Assembly (NCBI RefSeq): GCF_965363235.1
Contig: NC_134851.1
Coordinates: forward strand, 33,508,321 to 33,572,320
Origin: Mytilus galloprovincialis
Taxonomy: Eukaryota; Mollusca; Bivalvia; Mytilida; Mytilidae
Direction: 5' to 3'
Length of the DNA: 64,000 nucleotides
Shown here: positions 1 to 64,000 of the stretch, one piece after another
Numbering within the stretch: the first letter of the stretch is position 1
How the letters are laid out: every line of letters begins with the position of its first letter
The notes under the pieces: generated by a model
Seen by the model: only the letters and a program-made list of their open reading frames with translations
Database searches by the model: none
Told to the model about the DNA's origin: nothing
Translations under genes and position numbers: made by a program

Positions 1-16
1 TACTTTCGACAATGCT

Positions 17-267
17 TTATTCATTATCATGTAACTCTTCGTCGTTGACTATATAATCAAACAAAGCATTGTTATAATTTAATGTTTCGACTTCATCATA
101 GATGTCATCTGGCTTTAAGTGTATAATCGTCCTCGCGGTTTTTGCACGCTTTAAGCTGCAGATAATATGAGAACAACCACATAATGAAACAACTCCTCCA
201 GCTATACTGCCCATTAATATCCAAGGCAAACAGTACCCATATACAAACGTAGAGGTAATGCCGTTTT
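17..267 (-). CDS. Paralogue 1 last exon: TM helix and short tyrosine tail
   Basis: The acceptor is CCTTTCCAG followed by AAAACGGC, entering in phase 1. About 15 extracellular residues (GITSTFVYGYC) precede a TM helix (WILMGSIAGGVVSLCGCSHI), a basic stop-transfer stretch (SLKRAKTAR) and a cytoplasmic tail with YDEVETLNYNN. The same YDEVExLNYNN motif occurs in paralogue 2. The frame ends at TAA (17-19), but similarity to paralogue 2 continues past it (SIVES against SSIIEN), so the stop looks like a truncation rather than the ancestral end. Confidence 0.75.
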
Positions 268-1209
268 CTGGAAAGGAAGTAAAAATAAACAAGTTTATCA
301 TGTATGTTAGATATGATACATTTGTATGTATTTAACTAGACGGTACAGATTTTCGATCGCATTTTGCCTGGGACTGTTTTAAACATGCAACACTGAATAC
401 TAAAACCATATTAAGGCTATTTTTCCAGTTTAGATTCGTTTCTCATAAATACCGTTGTATAACTATGTAACCGAATATTCAAACTTAGTCGTATTTGATT
501 GCAAGCAGAACATGCAGAAGACGATACCAAAGTCGCCTTTTTTCTTTTTATTGTGGTTGACAGTATATGACACACGAAGTAGCCTGGCATTGTGCGAAAG
601 ATCAAATACCTACTGTTAATCAAATTGTCGTAGACTATTGCTATTCTTTATAAAAGAAAAGAAAAAAATACAAAGGAAACGTTCAGAATGCAATAATGCA
701 GACAAACTGACATCACCGTTGTCAAATTCAAAAAGTACCAAAAACCAGACCAGTTAAAAAAACTTCATTGAACAATTGATGACTGATGTTACATATACCG
801 AGAGGATTCATTTGTTGTATCTATGTCTTCAGAATTCATTTCATAATTTCAAGTTCAGCTAAAACAAATCCTTGCACGAAAACAAATAAACATTTTTTTT
901 TTCAGCCAGAAAATTTGACTCAATATTTTAGCTATTTATGCATTTTAACTTTGTAGTATTTGATATTACTTTCCTTGTTATTTAATGTGAGTGCCACTGA
1001 TTGGTATAATATATGGAGACGAAACAAATTATTGGCCTGGTTTTTTTTGGAGTTTTTACTTTAATTGCCGGGATTCCAATGTTTATTTCTTTTTAAATTT
1101 TTCTGAATTAAATATACAGTTCTTCTAATTCAATATAGCCATTGTCAGTTTAATGCAGAGGTCAAGTATTCAAATTATAAGTTCATATGAATCTGACATG
1201 TCAGGCTTG

Positions 1210-1217
1210 CTTCTGAA
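1210..1217. repeat. Left target-site duplication (CTTCTGAA)
   Basis: Exact 8-bp copy of 2471-2478, abutting the left terminus of the hAT-like element. Confidence 0.85.
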
Positions 1218-2470
1218 CAGACTTGGGGTAATTGTAATTGTAATCGTTAATCGTTAATCAGCTGTAAATGATTACAATTTTTCAAGTAATCATTAATCAG
1301 CAAAAAATCTGAGTACATGTAATTTAATTTAATCAATTACTTTTCAAAATACCCTGTTATCATGATTACTTTTTGATTACATTCTGATGACAATGACAAA
1401 ATCTTAGACTGTGATATGGTCAATAAATGAACCTTTTTGTTATTCTTATATAATAAATATTCAACATGTTAAGATTGGTTTACTTTATATAAGCATGTTA
1501 ATTGATTTGTATACTTCAGTAAAAAATAAACTCTTACAGTATTGAAAAGTCACTGGTAGCCTAAGAATAGACATATAGTACTCTGGCCTTATTAAGATAT
1601 ATTATACATTTATTCACAATTTAAAGATGTACATATATATATTTGATAATAACTGTTAAATTCAAGTAATACTTTTCTTTAATCCTGAATTATAATCTTT
1701 TGTTAATATTGTGATTTTAGTCAACTATGAATTGACAGATAGTAAACCAATCAAGGTTTGTTTTTATTCCAATTAGTGTTGTTGTTGGACAATATATTTG
1801 ATAAAAGATTTATCAGACATGTGAAAATTTATCTAATTAGCACAAACTAAATTAAAAGTTGGACAAATATCTGGTTAAAAATAAGCAAATTTTTGTATGT
1901 GTTTGGACTGGAAATGTAAAATGCAATGATTTTTAGTACTTGAATTTTGTTTACAATTTGATTAAACAATTCTATTAAAATTTTAAATATTTTTTAACTG
2001 GTAACTTTATTTCATCCATATTTTAACTTCCATAAACTGCATCTTGAAATACATGTAAAGTCTTTAAGAGGTTAGAAGACAAACAGCAAACTTTTTATAA
2101 AGCTATATTCAATTGAAGTCAAAATAATTCAGAGGTCAATGATGATAAAGTGTAATGGGTCATAACCAGTGACACAATGTTCGTGTATGTATGTAGTAAA
2201 CTTTTGTAGTTAATCAGATAGATGAAATTTGAAGTTATCATTCAACAAAAATGCTATAGTTATATTAAACATTGTTAAACGTTTATTCATTCACAATGTT
2301 TTTTTCAATTCATTGTAATCAGATGTAATCATGATTACTTTCCCAATGTAATCATTAATTTAATCGGACACTTTCAGAAATGATGTAATCATTAATGTAA
2401 TTTAATCGTACAAATGGCAAAGTTATTGTAATTTAATCAATTACATTTAAAGTAATCGGACCCATCTCTG
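1218..2470. mobile_element. hAT-like non-autonomous DNA transposon with 8-bp TSD
   Basis: The left end starts CAGACTTGGGGTAATTG. The right end, read on the other strand, starts CAGAGATGGGTCCGATTAC. Both fit the hAT terminal pattern CAGnnnTGGG. CTTCTGAA flanks both sides exactly (1210-1217 and 2471-2478), the 8-bp target duplication expected of hAT. The 1,253-bp interior has no transposase frame. Both ends are filled with iterated TGTAATCA / TAATTTAATC words, probably subterminal transposase-binding repeats. A transposase would have to come from elsewhere. Confidence 0.85.
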
Positions 2471-2478
2471 CTTCTGAA
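2471..2478. repeat. Right target-site duplication (CTTCTGAA)
   Basis: Exact 8-bp copy of 1210-1217, abutting the right terminus of the hAT-like element. Confidence 0.85.
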
Positions 2479-3399
2479 ACTATAATGTCAAACCCTTCCA
2501 AACTATGTAATTAATTAAAAGGCATAATCCTATCAAATCTGTCATGTTGTACTGACATTTTTTTTTGTATTAGATTGTTGCTCTATCTGCGTTTTGCTCA
2601 CATGTAATAACAGAGTGAGAGACAATGAGGTTCATGGGAGGGGGGGGGGGGCAATTAAGCTTCCACGATTACTCTTTCCAAAAAGTAAGATAACAAAATT
2701 AATGTACTCAGAGGAAAATTCAAACGGAAAGACCTTAATCAACTGGCAAAAAAAAAAAGCTCAACTCATCATTCAATTTTCCTTTAGACGTTCATGTAAT
2801 TTGGAAAGTCTTTTAGAAATGTAAAATTTGGAATGCAACTTAGATAAAAACGACGTCAGCAGTAGCATGTTTTTTTTCTTTTCTTTTTTGTAAACTTCAC
2901 ACGTTTACGTTTTCAACATTTATAGGGATTACAAAGTTTTTATATTTCATTTCGTGTTAGTGAAGTAACGCACATGTTGCAGTACTGTAATGACATTCAA
3001 AGTGTTTAATTTTGTAAATATTAAACCTACATTTCATCAATTCATTCGAAACTAAATGCCTCACCGAGAGACAAACTTACGAGAAACGGTAAAAAGGTTC
3101 TTTGAAAAAGCATATTTCGTTTCTTTAGACTGATAAAAACATTTTCAAAGACAGTAATGTTTATAACGTAAAGTCTCAGTGTTTGATTACACTGTTAATA
3201 TATAACCGTCGGCTCAAACATGAAACGGGAAACTGTATATTTGTGAGTATCTTAATTCCTTAAAAAACAATCTATAAATAACGTTTCGATATTGATATCA
3301 ACGACAGACATGATTGCTTTTGACAATCTTGGTATCGTTACAGGCAATGTTTTTGAGCAATTGAGCAACGGCATCAATTTTGAATATCGAATTTTATGC

Positions 3400-3485
3400 A
3401 TTTTTAATGCATTTTTTTATTTTTATGTATATTATTTTTTAACTTCTCTGTAACCTTTGTACTTGCATGGTTTTATGAGAATAAA

Positions 3486-3518
<33 letters not shown>

Positions 3519-3519
3519 A
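3400..3519 (+). repeat. Retroelement-like 3' end with TCTA microsatellite tail
   Basis: A run of about eight perfect TATC units (about 3486-3519) follows a T-rich stretch ending ATGAGAATAAAC. Such an AATAAA-like sequence directly before a short tandem tail is typical of LINE or SINE 3' ends, so this may be a strongly truncated insertion rather than a plain microsatellite. No coding part remains. Confidence 0.5.
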
Positions 3520-3734
3520 AACGTCTTGCACTGTTACAAACTACCTTATTAAGCATCGGTACGTTTGCTTCAAACTGAAGCATTACTAGACTAACAGCAT
3601 GTAGTTTGTGAATTTTTAATTTGATTCCTAGGTGACTAATTGCATATTTCTGAAAAGACAACAAAGTATGAACGAATCTAAACTGTTATATCTAGCCATA
3701 AAAGGAGGTATTATATTTAGCATATTTAGCTTAC

Positions 3735-4043
3735 TTTCTGACACAATTCCAACCACACGATTGTTGCATCCATGTTTATTACAAACATCAGCAGTATAAT
3801 TCGTAAAATCGTCTGTTCCAGATAGTAGAAATGAAAACGAAAAGCTGATACATAAAACAGTTATATTCACTCCATAGAATTATAAATGCCCTTCACAAGT
3901 TGAATAGTGAGGCGTTACCAAAGCTTTAAACGTCTGTATCCAGCTCGTCGTTATGATTGATACTCTTATTTCAGATGAACTAAAAATGTTTTCATATTGA
4001 CCATAATATGTTCGATTATTTCCATAAACAAAGATCGGGGGCC
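3735..4043 (-). CDS. Paralogue 1 Ig/FN3-like ectodomain exon with in-frame stop
   Basis: A 309-nt exon, phase 1-1, with acceptor TTGTTTCAG and donor GTAAGC. It opens with PPIFVYGNN, matching PPVFLLNNN and PPIFISTNK in the other two genes, and closes with NYTADVCNKHGCNN, the family CNxxGC signature. The frame is kept from end to end, but a TAA sits near the middle between CEGHL and FYGVNITV. The domain is a divergent beta-sandwich whose closing strand resembles either FN3 or Ig. Confidence 0.7.
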
Positions 4044-4463
4044 CTGAAACAAGAAAGATAATAGAATCACAATCATACCTTTATAATGAGCTTAGTAACA
4101 ATGAACATTTTTAAAATAAAAACTGATTTATAGAGTTATGAAATCATACAGGTTGCAAATGTAGTATACAGTATTTAGTCAAATGAAAACAAAAACAAAG
4201 TTCATAAATACTTAAAATAAATCGATCTGGACAATATTGAATGTATATAGGGTTATTTTGTTCTCAACAATTTCAACCGAAAAATGACATTCTGTCAAGA
4301 GTTAAAGTTTATTCAAAATTATTTTTTAGTTGTCAAACTAATACGTAATATACAGTTATTGGAAGCATTCCTGTACCAATGTTTACTTAGGGGGTGTAAA
4401 TACCAATTATGGAATTGTCTGAACATAGACCTAACATAACCTTGAAAAGGAGAAAGCTATTAA

Positions 4464-4830
4464 ACATTTGTTAAATTAAGTGTTCCAAGTCGTGAAGTTG
4501 AAATCATCCCTTCATAAATTTTTACCGACATCATTATGATTTTTTTTTGTTGTCCGCGGGTATCTTCCAAATATCGTAACAACAATCCCGTCCCCTTAAC
4601 CCGAATGTGGCTAACCGAATTAGACAATACCTGGGAAACACGACGAATGCCACGTGTGGAGAACAATCTGTTAACCCTTACCTGAGATTATCCCATTTTT
4701 GGTTGGGTTCGTGTTGCTCAGTCTTTATTTTTATGTTGTGTTGTGTTGTATTTTGTTTACTTTTCTTTGTCTATTTGGCTTTTTCGTTTTAAACCATGGA
4801 GTTTTATTTGACTGTCCTATTAGTAATTAT
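4464..4830 (+). mobile_element. Truncated Penelope-like element, 3' end only
   Basis: It matches the end of the reverse-transcriptase region and the 3' untranslated part of the larger copy at 51990-53880, for example 'gaagttgaaatcatccctt', 'ccgaattagac', the 'cacgac...gccac.tgtgga' stretch and a TTGTGTT-rich tail. It is an old 5'-truncated, broken relic in the intron of paralogue 1. Confidence 0.7.
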
Positions 4831-5038
4831 CGCCAAATTTTTTGGCTGCAAAGAAATCATCAGAACAAAGTTGAATCCATGTCAGTAAACCAGTCTGGAT
4901 ATTGACTGAATGAACTTAATTTTAAATCAAAATTATTTTCAGTCTAGTCAATTCATAAGAGGTTTACTATAAAAAGTTATGATACAAGAACATAAATTTT
5001 CAATGCTGAAATTTTCATCATGTTCATAGAGACATTAC

Positions 5039-5317
5039 CTTCATACGGAATAGATATCTGCTGTGTTTGGAAAAGATTTCCATTTCTTAAAGACACGCCA
5101 TTTGTCACTTTACATGTGTAGATTCCACTGTGTTGGTATTGGTTATCCTGAATAAAAAAATTTCCATCGTGTGTGCCCTTTAGATATCTGATATGTTGAT
5201 TCAGTTTTGAACAGTATTCCCAGTCTTCAAAGTAAATACTAGGCACACCTGACGCATTGCATGTAAGTTTTATACCGTCGCTTAAGTTGTACACATGTAA
5301 GGTCAACTCCGAAGGAT
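5039..5317 (-). CDS. Paralogue 1 second Ig domain exon
   Basis: A 279-nt exon (93 codons), phase 1-1, acceptor TTTATAG, donor GTAATG. The Ig core is visible: IKLTCNASG (B-strand Cys), EDWEY (core Trp) and HSGIYTCKVTNG (F-strand Y-x-C). It is the orthologous position of 19305-19586 and 55700-56012; all three end in a (P/H/Q)YEG sequence at the donor. Confidence 0.85.
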
Positions 5318-6089
5318 CTATAAAGTGAACAAAACAATTTTAGTTAGGTGGTTAACACTAATGGGGAGGGGGAGGGAGTTGTAAATACATTTTGTCATTA
5401 TGATGCAGGTCAAACGGTTTATTCATTTTAAAATCTCATATCAAGCAAAACAAAAAACAAATATCGAGGAAGCATATTAAGTCAAAAGGTGGTAAAAGGA
5501 CGTTGTTAGGTTAAGCGTCCAATCATATGTCTGCATAATTCGCTCTAAGAATAGTTATAATGCAGAACTAAAACAATGTTACCGTGGTTTTACCGTGTCT
5601 GCCTTTGCAATAAAAGTGCTTGAAATTGATTTGTAAACATATCACGTGGTAACTACCAAATTTTAATTTTATAATTCAGCGAGCACGGTTCAGGAATCAA
5701 CTTTGGTCAAATGTTTTCAAACTAAGAGTAGTGTTTTGGACAATCTGTAAACGTTTTACAGCAGTCCATAACTGCCCTGTGATAATGCCCTACGACTCAA
5801 AATTGTAGTATGTCATACTTGCCATTTGTCTACAATAAACCATGATGAGCCAAATGATCAGTATGGCAAACTTCATATCATTTAATACTTGATGATTATC
5901 ATAACGAACAGGTAGTTGTTCAATCTTAACATAGTAAGAAATGTATCATAAATGCAAAAATTACTTGTAATACACGATCAAAGTTATGTGTGGTTGTATT
6001 AAAATAACTTATGTTTGATCAGGAGAAGTGTTGCTCTTCAGTAATAAGCATTTGTCAGTGATCTTATTCTTGGATATATTGATACTTAC

Positions 6090-6422
6090 ATATCATTAGA
6101 ACTTTGAACACATGGTTGTGTGTTACATTGGTTTTAATATACTGGCATTTGTATATGCCCTCGTTTAGAGCCGAAAAATCTTCTACTACTAATTTACATT
6201 TACTCTTGTCATAATCACCAATAATATGAACGTTAGATCTATTTAATATCGGATTTAATTTTATTCCTGTAGCATACGGAATTATGTATTCCTCTTTTAA
6301 GTGATTCAATAGGGATGATATGTTTGGTCCTTTCCAGTTGCCATTATTCTCACGAAAGCAGGTGCAATTCAACACAAATTCGTCACCCCTTCGCACAAAC
6401 ACTTTGTCGCTTGTTTTAACTC
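6090..6422 (-). CDS. Paralogue 1 V-type Ig domain exon
   Basis: A 333-nt exon (111 codons), phase 1-1, acceptor TTGTATTCAG, donor GTAAGT. The Ig V-like core comprises FVLNCTC (B strand), NWKGP (core Trp), an IIGDYDKSKCKLVV strand and NEGIYKCQY (F strand). The extra cysteines of NCTC and KCKL are shared with the other two paralogues and suggest a second disulfide. It is probably the membrane-distal ligand-binding domain. Confidence 0.85.
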
Positions 6423-6989
6423 CTGAATACAAGAGATACTTCATAGGTTGAACTTGTATGTTTGCGTGAATGTAATTTGAAAATATTCAACTAAAGCATT
6501 AATATACCATCAATGTGACAATATATTACTTTGACATAATTTAATATTAAAGTATAACCCTAAACATCGAATAAAACGACCTGGCCCATATCCCTATCCC
6601 CCCTTAAAAACAACATAAAAACAAAAACAATAAAAAAACAAAAAAAACAAAAAACAAAAAAAAAAACAGTGTGGTTTCACTTTTTCATAACTGACGAAAT
6701 GTATTTTATATTCATGTGTTTGTTGTTTGGAAATCATAAGACAAGTTTTTTTTCTGCTACGATTTCGTAGGTAGTTCTGGTAGTGAAATATAAGACCTAA
6801 AAGGAAGAACACTAACGGTTGCCATGACTTTTAAATAAGCTTAATACACATTGCATTCATTTGTGTTGAAATTTCTGGTTCGTGAAATGAATACGTTGTT
6901 CTAAAACTAGGTTTTTAAATTTCACAGTCAGGCCAAGTGAACATTATAAGTGTTTGCCTTGTCTTTGATCCTTGATGTTGTTTATGTAA

Positions 6990-8056
6990 TATATATGAAA
7001 GACTCAGATCTACGTCTTGTCTCTAATCGTCGTCCGTTCGTCAAATCGACGTCTTATTTTCAAATCAGAAAAAACATGACGAATCGATGACTAATTTTAT
7101 GTACCTCTACCTGACGTCCAATTTTGTGATTTTCTTTAACGAAGTCCAATGTTTAGCTTATCTAATCGAAGTTCGGTTTATGGACTTGCAACAATGCGGT
7201 CATAACTTTATAAAATGACAACAATAAAGAAAGACGTAGCATCTATTGAAGGATACTGTTTTGATACGCTTTGGAAAGAAAAAAAATAAACGAGAATAGG
7301 CAAAGCTCCAAACGCCGAGACATGTAATGACGACATGTCGTATTACATGAAAAAATTCAAAGCAAATGAACTAAGCGGAGATGGGAACCTAAACAAATTA
7401 TAGCGAAATAAAAAAAAATGGTTGAAGACTGAATACTGCCCTCTAGAGTCGTTGGTTTTTTATTGATTTAAACTAACATGCATGTCATTTATTAAAATAA
7501 ACAGGAATGCCACACTACAATGTAGATCGATTGGATTTACTTCTATCAAGATAGATATCAATACGCATGTTACCTATTTCGGATTGAAAAAAAACTATAT
7601 GAAAGATAGGTACAATGTTTAAAATATTGTTGTCATTCGAAGCCTACAAAACACTTTATGACAGTAGCGTATTCAAAAATTTGTAAGAGAGTCTCCACTG
7701 AGTGTCTAAGATGGGGCACGCTTCAGTCATTCTTCAGTTATTTCTTACATAATTAACCATATTTTTCAAACAAAATGGTGCACACTGAAATCAGCTTTTG
7801 CATTTATAGGTGTAAGTATAGTAATTTATTTTTTATTGATTTGAAGATCGATAAGAGAAGACCACAATTAATTGAACGTCGTTTTGTCAATACACGTCGG
7901 CACATTGGACGTCGATTACAAGATCAAAATATTAATCTTCGATTTGAGGATCACAATATTGCAATCGATTTTGGAATGTGACGTCAGATTTGGACGTCGA
8001 TTTAATGATCGGTCGTCGATAACAGTATGGACGTCGATTTGAGTCTAACATATATT
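6990..8056. mobile_element. Inverted-repeat DNA element (MITE-like), about 1.06 kb
   Basis: The left arm reads ATATATGAAAGACTCAGATC then TACGTC and, about 40 bases on, AAATCGACGTC. The right arm on the other strand reads ATATATGTTAGACTCAAATC then GACGTCC and, about 45 bases on, AAATCGACGTCC. The arms match at roughly four bases in five over at least 60 bp. Word ATCGACGTC and variants recur inside both arms. No transposase frame is present; the short open frame at 7775-7981 is only the repeat read as codons. The exact ends and target duplication are uncertain. Confidence 0.65.
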
Positions 8057-11000
8057 TTGTCTCGTGAACACCAAATGAAAAGTAGGTTTTTTCTTCTAAA
8101 TACAGTATCAATTTAAAAAGTTCATACTTAACCTAATGCTAAAACAGGGAAGACTTTTAGGATAATTAAAAATGCCTTCTGCTGTTTTTTCCTCATATCT
8201 CCAGCCTTAAATTATTCAAATTGTAATCCATTCATCAATCCGATGGTTAACAAAAATTGCTATTAAACACGTTATACTAAAAAAAGAAAACATTACTCCG
8301 TTATGTGTAATATGAAAAAGAAAGAAAAAATCTTTGGTTTTGCGACTTACTTAGTATGTGAATTGTCTGAATCTAGACGGGTGAAATAAATCATGTTGCC
8401 TTCCCAATTTATCCCATATTAAAATATCATTAGTATCACATAATTTATTAGTTAAACATAAATCATATTTTTCACTTGGAAGTCTGGTATGTTGTTTAAT
8501 TTTTGATGAATCTATATGTTGTGGAGTTAATTGTGACGAAAATTTTTAAGGATCAAGCAGAAGCCCGCCTTTGGGTGCGGTGTTGTCTCGCTATGTTGTA
8601 GACCAATTGGTGGGCTTGATATGTGTTTTGCTCTTAGGTGGGGAGGATGTCTTTTTAACACATTCACCGTTTCAATTTTCATTTTTTCATATGAAGACGG
8701 CTGTCATGTTTTAAAATCAATAATTGGTATATTTGAATCGAAATAATTCATGGCAGTCGTAGATTATCTTTCTTTTAATCATTGGTTAGGCATTTTTATT
8801 CGTAATTAATCCCGAGCGTCATGCAAATTTGAAGCCGATTATAAATGCATGATTCACGCTAAGTTTCATTCAGATACAGGGCCAATGACTATGTTTAAAA
8901 AAAAAAGCTGAATATTTTATTTTTTCTAAAATCAACTGGAAGATTTTAATTTTACATGCTAGGATAAAAAGTCTCTGATAAATTCTTGTCGTTTAACATC
9001 TTAGGTTAATAACATGCAATGTGTTACAACCACGTTTTTTGTCTGTTCAGATTTTCTATGAAAATAAATGCTTATGCATTGTGATAATGCTATCATTTTA
9101 AATATTCACAATGAATGACTTATATTGAGTATTGTAGATATCTTTTTTTTTAAAAGGACCACATAAAAAAGACACTGTATGTAAGGATCATGTGTAAGCC
9201 GATAATTCTTTTTTAAATTGCTGTTTTTGGAAATACATGTATGTAAGTATCATAAAACAAATCTCCTAAAATTTATTGAGCGAGTTATTCATTTTTATAT
9301 AAAATTGTTAATGTTTCACAAGTTTCTATATAATTATAATGCTGTCTCCGCATGATTTCTATTAATATACTCTTATTGCTGACTACTGTCTATTAGTATC
9401 TTGTTAGAAATAGTGGTAAAGTCAATATATATCATTTAAATATTATTTGCGTGTAGCGAGGTTTCGTGCTTCGTATGCACGGATGTTGACAGCACTAGTA
9501 AATCTAACATATTTGAAATGATGTTCTTCAAATTATATTATTCTACTTAAGCAAGTCAAAAACTATTATTTACCTTATTCAATACACACATGTATCTGAT
9601 CCGCCATCATTAATTTTGTATTATAATAATTTCCTCATTGGAAACGGAAATTGGTTTTGATCAATTTATAAGTGTTCTAAAGTGTAACCATATATGTTCA
9701 ACACTATAGCGTGTTCGACTACATCCTACTTAACAGTACTTATAACACTTGGCCTTATCTGGATAAGTACACGGCATGATTTTAATCAAGTCAATAAATA
9801 ATGAATACTAAATTAACCATTTTTTTAAACATACAGAGTACTTCTTTGTATCAGAATCACAATCAGGTTGAATTCAGAAATAAATACAAGTTTTTTGTAA
9901 CGCACAAAATGCGACTTGGTGAGTATCGCATTAATAATCATTCGCAACAAGATAGCTGAAACATATATATGCAGATCTTATTGAAATCGCAAATGCAAAC
10001 TCGCACTTGTGTCCATGCTCGAAAAATTATACATAAAAAATTATATATAAAAATAATATCTAAATTAACAGTTATGATGTATGTTCAAAAAATATTGCAC
10101 TCTCAGACAGTGCATTGACATCTTTAATTCATCGATACGAATCATTTTAAATAATTTGACTTAAATGCTACATACGTCTACATGTTTGCATTGTTATATA
10201 AATTAAAACTTAGACATACAAATAAAACTTCTACAAATATTTCGTTGCGGTCAATCCCCTTTCCCTGTGCCCAGATTATATAAACTTGTATGTATCTAAT
10301 ACCAATACATGTACAATTATTTGATTGAGTCTAAACACCAGTAATGTTACAATTTAGTGTTTCCCTTAACAACATATCAACTGATAATAATTCAGAAAGT
10401 GAAACATTTCTTTCTTTATATTCGTCCCTTCTTCAATTTGCCCTGTATAGTGTTGATATAACAATCATAAAAATATGTGTACTTTAAATCTCTACGTAAT
10501 AGGGTATGGGAAAGCAAATATACGATGTACTGTCCAACAATTTATTCTGTTTTAAAAGATAAACATGCAGAAGTGTGACTCGTGATTTAAAAATGACAAT
10601 TGAATTTATAATTTTTTTTTCAATTTTAGAAAACTGAATAACACATTGTTTACAATTTACTTATGCATTTGCAATTCTATCTTTAAATCATAATGACTTG
10701 AAAGATAAAACAAACTAATCAGTAAGCAACTAATTCGTTAAAGTCATATAAAACATCGAACACAAAAAATACAAATGTTTTTTTAAACTCAAGTGGTTAG
10801 TTTTTATTATCAAACTGATGTACATATATTTTTCCTCAATGACATTCTAAAATATGTTCAAATTAGACGAACTATACTTGTTTTAGTAAAATGGTTTGCT
10901 TTCATATGTTTTTTGTATGCAGTGTACACAGCGTGACCTTTTTCGTAAAATCCGGTGATCGTAATACGCATGGATCTGTTATTAAATAAACTATTATGAT

Positions 11001-11554
11001 CGTATTGTACATGTTATACTCGTGGTCAATATTCATGTTTTTTGTTGAGAGTTAACTATAAAGGTGACAATTGGTAAACTACGGCTTCAAAACACGACAA
11101 TTAATTAATTGCCATTTTTTCACATCTTAACAGACCGATAGAATTTTTTGACGATAACACGATGTGGATGCATATGAAAATGATGAAATCATGCACAAAA
11201 AGACTAAGTTTATGATATATAAATGCATTGATTCAAGAATTGGATAAAAATTATTGTTCACGAGTCACTCGTTTCATATGACTTCAAATGGTGATGAGCT
11301 TCAAAAAAAGGGTACTATATCATGTATAGTGTACTTGTTTTAATAGTGATTTATACTGGCTTACAGTTTCAGCATATCCTATCTCCCTCAGTCAAGTTGA
11401 ACCTTACTGGAATATGGATAAAATATATTGATCACTTTTGATCATTTAGTTTTTTCATGTTTTGATTAAGATACATATATATAACTTTTATATGTTTTTT
11501 AAATCGAGTTTTCATACTGAAGATACATTAAATTGCATAAGAAATGCGTACGTT

Positions 11555-11620
11555 GTAAGGCCGTACGGTGACCTTTGGTATACTTTTGTCTTTTATGAAG
11601 AGTTGTCTCTTTGACAATCA
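11555..11620 (+). repeat. Short interspersed repeat fragment ('gttgtctc...atcttctt' type)
   Basis: It contains AAGGCCGTACGGTGACCT followed by AGAGTTGTCTCTTTGACAAT and ends CTTCTTA. The same module recurs near 25140, 39140, 45130 and 59090, and inverted near 12133, 47695, 49320 and 51622, so it is a dispersed family whose fragments end in 'catcttctt'. Confidence 0.6.
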
Positions 11621-12189
11621 TACTGAATCTTCTTATTTTAAGTTCTGATTTAAAAGTGTTTGAATTCTTTATCAAACGCAACCATTTTGTTTAAATTATC
11701 ACTACAACTGCAATTTACTACCAGCTAGTAAATAAGCTAGTTGAACACAAAAAAAGTAAATTATACTACTTTAAAGATCCCTTTAGATTTTTTATATATG
11801 TTTTAAAAAATCGGTGTGTCTATTTTGGACGGATGGTATATCACATTCATGAACTAACGTTCAAAGTCTATTATTTCTGGATATACTCCTGAAAAATATG
11901 ATATAGTGCTGTTTCTGATGGTTACTATACTCCATTCACTCTATGCAATATCCTTTCTTCTTTGAGTCAAAATCACTGTAGTTGTGATTTTTTCAATCAT
12001 CGTAGGTTTTTGCGAATAGTCATCTTCTTCGCTTTCACAAACAACAATGCAATGCAGTTGTATTTTTCCAGGGGAGTTTACACTCCAGTTCTTCAGCAAT
12101 AAGTTCCAATTTATTTTTTTAAATATAAAAAGGAAGATGTGGTGTGATTGTCAATAAAACAACTCTCCAATACTCTGCACACAAACACC

Positions 12190-12480
12190 ACACTGTGTCC
12201 GATACTTTACGCACAAACATGAAAAATAGTAGCAATTCAGAATCTATCAGTGATTTGTGAAGATGTATTGAACTACCAAGACGACTATGAAAGACTAAAA
12301 GAGACAAAGACAAAAAGACAAACAAGAGTACATAACACACAACATTGGAATCTAAAGACGTATCAACACGAACCCCACCAAAAACTTGGTGTGATCTCAT
12401 GTGCTCTGTATGAGTAAGCAGCTTCTAATCGACATTTGGCTCCCGTCGTGTTATTACAAACCCGGTAAATAGTATAATTT
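12190..12480 (-). mobile_element. Truncated Penelope-like element, 3' end only
   Basis: Read on the minus strand it gives TATTTACCGGGTTTGTAATA, then ACACGACGGGAGCC and a GTGGGGTTCGTGTTG segment, matching 53565-53760 of the larger copy. An old 5'-truncated relic. It is joined at 12133-12180 to a 'gatgtggtgtgattg' repeat module of another family. Confidence 0.7.
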
Positions 12481-13199
12481 AGAAGTTCACAATGAGCAAT
12501 TATCGTATCGTATCGTATTTGACCATTTGATGTTCATTCACGTGTTGGTTGACAGTTTTGTCCAAAACTATCTGATATATCTCGCATCATATTGGAAATT
12601 TGTTCTATTCATATAATATTGATAATTTCCAATATTAAAAAAAATGTGTTATACAACTGCACTGAGAACATTAACTGCAGAGAAGGTTTTTTCGAATCAT
12701 ATACAAAAAACTTTGTATTATCATAAATGTTTAACTGATCGACTATTGCTTGTTGGTATTGTATTTGAATTGCATTCATTAATTATTTAAATAATATCAA
12801 GGCCTAATAACCATTTGTAAAATGATAATTTTTTGAAGAAGAGAAGTCGGATATAGTATTTCTCATTTGTTTACTAAGACCCCTCAATTTCAGTACCAAT
12901 ACATTTTGACACTAGATTTTGCGTTTTTATTTTAAACATGATTTGTTTTAAAGTAATTAGTAATTTAACCTCTGAAAATCTGTAATTTTTTTTAACGCGA
13001 AGTGACAAGAATGAAATTCATTTGGTTAAAAGAAACCGTTACCAAAGTAGTGTAGATCGTTTTCATGGAAACGACAGCAAAAGTGATAAGACTATGGAAT
13101 ATTTATAATCCAAACTTATCTCAGAAATGGTCTAGACCAACTGAAATTTAACTGTTATAAAGCCAGTATAAATGACTTTAATTATACACTGATGGCTGT

Positions 13200-13800
13200 C
13201 CTTTTTTAGGCAAAATCTCTAATATTTTGATTTTCCGAGTCATTATTTAATGTTTTGTGCGCTATACTCAGTAAAATTAACGTCCCTGCAAAAGAGCTAA
13301 CCACCAACCACAAGGAGACAGAACGCCGAACGTTAAGACCAGTTGTTGCAAGCCAAAACTGTTGCTTTAACCTACCGCCAACGTTGACCAGAACCACCAG
13401 ACAGAAGTCAGAGCATATCAAAATATCAAGATGAGCCTGAGGGGATCGTAATTAAGACGGTCATTGTTCATGTTGTTATTAGTTAATCCATTTAACCCCA
13501 AAATGGCATGCCATCGCCAGAACCAACCATGATCCCGAGTTACTCCGCATACCACCACACTCGTCACACTTAATAATACCATCTCCAGAGTTGGTTATTA
13601 CAGCTATGTTCAACTAGGAACGGCCAGCAACACTATATAAAACTCCTCAACCAAGTAAACAGACCAACCGGATCTGTAACGGTAGGAAAATAAAAGTCCG
13701 CGATATCCTCTTGGGTAGTCGGACTACACAAACAAATATCAATATTGTAGTTGTTAACAACTACATAATTTCGTTTCGATTTAATTTTTTTCAGTTGGCG
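13200..13800. other. Unassigned block less AT-rich than its surroundings
   Basis: The base composition is visibly less AT-rich than the flanks. The block ends with the perfect palindrome TGTAGTTGTTAACAACTACA (about 13746-13765). It has no credible coding frame. It looks like a fragment of a dispersed element, and a solo terminal repeat of a retroelement is one possibility, but I see no matching second end. Family unknown. Confidence 0.3.
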
Positions 13801-15023
13801 ATCAAACCCAAATAAGCCTTGTTATTAAGGTTTTTTTTGGTGTTCTGCACAGTATCTTGATGGTCATTTAAAAAGGTAATAATTTCGCAAATTATATGTA
13901 TATGTTCCTCAATAAAAAGTTTCGGTTGATAGCACACATTATGTGCATTAAATACTTTGACAAAGGATATATGCACATAACCAGAATATAAGTGCACAGA
14001 ACTAGAACCATTTTGCCAGCACATTACCAGAACACTTCAGTTTAACGAACTTGCACTACTTCTTCGAGGAAGTATCGTGTTTTAATCGCAAGGTACGTAT
14101 AAGTGGATACAAAACTAAGCAACACATTGTTGTTTTATTGCCGTTCTGATATAAACAAACCAAAACACATAGAATAAGGATATAAGGATATACAAAAACC
14201 GTTGAGGACAGAACCATTCCCTGATAAAGTTCTGTCGCAGGACTACCTAACCCAGCATGAATTAGGTAGATGCGAATCAAGATAACAAACACAAACTGAA
14301 GGAATGCACAATATTCAGCATGTTCACATATAGTTAGACATATTATTGTATGTTGTTGAGATATCATTTTAATCTAGAAATAGTATTCATTGGTTATACC
14401 TATCTACCAAATCCCTATAAAACCATTTAAGCATTCTTGACATAAAAATAATATATACCTTGTTTTCTACTTATATGATTTTAACACAAATTGAAGTCGA
14501 AAAGGTAATACAATTTGATATGTTGAATACCCTGTGTACGAAATCCTTTCGGGAAGAATCAATAAGCAACAGTTTATAGACAAAACTTGGACGTTTGTAC
14601 AATTTGTGTTAATGGTTTACTGTTATCATGGTTATAATCAGGACTTGATAATGTTGACGATCAAATATTTCAGGTCCAAGAGTTTCTTCCCAAAGCTATC
14701 GTAACCTAATCATGTTCATGTATGCATCAGCATGTAAAATGATATATCAGCTATAATGCATAATACTTAAGTACACTTATATCGCATTCTAGTATAACAT
14801 GATGAACTTTCTAAAAACTTTTTTTGTAATGATACCCCCCAAAAAACATGAATTCATGCTTTTTTTATTCCTAACCAGTATAACTTTTCTATACTGCTTT
14901 CAAACAATCACTGCTTAAACGATCAATCATGATTGTTATGACATATTCAACATAGTACAAATCTTTGATACATCATTTGTTTATTTCGAAAATATCATAA
15001 AAACTGGTAATTTTTTATTTAGC

Positions 15024-15553
15024 TCATAGTTTTCTCTTGTATATAACGAGCCAAGGATTTTTAAGATTATCTGCTGCAGTATTTGAATTATCTAGATTGT
15101 CTGCAGTCAAAATTGGTGGAAATATTATCGTGTTTTGATAATTGCACGATACGATACTACTATAATGATGCATGTCAATATCACACAAATTAAATGTCTG
15201 ATAAGGATTTTCATAACCGTCACCAGATAGTTTGATTGAAGAGCTGTCATCAGAGCTATTAACATCAACCCTTAATATAATATCGTTATTTTCGATGATA
15301 CTTGATACGTTGTCATTGTTCATATTTGCATCGTTGTTTACATTATTAATGATAACATTGTTATAATTCAAATGTTCTACTTCATCATAGTTGTCTCCTA
15401 GTGTTATTTCAATAATATTTCTTCTGCACGTTTTTTCACGCTTAAGGTAGCAGTAAATGTGCGAACAAACACAGATAGTAAGAATTCCTCCGACTAAGCT
15501 GCCAATAGTTATCCAGCAATAGTCATGTAGAAATGTAGATTTAAAGCCGTCAT
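15024..15553 (-). CDS. Paralogue 2 last exon: TM helix and full tyrosine tail
   Basis: A 530-nt coding exon with acceptor TTTTTCCAG, phase 1, ending at TGA (15026-15024). In order: a short stalk (DGFKSTFLHDYC), a TM helix (WITIGSLVGGILTICVCSHI), a basic anchor (YLKREKTCRR), then YDEVEHLNYNNV, an Asn/Asp-rich linker, GDGYENPYQTF, MHHYSSIV and NYQNTI. The last three blocks recur in paralogue 3 in the same order, which marks them as constrained. Confidence 0.88.
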
Positions 15554-18500
15554 CTGGAAAAAAATTACCAATAAACAATTTTATGTGATGTGAATTACAT
15601 GATCTTTAAAAAAAAATACAGAGATGATCTTATATTGAATCAAATTATGCTGTATTGTTTTAAATCAGGTATTAACAACTGAATTAAAAACAAAATAAAT
15701 CAATTTTCTACTCAAGATTCAAACACTTTTAACTTCGAGTGAAAGTTAGAGACCTTTTTTACTTTCTTGATGTTTTGTAATTTCGTTTATTTGTTAAGTA
15801 AAAATTGCACATGCTACTGTACCATTCTGAATTGAATTATGTTCTTTTCGTTGAAAATAAAATCATAAGATCTACCGATAAGTTGTTAAAACAAGATTAA
15901 GCTCGTGTCGACATGATCGTAAAAACTAAACGAGGCGGAACGACGCGAATGGTGTTGCTAACAAATTAATCTTTGAAGTTTCAAAGTTCAAAAAACTAGA
16001 TTGCAAATTAATCGGAGCAAAACTTAACATAAACTTTATGATATGTAACTCATATTAGAAGACTCACATAACTCAAGTCGTCGGAGACAACGAAAATATA
16101 CAGGAACAATTATTTAAATACTTCTTCTAAATAAAGGCAACAGTAATATACCGGTGTTCATAGGCCATTAATCATTTGAGAGCTAGTTCCAATCAAAACC
16201 GAAGAAAACATATGATTTTTTTTTGTATTTTTATATTTATCTAATTGTAAGACCTTTTACACGTAACTTGTTTCAAATTTGGATGTCTATCTTACAGATT
16301 GAAACGTTTTACATAAGACAGTCACTTAATGAAAATGAGTGATGAAAGAAGTAACTATATGTTCATGATGTTATTAGACATAAAACTCACTTAGAAGAAT
16401 AGTTGTTTTTCCATCTGCAATAAAATATTCAGAAATTACGATTAATAAAGACAAGTGAGCAATGGTATATACACAATATTAATTTTAGCTGCAGCTGGTT
16501 ATGATTTGTTTCTTCTAAAGAATAGTACAAAACGTCATATGTTTAGGAATATACAACTTGGTTTGCATCGAATCGACAGTAAAATCCTTTTCCAAGTTGG
16601 GAGCCTGTTTGACTGTGTAAGATGCACAGGTACACAGCCAAAGTCAGAAATTTTCTTTGAACCTTTCAGATATATTTATTAGTTAAGACTAAATTACCTA
16701 GACGTTCATTCCGTACGTCCTCCATTTAAGGAAACATCGATTGTACTTCCTGAACATGCATGGACTATTTTCACTCGATGTGTAGCAACCATTAATCAAG
16801 CAATCAATCAAAATGAATACAATATAGGAACAAAAATAAATGAAGAGAAAATACCAAACCCTCCATCAAAGCAATGGAAAACAATTGTCCTGACTTGATA
16901 CAGTCATTTCCTTCTGTAAAACATGGGGAATAAACCTAGTTTTATAGTTTCCTTACGTCTCATTTACATCTGCGAGAGTCTTATATGAGATTTACATGAA
17001 TTTTAAAGAACTGATTTTTCATGTTATATTGACATTGATTAAAATTCACGTGAATTTACTGTTAGCGAAAGGTTTTTGTGGTGATATACAAAACATAAGT
17101 CTTTCATAAACTTACCTGTTGATATAACAGTAAAGTCGAAGAAACTACACCCAAACTTATTACACAATTTTGCAGAATAATTCCTGCTTTCGCCTTTCAT
17201 AATCTTAACATTAAATTCCAGTTCGATGCATGGCACATTGACACTGACATTGTAGGATACTAAATGATCTCTACACGTCGAATTCATTAATGAACCTATC
17301 ACTTCAGACAAATGCCTTTCGTCATTCTGTTCCGTCAGTTTAAGAGTTGGTTCACTAGTGATATCAGATGAATTAAAGACTTTTAAAGTAATAATAACTT
17401 CATCACAACATTGACCAAACCAGGTTTTGTTGTTGTTTAAAAGAAACACCGGCGGCCCTGAAATATATTTAGAAACGGATTAAATATAGTAATATGACGA
17501 ATCTTAATGAGTTAGGCAATATGTTATGGTATGATAAAAAAACATTTTTGATCTTAAATAAAAGTGTGAATTTCATTTTAATATCCTTAATTAGTATATC
17601 TATATATTTTCCCTCTAATTTTTATCCTCTGCTCTTTTGGTATTGTTTTACAGCTTTTCATTTTGGAATTTTAACTTTCAACAAATAATTATTTCCATGA
17701 TATGAAAACATAATTCAATGATACATATTTCTGTAAAAATCAACAACAAAAAATCAATAATAAAAGTCTATAACTTTCATGGCTTTAAGGTTTTGAAGGG
17801 AGGGCATTCTGTTAGTTAGCGACGATAAGTGCATCAATATAATATAATTGCACATTTTTGTTAATACAACAATGTACAATATTGTACATTCTATTTAAAT
17901 GTATTATATAACATTCAACCATTCGTGTTGGTCTTAAGTGAAGAGCACTCTATTATAAATACTTAACAACTATGGAATAAATACAAACTTGTAACAACCT
18001 AAATGTCTAGATAATTACTTGAATGTCTTCCTCCCTTCAAAAAGAACTATCACTAGGTTTATAACTTGTTTGGCTTTATAAATATTTTGATATGAGCGTC
18101 ACTGAGGAGTCTTATGTAGACGAAACGCGCATCTGGCGTTCTAAATTATAATCCTTGTACCTTTTACTATTTTGTAACTATTTTCACCACTGGGTCGATG
18201 CCACTGCTGGTAGACGTTTCGTCCCGAAGTGTATCACCAGCCAAGTAGTCAACATTTCGGTGTTGACATGAATATCAATAATGTGGTCATTTGTACAAAT
18301 TTCCTTTCTACAAACCTTTGAATTTTTCAAAAAACTAAGGATATTTTCATCCCAAGCATAGATTACCTTAGCCGTATTTGGCACAATTTTTTTGGAAATT
18401 TTGGATCATCAATGCTCTTCAACTTTGAATTTGTTTGCCTTTATAAATATTTTGCTATGAGCGTCACTGATGAGTCTTATGTAGACGAAACGCGCGTCTG

Positions 18501-21500
18501 GCGTAATAAATTATTATCCTGGTACCTTTGATACCTTGTGTATCCTAAATTAAGACGCAATATGACCACATGTGTGTGTTTTTTATGTAGCCATTTACTT
18601 ACTAAAGGTAGATTGACGTATTATGTCCCCTTGGAGAAAACAGGTCGTTTAGTATATGGGATACAGACGAGACCACGAAAAATACCTTGATCACTGATTC
18701 ATGAAGTAAGGTCGCGGCCAGGTAAACCCTGCTTGACAAAAACAGACCTTAGACTGATTCAATATACCAGTATGGTTAAACTAATACTTATACATTTTGT
18801 AATAAGTGAGTATTTCACAAAACAAAAAATAAATAAACGTATATCAATCTGTCATGAACTATGCAAATAAGGTCAATGACTAAACAAAAAGAAACTTTGT
18901 CACATAAGGTACCTGCATACATCTACCGGTATGAAGAACACAGATTCTACCTTATAAAAATAAAGTTTTTTTTTATAGTTCTCATAGTCGCAGTTACTGA
19001 CAGCTCCAGCTAACACAAAATCTATGTCTAGCATTAGGAAACTTAAGACATAGGCTTAACAAAAACGTTAAGACGAAGTATATGCAATACACATGTTGTC
19101 TACTCTGGTAGATAAAGCTAAACAAATTTTGAACCAATGCAAGTAGGTAGTTGACACTATAATTACAATGAAGATCTAGTATCTTGTTTTGTTCTGTTCG
19201 CTTTATATAGTCTATATGTCCTTACAGTTAATTGGATTTTCATATATTGAATAATATAATACACATCATAAGCAAAATGTTCAAAGAAATATTAATATAA
19301 TTACCTTCATAATGTATTACGACTTGATTTCCATGATGATGTTGTCCTTTCGTATCGTGGATGCCATTCTTCACTCTACATATGTAAATCCCGCTGTTTT
19401 GATAATTGCCTTTATTAAGTACAATTGGACCGTCTTGTGCGTTTTCTATATAGCGTATATGTTTACCAGATTCTGATTTATGTTCCCAATCCTTTAATGT
19501 ATAGGGTCCAGAATCGTCGGAAACATGGCACTGAAGGTTTATTTTATCTTCAAAATGTGTTGTATTAATTGCTACTTCAATGGGAGCTAATAGGAATAAA
19601 CTTAACATCATTACATTGATTTATTCATAAGTTACATTTATATACCAGTGTACTTCTTACTTCAAGTTATGAACAATATGTTATACAATATTGGTGAATT
19701 ACGATAACAAAATTCTATATAACTGTTTTAATTTCCTCTTTATATCCCCTGAAAATAAGGCGTTCCTGAAAAAAAACCGCATATTGTGTTAACAAATGTA
19801 CTAGATCGTTCGTACATCCCTTTAAACGAAGCATTTTTCCTTTAGAGGATGGATGACATGAGGACCTCTTTAACTATTAATTTTTATGTTTTTTTCCGGA
19901 AAAAAGGAAAAGGAGATAAATCATGTAAAAATAAACCAGTGAAAACTTTATGTGTCAAGTTACAGATGACAAAAATCCAATTTTTATATAACATAGTTAA
20001 CAGATCAGATAACAGACAATGAATTGAACAACGTTGACAGTTTATATATATATATCAATATATATATGTGATATACAACTCGTCTAAACATCAACCCAAC
20101 AATGTAAGATCTGTAAAGTTGCTGTACTCAGCCATGTATCACCATCATTGATGGCGATCCGATGGATACATCTGTTGTAGAGTTGTCACTGACTCAGCCG
20201 TACAATGTACTTATATATATGTGATATATATATTGTCGAAATCCGGATCTGGTGTACTAAAAAATATTGACACCGTATGTTTGTGGCATAACATCGTGGC
20301 CACAAGTTAATTTTTTTCTGTTTAGTATTAAATTTATATTAAGATCCAGTTTGTTACATCTTGTGATCAATTTTATTTGACAATCGCCAATGGCAGTCAC
20401 CAGGGTTAAAGAACATCAGTTGTTCTACCTGTTAGTCAAATGCGTTTTTATTAAATATACTTTTTCACTTTTTTGGTCTTTTGGAAATGTTGTTTTTGCT
20501 GTTTTTAGACCCTTCTACAACGAAATTTGTTTGACATGCACACGTATAACAATTGCGGTTTTTATCCAACACAATCATAGGTTTGAACGTCGTTTTCAAT
20601 TTAGACTCGTTTATATTTTTTCGTTTGGGCTTGTATCATATTTTCCCTCCGGTTTATATAATCCGTTCATCCTATATTGACTCTTAAAATTCAAGAGTCT
20701 ATCTCAAAATGACAGTACTTTTTCTTAAAATGAGGGTACTTTTGATATGGCCTTCCAAATACCGTTTCGATCCCTAACATCACTGAAGAGACATTTGTGT
20801 CGAAATCCGGATCTGGTGCACTAAAAAATATTGACACCATAAATAAAATTGAGAATGGAAATGGGGAATGTGTCAAAGAGACAACAACCCGACCAAATAA
20901 AAAACCAACGGCAGAAGGTCACCAACAGGTCTTCAATGTAGCGAGAAATTCCCGCACCCGGAGGCGTCCTTCAGCTGGCCCCTAAACAAATATATACTAG
21001 TTCAGTGATAATGACCGCCATACTAATTTCCAAATTGTACACAAGAAACTAAAATTAAAATAATACAAGACTAACAAAGGCCAGAGGCTCCTGACTTGCA
21101 TGGAACAGGCGCAAAAATGCGGCGGGGTTTAACATGTTTGTGAGATCTCAACCCTCCCCCTATACCTCTAACCAATGTAGAAAACCGTATGTTTGTGGCA
21201 TAACATCGTGGCCACAAGTTAATTTTTTTTCTGTTTAGTATTAAATTTATATTAAGACCCAGTTTGTTACATCTTGTGATCAATTTTATTTGACAATCGC
21301 CAATGGCAGTCACCCGGGTTAAAGAACATCAGTTGTTCGACCTGTTAGTCAAATGCGTTTTGTTTAAATATACTTTTTCACTTTTTTGGTCTTTTGGAAA
21401 ATGTTGTTTGTTCTGATTTTAGACCCTTCTAAAACGAAATTTGTTTGACATGCACACGTATAAAAATTGCGGTTTTTATTCAACGCAATCATCATGATCA

Positions 21501-24500
21501 TAGGTTTGAACGTAGTTTTCAATTTAGACTCGTTCATATTTTTTCGTTTGGGCTTGTATCATATTTTCCCTCCGGTTTATATGATCCGTTCATCCTATAT
21601 TGACTCTTAAGATTCAAGAGTCTATCTAAAAATGACAGTACTTTTTTCTAAAAATTAGGGTACTTTTTATATGGCCTTCCAAATACCGTTTCGATCCCTA
21701 CACTAGTAACCCGAATTTAACTTGATCGGACAAAAACGCAGTAACACTGTTTAAGGAGGCTCGAGGGTATAAAAATTTCAGAAAAAAATTAAACATTTGT
21801 TTTTCATTTCAAATTTTATTTGTTACCTTTTTTAGTTGTTACTTTATCATATGGTACAAAAATCATTCAAAACAAACAATTCGTGTTGGCCCCAGATGAC
21901 TTTTAAAATGTATACATCATTGAAAAATTCCAAATTATCTCCCTTTAGTGGAAAAATGCCATTTTTTGGCTTTAAAATTTAAATATCTTTTTTAACTCAT
22001 CGGTGACCTATATTTTTTAATATAATTTCCATATAAGCTGTACTTAAACTAAATTATTGTAAAATTTGAGCGATTTCTGTAATAAATTTCTTTTTTTATT
22101 TCGATATAACCTTTATTTCTCCTAATACTTCAACAGAAAAAAAAGACCTTTGCAAAAATGTATGCTTCTTTCGAAGGCAGATTGTGAGCGAAAATGACCC
22201 CACTTTTTTATTTTATTTTTCTATTAACTATAAGATAAAGTTCATTTATAGAAAAATATAGAGAAATCTTATATAAATTATTTAGACCCGCGAACCGCCT
22301 CAAATGATATTAATCGTCATTTGATAAAGATTGACAAAAATTAAAAATCATTTTTAATTTATTTCAATGCATAGCAAATCATTTTAATGCCAGTCAAATA
22401 GATTCGCTAGCAGTCGTTCAATTTAATTCAAGTTGGCGGTAAGTTACGTCAAACAAATAGGCCACGCCCCCGTTAAACTATTTCAAACTGGTATTAATTC
22501 GTTTTAAACCGTGTTGAGACCCGAGCTATTAACAGGTAAATCACTCAAGCAAAACAACATCGATGTATCTTTCGTTTATTTGTTTCAAACTTTATCGACT
22601 TATATATATAAATGCATGTATTCTTATTAAAGTCATATACTTCACATTTTAAACAAACGAATGATCAATACACGTAACATATAAGGAATTTAAATAAAAA
22701 CAATAAAATATTGATGCACGGTTTAAAAAATTCATAACTTGTGAATCTGTTAAAAATAAAGTAGTTAGATGTTTAATATATTTTTGATTTGCCCAAATGC
22801 AGTAGATCTTTATCTCACATATTCGTTTCAAAACTTGCTGAGTGCTATGAAAACTTGTGACATGTAAGTAACGTATGGTCCATTACAATGACTTACGAAA
22901 CTTTAAGTATTCCTGTATATTTCCGTTTCCCTTTTTCTGTTTTACTATAGTGTACTCGTTGATTAAATAAAGACACGGAAATTAAAGTAACTAACAAAAA
23001 TTATTTATTTTTCACATAGTTTAAATCGATGTATCTTATATTTTCGGTCAACAACAAATATTCCCTAGCTGTATATTGATATATGAAATAGCTTGTGATA
23101 AAAACAATGTTGTGTTAAATAATAAAATTAATGAAGATAACGTTGACATTTCTTGAATTTAATTAACATTTAAGTCTTGCACAACATTGTAAATGAAGGA
23201 ACAGCTCAATAAACTTTTAAAATTGTGTCAAATTGTAAGATCGGTCACTGACGCGAAAGGGGCGTTAATTGTGGAAAAGCAGCACATTACGAAAATTGTA
23301 AATTGTGGTTCCGATTCTGTAAAGGGATTATTGTGCTGTCATGCACCGTGACGTACAAAAAGTCTTGCTATAAATGAACATATATTCTGTTTATATGAGA
23401 TAAATTTTAGTCTGCGATAACGATGGGTTAGTTGATTTTAGTTTTACGACCTTGACTTGCTCTAAGTCGACTTTCTCTTACGTCTAATGCATTTAAAAAA
23501 CGTATATTTACGTTCAGGGCATATAATATAAGTCTACCGACCAAATTAAAATCAACATAAACATTATTAAAATAAACAAGAATTGAAAAAAAAACAATTA
23601 TGCACTGTTGCTCTGATATAATTTTTATTAACTATATTTTAGAGGTAATGTCTAAATAAAAAGTAATTGTCGTACAAATAAAATATGTCATCTAGGTGCT
23701 TTCGTTGAAGTTCGCGTTACATAGTAAAATGAATTTCATTGGTCGGAACATTTGCAAACTTTCAATCCAGGTGTTCTCATCGAGGTACGCGTTCGTGTTT
23801 CAATTCAATACACAATATGAAGTCCACTATGGTAAAAAAAAAAAGAGAATTTTAAACTCAGCGATGTCCGAGTAAATAAATAGAATTTCGAAAATAAAAC
23901 ACTTTTACGATTCTTCCAAAACAATAAACTTCCAACACAATAAAGATACTATCCTTATCGCCGATGAATAATTATTACTATAATATAAGAACTAGGATGT
24001 GTATACTATTCAATCTTGGAACAGTATACCTAACAATATATATGTTCCTGATTTGATTTATTCCTCGAGAAAAAAAAATTGATTTATTCACTTAAAAATC
24101 AATAATTGATTAACTAGAACTTTGAAAAAGTTACATTAATATATCTTTTCGCACCCTTTAATTTAAGGTAATTAAATCCAAAAAACTGAATAAAATTAAT
24201 TGTATTATTTACTTTAGATTCTTTATTTCTTATAAGACCAAGTTAACGGTAAAAAGAAAGATATTTTTACATACAATATTAACAAACAGATTTTGCGTAT
24301 GACAGGTTTACAAAAAACGAGCAACAAGAATGAGCGATTGGTGATCAGCCTGCAGAACATACTTTTATGTATATATAATTCAAATTAATTTACACAATTT
24401 TTTTAAAAGACAATATTTTTTGAAATAAATAAAGTGCCCAATTTCGAAACATTTACTTTGCTTACATGGTTAGGTTTAAGAAAAGGTCTTCTACTTTCTG

Positions 24501-27500
24501 TTAAAGCTGTGCAGTTTAGAATATAGTGAACTACATCAACCTACATATATCTCTTGAGAGTTACAAAGTACACAGTACCTTTCCTGTCTCATAATTTTAC
24601 GACATCTACCGGTTTATGATTTCTAGTTCTAAACCTACACAACATTATCTTATCTTTATAACGTAATAAGTTTAAATATTCTTCAAATTCAAATTCAAAT
24701 AGCAATAGAGGCCTTACAGTCTTATCATTTAATTACTAGTAGATTAACTAAAATAATTGCTTCGATATTTTTATTAATCGATCGATAAATTGAAGAACTG
24801 AATGGAATAAAAACATAAATAAAGAAATATGTGTCTAACGCCGTTATAATATCTTTGGCTATCCTACATGTATACTAGCCAGGAGACTGTACAATGGCGG
24901 ATCCAGGTTTTGTTCTGTAGATAATATCTCCCGTTTGTTTGACGAAATTATTTTTCAATTGGATCATATGGTTTGAACCCCCTCTTTTCTGTGACCAGTG
25001 GTTGTCGTTGTTGTTTTTATTTTTTTATATAAGTGTTGTACATCAATCAGGCCGATGGTTTTCATGTTTGAATAGTTTGATTTCATATTTATAATTCTGG
25101 GAAATGTTATAAACGTGTATGCGGTTAGGTTTTTGCTCGTTGTTGAAGGCTGTACGGTGATCTAGTTCATGGGCAAGTACACCACATCTTCTTACATTTA
25201 TTCGTTAATCATGTAGATCTTCATCAAGACTAAATAAATAAATGATTTTGAAAATGTACTTATTGATAACTATACAACTTTTAATTCCAAAAATTTATAT
25301 TTATCTAACATAGAATTGTGATCAGCGGAGACATATACACATTAAGTCTAAACTGGTTTAAAAAACAGACACATTATTATTGTCACATGTATATGTAATA
25401 GTGTGTTTTTATGTAAAAAAAAATCTATGAATATCTACCACTACTGTTACCGGCTAAAGAGATCAGCTGTTCTCGCGAGCTTTGAATTAACAAAACCAAA
25501 ACAAGTACATAAAATGCATATTTTTAATCTTAATATAGAAACACTTAAATTGTAATACCGTGACATTTTTATGAATAATTCAATTTTATTAAATCTTTGT
25601 CAATCAGGCATGTACAGTAGCATAACAGGATTGTAAATATACAATTTTTTACATACAATTTCTTGGCAGCATGTATTCTTCTATATTGTGACCTTATTTG
25701 AACTAAAAGAAAAATTGCGGTTTTTATCCAACGCAATCATAGGTTTGAACGTAGTTTTCAATTTAGACTCGTTTAATTTTTTTTCGTTTGGGCTTGCATC
25801 ATATTTTCCCTCCGGTTTATATGATCCGTTCATCCTATATTGACTCTTAAAATTCAAGAGTTTATCTAAAAATGACAGTACTTTTTCTTAAAATGAGGGT
25901 ACTTTTTATATGGCCTTCCAAATACCGTTTCGATCCCTAACATCACTGAAGAGACATTTATTGTCGAAATCCGGATCTGGTGTACTAAAAAATATTGACA
26001 CCGTATGTTTGTGGCATAACATCGTGGCCACAAGTTATTTTTTTTTCTGTTTAGTATTTAGTTTATATTAAGATTCAGTTTGTTACATCTTGTGATCAAT
26101 TTTATTTGACAATCGCCAATGGCAGTCACCAGGGTTAAAGAACATCAGTTGTTCGACCTGTTAGTCAAATGCGTTTTGTTTAAATATACTTTTTCACTTT
26201 TTTGTTTTTTTTTAAAATGTTGTTTGTGCTGTTTTTAGACCCTTCTTCAACGAAATTTGTTTGACATGCACACGTATAAAAATTGCGGTTTTTATCGAAC
26301 GCAATCATAGGTTTGAACGTAGTTTTCAATTTAGACTCGTTTATATGTTTTCGTTTGGGCTTGTATCATATTTTCTCTCCTGTTTATATGATCCGTTCAT
26401 CCTATATTGACTCTTAAAATTCAAGAGTCTATCTAAAATGACAGTACTTTTTCTTAAAATGAGGGTACTTTTTATATGGCCTTCCAAATACCGTTTCGAT
26501 CCCTAACAACACTGTAGAGACATTTATTGTCGAAATGCGGATCTGGTGTATTAAAAAAATATTGACACCGTATGTTTGTGGCATAACATCGTGGCCACAA
26601 GTTAATTTTTTTCTGTTTAGTATTAAATTTATATTAAGATCCAGTTTGTTACATCTTGTGATCAATTTTATTTGACAATCGCCAATGGCAGTCACCAGGG
26701 TTAAAGAACATCAGTTGTTCGACCTGTTAGTCAAATGCGTTTTGCTTGAATATACGTTTTCACTTTTTGGGTTTGTTGGAAAATGTTGTTTGTGCTGTTT
26801 TTAGATCCTTCTACAACGAAATTTGTTTGACATACACACGTATAAAAATTGCGGTTTTATCCAACGCAATCATAGGTTTGAACGTAGTTTTCAATTTAGA
26901 CTCGTTTATATATGTGATATATATATATTTCAAATAAAAGTTATGAAAAACAATGAAATAGCCAAACACAGGCTACATGTTAAAAGATATTGCCGCCCTC
27001 AACTCTAAAATGATAGTACATTTGTCACATAATAACTCTTGCGTATGTAAAAATCTCAAATATGCTTAATGCTTTATGGAAAAATTGGCAAAGGGTCCAC
27101 ATGAACCTTTAACATGCAGTATACATACAAATGCCTTCTGGTGAAAAACTGATGCATTTAACATATATGATTGCAAAAAATGTTTAATTGCTAGCAAAAA
27201 GAGAGATACCTTACAAGTCGTGTAATAGATTTCGAGAAAAATGAATCTTTTTTGTAGAATTTAAAACACATCATTGGTCGAAAATTTTACTGTCTAGATA
27301 TAGTTTGAGATCAGTTGAAATCTCTCAAAAACTGCCAGTAGTACTGTTGTACAGTTTTGAAATTCATAACGTGTTCTTATGTTTTATTCTAAATTATTAA
27401 ATGTACTGTTGTAAAAAAAGTACTTACATTTTATGAAAACTCGGTAAAAATGACTATTTGCTGTGTTATTTTCCACGAATTGACAATGGTACATTCCTTC

Positions 27501-27757
27501 ATCATAAGACGAAAATTGTTTAATCATTAAATTACAAGTTCTAGTTTTGTAACTTCCAATAATATAATATTTTGATAAGTTTAACTTCGGATTAAGTAGA
27601 ACCCCAGTTGAATATGGGATTAGTTTGTCGTTGTTTGGATCGTTAATTCCGGATGTTGACTTTCTTGGTCCATCCCACACCCCGTTTGAATGATTGGTGC
27701 ATGTACAATTTAAGATAACTGTATCACCATTCCTGACCAGGACTTCTTGTACGACTC
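15024..27757 (-). CDS. IgSF type I membrane receptor, paralogue 2 (intact exons)
   Basis: Four open exons join in frame: V-type Ig (27757-27428), second Ig (19586-19305), Ig/FN3-like (17457-17116) and TM/tail (15553-15024, stop TGA). All introns are phase 1 with AG/GT borders. The protein should be a cell-surface receptor with two Ig domains, a membrane-proximal beta-sandwich, one TM helix and a tail of about 135 residues rich in Tyr, Asn and Asp. Tail tyrosines in SH2-type contexts (LNYNNV fits the ITIM consensus; YENP and YQNT fit YxN) suggest phosphotyrosine signalling. No signal-peptide exon was recognised upstream of 27757, so the start is missing here. It is the only paralogue of the three without a visible lesion. 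The exact ligand or receptor class is unknown; nephrin- or CD22-like names would be guesses. Confidence 0.75.
17116..17457 (-). CDS. Paralogue 2 Ig/FN3-like ectodomain exon
   Basis: A 342-nt exon (114 codons), phase 1-1, acceptor ATTTCAG, donor GTAAGT, fully open. It starts PPVFLLNNNKTWFGQ and ends NYSAKLCNKFGCSFFDF, with the CNxxGC motif shared by all three genes. Several N-linked glycosylation sequons (NST, NVS, NYS) support an extracellular position. Paralogue 2 has no separate FN3 exon between this and the TM exon. Confidence 0.82.
18045..18180 (+). repeat. SINE-like conserved unit, tail of one copy
   Basis: It has TTTGGCTTTATAAATATTTT, GAGCGTCACTGAGGAGTCTT, ACGAAACGCGCATCTGGCG and a TATAATCCTTGTACCTTTTA end. 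The same tail occurs at the end of the next copy, directly downstream in the same orientation. The core is a very abundant bivalve repeat in my recollection; its exact SINE class is not assigned. Confidence 0.7.
18181..18540 (+). repeat. SINE-like conserved unit, near full-length copy
   Basis: The head (CACTGGGTCGATGCCACTGC, GTTTCGTCCCGAAGTGTATC) is followed by a middle with GCCGTATTTGGCACAA and a tail with GAGCGTCACTGATGAGTCTT and ACGAAACGCGCGTCTGGCG. It follows the preceding copy head to tail. The short minus-strand open frame inside it is not a gene. Confidence 0.75.
19305..19586 (-). CDS. Paralogue 2 second Ig domain exon
   Basis: A 282-nt exon (94 codons), phase 1-1, acceptor CCTATTAG, donor GTAATT. 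Ig core: INLQCHVSDD (B strand), LKDWEHKS (core Trp), NSGIYICRVKNG (F strand), ending in VVIHYEG. Equivalent to 5039-5317. Confidence 0.87.
20040..20227 (+). repeat. Tandem-repeat monomer resembling bivalve 'pearl'-type core
   Basis: A unit of about 190 bp bounded by TATATA runs reads 'caactcgtctaaacatcaac', 'gatctgtaaagttgctgta' and 'ttgatggcgatccgatggat'. I recall such monomers as tandem cores of mussel repeat elements related to the oyster 'pearl' family (Helitron-like). Only one monomer is present. It directly precedes the first 590-bp module. Confidence 0.4.
20228..20845 (+). repeat. Repeat module copy 1 (about 590 bp)
   Basis: It begins TGTCGAAATCCGGATCTGGT and includes 'catcgtggccacaagttaat', 'aatcgccaatggcagtcacc' and 'ttcaagagtctatct', ending 'ccctaacatcactgaagaga' before the next TGTCGAAATCCGG start. 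It is near-identical to parts of 21183-21710, 25710-25960, 25961-26520 and 26521-26910. Open frames inside are repeat shadows. Confidence 0.75.
20846..21182 (+). repeat. Dispersed repeat insert ('ggaaatggggaatgtgtcaa' type)
   Basis: It contains GTCAAAGAGACAACAACCCG, CACCCGGAGGCGTCCTTCAG and a 'ggctcctgacttg...gcggggtttaacatgt' end. A shorter relative lies at 28075-28205 and shares GACAATAACCCGACC and CACCCGGAGGCGTCC. It interrupts the array of 590-bp modules. The family is unknown to me. Confidence 0.6.
21183..21710 (+). repeat. Repeat module copy 2 (partial)
   Basis: Starts inside the module at CCGTATGTTTGTGGCATAAC and runs to CCAAATACCGTTTCGATCCC. Same order of blocks as 20228-20845. Confidence 0.7.
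21755..22303. mobile_element. Short inverted-repeat element ('gaggctcgcgggt' type)
   Basis: The left end reads AGGAGGCTCGAGGGTATAAA; the right end on the other strand reads TTGAGGCGGTTCGCGGGTCT. The two match apart from a two-base gap and a few changes, so they look like old terminal inverted repeats of a 0.55-kb non-autonomous element. The interior (TAGTGGAAAAATGCCA, AACTCATCGGTGACCTATAT) resembles a repeat common in mussels. No target duplication is clear. Confidence 0.5.
22304..25700. other. AT-rich intron interior of paralogue 2
   Basis: About 3.4 kb between repeat blocks. I find no exon here, in particular no CD80-like Ig exon equivalent to 57183-57473. An 'aatggcggatcc' end near 24893 may be one terminus of a small transposon, and a 'gttgaaggctgtacggtgat' module lies near 25140-25200. 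Confidence 0.45.
25710..26910 (+). repeat. Repeat module copies 3 to 5 in tandem
   Basis: A partial copy (25710-25960), a full copy (25961 to about 26520) and a further partial copy (26521-26910) follow each other, each new unit starting at TGTCGAAATnCGGATCTGG. The last stops at TTTAGACTCGTTTATA before a TATATA run (about 26906-26930), echoing the TATATA run that borders copy 1. The two outer TATATA borders suggest one element whose middle was later interrupted. Confidence 0.7.
27428..27757 (-). CDS. Paralogue 2 V-type Ig domain exon
   Basis: A 330-nt exon (110 codons), phase 1-1, acceptor TTCTAAAG, donor GTAAGT. Ig core: VILNCTC, GVWDGP, IIGSYKTRTCNLMI and DEGMYHCQF. It shares the four-cysteine layout of the V-type exons in the other two paralogues. 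Confidence 0.87.
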
Positions 27758-28074
27758 CTTTAGAATACAAAAATCAATATCTTATTAGGTATTTTTAGAA
27801 ATATACACATGCTAACTTTAATACATTTATTTATTGCATTATATCAGACATTCACCACTCTTGGCTACATCACATAAGACATTTGGTCTTTAAAGAGTAA
27901 GTCGGAGTGTTCAAAGAGAACATCGGACCATAAGCAGGAAAACTAGGTCTACAATTTTGAATTATGCATTGTATTGTGAATGGACATTTAAAACCTACTG
28001 ATTGAAAAATGAAAGGAAAACAATTTTTCATATCCAGCAATTTTGGTAAAAAGTATGAAAGTATAGTAAATACA

Positions 28075-28205
28075 ATTGAGAATTGAAATGGAAATGTGTC
28101 AAAGAGACAATAACCCGACCAAAGACCAGAAAAAAGCAGAAGGTCATCAAGGTTTTCAATGCAGTGAGAAACTCACGCACCCGGAGGCGTCCTTCAGCTG
28201 GCTTT
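28075..28205 (+). repeat. Dispersed repeat fragment
   Basis: Short relative of 20846-21182 (AATGTGTCAAAGAGACAATA; GAAACTCACGCACCCGGAGG). It abuts the 3' tail of the LINE at 28210. Confidence 0.6.
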
Positions 28206-28209
28206 AGTG

Positions 28210-29750
28210 CATGTCATAGATTCAGATTCAGATTCAATATTTTATTAGAGTCTCACCACTTGCAATACATATAATACAATCATCATAATATATACATTGA
28301 ATTAAACAGTAATGTTATAAATTAAAATACAAGTGCCATTCTATAAAGAATTATGAGAGACTATAGAAATCAATATAAATTATTAACTATATATTTTATC
28401 ATGTCTATAAAACATTTTTATTATGTAAAACTATGAAACTACATTTATCATGACTTTTGTCTATAAAATATTTCAGGTCTGTAAAAACATAGTTATCAAT
28501 TAAGCATATAAAAAAACTATTTCTTCTACTTAAAATATTAAAGCAGGTCTTGGCAACCATATCAAAACAATCAGTACTTTTAAAAAGGTATATAAACTTC
28601 TCATCATTAGATAAAATATTAAAATCACCATTACTTCTTTTAACTTCATAAAATAAACTTTCACGTAAATCTGCATAAAGGAAAATCTAAAATAACATGT
28701 TTCTCATCTTCAACTTTATCATTGCACACAAAGCAAACTCTTTCATTTACAGTTTTGTTTTCATAACGACCTGTTTCTATTTGCAAGGGGGCAACGCCAC
28801 ACCTAAATTTAGCAAATGCACTTCTATAACGTATTGAAATGTTTTCCTTCAAATACATCTCTGATCCAAAAATATCTTTAAACAGTTTATAAGTACGTAA
28901 TTTTTTTCCAACATTTTGAGACAATATTCTATTATGCCAATTTATCTTATAGTTTTCAAATAAAAAATATTCTAACTGTGTAATCACAATGTTATGTAAC
29001 ACATTATCCAAATTAGTGTATCAATCTACATTATATTTTCTAAATTTTGACATAATTCTATAACAACAATTTTTCTTTTTATCAATGGCATTCCTAACTG
29101 CCCATTGAAATACTTTATAATTCACCCTATCTGTTGACACAACATTACATCTAGCCCTATGTCTAAAACCACAACTCCACTGCTTCAGACATGGAGGTTC
29201 CCAAACCATATCCCCATTAATGGCATCACAAGGTGTATATTTACCAAGACCCATAAAAATCGGATAGCTCTTTGCTGAACAGCATTAATACAAGAAAAAT
29301 CTCTGGTGCCCCAAATGGCTGCACCATAACTTATGACTGACCAGAATAAGCTATCAAAAAGTTTTGTATATGTATTAAAGTGGAAACCTCCATGTGATTT
29401 ACTCTTTACACTCAGTAAACTTAATGCTCTCTCTGCTGCCCTGGCTACAGATTTTGCCATTTCATCATAATCAAGAAATTCAGTCAACAATAGACCAAGA
29501 TATTGATATTTTGATACAATAAACAATTGTTTTTCACCAGGTAAAAATATGTGATGGTTGTACAGAGGGATTTCTAAAAATGCACAATCTTCGTCTTTTC
29601 AAAGTAAACATTCAATAACTTATCTTTACACCATGTATTAAGAATATCTAGCATTAGTTGTACATCATTTTCATTTTCAGCAATTAATACAATATCATAT
29701 GTCATACAGAAATATTTTTGATCAAAACAAATACTCAAACTTTATTCAAA
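28210..29750 (-). mobile_element. 5'-truncated non-LTR retrotransposon (LINE)
   Basis: On the minus strand the remaining reverse-transcriptase part begins near the catalytic strand (YDIVLIAENENDVQL, where a FADD/YADD box is expected). It continues with YQYLGLLL, ARAAERALSLL and YGAAIWGT, and then a C-terminal Cys motif (VCFVCNDKVEDEKHVI). Translation ends near 28498. The 3' end carries a GAATCT tandem tail at 28210-28240. The frame is broken in several places: the D of the catalytic pair is altered, and reading shifts near 29200, 29020 and 28670. It looks jockey/CR1-like but the clade is unsettled. Confidence 0.75.
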
Positions 29751-32700
29751 ATTTCGAAGTACCTTAGTTAAATGGTGTTTTCCTATTGATCTGAGTTCAA
29801 TAGTATAAATCTGATGGACTTTAAGTACTAATTGGTAATACCAGACTAAAAGCCTCTAATTCGGTTTTATTGTAGATTTGGTGTTTAGAAGTTTTAAGAT
29901 TAATTTAAGGAATGTTGGCTTATTATGAATCTTTGTTAGATACTCAAAAAACCTCTCCAGTTGTCTATGTTGTTTCAATACTAGTGTGGTTCACTCACAC
30001 ATTTTTTTATATATCTTTATTCTATACAATTCAAAAAGCCCGTGATTTTTTATAATCTTATAAAATCTTTATTTCATTTTTTTTTTTACATTTTTATGAC
30101 AGAAATAAGAGATTCCCATGTCTGAAGCATGTTCAATCTAAAACAATCATTTCAATATGCACATACAATAGCTTATATCTATAAACAAAATTGACACGGC
30201 ATTTTAATGCTTTTCTCGATTCAATTTTTTGATAAATTATTTTGAAATAGTTTCGACCTCCGTTTTACTGATATAAGTATAACTAAATTGTTTCAACCTT
30301 TTTTTCTTTTTTTTATATGTAATCGTTGTTATCAAATGTGTTGTGTCTTTCGTCTAATTTATCAATCATAATAGTAGAATATTTCCTTTCCTAAACAATC
30401 GCTGATAGTATTATATGTCTAACAATGGTTGAATATTTTCCCTACTAGTGTTTCAAAGACTAATATTGCATTACCTGCTACCTGGAACACTCTCAGGAAT
30501 ACAAAAATAAATTTCGTTCTGTCCCACATGTCTAAAAATTAAGAACGCATATTAGTTTATTTCAGTTCAAATCAATTGTACAGATTTATATTATATGGTC
30601 AATTTAACTTGCTTTAAGATATTCGATCGAAGAATCTGACATGCACTATATACGTAAAATGTTTTACCTGTATTTCATTCTTAATTGTGATTCCCGTGTG
30701 TTAATTACATACATAGCATTTATTGAGCTGTTAACACTTGAAATCCATTATATTTAATAACACAAAAACTTCCTTCTTAAATCACTGACGGTCACGACCA
30801 AACTATGAAATCGGAAATTAGGTTTTAATAGAGTTGTCTCAATGACTACAATATATTTTAGTATTTAGTATGACGCTTTATATGCTTCTTGTAGTGCCGT
30901 AGTACATGTTGTATTTGAAAAGGGAATGTTTTATAACCTTAATACTAGTTTTGTCTGTTATTTTGACATTGATATGTTCATTTTGATCTGGATTTCGTTC
31001 GTGTTTATTCACTCTAGACCATAGCACTATTTTTCAACTTAACGGTTAATTGCCATTATTTCGGAGTAATTATAAAACTTTCATGACAAAAGCTGTAATA
31101 ATAATATCTTGAATTTCAAGTTCACACTGTTTAAAATCGGACCTTTACGTACAGCAGCAGCAGTGTATAACATCAGAGAACACGCGTCACATTTTACGAT
31201 AAGGATATTTCACTCCATCAGGGAAAACACCAAAATAAGAGTAAAAGAAAGACACGAAAAAATTAATAAGTATTTAAAAGGAAAACTAATAAGCTACCTA
31301 GGCGAGAGAAATTCGTCCAGAATTTTTTGGAAATATTCACAGTGAGTTGACATCCGTATTAATATATGACAAACCTTTCCTTATATATGTCCTGCATAAA
31401 CTAAAGTCGTAGTAGCTGAAGACAATACAATACTGGATTAGTTTGCTGCGAAAAAATACACTTTACTAAGTATTATTGACATAGTTATTTTCAATATAAA
31501 CCTGCATGTGTAGGCTTATTTAGTGATATTGGTTTTGTTTTTGTTTATGTAGCTAAAACTTTTTATTTTCCTGTTTCCGTAAAATATATCGGACACAATT
31601 CAAATAGAAAATGCCTTAGTTTCCTGTATATAGCTAATGTCAATTTCTATAACTGAAGTTTCACAATTTCCAGCTCGCTTCAATTTAGCTTTCATTGTTT
31701 GATAATCGGAGAGTCATTTTTTACGTATAATATAAAATGTTATCCTGATATGAATGTTCACCGAATATAACACTTATTGTCATTTCAGGGACTTTTTGGG
31801 GTTTTAGTGCATTGTATGTACTTAACGTAACCATCACATCTTTGAAAATGACATTGCACTGAACGAAAATACGCAACCTTATAAATATCAATTCAGAATT
31901 AAGAAAGGAGTAAGGAGCGATTTTGGCCTAAAATCTCAGGTTTATTTAATGACAGATTTTGAGCACTTTTTTAGTACTGGACATGCATGACATGCTTAAG
32001 TGTCTTTTTCAGTCAAATCTAATAGTTTATATGAAAGATAAGAACACATTTAATCATTAAAGACGCTGTAATTCAATCTTTGATATGAAAAATATATCAA
32101 ATAGTATGTCAATGTTCAGATGGTTTTTGTCAAAAATTAAAGTGACCGCATCCGTGTTCATTCTCAACCTTTCTAAAATGTATATGTTATACATTATCAT
32201 CTTATACAACTCACTTTTAAGTATTTATAACGAACACAAATGCGACCACTTATATTCAAAAAGGGAAACTGTTAAAGAAATTAGTTCATATGCTAAACTT
32301 GTGAGGATTTCAGTAATTTAGCATGACTTAATGATGGTGGTACCCTATACCTGTGCATTGTATTGTCAAAATCAGCCAATATTTATGTAACAGAAGTAAT
32401 TTACTTGCCAATAATACTCTTAAAATTTACATTTCAAAATGTTTGTAAAAGTGCAATATTTTGGGGCAAAAAAGGGGTCATGCTTGACCTTCTCCTCTAT
32501 ACTTAAGGGGCACATTATTAAAATTGACTACAGCATGAACGTTTACATTTTTGAATAATCTATTACTAATTGAACATTGAACATTTTTAAACTTTCTATT
32601 TCTAATTCTAATATGACGTGCTTCAATCGCTTCGTAAACAACACCGTAATAAATTTCTCGATATATCTTTACTTCGCCCAAACTCAGCGATATACATAAT

Positions 32701-32787
32701 GATGGATGTTACAATATATCTCCCAAGTAAATCCAGATGTATCAGAAACTAGAATTTACATACTCTTTGCCGATATTTTGTTTTAAA

Positions 32788-33146
32788 AATTAAAATTGAA
32801 ATAAGACTACAGAAATTTTATTCTTATGCGAAAGCATAAAAAACGAATCAATGTACAAGAGATCGCGCAGAATCTACAAATCAAAATGAAAAAAATTTCG
32901 CGAATATTTAAGTCGTTTCAAAACATGACATCATACAAATGAAAAAGCTAAAGCTAAAGCTAAAACTAAAATTGAAATAAGAATACAGAACGTGTTTCCC
33001 TATGCGAATTCATAACAAAAAAAAAAAAAACAGTCTAAAATTGATTGGAGAAATATTCAAATCAAAATAAAATAGAATTTCGCGAATATTAAAATCGATT
33101 CAAAACATAACGTCATACAAATGAAAACGATAAAGCTGAAGGTTTT
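32788..33146. repeat. Diverged tandem duplication of about 180 bp
   Basis: Both units start AAAATTGAAATAAGA and carry TATGCGAA, TTTCGCGAATATT and 'catacaaatgaaaa' in the same order. The first ends in a short AAGCTA run. They differ by many substitutions and small indels, so the duplication is old. Confidence 0.6.
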
Positions 33147-33534
33147 CCCGTTACGAAATTAAACTCTTGAAATTTGTACAATATAACATTAAAAAAGTTA
33201 TTTCAGGTAGGTGTTGTTTTATTTGCGTTTCTAATGCATTATTCGCTTATTAACTTATTTCAGCAAATAACCATGGCTGCTCCTTAGTTACGAAATGTCA
33301 TCTTTGGATTTGAATGTAGCTTACAAATAAAACAAGTAGATTAAAAATTGCAAATGTTCGATTTTAGAATAAAAAGAATCAATGTTATTTTTTTTCTAGC
33401 GGTTAATTACGAAATACTTCATACAAGCTACAGCATTATTAGAAAGTTTAAGTTTTATCTAACAGTAAGTAAAAAACCAAGCACACACGGCATTCTCATC
33501 CTCGCTTCAGTTTTTAAATGACAGTATTAAAATC

Positions 33535-33687
33535 GAAATAATTCCTGGAAGCTATAGATTTGTTGTAAAGTTACACGTGGCCTAGGCCGTGACATTCGTT
33601 TATGTTATCCTTCGCTAACGTTCAGGATAAAATTCGAATATCAAGGCTCAGACACGTGTAAGTGTCATGGCTTCCATGAATTATTTC
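33535..33687. mobile_element. Small palindromic element (foldback MITE), 153 bp
   Basis: The left end is GAAATAATTCCTGGAAGCTA; the right end on the other strand is GAAATAATTCATGGAAGCCA. Inside the arms ACACGTGGCCTAGGCCGTGA faces a GGCTCAGACACGTGTAAGTG region, so most of the unit can fold on itself. A partial relative lies near 8730. Confidence 0.6.
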
Positions 33688-35924
33688 TTACTACAACAAT
33701 GTAACAATGTATACAAAACATTTGAAAATAGGTGAAAACATAATTTATTTTCCATATTAAACTAAAAAAAGGTTAAAAGTTTTTAGATATCATATCCCCA
33801 TTTGTTTCTCAAATTCAACTCTTTTCACTTTTTGTAAATAACCACCAAGGATTTTAGAAATAATCGGATGATAAAACCATGTGTGGTTTTAGCCGACATA
33901 TTTCTACGAAAAATCTCAGTATTTGGAAAATTTGTAAAACAATAAAACGGTATTGATGTTTTTCAACATTGGCAAGATTAATTGGTTAATTATTTTACTA
34001 AACTTCACCACTTTGTTGTCTCCGTTTTAACATGTTTCTGATTGTTGTTGATATCAGTTATTACTTATGTGTAGTCACGATTGTCATTTATATAATACGT
34101 CCTTTTTTGCGTTTAACTATCGAATCAGTATATACAAAGATGCCAAGCTTTATACATTTGTATCCAATAAATTAAACAACACATACATATGATAAGTGTA
34201 GCATTAATATATTTAATAATAAATATTCGTCGAACAGTTTCACTTCGCTATAAACTCACGAATGCACTACAAATCAAAATTTATAAAGTATATAAACTAT
34301 CATAATATTTATACTTATCTATAAAAGTTGACTTGAGCTTCATCCTACCCAAAAAGTAATACTAAAGCATGGTCTTCGCGAATCTCATGAGTTGCATATA
34401 TCCGTTGCATATACCCGTAATTAGCATTGTCTGTATATGTCACTTAATCAACATCAACATGTAACAGACATACACACTAATCACGTGCAACGGATAAACA
34501 TAGACATGTGCTTATAGTAAACAATCACTACATCATGTGACCAATAACTTTGATAAATAAGGATTAAGTAGTTATTGTTTCTTAAGTGTTTTCTAAGTAG
34601 TTCAAGTAATACAATGATGAAAAGATTAAAATTTTTCGAGAGATTTATTTTATTTCAAACTTGCTGTATAAATTTAACTTTTTAAACTAGGATATCTTTA
34701 AAGTGGTTTGCTGAAGTCTACTATTGCTGCTTTTTGTGCAACGCTCAACCAATTCAGCGCCTTATAATTGAGTTTGTGATTAAGTAAATCAAAGTCGGTT
34801 TCTTTTTATGATCATTATTTATATACATTAAGATGAAAATTGACTTAGTCGTTGGTTAAATTGTGAGGTGACTAACACCCAGTATGATGACAGGTTTATC
34901 TGAAATAGTTTGCAGACAGTTTGCTAAAGACATGATCTCGCGACAAATGTTATTGAATATGTTCAAAATGTGATAACCTCAATATTGTCCCTTATTTGGA
35001 ACATGAGACTTAAAACAGCATTGCTTTTATAATCTAAACAAACATACAATAATCAGCACACGCCATCTTGATATAATAAAAATCGAGTAAATATAAATAC
35101 AATGGTATGCACTACAAAATGGAATAATACCCTCTAGTGTCCAACTTGCTACTTGGGACCCACCTGCATCAGACGCACTTAAAAATACATTGTCACGTGA
35201 CAAGACGTAAGACTTAACGAAATGAAAGTTCACAACCACAAACAAAGAATAATCTGCATATACATGTAGTAGCAATGACTTCCTAAAGGAGTACTAAGCA
35301 ACATATTTTTTTTTTATTCAGTGTGATGTGACTTATGCATTGAATCTACCATCAGTACCAACATGATCAAGTCATCTAAAAAGACAAGCTATATATAAAT
35401 CATCTTTGTAAATTCAGTGTATAGCTAACTATCATATGAATCATGAATTGACATTTTTTACAAATTATCAACAATACCAAACTGGTAATTTTGTACTCCA
35501 AACAGCTGTGTCGTTTACCAAATCACTGGTGCTTGGATCACTACAGATGGAATTCTAAATCAAAGTCATGTAATAATTTCCGTCTGTTGTAAGAATAAAA
35601 TTAATGGTTTGGAAAAAACTACATTACATGTACATGTGCTTCAACAAAATTTGACAGAAAATAAACAAAATAAATTATGTTAACCGTAAATAGCTTATTA
35701 TGTGCATCATTTGATGACATATTACGAATGTTCATTTCTTTTAGTTTGCTTTTAAAAGCATCATTCTATATTTGAACACACGTTTTAGAATTTTGTAATT
35801 GAAAGTTTAAATTTGAAACTAACTACTATCATCATCAATTGTAAATGCCAGATTAGATCTTTAATTATTCTCATATATTATCCCATGTTAATCAAATGAG
35901 GCCTTTAATTGGTTATCAAAGGTA

Positions 35925-36190
35925 CCAGGATTATAATTTAGTACGCCAGACGCGCGTTTCGTCTACATAAGACTCAGCAGTGACGCTCTTATCAAAATAT
36001 TTATAAAGCCAACCAAGTACAAAGTTGAAGAGCATTGAGGATCAACAATTCTAAAAAGTTGTGCCAAATACGGCTAAGGTAATCTATGCTTTGGATAGGA
36101 AAATCCTTAGTTTTTCGTAAAATTCAAAGTTTTGTAAACAGGAAATTGATTAAAATTACCACACTAAAATGTTGAACTCAGCTTATTAGC
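35925..36190 (-). repeat. SINE-like conserved unit, reverse copy
   Basis: It contains GGTACCAGGATTATAATTTA, CCAGACGCGCGTTTCGTCTA and TGTGCCAAATACGGCTAAGG, the reverse complement of 18181-18540, with the head truncated. Confidence 0.75.
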
Positions 36191-36526
36191 ATACTGTTTG
36201 GAAGTAGATATTTACCTGTACATACCAAATTGTCTTTATAGCTACTGAATAAAAATTTATTTCCATTTTGTCATACAGTTTATACTTTTTGCATTGGATC
36301 GGTTTTAAGAGATCTTCTGACACCAGAAGTAACTACTTTTACTTTTAACTGTGACAAGAAAAATGGAAAGTATTGATCCCCGGACAAAAAAAAAATATAC
36401 CTTGTTATTGTATTTCCCCATGAAATAAATATAGAATGACATCTTTTAAAATTAGTTTAACTTTAGGAACTTCATCTTCCCATAAATATAATTGAAAAAT
36501 GATACCAACAAACCTTTTCTACGTAC

Positions 36527-36562
36527 AGGACCCGGTTGTTCAAAAGTGTCGTTAAGCTAACG
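36527..36562 (+). repeat. Harbinger left terminal inverted repeat
   Basis: Matches the reverse complement of 46775-46810 at all but three or four positions; the differences lie in the outermost eight bases. Confidence 0.85.
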
Positions 36563-38084
36563 ACTAGTTAAGCCTAACACCTCTTTAAATTTTAACATTG
36601 TTGTTAGTTAATTTCTGTGTTAAATTATGTTGTTCAAAAATATTTAACGACTGCGTTAACTAACAACTTGTTAAAAAATTTAACAACTAATTAATTTAAC
36701 ATTTTCCAACAACTCCCCTAAAATTACCAACAATTCCTCCACTTCCTGTTTGAAAATGGCTGAAGAGCAACCCACCAAAAAAATTCCAAGAATTAGAGGC
36801 CAGAATTTTTCAAATATAGAAGTAAACCTTATAAGTAGGAGAGTGGTTGAAGAATTGGGTCTACTGTGAGGGAAATTCGGGAAGGATGTTACAGCAGATG
36901 TTAAAAACAAAATGTGGGAAAAGATAACTGCTGAAGTGAATGCTCTGGGTGTGAGCTACAGACAAGTTATAACTGTGAAAACCAAATTTGAAACTTAACA
37001 AGAGATGCAAAAGACAAATTCACATATGAAAAAAAGGAGAGAAACAGGACAGGAGGAGGACCTGCTCCAAAGCCAATAAGTGTTGCTGAGGAGAATATTA
37101 TAAATGCCTTAAAAGACACCTCCTCCTTCAAAGGAATTGATGATGGGATGGAAACTTCAGTGGGCAAGTATTTTTGGTTTACTGATGTCAATAATGTGCT
37201 TCCATTTATTTCAAACAATAAATCAGACGGTTATTTTGTTTCTATCTTAGAAAATAATGCAGAAAATTAATATCTCTGAGTGCGTCGTCTGCTATGACAT
37301 TAGGATATCCCTTTCAACGAAATTCCCTACAGACGTCGCCGATGTGCTATAAATAAAAAATTTTGTTGTGTTATAATTACAACCTTCCTCTTACCTGATA
37401 TATACAAATACCTTCTGGTGGTATTGATGAGAAAAAATTATCACATACAAATATCTTTTCATCGTTAAAAATAAGGTTTAACTATTGTTTTGCAAGAGGT
37501 AAAGTTTGTTGGCCATCACCTTTGGCGGTCAATTCTGTATTGCCCCTTACATCATCTTTTACCACAATGAAAAAAAAATTCATAAAAAAAATCCCATTAC
37601 TTTTAAAGATTAATTAAATTTCAATAAAATTTATTTGTTAATACTTGTAACCAAGAAAAAACTTGGAATTAGTACTTCACCAAAAGTCATTTTAACATGT
37701 TTATAGTCCATTTCGAAATAGCCCTGCGTTATTAAAAATTGAGTTATCTTTCTTTGTGCCTGATTTTTTTTGTAATTTTCACTTTATCATTTTTACAGAG
37801 TTTCCTCAGCAGACAGAAACAAGTGAGAGTACACCAACACAATTCAGTATACAAGGTATGCATCTAAAGAAGATATTCATGCATACTCATTACTTGCAGT
37901 AATATTATAATTGTAACCATAAGTAAAGAGAGATTATTGTTACAAATAATTAAGTATAAATTTTAGAGTGTAAATCAGTGGGAGGGGGGATCAAGCAATT
38001 TTAAAAGAAGTTTCAACTGTATGTAAAAAAATGTTTGTATCTATGAATCTATGCAAATCAATATTCTTTTTCCTTATTCATGTA

Positions 38085-38152
38085 TGCTCTGTATGCCCCT
38101 TGTGGGCCCTTAATTGGAAATAAAACATGTTCTGTTCTGTTCTATATGTGAC
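38085..38152 (+). repeat. LINE-type 3' end fragment
   Basis: TGTATGCCCCTTGTGGGCCC is followed by AATTGGAAATAAAACATG and a TGTTC repeat tail. A short untranslated end with a microsatellite tail is typical of truncated non-LTR insertions. No coding part remains. It lies in an intron of the Harbinger partner gene. Confidence 0.55.
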
Positions 38153-39139
38153 ACAGCCCCTGTTCAAATGCATATATCATTATAAAAAGGGGGGTTTAAC
38201 CATAGAACTGCCAGTGCAATAGGGAATGATGTTTATGCATATTCTTCCTTTTTGTGTATAGTTTTTATATGACAGCTAATGCAAATAGTGACAAGAACAA
38301 CTCTATTCAATTATTATTTTATTTTATTTTGATCTAATGAAGAGTTTTTATTATCAATCAAATATCCAAAAATAAAATGATTGTTAAAAAATGAAATATA
38401 ACGTATCTTCATTTTATTTCAGAAAGCTCATCATCTGATCCAATATATTTTGCTGAACCTGTCAGGTCACCAATTCCAGCTCAGATTGCTGCCTCAGGAT
38501 GCCAGACATCTGATGGTAATCATTACATAGATTTTTGTATTATGTTAATTGTAAATTATTTTTACAATTCCGCATTTAAAAAAAATGAAGATGCAATGTT
38601 TCGGAATCAATATTTCATTAAAGAATTGAGGTTGATAATAAATTATATTGCTGTGAAAATAATCTATATAATTATATATATTTATAAATTTACTCATTGA
38701 GGGTCTAATACAGGGTCTCTGTAATAGCACGCTTTAAGTTAATTGTGTATCTATTGACTTTCTTTCATTCAATTGGTCTTTATATATTTTCTCAAGTTGA
38801 AATCGACACAGAATATAATGACTTATTGAAAGAAGTAACAGCTATATTACTTTTTTACTGTTTTTCTTTTTGACAATACCTTTCTTCAATCTATGTTGTT
38901 CAATTGATTGGGTTTGTAAGTCTTTAATATATGTATCTTGACTGACACATTTAAATACATATATTCAATTATACATCAACTTCATTTGCAATTTGGTGGA
39001 TTGTTGTCTGAAGGTCTCTTAAGCAATCCTAATACCCCCATATAATGGCATATTTTTATATACTAAACAGATAACAAATGGTTTTCCCAATTGAATGGAT
39101 TTACACTAGTAATATTTGGGTCCTATATAGCTTGCTGTT

Positions 39140-39260
39140 TGGTGTGAGCTAAGGTTCTGTGTTGAACGCCTTACCTTGACCTGTAATGGTTTACTTTTAT
39201 AAATTGTGACTTGGATGGAGAGTTGTCTCATTGACACTAATACCACATCTTCTTTTATCT
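39140..39260 (+). repeat. Dispersed repeat module ('ccacatcttctt' end)
   Basis: TGTGTTGAACGCCTTACCTT, GGATGGAGAGTTGTCTCATT and ACCACATCTTCTTTTA. Nearly the same sequence occurs at 59090-59207. Confidence 0.6.
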
Positions 39261-40432
39261 ACCCTATATGCAATGTATACAAGTTCAACTGAGGCAATTT
39301 TAATGTTTCTTTAATCAAAACTTTCAGAACCACCATCTTCTGTGGAGAGTATATGGATTAGGAGACTGGAAGAGGTTCATCAGAGAAATAAAGAAACACC
39401 TTATACTGAACATGCCAACCTACCAGTGTCTGCCCAAATACCTCCTTCATGTCTTAATAGCAGCACTCAGCAACTACCAAAAACTAGGTATATGTTTTAT
39501 ATGAAAGAATACAACAGCCTTTTTAATTTCTACACACTAAATAAGTTGGATATGTACTGAATGTTCTTGAGTGCTGTATATAGCTGGCTTTGAAACTTTT
39601 TTAGATGGAGTCATCACTGATGTAAGAGTTTTTTGGATCTGAATACATCCTTGAATGCAATTGCTTATTGCTGAAGGGATTTTGATGATACATCTTGACT
39701 TAATTGGGCTTCTTTTGGACTGTGCCGCATATTTGTCTGATTGGAAATCATACCACATCTTCTTATGTATAAATGATTTGAATACTGATAAATATTCTTA
39801 TAGTGCCAATAAATCACTCTTGTAAATGTTTTATGTGAGATTAATATGCATATTTGTTATGAATTAACCAGTTATTGAACTTCAAAAATAGTTCGAAAAG
39901 GAAAACTGAGCGGTTAAATTTAATAAAATGAATAATTGTATACCTTTTATACCTATCCATTGAATATGTCCAAAAAGTTCATACAGCAGCCCTGTATAAA
40001 ATCAAGAGTTATCTCCCTCTTAATTGTTTCATTAAACTTGTTCTTAAGGATGAAATGTTTATAATAACTATATTTATTTGAAAAAATTAACAAATATGCA
40101 TTTTTATTATATATATTTCAGTGAAAATAAACGGACAATGAACCCAAGAAAACTGCAAAAGACGTGTATGAGTTGCAGTGTCTGGTGTTAGAGAGTGAGC
40201 TAAAAAGAAATCAGACTCAAATGGAACTATTCAAGAAGCAAATGGAGTTATATGATATGATGAAGAAAAATTTGGAAAATAGTTGTACAGAGTCAATGTT
40301 AGAGGCTCTACTTCATTAAGTTTAATCAGCATTTATTTATAGTTCCATATTAATGTTATATTTTTTATATGTTTTATTGTTATTGATAAAATATATATTC
40401 AGAAAAAAGCTTTTAATGTTTTATTCATGATT

Positions 40433-43400
40433 TCAACGATTAAAAAATGTGGAGGAAATGTGGTCTCTGACACCGCTCCCATCCTGATTACCAAAGAAAC
40501 GGTCCCAAAGATCTCCATCATTGTCTATCACTAATCCATCATCTTCAATGTCTGGTTCATTTAATAAGATGCAAATATTGTGAAGAATAGCACAAGCCAT
40601 TATGATCTTGCATACTTTGCTTGGTATCATTTTTATCTGAAACCGAAAAGTGAAAGTTATGTAGAATTATTGCCTTTTTTAACTATTATAGTTGATATAA
40701 TAGCATGTTAAATTTATTATAATTTTTATTATCTTTAACTTCCAATATACAACATAATATACACAAATATAACAGCAATATATCATATATAAATCTACTA
40801 ATATTATCTAATCAATACATCTCTCTACTAGGAAGCATTTTTTTCTTTCAATAATAAAATATAAGATGGATGTTTATTTGGTCTTAGACGTTAAAACATA
40901 AACAAGAGTGCACACGCTGGAATGTTTTGCCTTCGTTACTAATCGTCAATACTATGATGATTTTCCTTAATATAAAGCTTTACTACAACTATCACATAAA
41001 CTTAACATGATACAAGAAAATGATGTCAAGTCATATAAACCAAACAAGAAATACGTGTACACCTAACAATCATTCTATACAAGAAACAGACTTAACCAAA
41101 AAAACTAAACATTGACCAATTAACCATGAAAAGTGAGGTCAATGTCAGATGATCCATGCCAATCAGACACGTACATTTAATGATTCTTCCATACACCAAA
41201 TATAGTAGACCTATTGCATACAATATAAGAAAAACAGACCAAAACACAAAAAATGAAATATAACCACTGAACCAAGAAAATGAGGTCAAGGTCAGATAAC
41301 ACCTGCCAGTTTGACATGTACACCTTACAGTCCTACCATACACAGAATATACTGGACCTGTATAGATTCAGGATACCAATGAACCCAAACAATCCATTGT
41401 TTGTAAAATTAAATGGTCTAAATTTGAACCCTTTGGATCTTATATTATATGGATTAATTTGAAAACAGGGCCCTATATAAAAATATTATCACACAGATAG
41501 ATTCAGCATATAGATCCACAAAAAAATAAGTTTATGTTTAAAATCGAACAAAGTTTAATTTTGGAGACCTCAGTGTTGACCAATTTCTAATGGGGCCAAA
41601 ATATTTAAATAAATTACAAGATAAGAACCCCAACACAAAATGAAAGTTTTTTTTAATCAACTGCATTTTTTATGTTCTATGACTGATCATTTGCTTAAAT
41701 AATCTTTTATGCTTTACCTCTGAGTGTAATATGTGGAACCTTCTCTTCAACCTCCCAAATGTTCTCTCTATCACACTTCTGGTTGAACAGTGGCATCTGT
41801 TGTACTTCTTTTGATGATCAAGTACAGGATTCTGATATGGGGTCATCAGGAATGGTCGACAAGGATAACCACTATCCCCCAGCAGTACACCATTTGCCCA
41901 TCCACCAGTCTGTTCCATGTAGGTACACACCTATACATAAAAGTTTTAATTTTTTTTTACAGCAAATATTTGATTAAAACTTCCATTTTTATATTTAAAT
42001 TGATATATTCAGCTTCGCAGGGAGGAGTTACACTATTTACCTAAAATAATATTCAGCAAGACTATTTTTTATATATTCCTTTTTCATTTATTGTATATCA
42101 ATATTTTTTTTCATCATAACCAACCCTAAAAACTAATTGATTGCTGCTTTATATGTATAGAATAATTGATTTTTTAACATATAAATTATTCACTAAAGAT
42201 ATTTCTATATTCTTTTCTCAGTTATTGTATCTCAAGATTTCTTTCAACAAAGCCCCCACTAAATGGTTGCTTCTTTATTAATTAATTATATAAATTTCCA
42301 ATGATAAATTAATTATTTTGAACTGAAATTCAAAAGTCCTTACATTGATATTTTCACACCTTTATGTGTATCTAATGACAAAAAGTAAAAAATAATATTG
42401 ATAAGAGCAAATAAAAATAGTGGTTTCATAGGCGGATCCATGAGGGACTGGTGGACCCGGGCCCCCCTTACGTTGGAAAAATTTGGTTGAATATATAGGA
42501 AATCACTGAAGCATGACTGGAGCGTACCACCCCCCTCCCCTTAGGTCAGTCAGAGGGCCCCCTTTAGGAAAAGTTCTTGATCCGCCACTGGGTTTTATGT
42601 CCAAGAAGAAGATTTTGACTTCCTGCAGTGATGACCAATCCAAGATAAGAGATTTTAATTCTTTTATTGAGAAAATAAGAAGTCTGGACTGACTGCTAAC
42701 ATATAGTGCTTAAAAGGGAATATAACTTATAAAAGATGACCAACATTGCAATAAAATATATACCTGTGAAGTCCTGAATATGTGGGAGTCATGACTGCTA
42801 CCTGGCCAGTTTGCATTTATGTTTGTGAATTTACCTGCAAAATATAGATAATATATAATGCAAAGAAGAAAGAAATGATGTAATAGCATAAACAAATTTA
42901 CATGTAACAAATTGTCTTTGATTAATTATTATATTTTCTAATTAAGAGGTGTAGCAAAAGTTTAAAGAGAGGATTATTTAGGATCATGCAACAATGGACT
43001 TTAAAAATAAAATTTATTTGAATCCATATTTTAAAAGTCTTGTAATGGTAATCTTAAAAGGGGGTGTCCAAACATTTTAAATTATTAGTGTATATAAACA
43101 CAATGAATAACCATGACAACTGATGTACAATGCAAAATTTAGGCCGTTACTTTTCTGGTTCAAATTGTTTTACGTTGTCATTCCGGAGACTTTTGGTAGA
43201 TTGTGGTTTGTCATTATGTCATCTAATCTTTTAATTACCAAACGTGACTTATTACCGATTGTGACTGTTTTGCTGAATGTGAATTCGTATTACTATAAGA
43301 CGTGTTTCTGTACTTGTTTATCCCAAATTCATGTATTTAGTTTACATGTTTAATTTTATATTTGTAATTCTCATCTTCTCATTTTGTCAAATGTGTTGAC

Positions 43401-46400
43401 GTCTTTTTATTATATTTAGGTGTTACGGATAGAAAAATTAATCACCGCCTTTATTTATTATATTTAATTTTGTACGATTAAATACGTTTGAAGTTGGATT
43501 CATAACAAACTGGACATACATATATTACAGTTAATTGCTATTAATAAGTATTGCAATATGCATTTTGTTTAAATGAATTATCAGTATTTCGTTCTAATAT
43601 AATATTAAAGCAATCCTAATTCTATCTCACTTTTGAATTATAGTTTTTCATGTGTGACGTCATGCTCTTTCTAAATTTCATAAATTCAAATGTGGCATAA
43701 CGTTTGCCTTTTCGCCATCGTATGTGACGTCATTTTTTTTAATTGCATAGACGCCTGGACTGATTCGGGTGTGTCTATGCTGTATTGAACTTGGCATCAT
43801 GTATTCGGGTTTAGTTTTCTGTAATAAGTTAATACTTCAGTTTCATTATGAATATATCTTTCACATTCATTTGTTAAAATTTACTGTTTGCAATAGCATG
43901 AATCGTTCTATATAATAGTGTTCTTATCCCGGGCATAAAAACAATGCCGTATTTGGCAAAACCTTTTCAACTTTTGATCTTCAGTGCTGTACAACTTTGT
44001 ACTTTTTTCACTTTCGATCTTTTATATCTGGGCGTTATGTATTCGGGTTTAGTTTTCTGTAATTAGTTAATACTTCAGTTTCATTATGTATATCTCTTTC
44101 ATATTCATTTGATAAAATTTACTGTTTGCAATAGCATGAATTGTTCTATATAATAAGAATGTTCTTATCCCGGGCATACAAACAATGCCGTATTTGGCAA
44201 AACCTTTTCAACTTTTGATCTTCAGTGCTGTACAACTTTGTACTTTTTTCACTTTCGATCTTTTATATCTGGGCGTTATGTATTCGGGTTTAGTTTTCTG
44301 TAATTAGTTAATACTTCAGTTTCATTATGTATATCTCTTTCATATTCATTTGATAAAAATTACTGTTTGCAATAGCATGAATTGTTCTATATAATAAGAA
44401 TGTTCTTATCCCGGGCATACAAACAATGCCGTATTTGGCAAAACCTTTTCAACTTTTGATCTTCAGTGCTGTACAACTTTGTATTTTTTTCACTTTCGAT
44501 CTTTTATATCTGGGCGTGACTGGTGAGTCTTGTGTGGACAAGACGCGTTTTTGGCGTATTGAATTTTAAACCTGATGTTTTTTGTTATCTATTAATCATG
44601 CTTTTCTTTGTCTAATATGTTCTCCTTTTTATTTGTATTGTAGTCCTGTAATATTATGTTGTCATTTTAATGTTATATTTAACTTTGCCATTAAAGTGCG
44701 AGGTTTGGCATGCCATAAAACCAGGTTCAACCCACCACTTTTATTCCCCTTTAAAAGTGTCCTGTACCAAGTCAGGAAGATGGCCATTGTTATAATATTG
44801 TTCGTTTCTGTGTGTGTTGCATTTTAACGTTGAGTCGTTTGTGTTTTCTCTTATTTTTGAGATATTGAGATAAGACATGGCACGGTACTTGTCTATCCCA
44901 AATTCATGTATTTGGTTTTGATGTTATATTTGTTATTCTCGTGGTGTTTTGTCTGTTGCTTGGTCCGTTTCTGTGTGTGTTGCGTTTCGGTGTTGTGTCG
45001 TTGTTCTCCTCTTATATTTAATGCGTTTTTTTCGGTTTTAGTTTGTTACCCCGATTTTGTTTTTTGTCCATGGATTTATGAGTTTTGAACAGCGGTATAC
45101 TACTGTTGCCTTTATTTACAGCTGGTATGTGTCTCGCTCATTGTTGAAGGCCGAACAGTGACCTATAGTTGTTAATTTCTGTGTAATTTGGTCTCTTGTG
45201 GAGAAATGTCCCATTAGCAATCTTACCACATCTTCTTTTTTATATGTATAGACTTACAAATTTTGACTCAACTGTATTGTTTCAAACTAGGAACCATGAT
45301 ATCAAATTAAAAGTTGTAATGCATGTTGCATAAGGCATAAATGTGCTGATCCAGTCATCAGAGCAACATCAAATTATAAATTTACATAAGCTAGGGTACT
45401 ATAGGTTAATGTTTCTTTCTTTTGGATTGAAATTTAAGGGGGAAATTCAAGAAATATATCAGAAACAGCAGTGGTGGATACAGAATAGGGAAACCTCCCT
45501 TTTTAAGATTATCAGTGTATTTGAATGGGGACATATGGTTGGAGCTCCCCTTCAGGCTTTATCTTATGTTGGGAACCCCCCTTTTTGGAAATGGCTGGCC
45601 CCTGAACAGAATCTTTTTCTCATTAAAGAAAACTAATATCTTCTTTTAATATTTGACTTACCAATATTTTAAGTTATCTTTAGTAGGTAAACCATATAAA
45701 ACCCTAATCATGTCCTAGATGATCCGAGATGAACTGAGTGAAAGTGAAAGTAAAAATGAAAGTAAAATGGTTTTTTTTCTGAGAAACAGACTATATTGGT
45801 CCCAGTCACACTGAAAAGTTGATACCAGTTTATTATTTACGAAGGTCAATGTCATAGATGAGAAATGTTTTACCTTTAACATCACAAACATCCTGCACAT
45901 TTACAGAGTGTACCCCTTTCCTATTAACGAATGATGCTTCATCTTCTGATGGAGCCTGGATACGGACGTGTGTCCCATCTATTGCCCCTAGCACATTCGG
46001 GAAACCACTTAGACGGTAAAAGTCTCCTCTTGTTTCGTCCACATTCCTTGGCCACTTGATGAATTCATCCCGCTTGTTACAAAGTGATGTCAACACATCA
46101 GACACAAAACGCGAGACAGTTCCCTTGTGCAAACCTGTAAACAGACCAAGAACATACAATTTGGGAGATCGTTTAAGAACAAAAAATAAAATGTGTATTT
46201 TACCGGCGTTTGTTTACATTTTCGAAAATTAACAAATTGAAATTATCATTCAAACATCAGTCAAAGATCATTATAGCAATTGATTAACACAATTTTACTA
46301 ATGTTTACTTAATTTTAAATCATATATGATAAATATATAAATGAAATCTTACCTATTGTGTCTCCAACTACTTGCAAAAAACTGCCTGTAGCAAGAAATC

Positions 46401-46626
46401 TCAGGGTCACCATGACCATCTGTGGTACAGTGAGAGCATGGTTTCTCTTTGTTTTTCTTGTTATATCATCACTGACTAGATTAGAAATGAAATTAATTCC
46501 CTCTCTACCAAAGCGATACCGTTCTCGTAACTCCTCATTTGACAAATTCAAAGAAAGGTCATCTTTCAGGCGAAAATGCCTTTCCTTTCTGTGAGGTGCC
46601 ACAGGTACTTGTCTAAAGGCGGCCAT
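40433..46626 (-). CDS. Harbinger DDE transposase, five exons, open
   Basis: Exons on minus: 46626-46353, 46134-45874, 42834-42773, 41930-41718 and 40636-40433; borders are AG/GT and phases agree, giving about 337 aa. Exon 1 starts [18 protein letters not shown] and carries a helix-turn-helix region ([18 protein letters not shown], then [11 protein letters not shown]). Exon 2 holds the first catalytic Asp in [11 protein letters not shown]. Exon 3 holds the second in GSSHDSHIF. Exon 4 has LLGDSGYPC and the catalytic Glu in [15 protein letters not shown]. Exon 5 ends with [13 protein letters not shown] and an acidic C terminus. The usual DDE_Tnp_4 layout is complete. The 3-kb intron 2 contains most of the later insertions. 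Confidence 0.87.
42425..42592. mobile_element. Small MITE with GGCGGATC ends
   Basis: The left end is ATAGGCGGATCCATGAGGGA; the right end on the other strand is CAGTGGCGGATCAAGAACTT. Inside, GGGCCCCCCTTACG faces GGGGGCCCTCTGAC. The roughly 165-bp unit is much more GC-rich than its surroundings and lies in transposase intron 3. A diverged relative with CAGTGGTGGAT and paired GGGGACC/CCCC blocks lies near 45468-45610. Confidence 0.6.
43798..44570 (+). repeat. SINE-like unit with head triplicated in tandem
   Basis: Three consecutive copies of a 238- to 241-bp block start at GTATTCGGGTTTAGTTTTCT (43801, 44039, 44280). Each contains TTATCCCGGGCATA and GCCGTATTTGGCAAAACCTT and ends TTTTATATCTGGGCGT. 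Only the last copy runs on into the conserved tail GACTGGTGAGTCTTGTGTGG and ACAAGACGCGTTTTTGGCG. Units 2 and 3 are almost identical; unit 1 differs more. Confidence 0.8.
44600..45245 (+). repeat. Composite dispersed repeat inside Harbinger
   Basis: It contains GCCATAAAACCAGGTTCAAC, 'gtaccaagtcaggaagatgg', 'tatcccaaattcatgtattt' (also at 43318-43340) and ends with TTGTTGAAGGCCGAACAGTG and TTACCACATCTTCTT. Open frames in it are Val/Phe/Leu-rich shadows, not genes. I recognise it as a common mussel repeat without a firm family name. Confidence 0.6.
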
Positions 46627-46774
46627 ATTTAACAATAACTTAAATATTTAATCGACCTCCCAGAAGTTGTTAAAGATAACGACTCGTTATCGTTATTTTT
46701 GTCGTTAAATTTTTTGAACAACAGTTAACGAATTTGTTAAATTTAACGACACTCTAACGACACTTTAACGACTG

Positions 46775-46810
46775 CGTTAGCTTAACGACACTTTTGAACA
46801 ACTAGGCCCT
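46775..46810 (-). repeat. Harbinger right terminal inverted repeat
   Basis: Partner of 36527-36562. It lies about 150 bp beyond the stop codon of paralogue 3, so the transposon may sit in that gene's 3' untranslated region or just beyond it. Confidence 0.85.
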
Positions 46811-46961
46811 GATGTTTATGAATACATATTACTGTATTATTATTAAAACAGTCAACAAGTAATTGTCAGACAAACATTCATCTACGCAAACTATTACAGA
46901 AAAAGCTACATTATGCAGTTACTTTTCTAGTTAAGGTTTTTGCATTTTTGCATATAATTAG

Positions 46962-47464
46962 CTAGGGTTTTGTGTAATTATCAATTGCTGTATTAATGTA
47001 CTCTGCAGAAGTTGATGCCGCGCTTTTCGGTGATATAATTGTATTCTGATAAATATTTGGGATGATGCCACTGTATTGATGCATTTCGATTACTGAAGGA
47101 GTTATTGCCTGATAGGCATTTTCATAACCGTCACCAGTTTGTCCTATGAATGAGCTTGCGTTAGAGCTGTGCCCACAAGCACTTGACGGAACATCATTAC
47201 TATCGTCCTCCTCATAAGATTCATTGTCACTATTATCTAGTTCAAAATTAGTTATTGGATCAACAATCACCATGTTATAATTTATTGTACCAATGTCATC
47301 ATATTGACTTTCTGGAGTGATTTCCACCGTCGCACCGGATCTGTTTTGTCTCCTCAAACGGCAATACATATGTGAAATAATACAGCATAGAAATATTCCT
47401 CCGATAATGGTTCCAATAACCACCATGCAACCATTGTTTGCAGAAGGCGGAATTAGTTCATACT
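46962..47464 (-). CDS. Paralogue 3 last exon: TM helix and full tyrosine tail
   Basis: Acceptor TCTTTTTTCAG, phase 1. A stalk (YELIPPSANNG), a TM helix (CMVVIGTIIGGIFLCCIISH) and a basic anchor (RLRRQNRSG) precede the tail motifs SQYDDI, INYNMV, GDGYENAYQA, MHQYSGI and IYQNTI. The stop TAG is at 46962-46964. SQYDDI and INYNMV each fit the ITIM consensus. Confidence 0.87.
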
Positions 47465-47694
47465 CTGAAAAAAGATAAATTTCTTTTAATTTTATGCACG
47501 TTTGATTGTCAGTTTACTGAACTTTTGAAAAAGTTTAATGTTACTCCTACTCTACTTGTAAAACGAGATTATCAAGCGAGTTTACTAAATTGATTTTCTA
47601 GCATGGATAATGCTTTTACTTGTTGTATAACAAAATATTTATTTTCGATAGTGTTTTTAGGAGATTTTCATTTGGTAACCAGAGTATATATAAA

Positions 47695-48130
47695 AATGAA
47701 GATGTGGTTTGATTTCCCATCAGATAACACTGCACAAGAGACAAAAATACACAGAAACTAACAGTTATGATTCATCGTATGGCCTTCAACAATGATCAAG
47801 TCCAAAACCGCATAGGCGCGAAAATGTGAAACGATTCAAACGAGAAACAGTCTAATTAATTTTAAAAAAAGAAACACTAATATGTAACACAGCAAAAAAC
47901 GATAACCACAAAAAACAGGCTCCTGACGTAAGCAGGATGATTCATACAGAATGTGACAGGAGTAAACATGTGAGCAGAATCCAAACACTCCTCCTAATCT
48001 TGGACGATGGCAAAACAATACAAAATAACAACAAAATAACAGTTGAAAAGGCTAAACTCATCAGATGGATAAGAATAGAAAAACATATAACAAAAACATG
48101 AATGGATTTGGCCAGGTACGGGTAAATCTC
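47695..48130 (-). repeat. Dispersed mussel repeat in duplicated unit, copy 1
   Basis: GATGTGGTTTGATTTCCCAT starts it; ATGGCCTTCAACAATGATCA, CAGGCTCCTGACGTAAGCAG and TTGAAAAGGCTAAACTCATC follow. It is the reverse orientation of the repeat type at 45100-45245. The open frame at 47836-48018 is part of the repeat. Confidence 0.65.
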
Positions 48131-48880
48131 ACAATCAAACAGACACTCAGTACATATCTGAGAGTACTTGCAATTATTGAGAGCTAGTTCAAAGCCAATG
48201 ACAACTTATAGAAGCAATAATATATATAAGATTTAATAATCAATCAGTACACATTCAACATACAATTTAATAAGTGTAAACATGTCATAAACAGTCTGAG
48301 AAAAACATGACCGTGTACAATGCCAAGATATAAGAATCGACAGATTGAAGATCACTGAAAGTGCATATGTATATAACAATAATATGTAATTTCGTTCAAA
48401 TCTACTGATAACAAAATCTATATTAATTAATGATATAGAAATACTTCATTTGATTTTTTTCTTAAAAGAGAACAATATTCAAAGATCCAATGACAGTCTT
48501 GCATAGGTAATCTTTTAGAATACTGTTTTTTCAAGGATCGTTTCTAAATGACCTAGGACAGTAAACCACATCTCCGTAATAATGAGGATGTGTTATCCCG
48601 CTTGAAGTTTATTTTTGACGGTAACAACCAAACTTCTAAACTTCTTGACTAAATGTGTATATCTATGGAAAAATTTAGTAAAAGTTTTAAGTAAATGGTG
48701 GTAACGAAATCCCTGATTTAATATTAACGAGTAATACAAAGATAATGTTAAAATCTTAAACGTCACAACAGACAACATCACCATAAAAAGGGAAAATAAG
48801 CGATAGGCAGTCATGGTGTCTAGCAGTAGTGTCAAAGTCATTACGCATACAGTTATGAGTCTTATCATGTGATCTAAATT

Positions 48881-49089
48881 TTATTTACATTTGATAGTGT
48901 CACCATTGTAGGGGTTGTTGCCATCATATTGACTTTCTGGAGTGATTTCCACCGTCGCACCGGATCTGTTTTGTCTCCTCAAACGGCAATACATATGTGA
49001 AATAATACAGCATAGAAATATTCCTCCGATAATGGTTCCAATAACCACCATGCAACCATTGTTTGCAGAAGGCGGAATTAGTTCATACT
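48881..49089 (-). CDS. Duplicated TM exon with alternative short tail
   Basis: The second copy of the TM exon keeps its acceptor, stalk, TM helix and YDD start. At the duplication junction it leaves the original frame and reads YDGNNPYNGDTIKCK then TAA (48881-48883). It lies before the original exon in the direction of transcription. If used it would give a membrane receptor with a tail of about 40 residues lacking NYNM, YENAYQ and YQNTI. No evidence of use is available. Confidence 0.5.
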
Positions 49090-49319
49090 CTGAAAAAAGA
49101 TAAATTTCTTTTAATTTTATGCACGTTTGATTGTCAGTTTACTGAACTTTTGAAAAAGTTTAATGTTACTCCTACTCTACTTGTAAAACGAGATTATCAA
49201 GCGAGTTTACTAAATTGATTTTCTAGCATGGATAATGCTTTTACTTGTTGTATAACAAAATATTTATTTTCGATAGTGTTTTTAGGAGATTTTCATTTGG
49301 TAACCAGAGTATATATAAA

Positions 49320-49755
49320 AATGAAGATGTGGTTTGATTTCCCATCAGATAACACTGCACAAGAGACAAAAATACACAGAAACTAACAGTTATGATTCAT
49401 CGTATGGCCTTCAACAATGATCAAGTCCAAAACCGCATAGGCGCGAAAATGTGAAACGATTCAAACGAGAAACAGTCTAATTAATTTTAAAAAAAGAAAC
49501 ACTAATATGTAACACAGCAAAAAACGATAACCACAAAAAACAGGCTCCTGACGTAAGCAGGATGATTCATACAGAATGTGACAGGAGTAAACATGTGAGC
49601 AGAATCCAAACACTCCTCCTAATCTTGGACGATGGCAAAACAATACAAAATAACAACAAAATAACAGTTGAAAAGGCTAAACTCATCAGATGGATAAGAA
49701 TAGAAAAACATATAACAAAAACATGAATGGATTTGGCCAGGTACGGGTAAATCTC
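49320..49755 (-). repeat. Dispersed mussel repeat in duplicated unit, copy 2
   Basis: Identical copy of 47695-48130, displaced by 1,625 bp with the tandem duplication. Confidence 0.65.
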
Positions 49756-50698
49756 ACAATCAAACAGACACTCAGTACATATCTGAGAGTACTTGCAATT
49801 ATTGAGAGCTAGTTCAAAGCCAATGACAACTTATAGAAGCAATAATATATATAAGATTTAATAATCAATCAGTACACATTCAACATACAATTTAATAAGT
49901 GTAAACATGTCATAAACAGTCTGAGAAAAACATGACCGTGTACAATGCCAAGATATAAGAATCGACAGATTGAAGATCACTGAAAGTGCATATGTATATA
50001 ACAATAATATGTAATTTCGTTCAAATCTACTGATAACAAAATCTATATTAATTAATGATATAGAAATACTTCATTTGATTTTTTTCTTAAAAGAGAACAA
50101 TATTCAAAGATCCAATGACAGTCTTGCATAGGTAATCTTTTAGAATACTGTTTTTTCAAGGATCGTTTCTAAATGACCTAGGACAGTAAACCACATCTCC
50201 GTAATAATGAGGATGTGTTATCCCGCTTGAAGTTTATTTTTGACGGTAACAACCAAACTTCTAAACTTCTTGACTAAATGTGTATATCTATGGAAAAATT
50301 TAGTAAAAGTTTTAAGTAAATGGTGGTAACGAAATCCCTGATTTAATATTAACGAGTAATACAAAGATAATGTTAAAATCTTAAACGTCACAACAGACAA
50401 CATCACCATAAAAAGGGAAAATAAGCGATAGGCAGTCATGGTGTCTAGCAGTAGTGTCAAAGTCATTACGCATACAGTTATGAGTCTTATCATGTGATCT
50501 AAATTTTATTTACATTTGATAGTGTCACCATTGTAGGGGTTGTTGCAATATTGAGTTCATATGATCACGCTATAATAAACTAATAAAATAAATTTGATAT
50601 TTTAAGCAAGAAAATACACTTACGTCAGACACGCATTCACACAGAATCAAAATAGTCGATCACATAGCCAACTAGAATCATCCCGATTATGTACTTAC

Positions 50699-50989
50699 CA
50701 AAAATTCTAGCTTCTGTAACATTTGTATATTCACTATCTCCAATTACATTTCTAGAAAAAATGCGCACAAAATATTGTTTTTTTTATACAAGTTCATATA
50801 TAGCGTATTTGTTTTCATTTTCCAAGGTAGCTTTTATTGGACCTTTGATTGTCCACCATTTTCTGTCAATATTTCGATACTGTATAAAGAATAATTGATT
50901 GAATCCTCCATTAAAACCTGGAATCCATGACACTATTATATGGTTTCTGTATTGAACCACTGTTATATTGTTTGCAGGTTCTGGTATAC
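50699..50989 (-). CDS. Paralogue 3 FN3 domain exon with in-frame stop
   Basis: A 291-nt exon (97 codons), phase 1-1, acceptor ACTGTTAAG, donor GTAAGT. FN3 hallmarks: IPEPANNITVV, IIVSWIPGFNGGFNQLF (core Trp and the PGFNGG turn seen in nephrin-like FN3 domains) and YFVRIFSRNVIGDSEY. A TAA stands between KYAIYELV and KKQYFVRI, at the edge of a run of eight A. The exon length stays a multiple of three. No equivalent exon was found in paralogues 1 and 2. Confidence 0.75.
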
Positions 50990-51621
50990 CTTAACAGTAA
51001 GAATAATTTCGAACTTAACACGTTAACATAAATTACACTGTATTATGAAAATAAAGCAAATTCAATAAGGAGAACAACAAGCGAGACATGCATAAGTAAA
51101 TCGCAGAAAAGGATTTTGAGAAAATCAGAACGTGACCAAATAAATTAGATTATAATACTCAAAGAATATGTTTAATTATCAAATATGCAAAGTCGTATAG
51201 ACGTTAATGTAACAATTATGATACTAATTAAATAGACATTAGCTGTCAAATTCAATTTCACCGCTTTGACCCAAATTCAAGATTTAAGTTTAGTAAAATC
51301 AAACGTGAATCGTAACAATACGAAGTATAATATAAACAGTTAACGACGCATGTACTCGATAAAAGATAACAATATCTTGTGTATATTTAAATCTAGCCTC
51401 CGTTTCATTTACCCCACTGGTGACCTTCCAAAACTGCCGATCGACGAGCATACAACCTGATCAAGCGATATAAACATAAATATAGATAGAAATATGAAGT
51501 AAAAACATTGCTTATATATAATTTTTTCAAGGTCTGTTGGCCATGGATTTCTGATCTATCTAAATAGTAAGAACAATTTACAAGTTAACACAACAACAAA
51601 ATGTACACTGTATTGAATAGA

Positions 51622-51665
51622 TATAAGATGTGGTATGAGTGCCAATGAGAAAACTCTCCATTAAA
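51622..51665 (-). repeat. Dispersed repeat module fragment
   Basis: AAGATGTGGTATGAGTGCCA then ATGAGAAAACTCTCCATTAA: the start of the 'gatgtggtatga' repeat seen near 12133 and 47695. Confidence 0.5.
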
Positions 51666-51989
51666 TTCACAATGTATAAAAGTAAACGATTATATACAAA
51701 TATATATATGTATCGAAAGTCTTGTTTTTGTTAGGTAGAAATCGTCATATTGCAGTATTGTCATTCGTAATTAATGCCAATATATTTAGTTCCGCCTTTT
51801 GGTAATTTATATATCAGGCCATACATTTAAAGATTATTAACATACTACAATTGTGGCAGAGCTGATCAAACTATAAAGGACCTACATTTAAGTTAGAAGA
51901 CTGCTACTGATAAATGAACTGACATTTAAGTTCAAATGCAATTATCTTATTTTACAATAAAACACAGATTTATGTGATATCATTTCATG

Positions 51990-53880
51990 TGATTATGCCA
52001 GGCAATGGGCTAAGCGCGAGAAGGAAGACGTAGACACTCTTTCCGAATGGATTAAGGCAGTAAGGTCGTTGATAAAAATCAGAATTAAGAAACTGAATGG
52101 GTCCATCAATGCCCATGCTACGTCAATTTTTAAAGACTTAAATATTGCAAAAGACCTATCCGACCTCCATGACAAATATGTTGTTGTCCCCGCAGATAAA
52201 GCCCAAATAACATCGTTTTTGTGTGTAAAAGTTATTACGTTAACTGCTTGACAAACGAATTAGGTATTGCCAATTCACTTGGAAACTCAACATATACACT
52301 CACGACACTTACCAAAGAGGAAATCCTGGATAATCATAGGTCTGTTCTATGTTCCTTTGGAATTTCAACCAAAGATGAAGAAGTGGATTTTCCATCACTG
52401 TATTGGATACCTAAACTACATAAGTGTCCTTACAAACAACGGTATATTGCTTGGTCTTCCAAGTGCTCCACGAAACCTCTTTCTAAATTATTAACATCTA
52501 TTTTATCAGCAATCAAAGACGGGCTTCAAAGTTATTGTGAAACTGCCTATTTTAGAGGTGGCGTGAATCAGATGTGGATACTTAAAAATTCCAAAGATCT
52601 TTTAGAGTACATACAATCTAACTCTCTTTCATCTTGTAACAGTATTAAAACATTGGACTTTTCTACTCTTTACACAAGTATTCCATATTCCAAACTAAAA
52701 GACAAATTGAAAGAGTTGGTATTACTTTGATTCATAAAAAAGAATGGCCAACGTAGATACATGTATCTTATCTTAGGGAAGGATAAATCCGACTTTGTAA
52801 AGAATCACTCTGATTCAAACAAAAAAATTTCTGAAACTGATATTATCAAGATGCTTGATTTCTTGATTGACAACATATTTGTTACGTTCGGAAGACGTGT
52901 TTTTCAACAGACTGTCGGCATTCCAATGGGAACAAACTGTGCCCCTCTACTTGCCGACTTGTTTCTTTATCACTATGAGGCTCACTTTATGCAGGAACTT
53001 CTCAGGAAGAAAGATAAGAAGTTAGCAATATCCTTTAACTCTACTTTCCGCTATATAGATGATGTTCTTTCACTAAACAATTCAAAATTTGGTGACTATG
53101 TGGAATGCATCTATCCCATCGATCTAGAGATAAAGGATACTACAGATACAGTTAAGTCGGCTTCATATCTTGACTTACATCTTGAAATTGACAATGAGGG
53201 TCGGTTGAAAACAAAACTTTACGACCAAAGAGATGATTTTAGCTTTCCAATTGTGAACTTTCCATTTCTAAATAGCAACATTCCAGCAGCACCTGAATAC
53301 GGGGTACATATCTCCCAATTGATACGATATTCCCGTGCTTGCATTTCTTATCATGATTTTCTTGATAGAGGGTTGCTGCTCACAAGGAAGCTATTAAACC
53401 AAGAGTTCCAAATGGTGAAGTTGCAATCATCCCTTCGTAAATTTTACGGACGCCATCACGAGTTGGTTGATTGTTATGGAATAACCGTTTTACAAATGAT
53501 ATCGGATATGTTCCTTACGTCGTAACTACAATCTTCTTCCCTTTCATGAATGTGACCTACCGAATTAGACTATTTACCGGATTTGTAATCTCATAAGCAA
53601 CACGACGGGTGCCACATGTGGAGCAGGATCTGCTCACCCTTCCGGAGCACCTGAGATCACCCCTAGTTTTTGGCGGGATTTGTGTTGTTTATTCTTTAGT
53701 TTTCTATGTTGTGTCATGTGTACTATTGTTTTTCTGTTTGTCTTTTTCATTTTTAGCCATGACGTTGTCAGTTTGTTTTAGATTTATGAGTTTGACTGTC
53801 CCTTTGGTATCTTTCGTCCCTCTTCTATTTGTAATCGTAAGTAATTATTGTTCTTATTTCCCATTATCATATTACTAGTG
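51990..53880 (+). mobile_element. Penelope-like retroelement, reverse transcriptase region, broken
   Basis: The coding part reads across more than one frame, with about two or three breaks, so it is a fossil copy. Recognisable blocks: YVVVPADKAQ, YWIPKLHKCPYK, LDFSTLYTSIP, FQQTVGIPMGTNCAPLLADL, the catalytic FRYIDDVLS and a conserved end (SSLRKFYGRHHELVDCYGI). These fit Penelope-like polymerases. No GIY-YIG endonuclease is seen after the polymerase. A 3' untranslated stretch runs to about 53880 and is shared with the relics at 4464, 12190, 55235 and 58560. The clear sequence suggests moderate age. It lies in the intron between the FN3 and Ig/FN3-like exons of paralogue 3. Confidence 0.75.
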
Positions 53881-53926
53881 GGAAGACAACATATAAAGTC
53901 ATAAGATTTTTAAAAAAAATACGTAC

Positions 53927-54247
53927 TTGCTGATCTAAGGTAAACAGTATACGAATTACACCCTTTTAAGTTACAAGCCTCTATTGTATAATTTACAAAG
54001 ACTTCCTCTGTCACTACGCCAAGATGTACAACAACTGTTATCTCAGGTACAATTAATTTGAAACTATGGAATAAATTTGAAATATGTGCCCTTCTCATCG
54101 TTATACTTGGATGTAGAACCTTGTTATGATTTGATATGTTCAGTCTTAAAATATCAAGTGCACTGTGCAAAACGAATGTAATATTCAGATCACATCTATA
54201 TATCCCAAACTGTACTCTTTTGTTTGTTGAAATAAAGATGGGCGGTG
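53927..54247 (-). CDS. Paralogue 3 Ig/FN3-like exon, acceptor AG lost
   Basis: A 321-nt block (107 codons), phase 1-1, donor GTACGT. It starts PPIFISTNKRVQFG and ends NYTIEACNLKGCNSY, with the family CNxxGC motif; fully open. By alignment the exon should begin at CACCGCC, but the two bases before it are TG instead of AG (TTATTTG). The exon may be skipped or spliced from a cryptic site. Confidence 0.68.
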
Positions 54248-55234
54248 CAAATAAGATAAGAACAATGCAATCCATATAATAGGTAAAGTAATTCTAGTGA
54301 AATAAATTTTCGTGACCAAACAATAATCATATTCCTCATTTCTCATTAAAAAATAATGTGTACTCCAATTTAAACTACGAGAAAAAAATCCATATGAGAT
54401 ATAATTAGAGCTATTCAGTAGATAGAATAAAAATGAGAAAGGAAATAGGATAGGGCATGTTTTTTTTCTGATATGCAATGAAACATAATGTGCCCATAGT
54501 ACTTGATAAGATGAACCTTACTCATTACTATTACAAAAATGAAATATTCTGAATGGAATGTGCCTCAAAAACACATTATATGTAAACATTACTTTGAAAT
54601 AGGCTATACCATGAATATTAATAGACAACGCAAGCCATACCTAGCGTTTGGGGAGTTTTTTCTGACTTTGTCTCCTTATTTCTTATATTTATCCATTATA
54701 TATAACTTTTACTTTATATTAATTTAATAAAAAATCATGTATGCTTTAATGTAATTACTTTTTAACCAGTTACAAAAAAATATTCAATTAAAGGGAAGCT
54801 CTCTGGAAGGTGGCATGAAGACTGATTTAAACCTTCTTAGAGTCTGTAAACTAGTATGTGGATGGTTAAATCAGCGTGTATACTTAAATTACTCATATGC
54901 TATTTCATTTCTTCTACAATTGAGTGAAAGTCACCCTGCAGAAATCGCTGTAGATGTCGTTTTACAGTGTAATAGATTTTTCTTTCTTAACTATTGAACC
55001 TATTAGGACAAATTTTACAGTAATGCTTGACATACAAATCTAACTTGTTTAACAAAGGCCAAAATATCATTAAGTTTACTGAAAAAGAAGTCTTCTGTTG
55101 AACCACCGAAATATAGTACAATAGTTTTAAAAAGTGCAAATTTAACAAAGATGTTTGGTGGAAGATCAATTTTTGTGTTATACCATCAATAGACAGGGTT
55201 CAGATTGTCCCTTAACACAATTTGTACTAGTTCA

Positions 55235-55590
55235 GTGATTTTGTTGGGTTGCTGCTTACAAGGAAGCTATTTAACTAAGAGTTCCACATGATGAAATTGA
55301 AATCATCCCTTCGTGAATTTTACGGTCGCCATCACGAGTTGGTTGACTGTTATGGAATAACCGTTTCACAGATGATATAGTATATGTTTCTTAAGTCGTA
55401 ACTACAATCCCCTTCCCTTTTCATGAATGGACCTACCTAATTAGATTATTAACCGGGTTTGTAATAACATGAGCAACACGACATGTGTCTTTTTGTCTTT
55501 TTCATTTTTAGCCATGGCGTTGTCGGTTTATTTTCGAATTTTGAGTTTGACTTTCCCTCTGGTATCTTTCGCCCCTCATTCAGTGATAAT
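55235..55590 (+). mobile_element. Truncated Penelope-like element, 3' end only
   Basis: Matches the end and 3' untranslated part of 51990-53880 (GGGTTGCTGCTTACAAGGAA, GCCATCACGAGTTGGTTGAC, CCATGGCGTTGTCGGTTTAT), with part of the untranslated region missing. It lies about 110 bp from the third Ig exon of paralogue 3. Confidence 0.75.
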
Positions 55591-55699
55591 GCATGTATGC
55601 ATTACTTCGTGAGGTGTGTTCAATTCTTAAAACATATCAACCAAAGAAAAAAAACATCTATATGAAAGTAAAAGAAAATGACATAAAAAATAAATATAC

Positions 55700-56012
55700 C
55701 TTCATATTGAACAGATACTGCTCCTTCCTGAAACAAATTTCCATTTCTAGCCTTTATACCATTCGATACTCTACATACGTAAATGCCAAAATGTTCAGGA
55801 AGTGTTTTATTGCTTTGTGCTATTATCGAGTACGATGGATTGGGTTGAATGTCAAACATGATGTGGTATCATTGACAACTGAATAATTTACATTCCCTTT
55901 CCATTTGATCTGATCCAATGGGGGATTGCTGTTTCCATGACAACACACTTGTGACATAGTATTTTCTATCATCTTTTAAAGGCAGGATGATCGACAATCA
56001 GCGATGGTTTGT
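55700..56012 (-). CDS. Paralogue 3 third Ig domain exon, frame broken
   Basis: Acceptor TTTTGTAG and donor GTATAT bound a 313-nt block. The frame entered from the acceptor (KPSLIVDHPAFKR) stops at TGA. An Ig B-strand and core (QVCCHGNSNPPLDQIKW) is in a second frame. The F strand (EHFGIYVCRVSNGIKARNGN, ending SVQYEG) is in a third. The equivalent exons of paralogues 1 and 2 are open, so two small indels have broken this one. One indel lies in an A-run, so a sequencing or assembly error is possible. Confidence 0.7.
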
Positions 56013-57182
56013 CTACAAAACATTGTAGCAACAAAAAAAAATATTTTTTACCGATATTTATTAGAGTTTTTTTTATTTATAAACTGACCGTATGACAATA
56101 AAGTATATTCAATGAGTATTGTTCCCCGATTTCCTTTTTGACATTGAAAATATGTGTTGCTTGTTTGACTAATTTGATTATATTTGATTATATACTGAAT
56201 GTTTTATTATGATTGGATTCATGTGTCAAATTAAATATTAAAAACTGCTTAACTTTGACGTCTTGTACAAAACAAATAACCAGTTACTTGAAGAAGAAAA
56301 AACATAATGAAAGCAAGTCTTTTTGTTTTCATTATGACATTTCAAGAACAAGTTCGTTCGATGCTTAACCGTAAACCTTGATCTGTTAAATTGTCTGTAA
56401 TTCATACATGTTAATCCAATTCATTGTCCTTTAAATTGTCGATTTTATATTGGTCTGCACGAGGGTGACATTCAAAAGATTGTCTCCTGCTGAGCCATAT
56501 GATATGATAAATTATCACTTTCGAATTATCCAATCAAATCCGGCAATGTGACGTGAAGCAATATATTGAAACCCAAATTATGAATATGAATTATTTCTTG
56601 TCCTAGTTACCTGTAATTGTTTACATATGTGTTCCTTTGTTCTATAGAGCCTTGACTCATTTGTGTCGATATGGTCAACTTCAATTAAAATCGAAGAAGT
56701 AAATAGATATTCATAACTATATCGACAATTTAAAATATCAAACAAAACAAAATGTGTAACTTATGAACTTGAAAAGAAAAACATCCGGATGCATCGACAG
56801 GGAAACCTTCTCCGACATTCAAGCATCACTCGCAGTGCAAATATTACTCAATAAAAATTTCACAATCGAAAATCAGAGAATTGACACTAAAAACATAATA
56901 TGATGTTGTAATATTAATCTTTACTATAATAATCACGGGTTTTTCCTTAATTGAAAAAAAAACAATAAGATTAAGAAAAGCTTTGCTTTTAATTTTTTTA
57001 CAAAATAGACAACTTCATCATTCTCTAATTTCACTGTACATTTTCAATTTGACAATATTTATGTTATTACTCTTCCATAAGTCAACCAGAATTCTCAATG
57101 ACATAATTTACTCTATTTGAACCCCAGGCCAAGTCAACCCTGGAAGTTCAAAATTCTCCGACATTGTTCTATATATACTTAC

Positions 57183-57473
57183 ATCGAATATCCAGTATAA
57201 CTGTATCTGTCAATGGCCTTTCTAACATGGCACTGACGGCAGAACATTGAAATGATTTCAAATTGTCCTTTTTACTTGGAACAAACGAAAATGTTATATT
57301 ACTACTCCCATTGCTCTGAAGGGTTGAACCGTTTTCAGTTAAAATGAGAGTTGCTGCTGGTTTACCGCTGTTTACAGAACAAACTATATCTAGTTTATGT
57401 CCTGCGATTCCTCGAATATGTTTCTTGTGTCTCCTTTCGAACGTATTCAGGAAAGTCAAGTTGTTTGGTGGAC
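57183..57473 (-). CDS. Paralogue 3 CD80-like C2 Ig domain exon
   Basis: A 291-nt exon (97 codons), phase 1-1, acceptor ATATTTAG, donor GTAAGT, open. GHKLDIVCSVNSGKPAATLI (B to C strands, the GKPAA turn typical of CD80-like C2 Ig) and LKSFQCSAVSAMLERPL (F strand). Paralogues 1 and 2 show no equivalent, so it was gained here or lost there. Confidence 0.82.
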
Positions 57474-57937
57474 CTAAATATTTACATTATAAAATGTTTG
57501 ATAACACATTCGTGTAAACACGAAGTGCTGTAAATCCATGTAATATGTTAATTAGAAATGTGTTTTTCTTTACAAATAAGACAAATCAAGTCTGTATACC
57601 ATTTGAAAAATAAAATTGAGTTTAGATGGTGAAGAGACGAATTTAAAAATGTCGATTTGTAGGCATCATTGTCAACAAGACTTATATGATAGAAAAAAAA
57701 TCAAACTTTATTCATGTGTAGTTATTTAGCGAATTCCAAAAAAGTCGTTTCGTGTATGAAAACAGAAAAATGTCTTCTATCCAATTGATTATTACAATTA
57801 CCAATTGTGTAATTTAATAATGTTACTAGTATCCGATAGTGCAACTATCTTGTTGAGTTCGATTAGATACGTTTTCTATGAACCATACCGAAGTAGTAGT
57901 ATAACTAATAAACCTTTAAAGAAATATTGACACTTAC

Positions 57938-58279
57938 TCTTTAAATCAACGGCGAATACAAGTACGTAAACTATTCCAGATTTCCAATGCTCGCAATTGT
58001 AATTCCCCACACCTAAGTCCGAAAAATTTCGGACAACCAAACTGCATTGATCGTTTTCATTATATCCAATAATATCAATGTTCAAGTTGATAAGTTTCGG
58101 ATTGAGAGTTAGGCCAGCCGTATAAGGTTCTTCCTCATATTTATCCATTTTTGTAATTGAAGATATTTTTGGACCTGACCATGAACTTTCATTATGCAGA
58201 CTGCATGTACAATTGAGGACAACATTGTCACCCTTGTCTGCAAAAATCTGTGTGTTTGTTCTTCTAAAAGTAACATAAC
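57938..58279 (-). CDS. Paralogue 3 V-type Ig domain exon
   Basis: A 342-nt exon (114 codons), phase 1-1, acceptor TATGCAG, donor GTAAGT, open. Ig V-like core: VVLNCTC, ESSWSGP, IIGYNENDQCSLVV and GVGNYNCEHW. It joins the signal-peptide exon in frame (codon G-GT). Confidence 0.86.
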
Positions 58280-58559
58280 CTGCATAATAATACAGTCAAT
58301 TAATGTTTAAATTATTTCAGCAAATATATAACCTTACCTTTTCTTCAATATGTTTTAATATAACAGTATTTGAATATAATTTGGCAGACGAAGTCAATGC
58401 AATGATAAGTTTATACCATTTTCACCTTGTTTAGAAAAAAAACCAGATGTGTAATATATTTGTTTGTAAATTTTCTGTGATAAAACGGGTGTTTCTAAAA
58501 GAATTATACAAATAATATACGAAATAAGATTAAGACAAACACGACATAGTTAACTGAAG

Positions 58560-58860
58560 ACTAAGCAACACGAACCCCATCATAAACTGGGGACATCTCA
58601 GATGCTCCGAAAGGGTAAGCAGATCCTGCTCCACATGTGGTATCCGTCGTGTTGCTTATGTTTTTACAAGCCCGGTAAATAGTCTATTCGGTAGGTCACA
58701 TTCGTGGTGAATAGGAAAGTGGGTTGGTGTAATATGTACGACATCAGATACCTATCCGATATTGTCTGTTAAACTGTTATTCCATAACGATCAACCAACT
58801 CATGATGGCGTCCGTAAAATCTACGAAGTGATGATTTCAACTTCACCATTTGGACCTTTT
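58560..58860 (-). mobile_element. Truncated Penelope-like element, 3' end only
   Basis: Read on minus it matches the end of the polymerase region and the untranslated end of 51990-53880 (TGGTGAAGTTGAAATCATCA, ACCACATGTGGAGCAGGATC, CGTGTTGCTTAG). Inverted relative to the larger copy and located in intron 1 of paralogue 3. Confidence 0.75.
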
Positions 58861-59089
58861 GGTTTGATACGCTTACAAAGATGAAGAGAAAATTGCTTGT
58901 TACTTTTTTTAATGCTATTAAATAGGTTGCAAATGTTAACGTTGACAATCATCTTTATTGTTTTAAAAAAAAGTATTGTCAACCTTAAATATCCATAAAA
59001 GTTCAAACAAGAAGCACGAGAAGATTACTGATCGATATTCATTTTCATTCACCATTCAGGTTACATATGTTATAACTTACTCGGTGTGA

Positions 59090-59207
59090 GTCATGGCTCC
59101 GTGTTGAAGGCCGTACTTTCATTCTATTGTTGTTTACATTTTACAAATTGTGATTGGATGGAAAGTTGTCTCATTTACACTCATACTACATCTTCTTATT
59201 CATGATT
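59090..59207 (+). repeat. Dispersed repeat module ('catcttctt' end)
   Basis: TGTTGAAGGCCGTACTTTCA, GGATGGAAAGTTGTCTCATT and ACTACATCTTCTTA; closest to 39140-39260. Confidence 0.6.
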
Positions 59208-59346
59208 TTCAAACATGTGGTTTCGTTTGCCAATATTTGCAAGTCTTTATTGTTGAGATGGTAAGTATGACATCCTTTTTAAAATTAATAATTGAAAAAT
59301 ATCGGTATTTATTTATTCATTAGAATCTAATATTGTTATATACTAC

Positions 59347-59410
59347 CTGAAAAATAACAATCAAGCAGAAACAACAAAAATATCTTCAAAATACAGCAAC
59401 TGACGAGCAT
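59347..59410 (-). CDS. Paralogue 3 first coding exon: signal peptide
   Basis: The ATG at 59410-59408 opens MLVSCCILKIFLLFLLDCYF, a classic signal peptide with a Leu/Phe core, and ends at donor GTAGTA after one base of the next codon (phase 1). This matches the phase of the V-type Ig exon 1.1 kb downstream. The promoter and 5' untranslated end cannot be fixed from sequence alone. Confidence 0.75.
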
Positions 59411-60274
59411 TGTCACATCTTTTTTTGTTAAATTAACTGAAAATTAAAAGAATATAAATATTATTAGTACTCATAACTGTTTAACGTGTCATTTGCAAAT
59501 CATTTAAAAAACAGGTAAATAGTTGTTATCTGACATCTAAGTTGTATTTTTTTTTACATTGCTCTATATATATGTTATTTGCATAAACTGCATACATGAA
59601 CGTAAAAAAATACTATCGGCATTATGACATTTTTTTTAGAAAAGGGCCACATATAGACAAATAGACTGAAATTGTTTAGTATGGTCTCAATAGTAGATGA
59701 GTTAGTAATTGGTAACACAAACAATGAGGCAAAGTATACAAGTGAAAAGAATAGATTCGATACTTTAAATAGTTCGAAATCCTAATAGTTCTCTGTCTGT
59801 TAATGTAAGCTTAAACTTACCCATGGCGTTTTCATTGTTTTTGACGTATGAGTATGAGTTCCCTTTGGTATTATTTGCGTCTCTCAAATTGTTCAGGTTA
59901 AACCAATATATACGAACGAGGCAGTTCAAAGATAAATTCCCCTTCAGTTCAGATTTGCTGGTATACAGACAAAATGAAGTTGCTTGTTTGTTTCAAATCG
60001 TACGAATTACTTAACTTATCAAATTGAAAAGCTAGACGTATACAACATATGTTACGAAAACATATTCAATAACATTTTCTCTCAAATATTATTATTGGCA
60101 GCACGTAACTAGTCACCTTTCCTAAGCCTTGTATATTTTACAGTTACTATATCTTATGAATAAGATTCTAAAATAATCTAATCTAATAAATTGAAGGGTT
60201 GTTTTTGAATAGTATAATATTTGCAAGATATGAATGTTGTTGTACATCTGGAAATATAAAGGTAGTCTAACGAG

Positions 60275-60370
60275 TTGAGTTAGGGAAGATCTTCTTTGGC
60301 TCTTTTTGTAACAGCGCTGCCTTTTGATCAAGAGATTGAGGGTTCGATTCCCGCTGAAACCATCCATGGG
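60275..60370 (+). repeat. tRNA-derived SINE head, copy 1
   Basis: GTTAGGGAAGATCTTC, then a tRNA-like anticodon arm (CTGCCTTTTGATCAAGAG), a B-box GGGTTCGATTCCCGC and an encoded ACCATCCATGGGTTTTCAC. Arms pair poorly compared with a real tRNA, and the sequence continues into a longer unit, so it is SINE-like rather than a functional tRNA gene. It resembles Gln- or Lys-type tRNAs. Confidence 0.6.
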
Positions 60371-60644
60371 TTTTCACAAAAATGACGCAGGGAGCAACTT
60401 CTACTTATACATACAAGTGTGTAGACGTGCTGGGCAGTTTGGTAAGGTCATTATGGTTTACCAGTTCATAGGAAGACCGGTACATGTCTATGTGACATGC
60501 AGGGAACTGGCCAGAGGATTACCGAGAAGAGGTCTCGGATTTGTACAGTAGTGCCCCTGTGAGATGCTCGGATGGATCGTATGTAGCCCGAACAAGAATA
60601 CGGGGAAGAGTGTTGTAGACCTTGAAATAAAATAGTATAACTAG

Positions 60645-60740
60645 TTTAGTTAGGGAAGATCTTATTTGACACAATTGGTAAGAACACTGCTTTTAGATCC
60701 CGAGATTGATGGTTCTAATCCCGCTTGTACCATCCATGGA
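60645..60740 (+). repeat. tRNA-derived SINE head, copy 2
   Basis: A second copy of the same head: GTTAGGGAAGATCTTATTTG, AATTGGTAAGAACACTGCTT, GATGGTTCTAATCCCGCTTG and ACCATCCATGGATTTTCAC. The two heads are 370 bp apart in the same orientation, with a less AT-rich body between them (about 60370-60640). Confidence 0.6.
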
Positions 60741-60793
60741 TTTTCACAACAGTGATTAGGAATAGATCTAAACGGTTATATATGTCTATGTGA

Positions 60794-61978
60794 CAGTAAA
60801 TTTGTAAAATTAGGATTATGTAGAATCTGTTAAATTTTCAGGGATTATGTAAAATCACCGGTTAGTTTAGGGATAATACGTAATCGCCAAAATTTTCAGG
60901 GATTATTTATAATCACTAGAACAAACGACAGGGACTATACAGATTTACTGAAATATATAACATATAGTCATATATGAATGGCTTACATAATATCCTGTTT
61001 GTCGGATTTTTTTACAACATTGTTTTTCACTAAGAATATAGAATAAATTGAACAAAAATGAAATTGGCAATAAAGTTAGTTTTCACGTAAAATCGTAGTG
61101 ATAGTCGTTTGGTTGTATGACGTAAACCAAATGTTAAGCACAGTATTTCAAAAACAATCATTATTTATTTTAACAAACTAAATTTGGATGGCATCGAATA
61201 TTACACATTTGCCCTACCTTTCGACAGTCACATATATTCAATTGATATCTGTTTTACCACTCTATCAACATTCCAAAAAACATTGCTCATCATATATCAA
61301 ACTAGATTTTACGGCACGTCTAGGACAAACAGAGTTTTCAGAAACATCTGAAGGTACCGTTTAAGGGAAATCAGCCTTGAATTGATTTCTTGTATGAGAT
61401 CTGACCAGGATCCCATGCGTTAAGGCCAGGCATTAATGTTGTTCAGTCCTTTCGTGAATAATGGCCAAGATATGTTTGCAATCCCTCTTTTCTCGAAACA
61501 CTTATGGAATTGTAATGAGATATGCATATCTTGAATTTTGTTTTTCCTCTGCAATTTGCATTAACATTTAACCCAAGCAATATCTGTGCCTGTATCATTG
61601 TGTACCATGCTTATTTGTTCATGACATAATGAGGTTTAATAGATGAATAAAATATATGGAAAAAAACTGATCACTTACGATTTACATAGTAGATCATGAA
61701 TGCAAACTGTTCACTTTAACTTTCAAGGAGTAGAAAAAAATAAATGATAATATGTCTATATTTATTTATTCTTTTCATGAAACAAAGAATCATTGAATAA
61801 TTGGTAATTATATGAAATCATATTTTGTGAATTTGTGATTATTTAAATGTTCAGTGTTTATGTAAAATCACCAGTCATTTTCAGGGAATCTATATAATCA
61901 CTAATGGTTTAAGTGATTCTAAATAACCCCTGATAAATCAGTAATTATACATAATCCCTGATTATACAAATTTACTGT
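60794..61978. mobile_element. Non-autonomous inverted-repeat element, 1.19 kb
   Basis: The left end is CAGTAAATTTGTAAAATTAG; the right end on the other strand is CAGTAAATTTGTATAATCAG. Both arms (about 140-150 bp) are built of repeated CAGGGATTATnTAnAATCAC words. The left arm itself closes with CAGATTTACTG at about 60940-60950, the inverse of its own start. The interior has no coding frame. No clear target duplication; superfamily not assigned. Confidence 0.7.
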
Positions 61979-64000
61979 AACATAAACATTAGAAGATTAT
62001 TACATCGTATTTACTTGCGTTTGTTCAAATTACATCCATTAAGTGCCTTAGAAATAATGAATATATTAGTTGAAAAGTTTTCAACGAATGGAATTCGTCA
62101 AACCACACTGACTTAACAAGAGCAGCCGAAATTGATCAAATTCGACTGAAGCTTTCGCTAATTTATGGTTTAGTATGTTTTTTATATATACACATTACTG
62201 TATAACTTAACAGACTAAATGTTGAATCGAAAAGATACGGTATGATTGGTCTACCTCGTTACCCCCTTGCATAAAAAAGCTTAAGTTATAATCAACCTTT
62301 TATATTTTATTCAGATATCAATTTGACATTGCTATCTTTTTTCAAACTTCTTGCATGTTATCTTTGTTCATCCAAAACGACTTAAACTGCCATTTTTCAA
62401 GTTTTGTAACTAGTTGTTAATACACACGAGAGAGCGCCTTAGACCATATATATAGTTATATAGTAGAACGTATCTTAGTAAAATATGACTTGCTCGAAAA
62501 TAAATCTTGACTTCGTAAGCTTATAATCAGACTAATTTTGTCAAAATTCTGTGATAAATTAATTTTTCTTAACTCTCTACAAGATTCTGGTAATCTATTT
62601 TCCCCTATCCAATATAACTCTACATTTCAGTGGTATACTTATTACCAGACCGTTATCCCGGTCTTACCACTTTGCAGAACCTATTGTATTAATATTTATC
62701 AATGCTTGAGTCCGTTTTAAATATGCCTAACGTAATCGTCGTTTGCAAGCAACATGAATTACTCATAACTGCAAGGATTGTCATCTAACGTTGAACTTTC
62801 TTTCAATCATAGGTGGCAAGAAAGGACTGCTTTTGTTTCTAATTTATTTCACGCAACGTAATAAGTTGAATTTATATATGTTGCCTCAAAGACGGAAACT
62901 ATGTATAAAGAAACAACTAAATGACGCAAACAAGTACCTTATAAATGAAGTATAACAAACACATTGGACAGCACGTACGAGATAGTTCATACTTCTACTT
63001 ATAAGAAACGTAACGCCTTTGTCTATTGTCTTTGTGAATGCTGATTTTACTTCTGTTTTTGGTAATGTCCGTTTGACGTGACTCTGTACTATCACATACT
63101 TAGTATTTTTGTCAGTATGCCCTTTATGTGATTCTTTGATACATATGACATGGCTCTGTACTTATACATTGCGTTATTGTGCTATTGTAATTTTTGTGTA
63201 TTTTTTGTCTTTCATTTTTGCTACTGTACTCTGTCTTTATGCCTTTTGTTGGCTTCTTTGTTTCAATTTTTTTTTTTTGGGGTAAAAGTGATTTTAATTG
63301 TGACACAAGTTGACTGCTGAACCCCTATATTTTGTATATTTTACCTTTAGTGTCTGTGTGTTTTGTTCACACATTATGTTCAATATTATATTAGAATTTG
63401 ATTCGACTATCATACAATTGAGATGTTTAGCTAGCAGCTATATAACCAATTTAAATCAGCTTTGTTGTACATAAAAAATTCCGGTATCAATTCAAGAATA
63501 TGACAGTTGTTATCCATTAGATTGATGTGTTTGAGATTTTGATTTTGCCATTTGGTTTTGGGAATCTCAGTTTTTTTAATTTTCCTTGGAGTTTACTACT
63601 TTTTAATTGTGCCTTATCTTAAGTTACCTCCGATTGTAAGTTCACTTCATAACCATATAGCAGTAGTAAAGGCATTCGGTGAAACTAAATATTTCCGTAT
63701 TAGTACTTCTATTGTCATTACAATTAAGATAGTATCATTCTGCGAGGTAACAAAATTCGTTTGAATGAAAATATTAAAAAAATCTTACCTTGTTATGCAT
63801 GTATGTGCCTTAAAACGTTTTCTCTGCATTCCATTCAAACTAATATACTCCTTGAAGTTTCTTGAATAGGTTATCTATCGTATTTTTTTTTGGTACAGCA
63901 AACGAAAGTATAAGGGAAAAAAACCACAACAAATTGATGACAGACATTTGTAGAATTTTATAAGGTTGGTGAGTTTTATGTGACAGTGATAATAACATCA
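61979..64000. other. 3' end of window, no gene; retroelement-like untranslated end
   Basis: No exon is supported. From about 63000 to 63600 the sequence resembles a 3' untranslated end of a mussel retroelement: 'gtgtctgtgtgttttgttca', GAATATGACAGTTGTTATCC and TTTGATTTTGCCATTTGG, as I recall it. The open frame at 63552-63764 is hydrophobic but lies in that repeat-like end and has no family hallmark. Confidence 0.4.

Follow-up and report, generated by a model that had tools for sequence, protein, structure and literature searches.

Three Ig receptor genes in the window

The analysed window, a 64-kb (64,000-nucleotide) stretch of the Mytilus galloprovincialis genome (NC_134851.1, positions 33,508,321 to 33,572,320), has a GC content of 29–34% and contains three paralogues arranged head-to-tail, all on the minus strand. 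Exons encoding a V-type Ig domain, a further Ig domain, a third domain and a transmembrane (TM) segment with its tail were located for each of genes 1, 2 and 3, which bears out an earlier note's description of three tandem paralogues. The individual features are as follows.

1–267, minus: gene 1, TM and start of tail (YDEV, NYNN); stop at 17–19; the exon continues beyond the window
3735–4043, minus: gene 1, third domain; in-frame stop at 3880–3882
5039–5317, minus: gene 1, second Ig exon (Pfam Ig_3, 2.2e-7)
6090–6422, minus: gene 1, V-type Ig exon, phase 1-1
15024–15553, minus: gene 2, TM and complete cytoplasmic tail in a single last exon, with no visible break
17116–17457, minus: gene 2, third-domain exon; without Pfam match, AlphaFold pLDDT 38.5 (weak)
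19305–19586, minus: gene 2, second Ig exon; weak Pfam Ig match (best 2.7e-4), 3′ edge set by eye
27428–27757, minus: gene 2, V-type Ig exon with four conserved cysteines
46962–47464, minus: gene 3, TM and tail exon (YDDI, NYNM, GDGYENAYQAI, YSGI, YQNTI); stop at the relatives' Trp
47294–48932 and 48919–50554: gene 3, tandem duplication, copies 99.76% identical
48881–49138, minus: gene 3, cut-off second copy of the TM/tail exon, within the 1.64-kb tandem duplication
50787–50990, minus: gene 3, half exon, FN3-like as judged by eye and without a Pfam FN3 match
53928–54245, minus: gene 3, third domain; expected acceptor without AG
55698–56012, minus: gene 3, Ig exon whose frame changes twice
57183–57473, minus: gene 3, additional Ig exon of C2 type (Pfam C2-set_2, 3.5e-5)
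57938–58279, minus: gene 3, V-type Ig exon
59344–59410, minus: gene 3, candidate signal-peptide exon, signal-peptide-like and fitting this gene

Wherever their edges are readable, the Ig-like exons share one splice phase, and TM and tail together form one last exon. Inspected by eye, the TM cores of the window genes lack Lys, Arg, Asp and Glu. Pfam V-set was matched at E ≤ 0.01 by 15 of the 16 V exons scanned (best 5.3e-6), out of 23 collected (L040, L042, L044, L047, L054, L055 and L056, which are broken or near copies, were left out); the V exon of gene 2 scored 24.5 bits, slightly below the curated cut-off of 26. Second Ig exons matched I-set and, weakly, contactin-5 and DSCAM. The third domain, previously described as Ig/FN3-like, had no Pfam match, Ig and FN3 included, in genes 2 and 3; the shared exon plan of the three receptors stands, with this domain left unassigned. 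The structure models had low confidence for both the V domain (pLDDT 54) and the third domain (38.5). A scan for signal-peptide exons found nothing in gene 1, and in gene 2 it gave a single weak candidate, at 36343–36442, which was not accepted.

Two of the three genes, 1 and 3, look broken, and gene 2 is the only one without a break among the exons located. Gene 1 has two in-frame stops, a TAA at 17–19 and another at 3880–3882 in the third domain, and its GDGYEN block lies beyond the left window edge, downstream of the TAA. In gene 3 the Ig exon (~55698–56012) changes frame twice, the third-domain acceptor has no AG at its expected position, and near the end of the tail a stop (46962–46964) takes the place of a Trp in relatives. 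This gene also carries the 1.64-kb tandem copy with its cut-off second tail exon, as well as the extra C2-type Ig exon and the half FN3-like exon, neither of which was seen in genes 1 and 2. In the tails of genes 2 and 3 the tyrosine blocks YDEV/YDDI, NYNN/NYNM, GDGYENxYQ, YS(S/G)I and YQNTI follow one another in this order, as the earlier note had proposed for all three genes; for gene 1 the window covers YDEV and NYNN only. The gene 2 tail exon reads YDEV, NYNN, GDGYENPYQTF, YSSI, YQNTI and a C-terminal PWLVIYKR.

A cluster of relatives and the constraint on their tails

We next consider the relatives of these genes in the genome. At least 28 of 36 tail matches with E ≤ 1 fall at C14 33.1–34.4 Mb, the region that includes the window, and two on C8. 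The best 22 of 69 V-exon matches (E under 1e-10) all fall at C14 33.26–34.13 Mb. The window genes are three among some two dozen receptor genes in this neighbourhood. Relatives of the C14 tails were found on C8, C7, C11 and C12, and a C7 tail used as query recovers the C11, C8, C12 and C14 tails, the last weakly (E 0.05–8.6). A gene-2-related Ig exon lies upstream, on the same strand and within 12 kb, at six of six C7 tail loci, five of nine on C11 (three of the five only at E 0.1–0.2) and the single one on C12, where the Ig exon has a stop. Genome-wide (1.385 Gb), DNA matching GDGYENxYQ was found at 12 places and its reversed pattern at none, and YENPYQ 30 times versus three; the tail blocks are therefore not due to chance.

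Two assignments within the cluster were abandoned. V exon L053 had been paired with tail L011, but the stretch shows that L053 is part of g33601, a gene-3-type copy inside which L011 is an orphan tail exon. Members presumed to be short-tailed (33.26 and 33.49 Mb) have, by eye, splice donors after their TM exons, so their tails lie in exons not seen.

How constrained are the tails? In an alignment of 26 (24 from C14 and two from C8, leaving out L025, L026, L037, L038 and repeats of loci), the Tyr is kept in 26 tails at YDEI, 25 at YEN, 26 at YQ, 25 at YSSI, 26 at YQNT and 24 at the C-terminal IIY, against a background in which the majority residue averages 54% per column. Moreover, dN/dS is 0.27 in the motifs versus 0.55 in the linkers, in support of the earlier claim of constrained tail tyrosines in a multigene receptor family. 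A tail dN/dS near 1 had been named as evidence against such a family; pooled over non-overlapping pairs, the whole-tail value is 0.40 to 0.45, which does not refute the claim, though the single pair g33854/g33915 gave 1.17.

The accompanying proposal, fast-changing ectodomains over constrained tails, is only weakly supported. Four recent non-overlapping gene pairs agree with it, with a dN/dS of 0.79 (0.55–1.15) for V exons versus 0.40 (0.31–0.54) for tails. Pooling 30 pairs, however, gives 0.43 for V exons and 0.49 for tails, and only 10 of these pairs have the higher value in V. Across 136 pairs V exons and tails do not differ in mean identity (0.424 and 0.420), with the tail more alike in 59. 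The pooled values of 0.43 and 0.49 are identical to those from 28 pairs under the earlier L053/L011 pairing; the V exon of g33622 (L040) was dropped, as it has no open V frame.

One gene combines modules of different affinity. In g33834, the V exon falls with g33854 (100/97.7; AU against g33980, p = 0.019) but the tail with g33980 (97/99.8; AU against g33854, p = 6.7e-5), the clades for this test having been chosen after the distances were seen. From this one clear case we infer that paralogues exchange V and tail modules. In a second case, g33947, the V side was not significant (p = 0.46).

Tail signature and putative signalling

The family tail contains a YDEI site, an ITAM-like ENPYQxI/V-x9-YxxI/L/V unit overlapping a YxN, and an invariant YQNT, also a YxN. 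The spacer between YQxx and the following Yxxx is exactly nine residues long in 38 of 40 distinct tails (C14, C8, C11, C7 and C12), which are not independent, since many are close relatives. The strict ITAM-like pattern [DE]xxYxx[ILV]-x(6-12)-Yxx[ILV], which admits V beside I and L, fits 35 of the 40. This set leaves out L002 and L008 (repeats), L038 (partial) and the long C11 tail (L007 with L070), and L012 enters it only as the part after its stop. With L012, L036 and L037 left out, the same pattern fits 35 of 37 tails versus 241 of 18,500 shuffles (1.3%), and all 37 tails that have both anchors show the next Tyr 13 residues downstream. The distance from YDE to YEN is variable (58–68 in C14/C8, 117–184 in C11/C7/C12). 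The common ITAM spacer is 6–8, the nine residues found here being longer. Within the window, gene 3 fits the strict pattern, and genes 1 and 2 miss it because they read YQAT and YQTF, respectively.

Modules number one, two or three per tail, apart from a mostly degenerate 16-unit array in one gene. One C7 tail comprises three full cassettes. The array, in the long C11 tail, could not be retained as 16 ITAM-like cassettes: a single unit fits the strict pattern, and the YQ tyrosine is kept in seven of 16 units and lost in nine.

Judged from the tail sequences, the conserved family signature is ITAM-like, not ITIM. On balance, with confidence barely above even, we read the window as three members of a clustered, germline family of single-pass Ig receptors, probably borne by immune cells and signalling through tyrosine phosphorylation. 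Ligand binding would cluster the receptors, whereupon a Src-type kinase would phosphorylate the paired ITAM-like tyrosines and a tandem-SH2 protein (a Syk-type kinase, or SHP-2) could dock on the phosphorylated pair. Grb2-type adaptors may bind the YxN sites; the Grb2-type motif suggested earlier is supported, as none of the 26 aligned tails lacks the YxN at YQNT. The signal would probably be activating, and exchange of V and tail modules would join new binding faces to a conserved signalling tail. The genome has 54 SH2-domain matches, including SHP-2-like and Csk-like ones, among which a Syk gene was not identified. Several points count against this reading: genes 1 and 2, the latter being the only window gene free of breaks, miss the strict pattern; the spacer exceeds the common ITAM length; the C11 array is mostly degenerate; no Syk gene was identified; the YxxI/V/L sites also match endocytic sorting signals; and the 30 pairs do not show V exons evolving faster than tails.

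Appreciably less probable, though the strongest of the alternatives, is that the tyrosines are YxxPhi sorting signals for clathrin uptake, in receptors for scavenging or adhesion, with tails that bind AP-2 rather than SH2 proteins. By eye, YDEI, YQTI and YSSI all match YxxPhi, the I-set, contactin-5 and DSCAM matches of the second Ig exons would suit such receptors, and the degenerate C11 array retains YxxI-type sites and loses the ITAM pattern. However, sorting signals do not need the fixed 13-residue Tyr–Tyr register, and the YxN at YQNT, invariant in the aligned tails, is no sorting rule.

We regard as unlikely that the family consists of inhibitory ITIM-type receptors recruiting SHP-2. The earlier note had found several tail motifs to fit ITIM, and this is so for LNYNNV in gene 2 and for SQYDDI and INYNMV in gene 3; moreover, an SHP-2-like SH2 exon is present in the genome. 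By eye, DIYDEV and LNYNNA at the start of the gene 1 tail do not fit, and the YS(S/G)I sites fail because they carry His at −2. As a family signature, ITIM was rejected: of the 25 distinct C14 tail ORFs, 10 lack any match (one of them, L012, being only the portion after a stop), and the remaining ORFs match at differing sites, some before the TM.

Comparison with known receptor systems

To our knowledge, the receptors by which bivalve immune cells discriminate microbes, parasites and foreign cells are largely an open question. This locus of about two dozen Ig receptors, whose ITAM-like switch is open to experiment, and the sister loci carrying repeats of that switch offer concrete molecules for such tests. 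A far more speculative extension, to which we assign little probability, is that they form an invertebrate equivalent of the leukocyte receptor complex, in which several clusters share one ITAM-like tail module and exchangeable V-type heads, and module number tunes the signal. The odds of this extension are lowered because the 16-unit C11 array is mostly degenerate. Bivalves suffer contagious cancers, and such an equivalent, if real, might be the recognition system that transmissible leukaemias of mussels have to get past.

In the best-ranked titles and abstract openings of a literature search there was no description of the C14 Ig/ITAM-like receptor family. In vertebrates, FcgammaRIIA has an ITAM in the receptor's own tail and CD3 zeta has several ITAMs in tandem. 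Compared by description, the mussel tails follow the same own-tail or tandem plan but differ in spacer and flanking motifs.

The C14 genes are clustered Ig receptors with tyrosine-motif tails, as in an Alr/fuhc-type complex. PMC12065747 describes Botryllus FcoR (fuhc locus) as a cluster of receptors that combine V-type and C2 Ig domains and a TM, their tails bearing ITIM, hemITAM or YxxI/L/V motifs. Botryllus has, in addition, a sushi domain and paired FF/FcoR genes, whereas the mussel exons scanned by Pfam gave no sushi match and no pairing was noticed. Hydractinia Alr, mentioned in the same paper, comprises candidate allorecognition genes at one locus with ITAM/ITIM motifs; by description the two are alike, but Alr functions in self-recognition, a role that would be hypothetical for the C14 family. 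That the mussel cluster is itself a self/non-self allorecognition complex akin to Alr or fuhc is improbable: clustered V-type Ig receptors, one clear module exchange and the ITAM/ITIM-type tails reported for both systems would agree with it, but mixed mussel hemocytes gave no alloresponse in one study (PMC12956514), and pathogen recognition is equally consistent with paralogue number alone.

Among molluscs, one close description concerns oyster (Crassostrea gigas) CgIgIT/CgIgIT2, like the C14 family a single-pass Ig receptor with an ITAM, compared by description only, for which hemolymph defence via ERK is reported (PMC11999971). The section of that paper on CgIgIT describes five Ig domains in one receptor and, unlike what we find in the mussel family, makes no mention of a cluster, a fixed spacer or repeated cassettes. 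Biomphalaria PTC2/GRC, tied to parasite resistance, is likewise a mollusc cluster of single-pass transmembrane genes; PTC2 genes are reportedly without a known domain beyond the TM (PMC7494358), whereas the mussel genes match Ig domains.

Organization of the C14 receptor cluster

Within the 1.385-Gb genome, the window (C14:33508321-33572320) holds three receptor gene copies, all on the minus strand. The exons of genes 1 and 2 encode a V-type Ig domain, a second Ig domain, a third domain and, in a single last exon, the TM helix and tail; the third domain gave no profile match in genes 2 and 3, the two tested. Three further exons are present in gene 3: one for a C2-type Ig domain, one corresponding to half an FN3-like domain and one that may encode the signal peptide. 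No signal exon was found for gene 2 in a scan within the window. Exon joins are phase 1 wherever both edges are readable, so that exons could be gained or lost without breaking the frame.

A Pfam V-set match (E≤0.01) was obtained for 15 of 16 V exons. Four cysteines, the classic pair and two more, are invariant in all 16, and the additional two suggest a second disulfide in the V domain. Against PDB, the V profile matched 846 sequences at E≤1, and CEACAM proteins, junctional adhesion molecule-like, scFv antibodies and CD4 were among the best matches.

The tail query detected at least 36 matches in the genome (E≤1): at least 28 on C14 at 33.118-34.417 Mb, two on contig C8 and six weak ones elsewhere, where all counts are lower bounds and the C14 figure includes a cut-off tail copy in gene 3. 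Of 69 matches to the V query, the 22 best (E under 1e-10) all fall at 33.26-34.13 Mb of C14. The multigene family proposed in the earlier note is real and clustered. What that note missed are apparent breaks in two of the three window copies. Gene 1 has two in-frame stops, one in the third domain and one in the tail ahead of GDGYEN. In gene 3 the reading frame changes twice within an Ig exon, the third-domain acceptor lacks an AG, and a tail stop occupies the site of a Trp in its relatives. All exons found for gene 2 are free of breaks. Genes 1 and 3 therefore look like broken copies, but only one assembly was read, and sequencing error or haplotype differences may be the source of the apparent breaks.

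Rearrangements and mobile-element traces in the window
47294-48932 and 48919-50554: 1.64-kb tandem duplication in gene 3, 99.76% identical, with a truncated second TM/tail exon
52200-53525 (+): reverse transcriptase remnant amid gene 3 exons (RVT_1 E 9e-4, below cut-off)
41673-41930 and 45836-46213 (-): DDE_Tnp_4 transposase fragments downstream of gene 3
28405-29598 (-): open frames resembling LINE remnants by eye, upstream of the gene 2 V exon; two without a Pfam match

Other members of the cluster are also interrupted: g33622 in its V exon and its tail, g33601 in an Ig exon and the third domain, and g33915 in the tail. The matched exons of g33574, g33586 and g33641 contain no stop. This pattern resembles birth and death among tandem genes. 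Tail exons at three loci (L024, L025 and L026; C14 33.379, 33.394 and 33.400 Mb) have identical protein sequence and aligned flanks ~98-99% identical; judging by this identity, they are very recent tandem copies. An orphan gene-1-type tail exon (L075, C14 33.6105-33.6110 Mb) lies within g33601, a broken gene-3-type copy. At two further loci (L076 and L077, C14 33.49 and 33.26 Mb), related V, Ig and third-domain exons are followed by a TM exon and then a likely splice donor, which would place their tails in exons not seen. Numerous other clusters, traced by their related Ig exons, are spread over the genome, on C14 (3.7-4.3, 18.1-18.4, 28.7-29.8 and 40.0-40.1 Mb), C5 (2.8-3.6 Mb) and C6 (27.6-29.4 Mb).

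Tail tyrosines and repeated cassettes

Six tyrosines are each conserved in 24-26 of 26 aligned C14/C8 tails, and over 62 tail pairs dN/dS was 0.27 in motifs versus 0.55 in linkers and 0.58 in the TM/juxtamembrane part. The constraint on tail tyrosines claimed previously is therefore borne out. The emphasis on ITIMs is not, as the ITIM shows no conservation across tails. Instead, of 40 distinct tails sampled across five loci, 38 have a nine-residue spacer (YQxx-x9-Yxxx), and the other two have lost a tyrosine. The Tyr-Tyr distance is 13 in all 37 tails having both anchors; the YDE-to-YEN distance varies (58-68 on C14/C8, 117-184 on C11/C7/C12). The ITAM-like pattern [DE]xxYxx[ILV]-x(6-12)-Yxx[ILV] occurs in 35 of these 37 tails versus 241 of 18,500 shuffles, counts that reflect conservation and not independent invention, as many tails are close kin. 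The strict pattern is missed by gene 2, which has YQTF, and by gene 1, which has YQAT; this counts against an ITAM-like reading. Searched as a DNA pattern, YENPYQ occurred 30 times versus three for its reversal, with 26 of the 30 within the C14, C11, C7 and C8 loci; for YDEIGxI the figures were 33 versus seven, 19 of the 33 lying within these loci or C12.

A 57-residue C7 tail query yielded 43 matches (E≤10), including C7, C11, C8, C12 and C14 tails, the C14 tails being singly weak (E 0.05-8.6). A same-strand Ig exon related to the second Ig of gene 2 lies within 12 kb upstream of 6/6 C7, 5/9 C11 and 1/1 C12 tail loci; three weak upstream matches are on C11 (E 0.1-0.2), and the C12 match contains a stop. 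The cassette recurs within some tails: three frames carry two C7-query matches each, and one C7 gene has three full cassettes. On C11 (L007 and L070, ~48.6896-48.6943 Mb), one receptor tail contains 16 YEN units, mostly ~59 residues apart, all within one open frame that extends for 1112 residues or more. This array is mostly degenerate: the YQ tyrosine is kept in 7 of 16 units and the ITAM-like pattern in one unit only.

Selection on V domains and tails

The suggestion of fast-changing ectodomains is weakly supported. In its favor, four non-overlapping recent pairs gave a dN/dS of 0.79 for V (bootstrap 0.55-1.15) and 0.40 for the same-pair tails (0.31-0.54); seven recent tail pairs gave 0.45 (0.36-0.58; single pairs 0.25-1.17). 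However, pooling 30 pairs gave a V value of 0.43 against a tail value of 0.49, and V exceeded tail in 10 of 30. Over 136 pairs from 17 genes V and tail exons had diverged to the same degree (mean identity 0.424 and 0.420), the tail being the more similar exon in 59. Both results speak against a fast V. In tests on clades picked after the distances had been seen, the V exon and tail of g33834 had different nearest relatives, both supported, and AU rejected each other's grouping; for g33947, one grouping was rejected by the tail (p=5e-4) and the other was not rejected by the V exon (p=0.46).

Interpretation and signaling partners

We consider a germline-encoded cluster of Ig receptors with ITAM-like tails the best explanation, with a confidence barely above even. 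That the tail tyrosines are sorting signals seems unlikely, and a leukocyte-receptor-complex-like system, in which V heads are exchangeable and cassette number tunes the signal, improbable. Rechecking the C11 array and the 30-pair V/tail dN/dS slightly lowered our confidence in the first and last of these readings and slightly raised it for sorting signals.

The nearest published mollusc receptor we saw, likened by description, is oyster CgIgIT2, a receptor reported to combine Ig domains and an ITAM (PMC11999971). Such tail motifs are described in allorecognition for Botryllus FcoR and Hydractinia Alr (PMC12065747), and snail PTC2 is described as a transmembrane gene cluster without known domains (PMC7494358). 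The mussel system has the architecture of an ITAM receptor cluster, and its membership in any of these named families would be conjecture. According to one account, mussel hemocytes show no alloresponse when mixed (PMC12956514).

The genome contains 54 SH2 domain matches, among which Syk was not identified in a search by SH2 domain. One SH2 exon is closest to SHP-2 and another to Csk. A Csk-like kinase gene (L080, C4:57704700-57714200) has two SH2 exons ~1.1 kb apart and, by eye, kinase-like exons; Csk usually has one SH2 domain.
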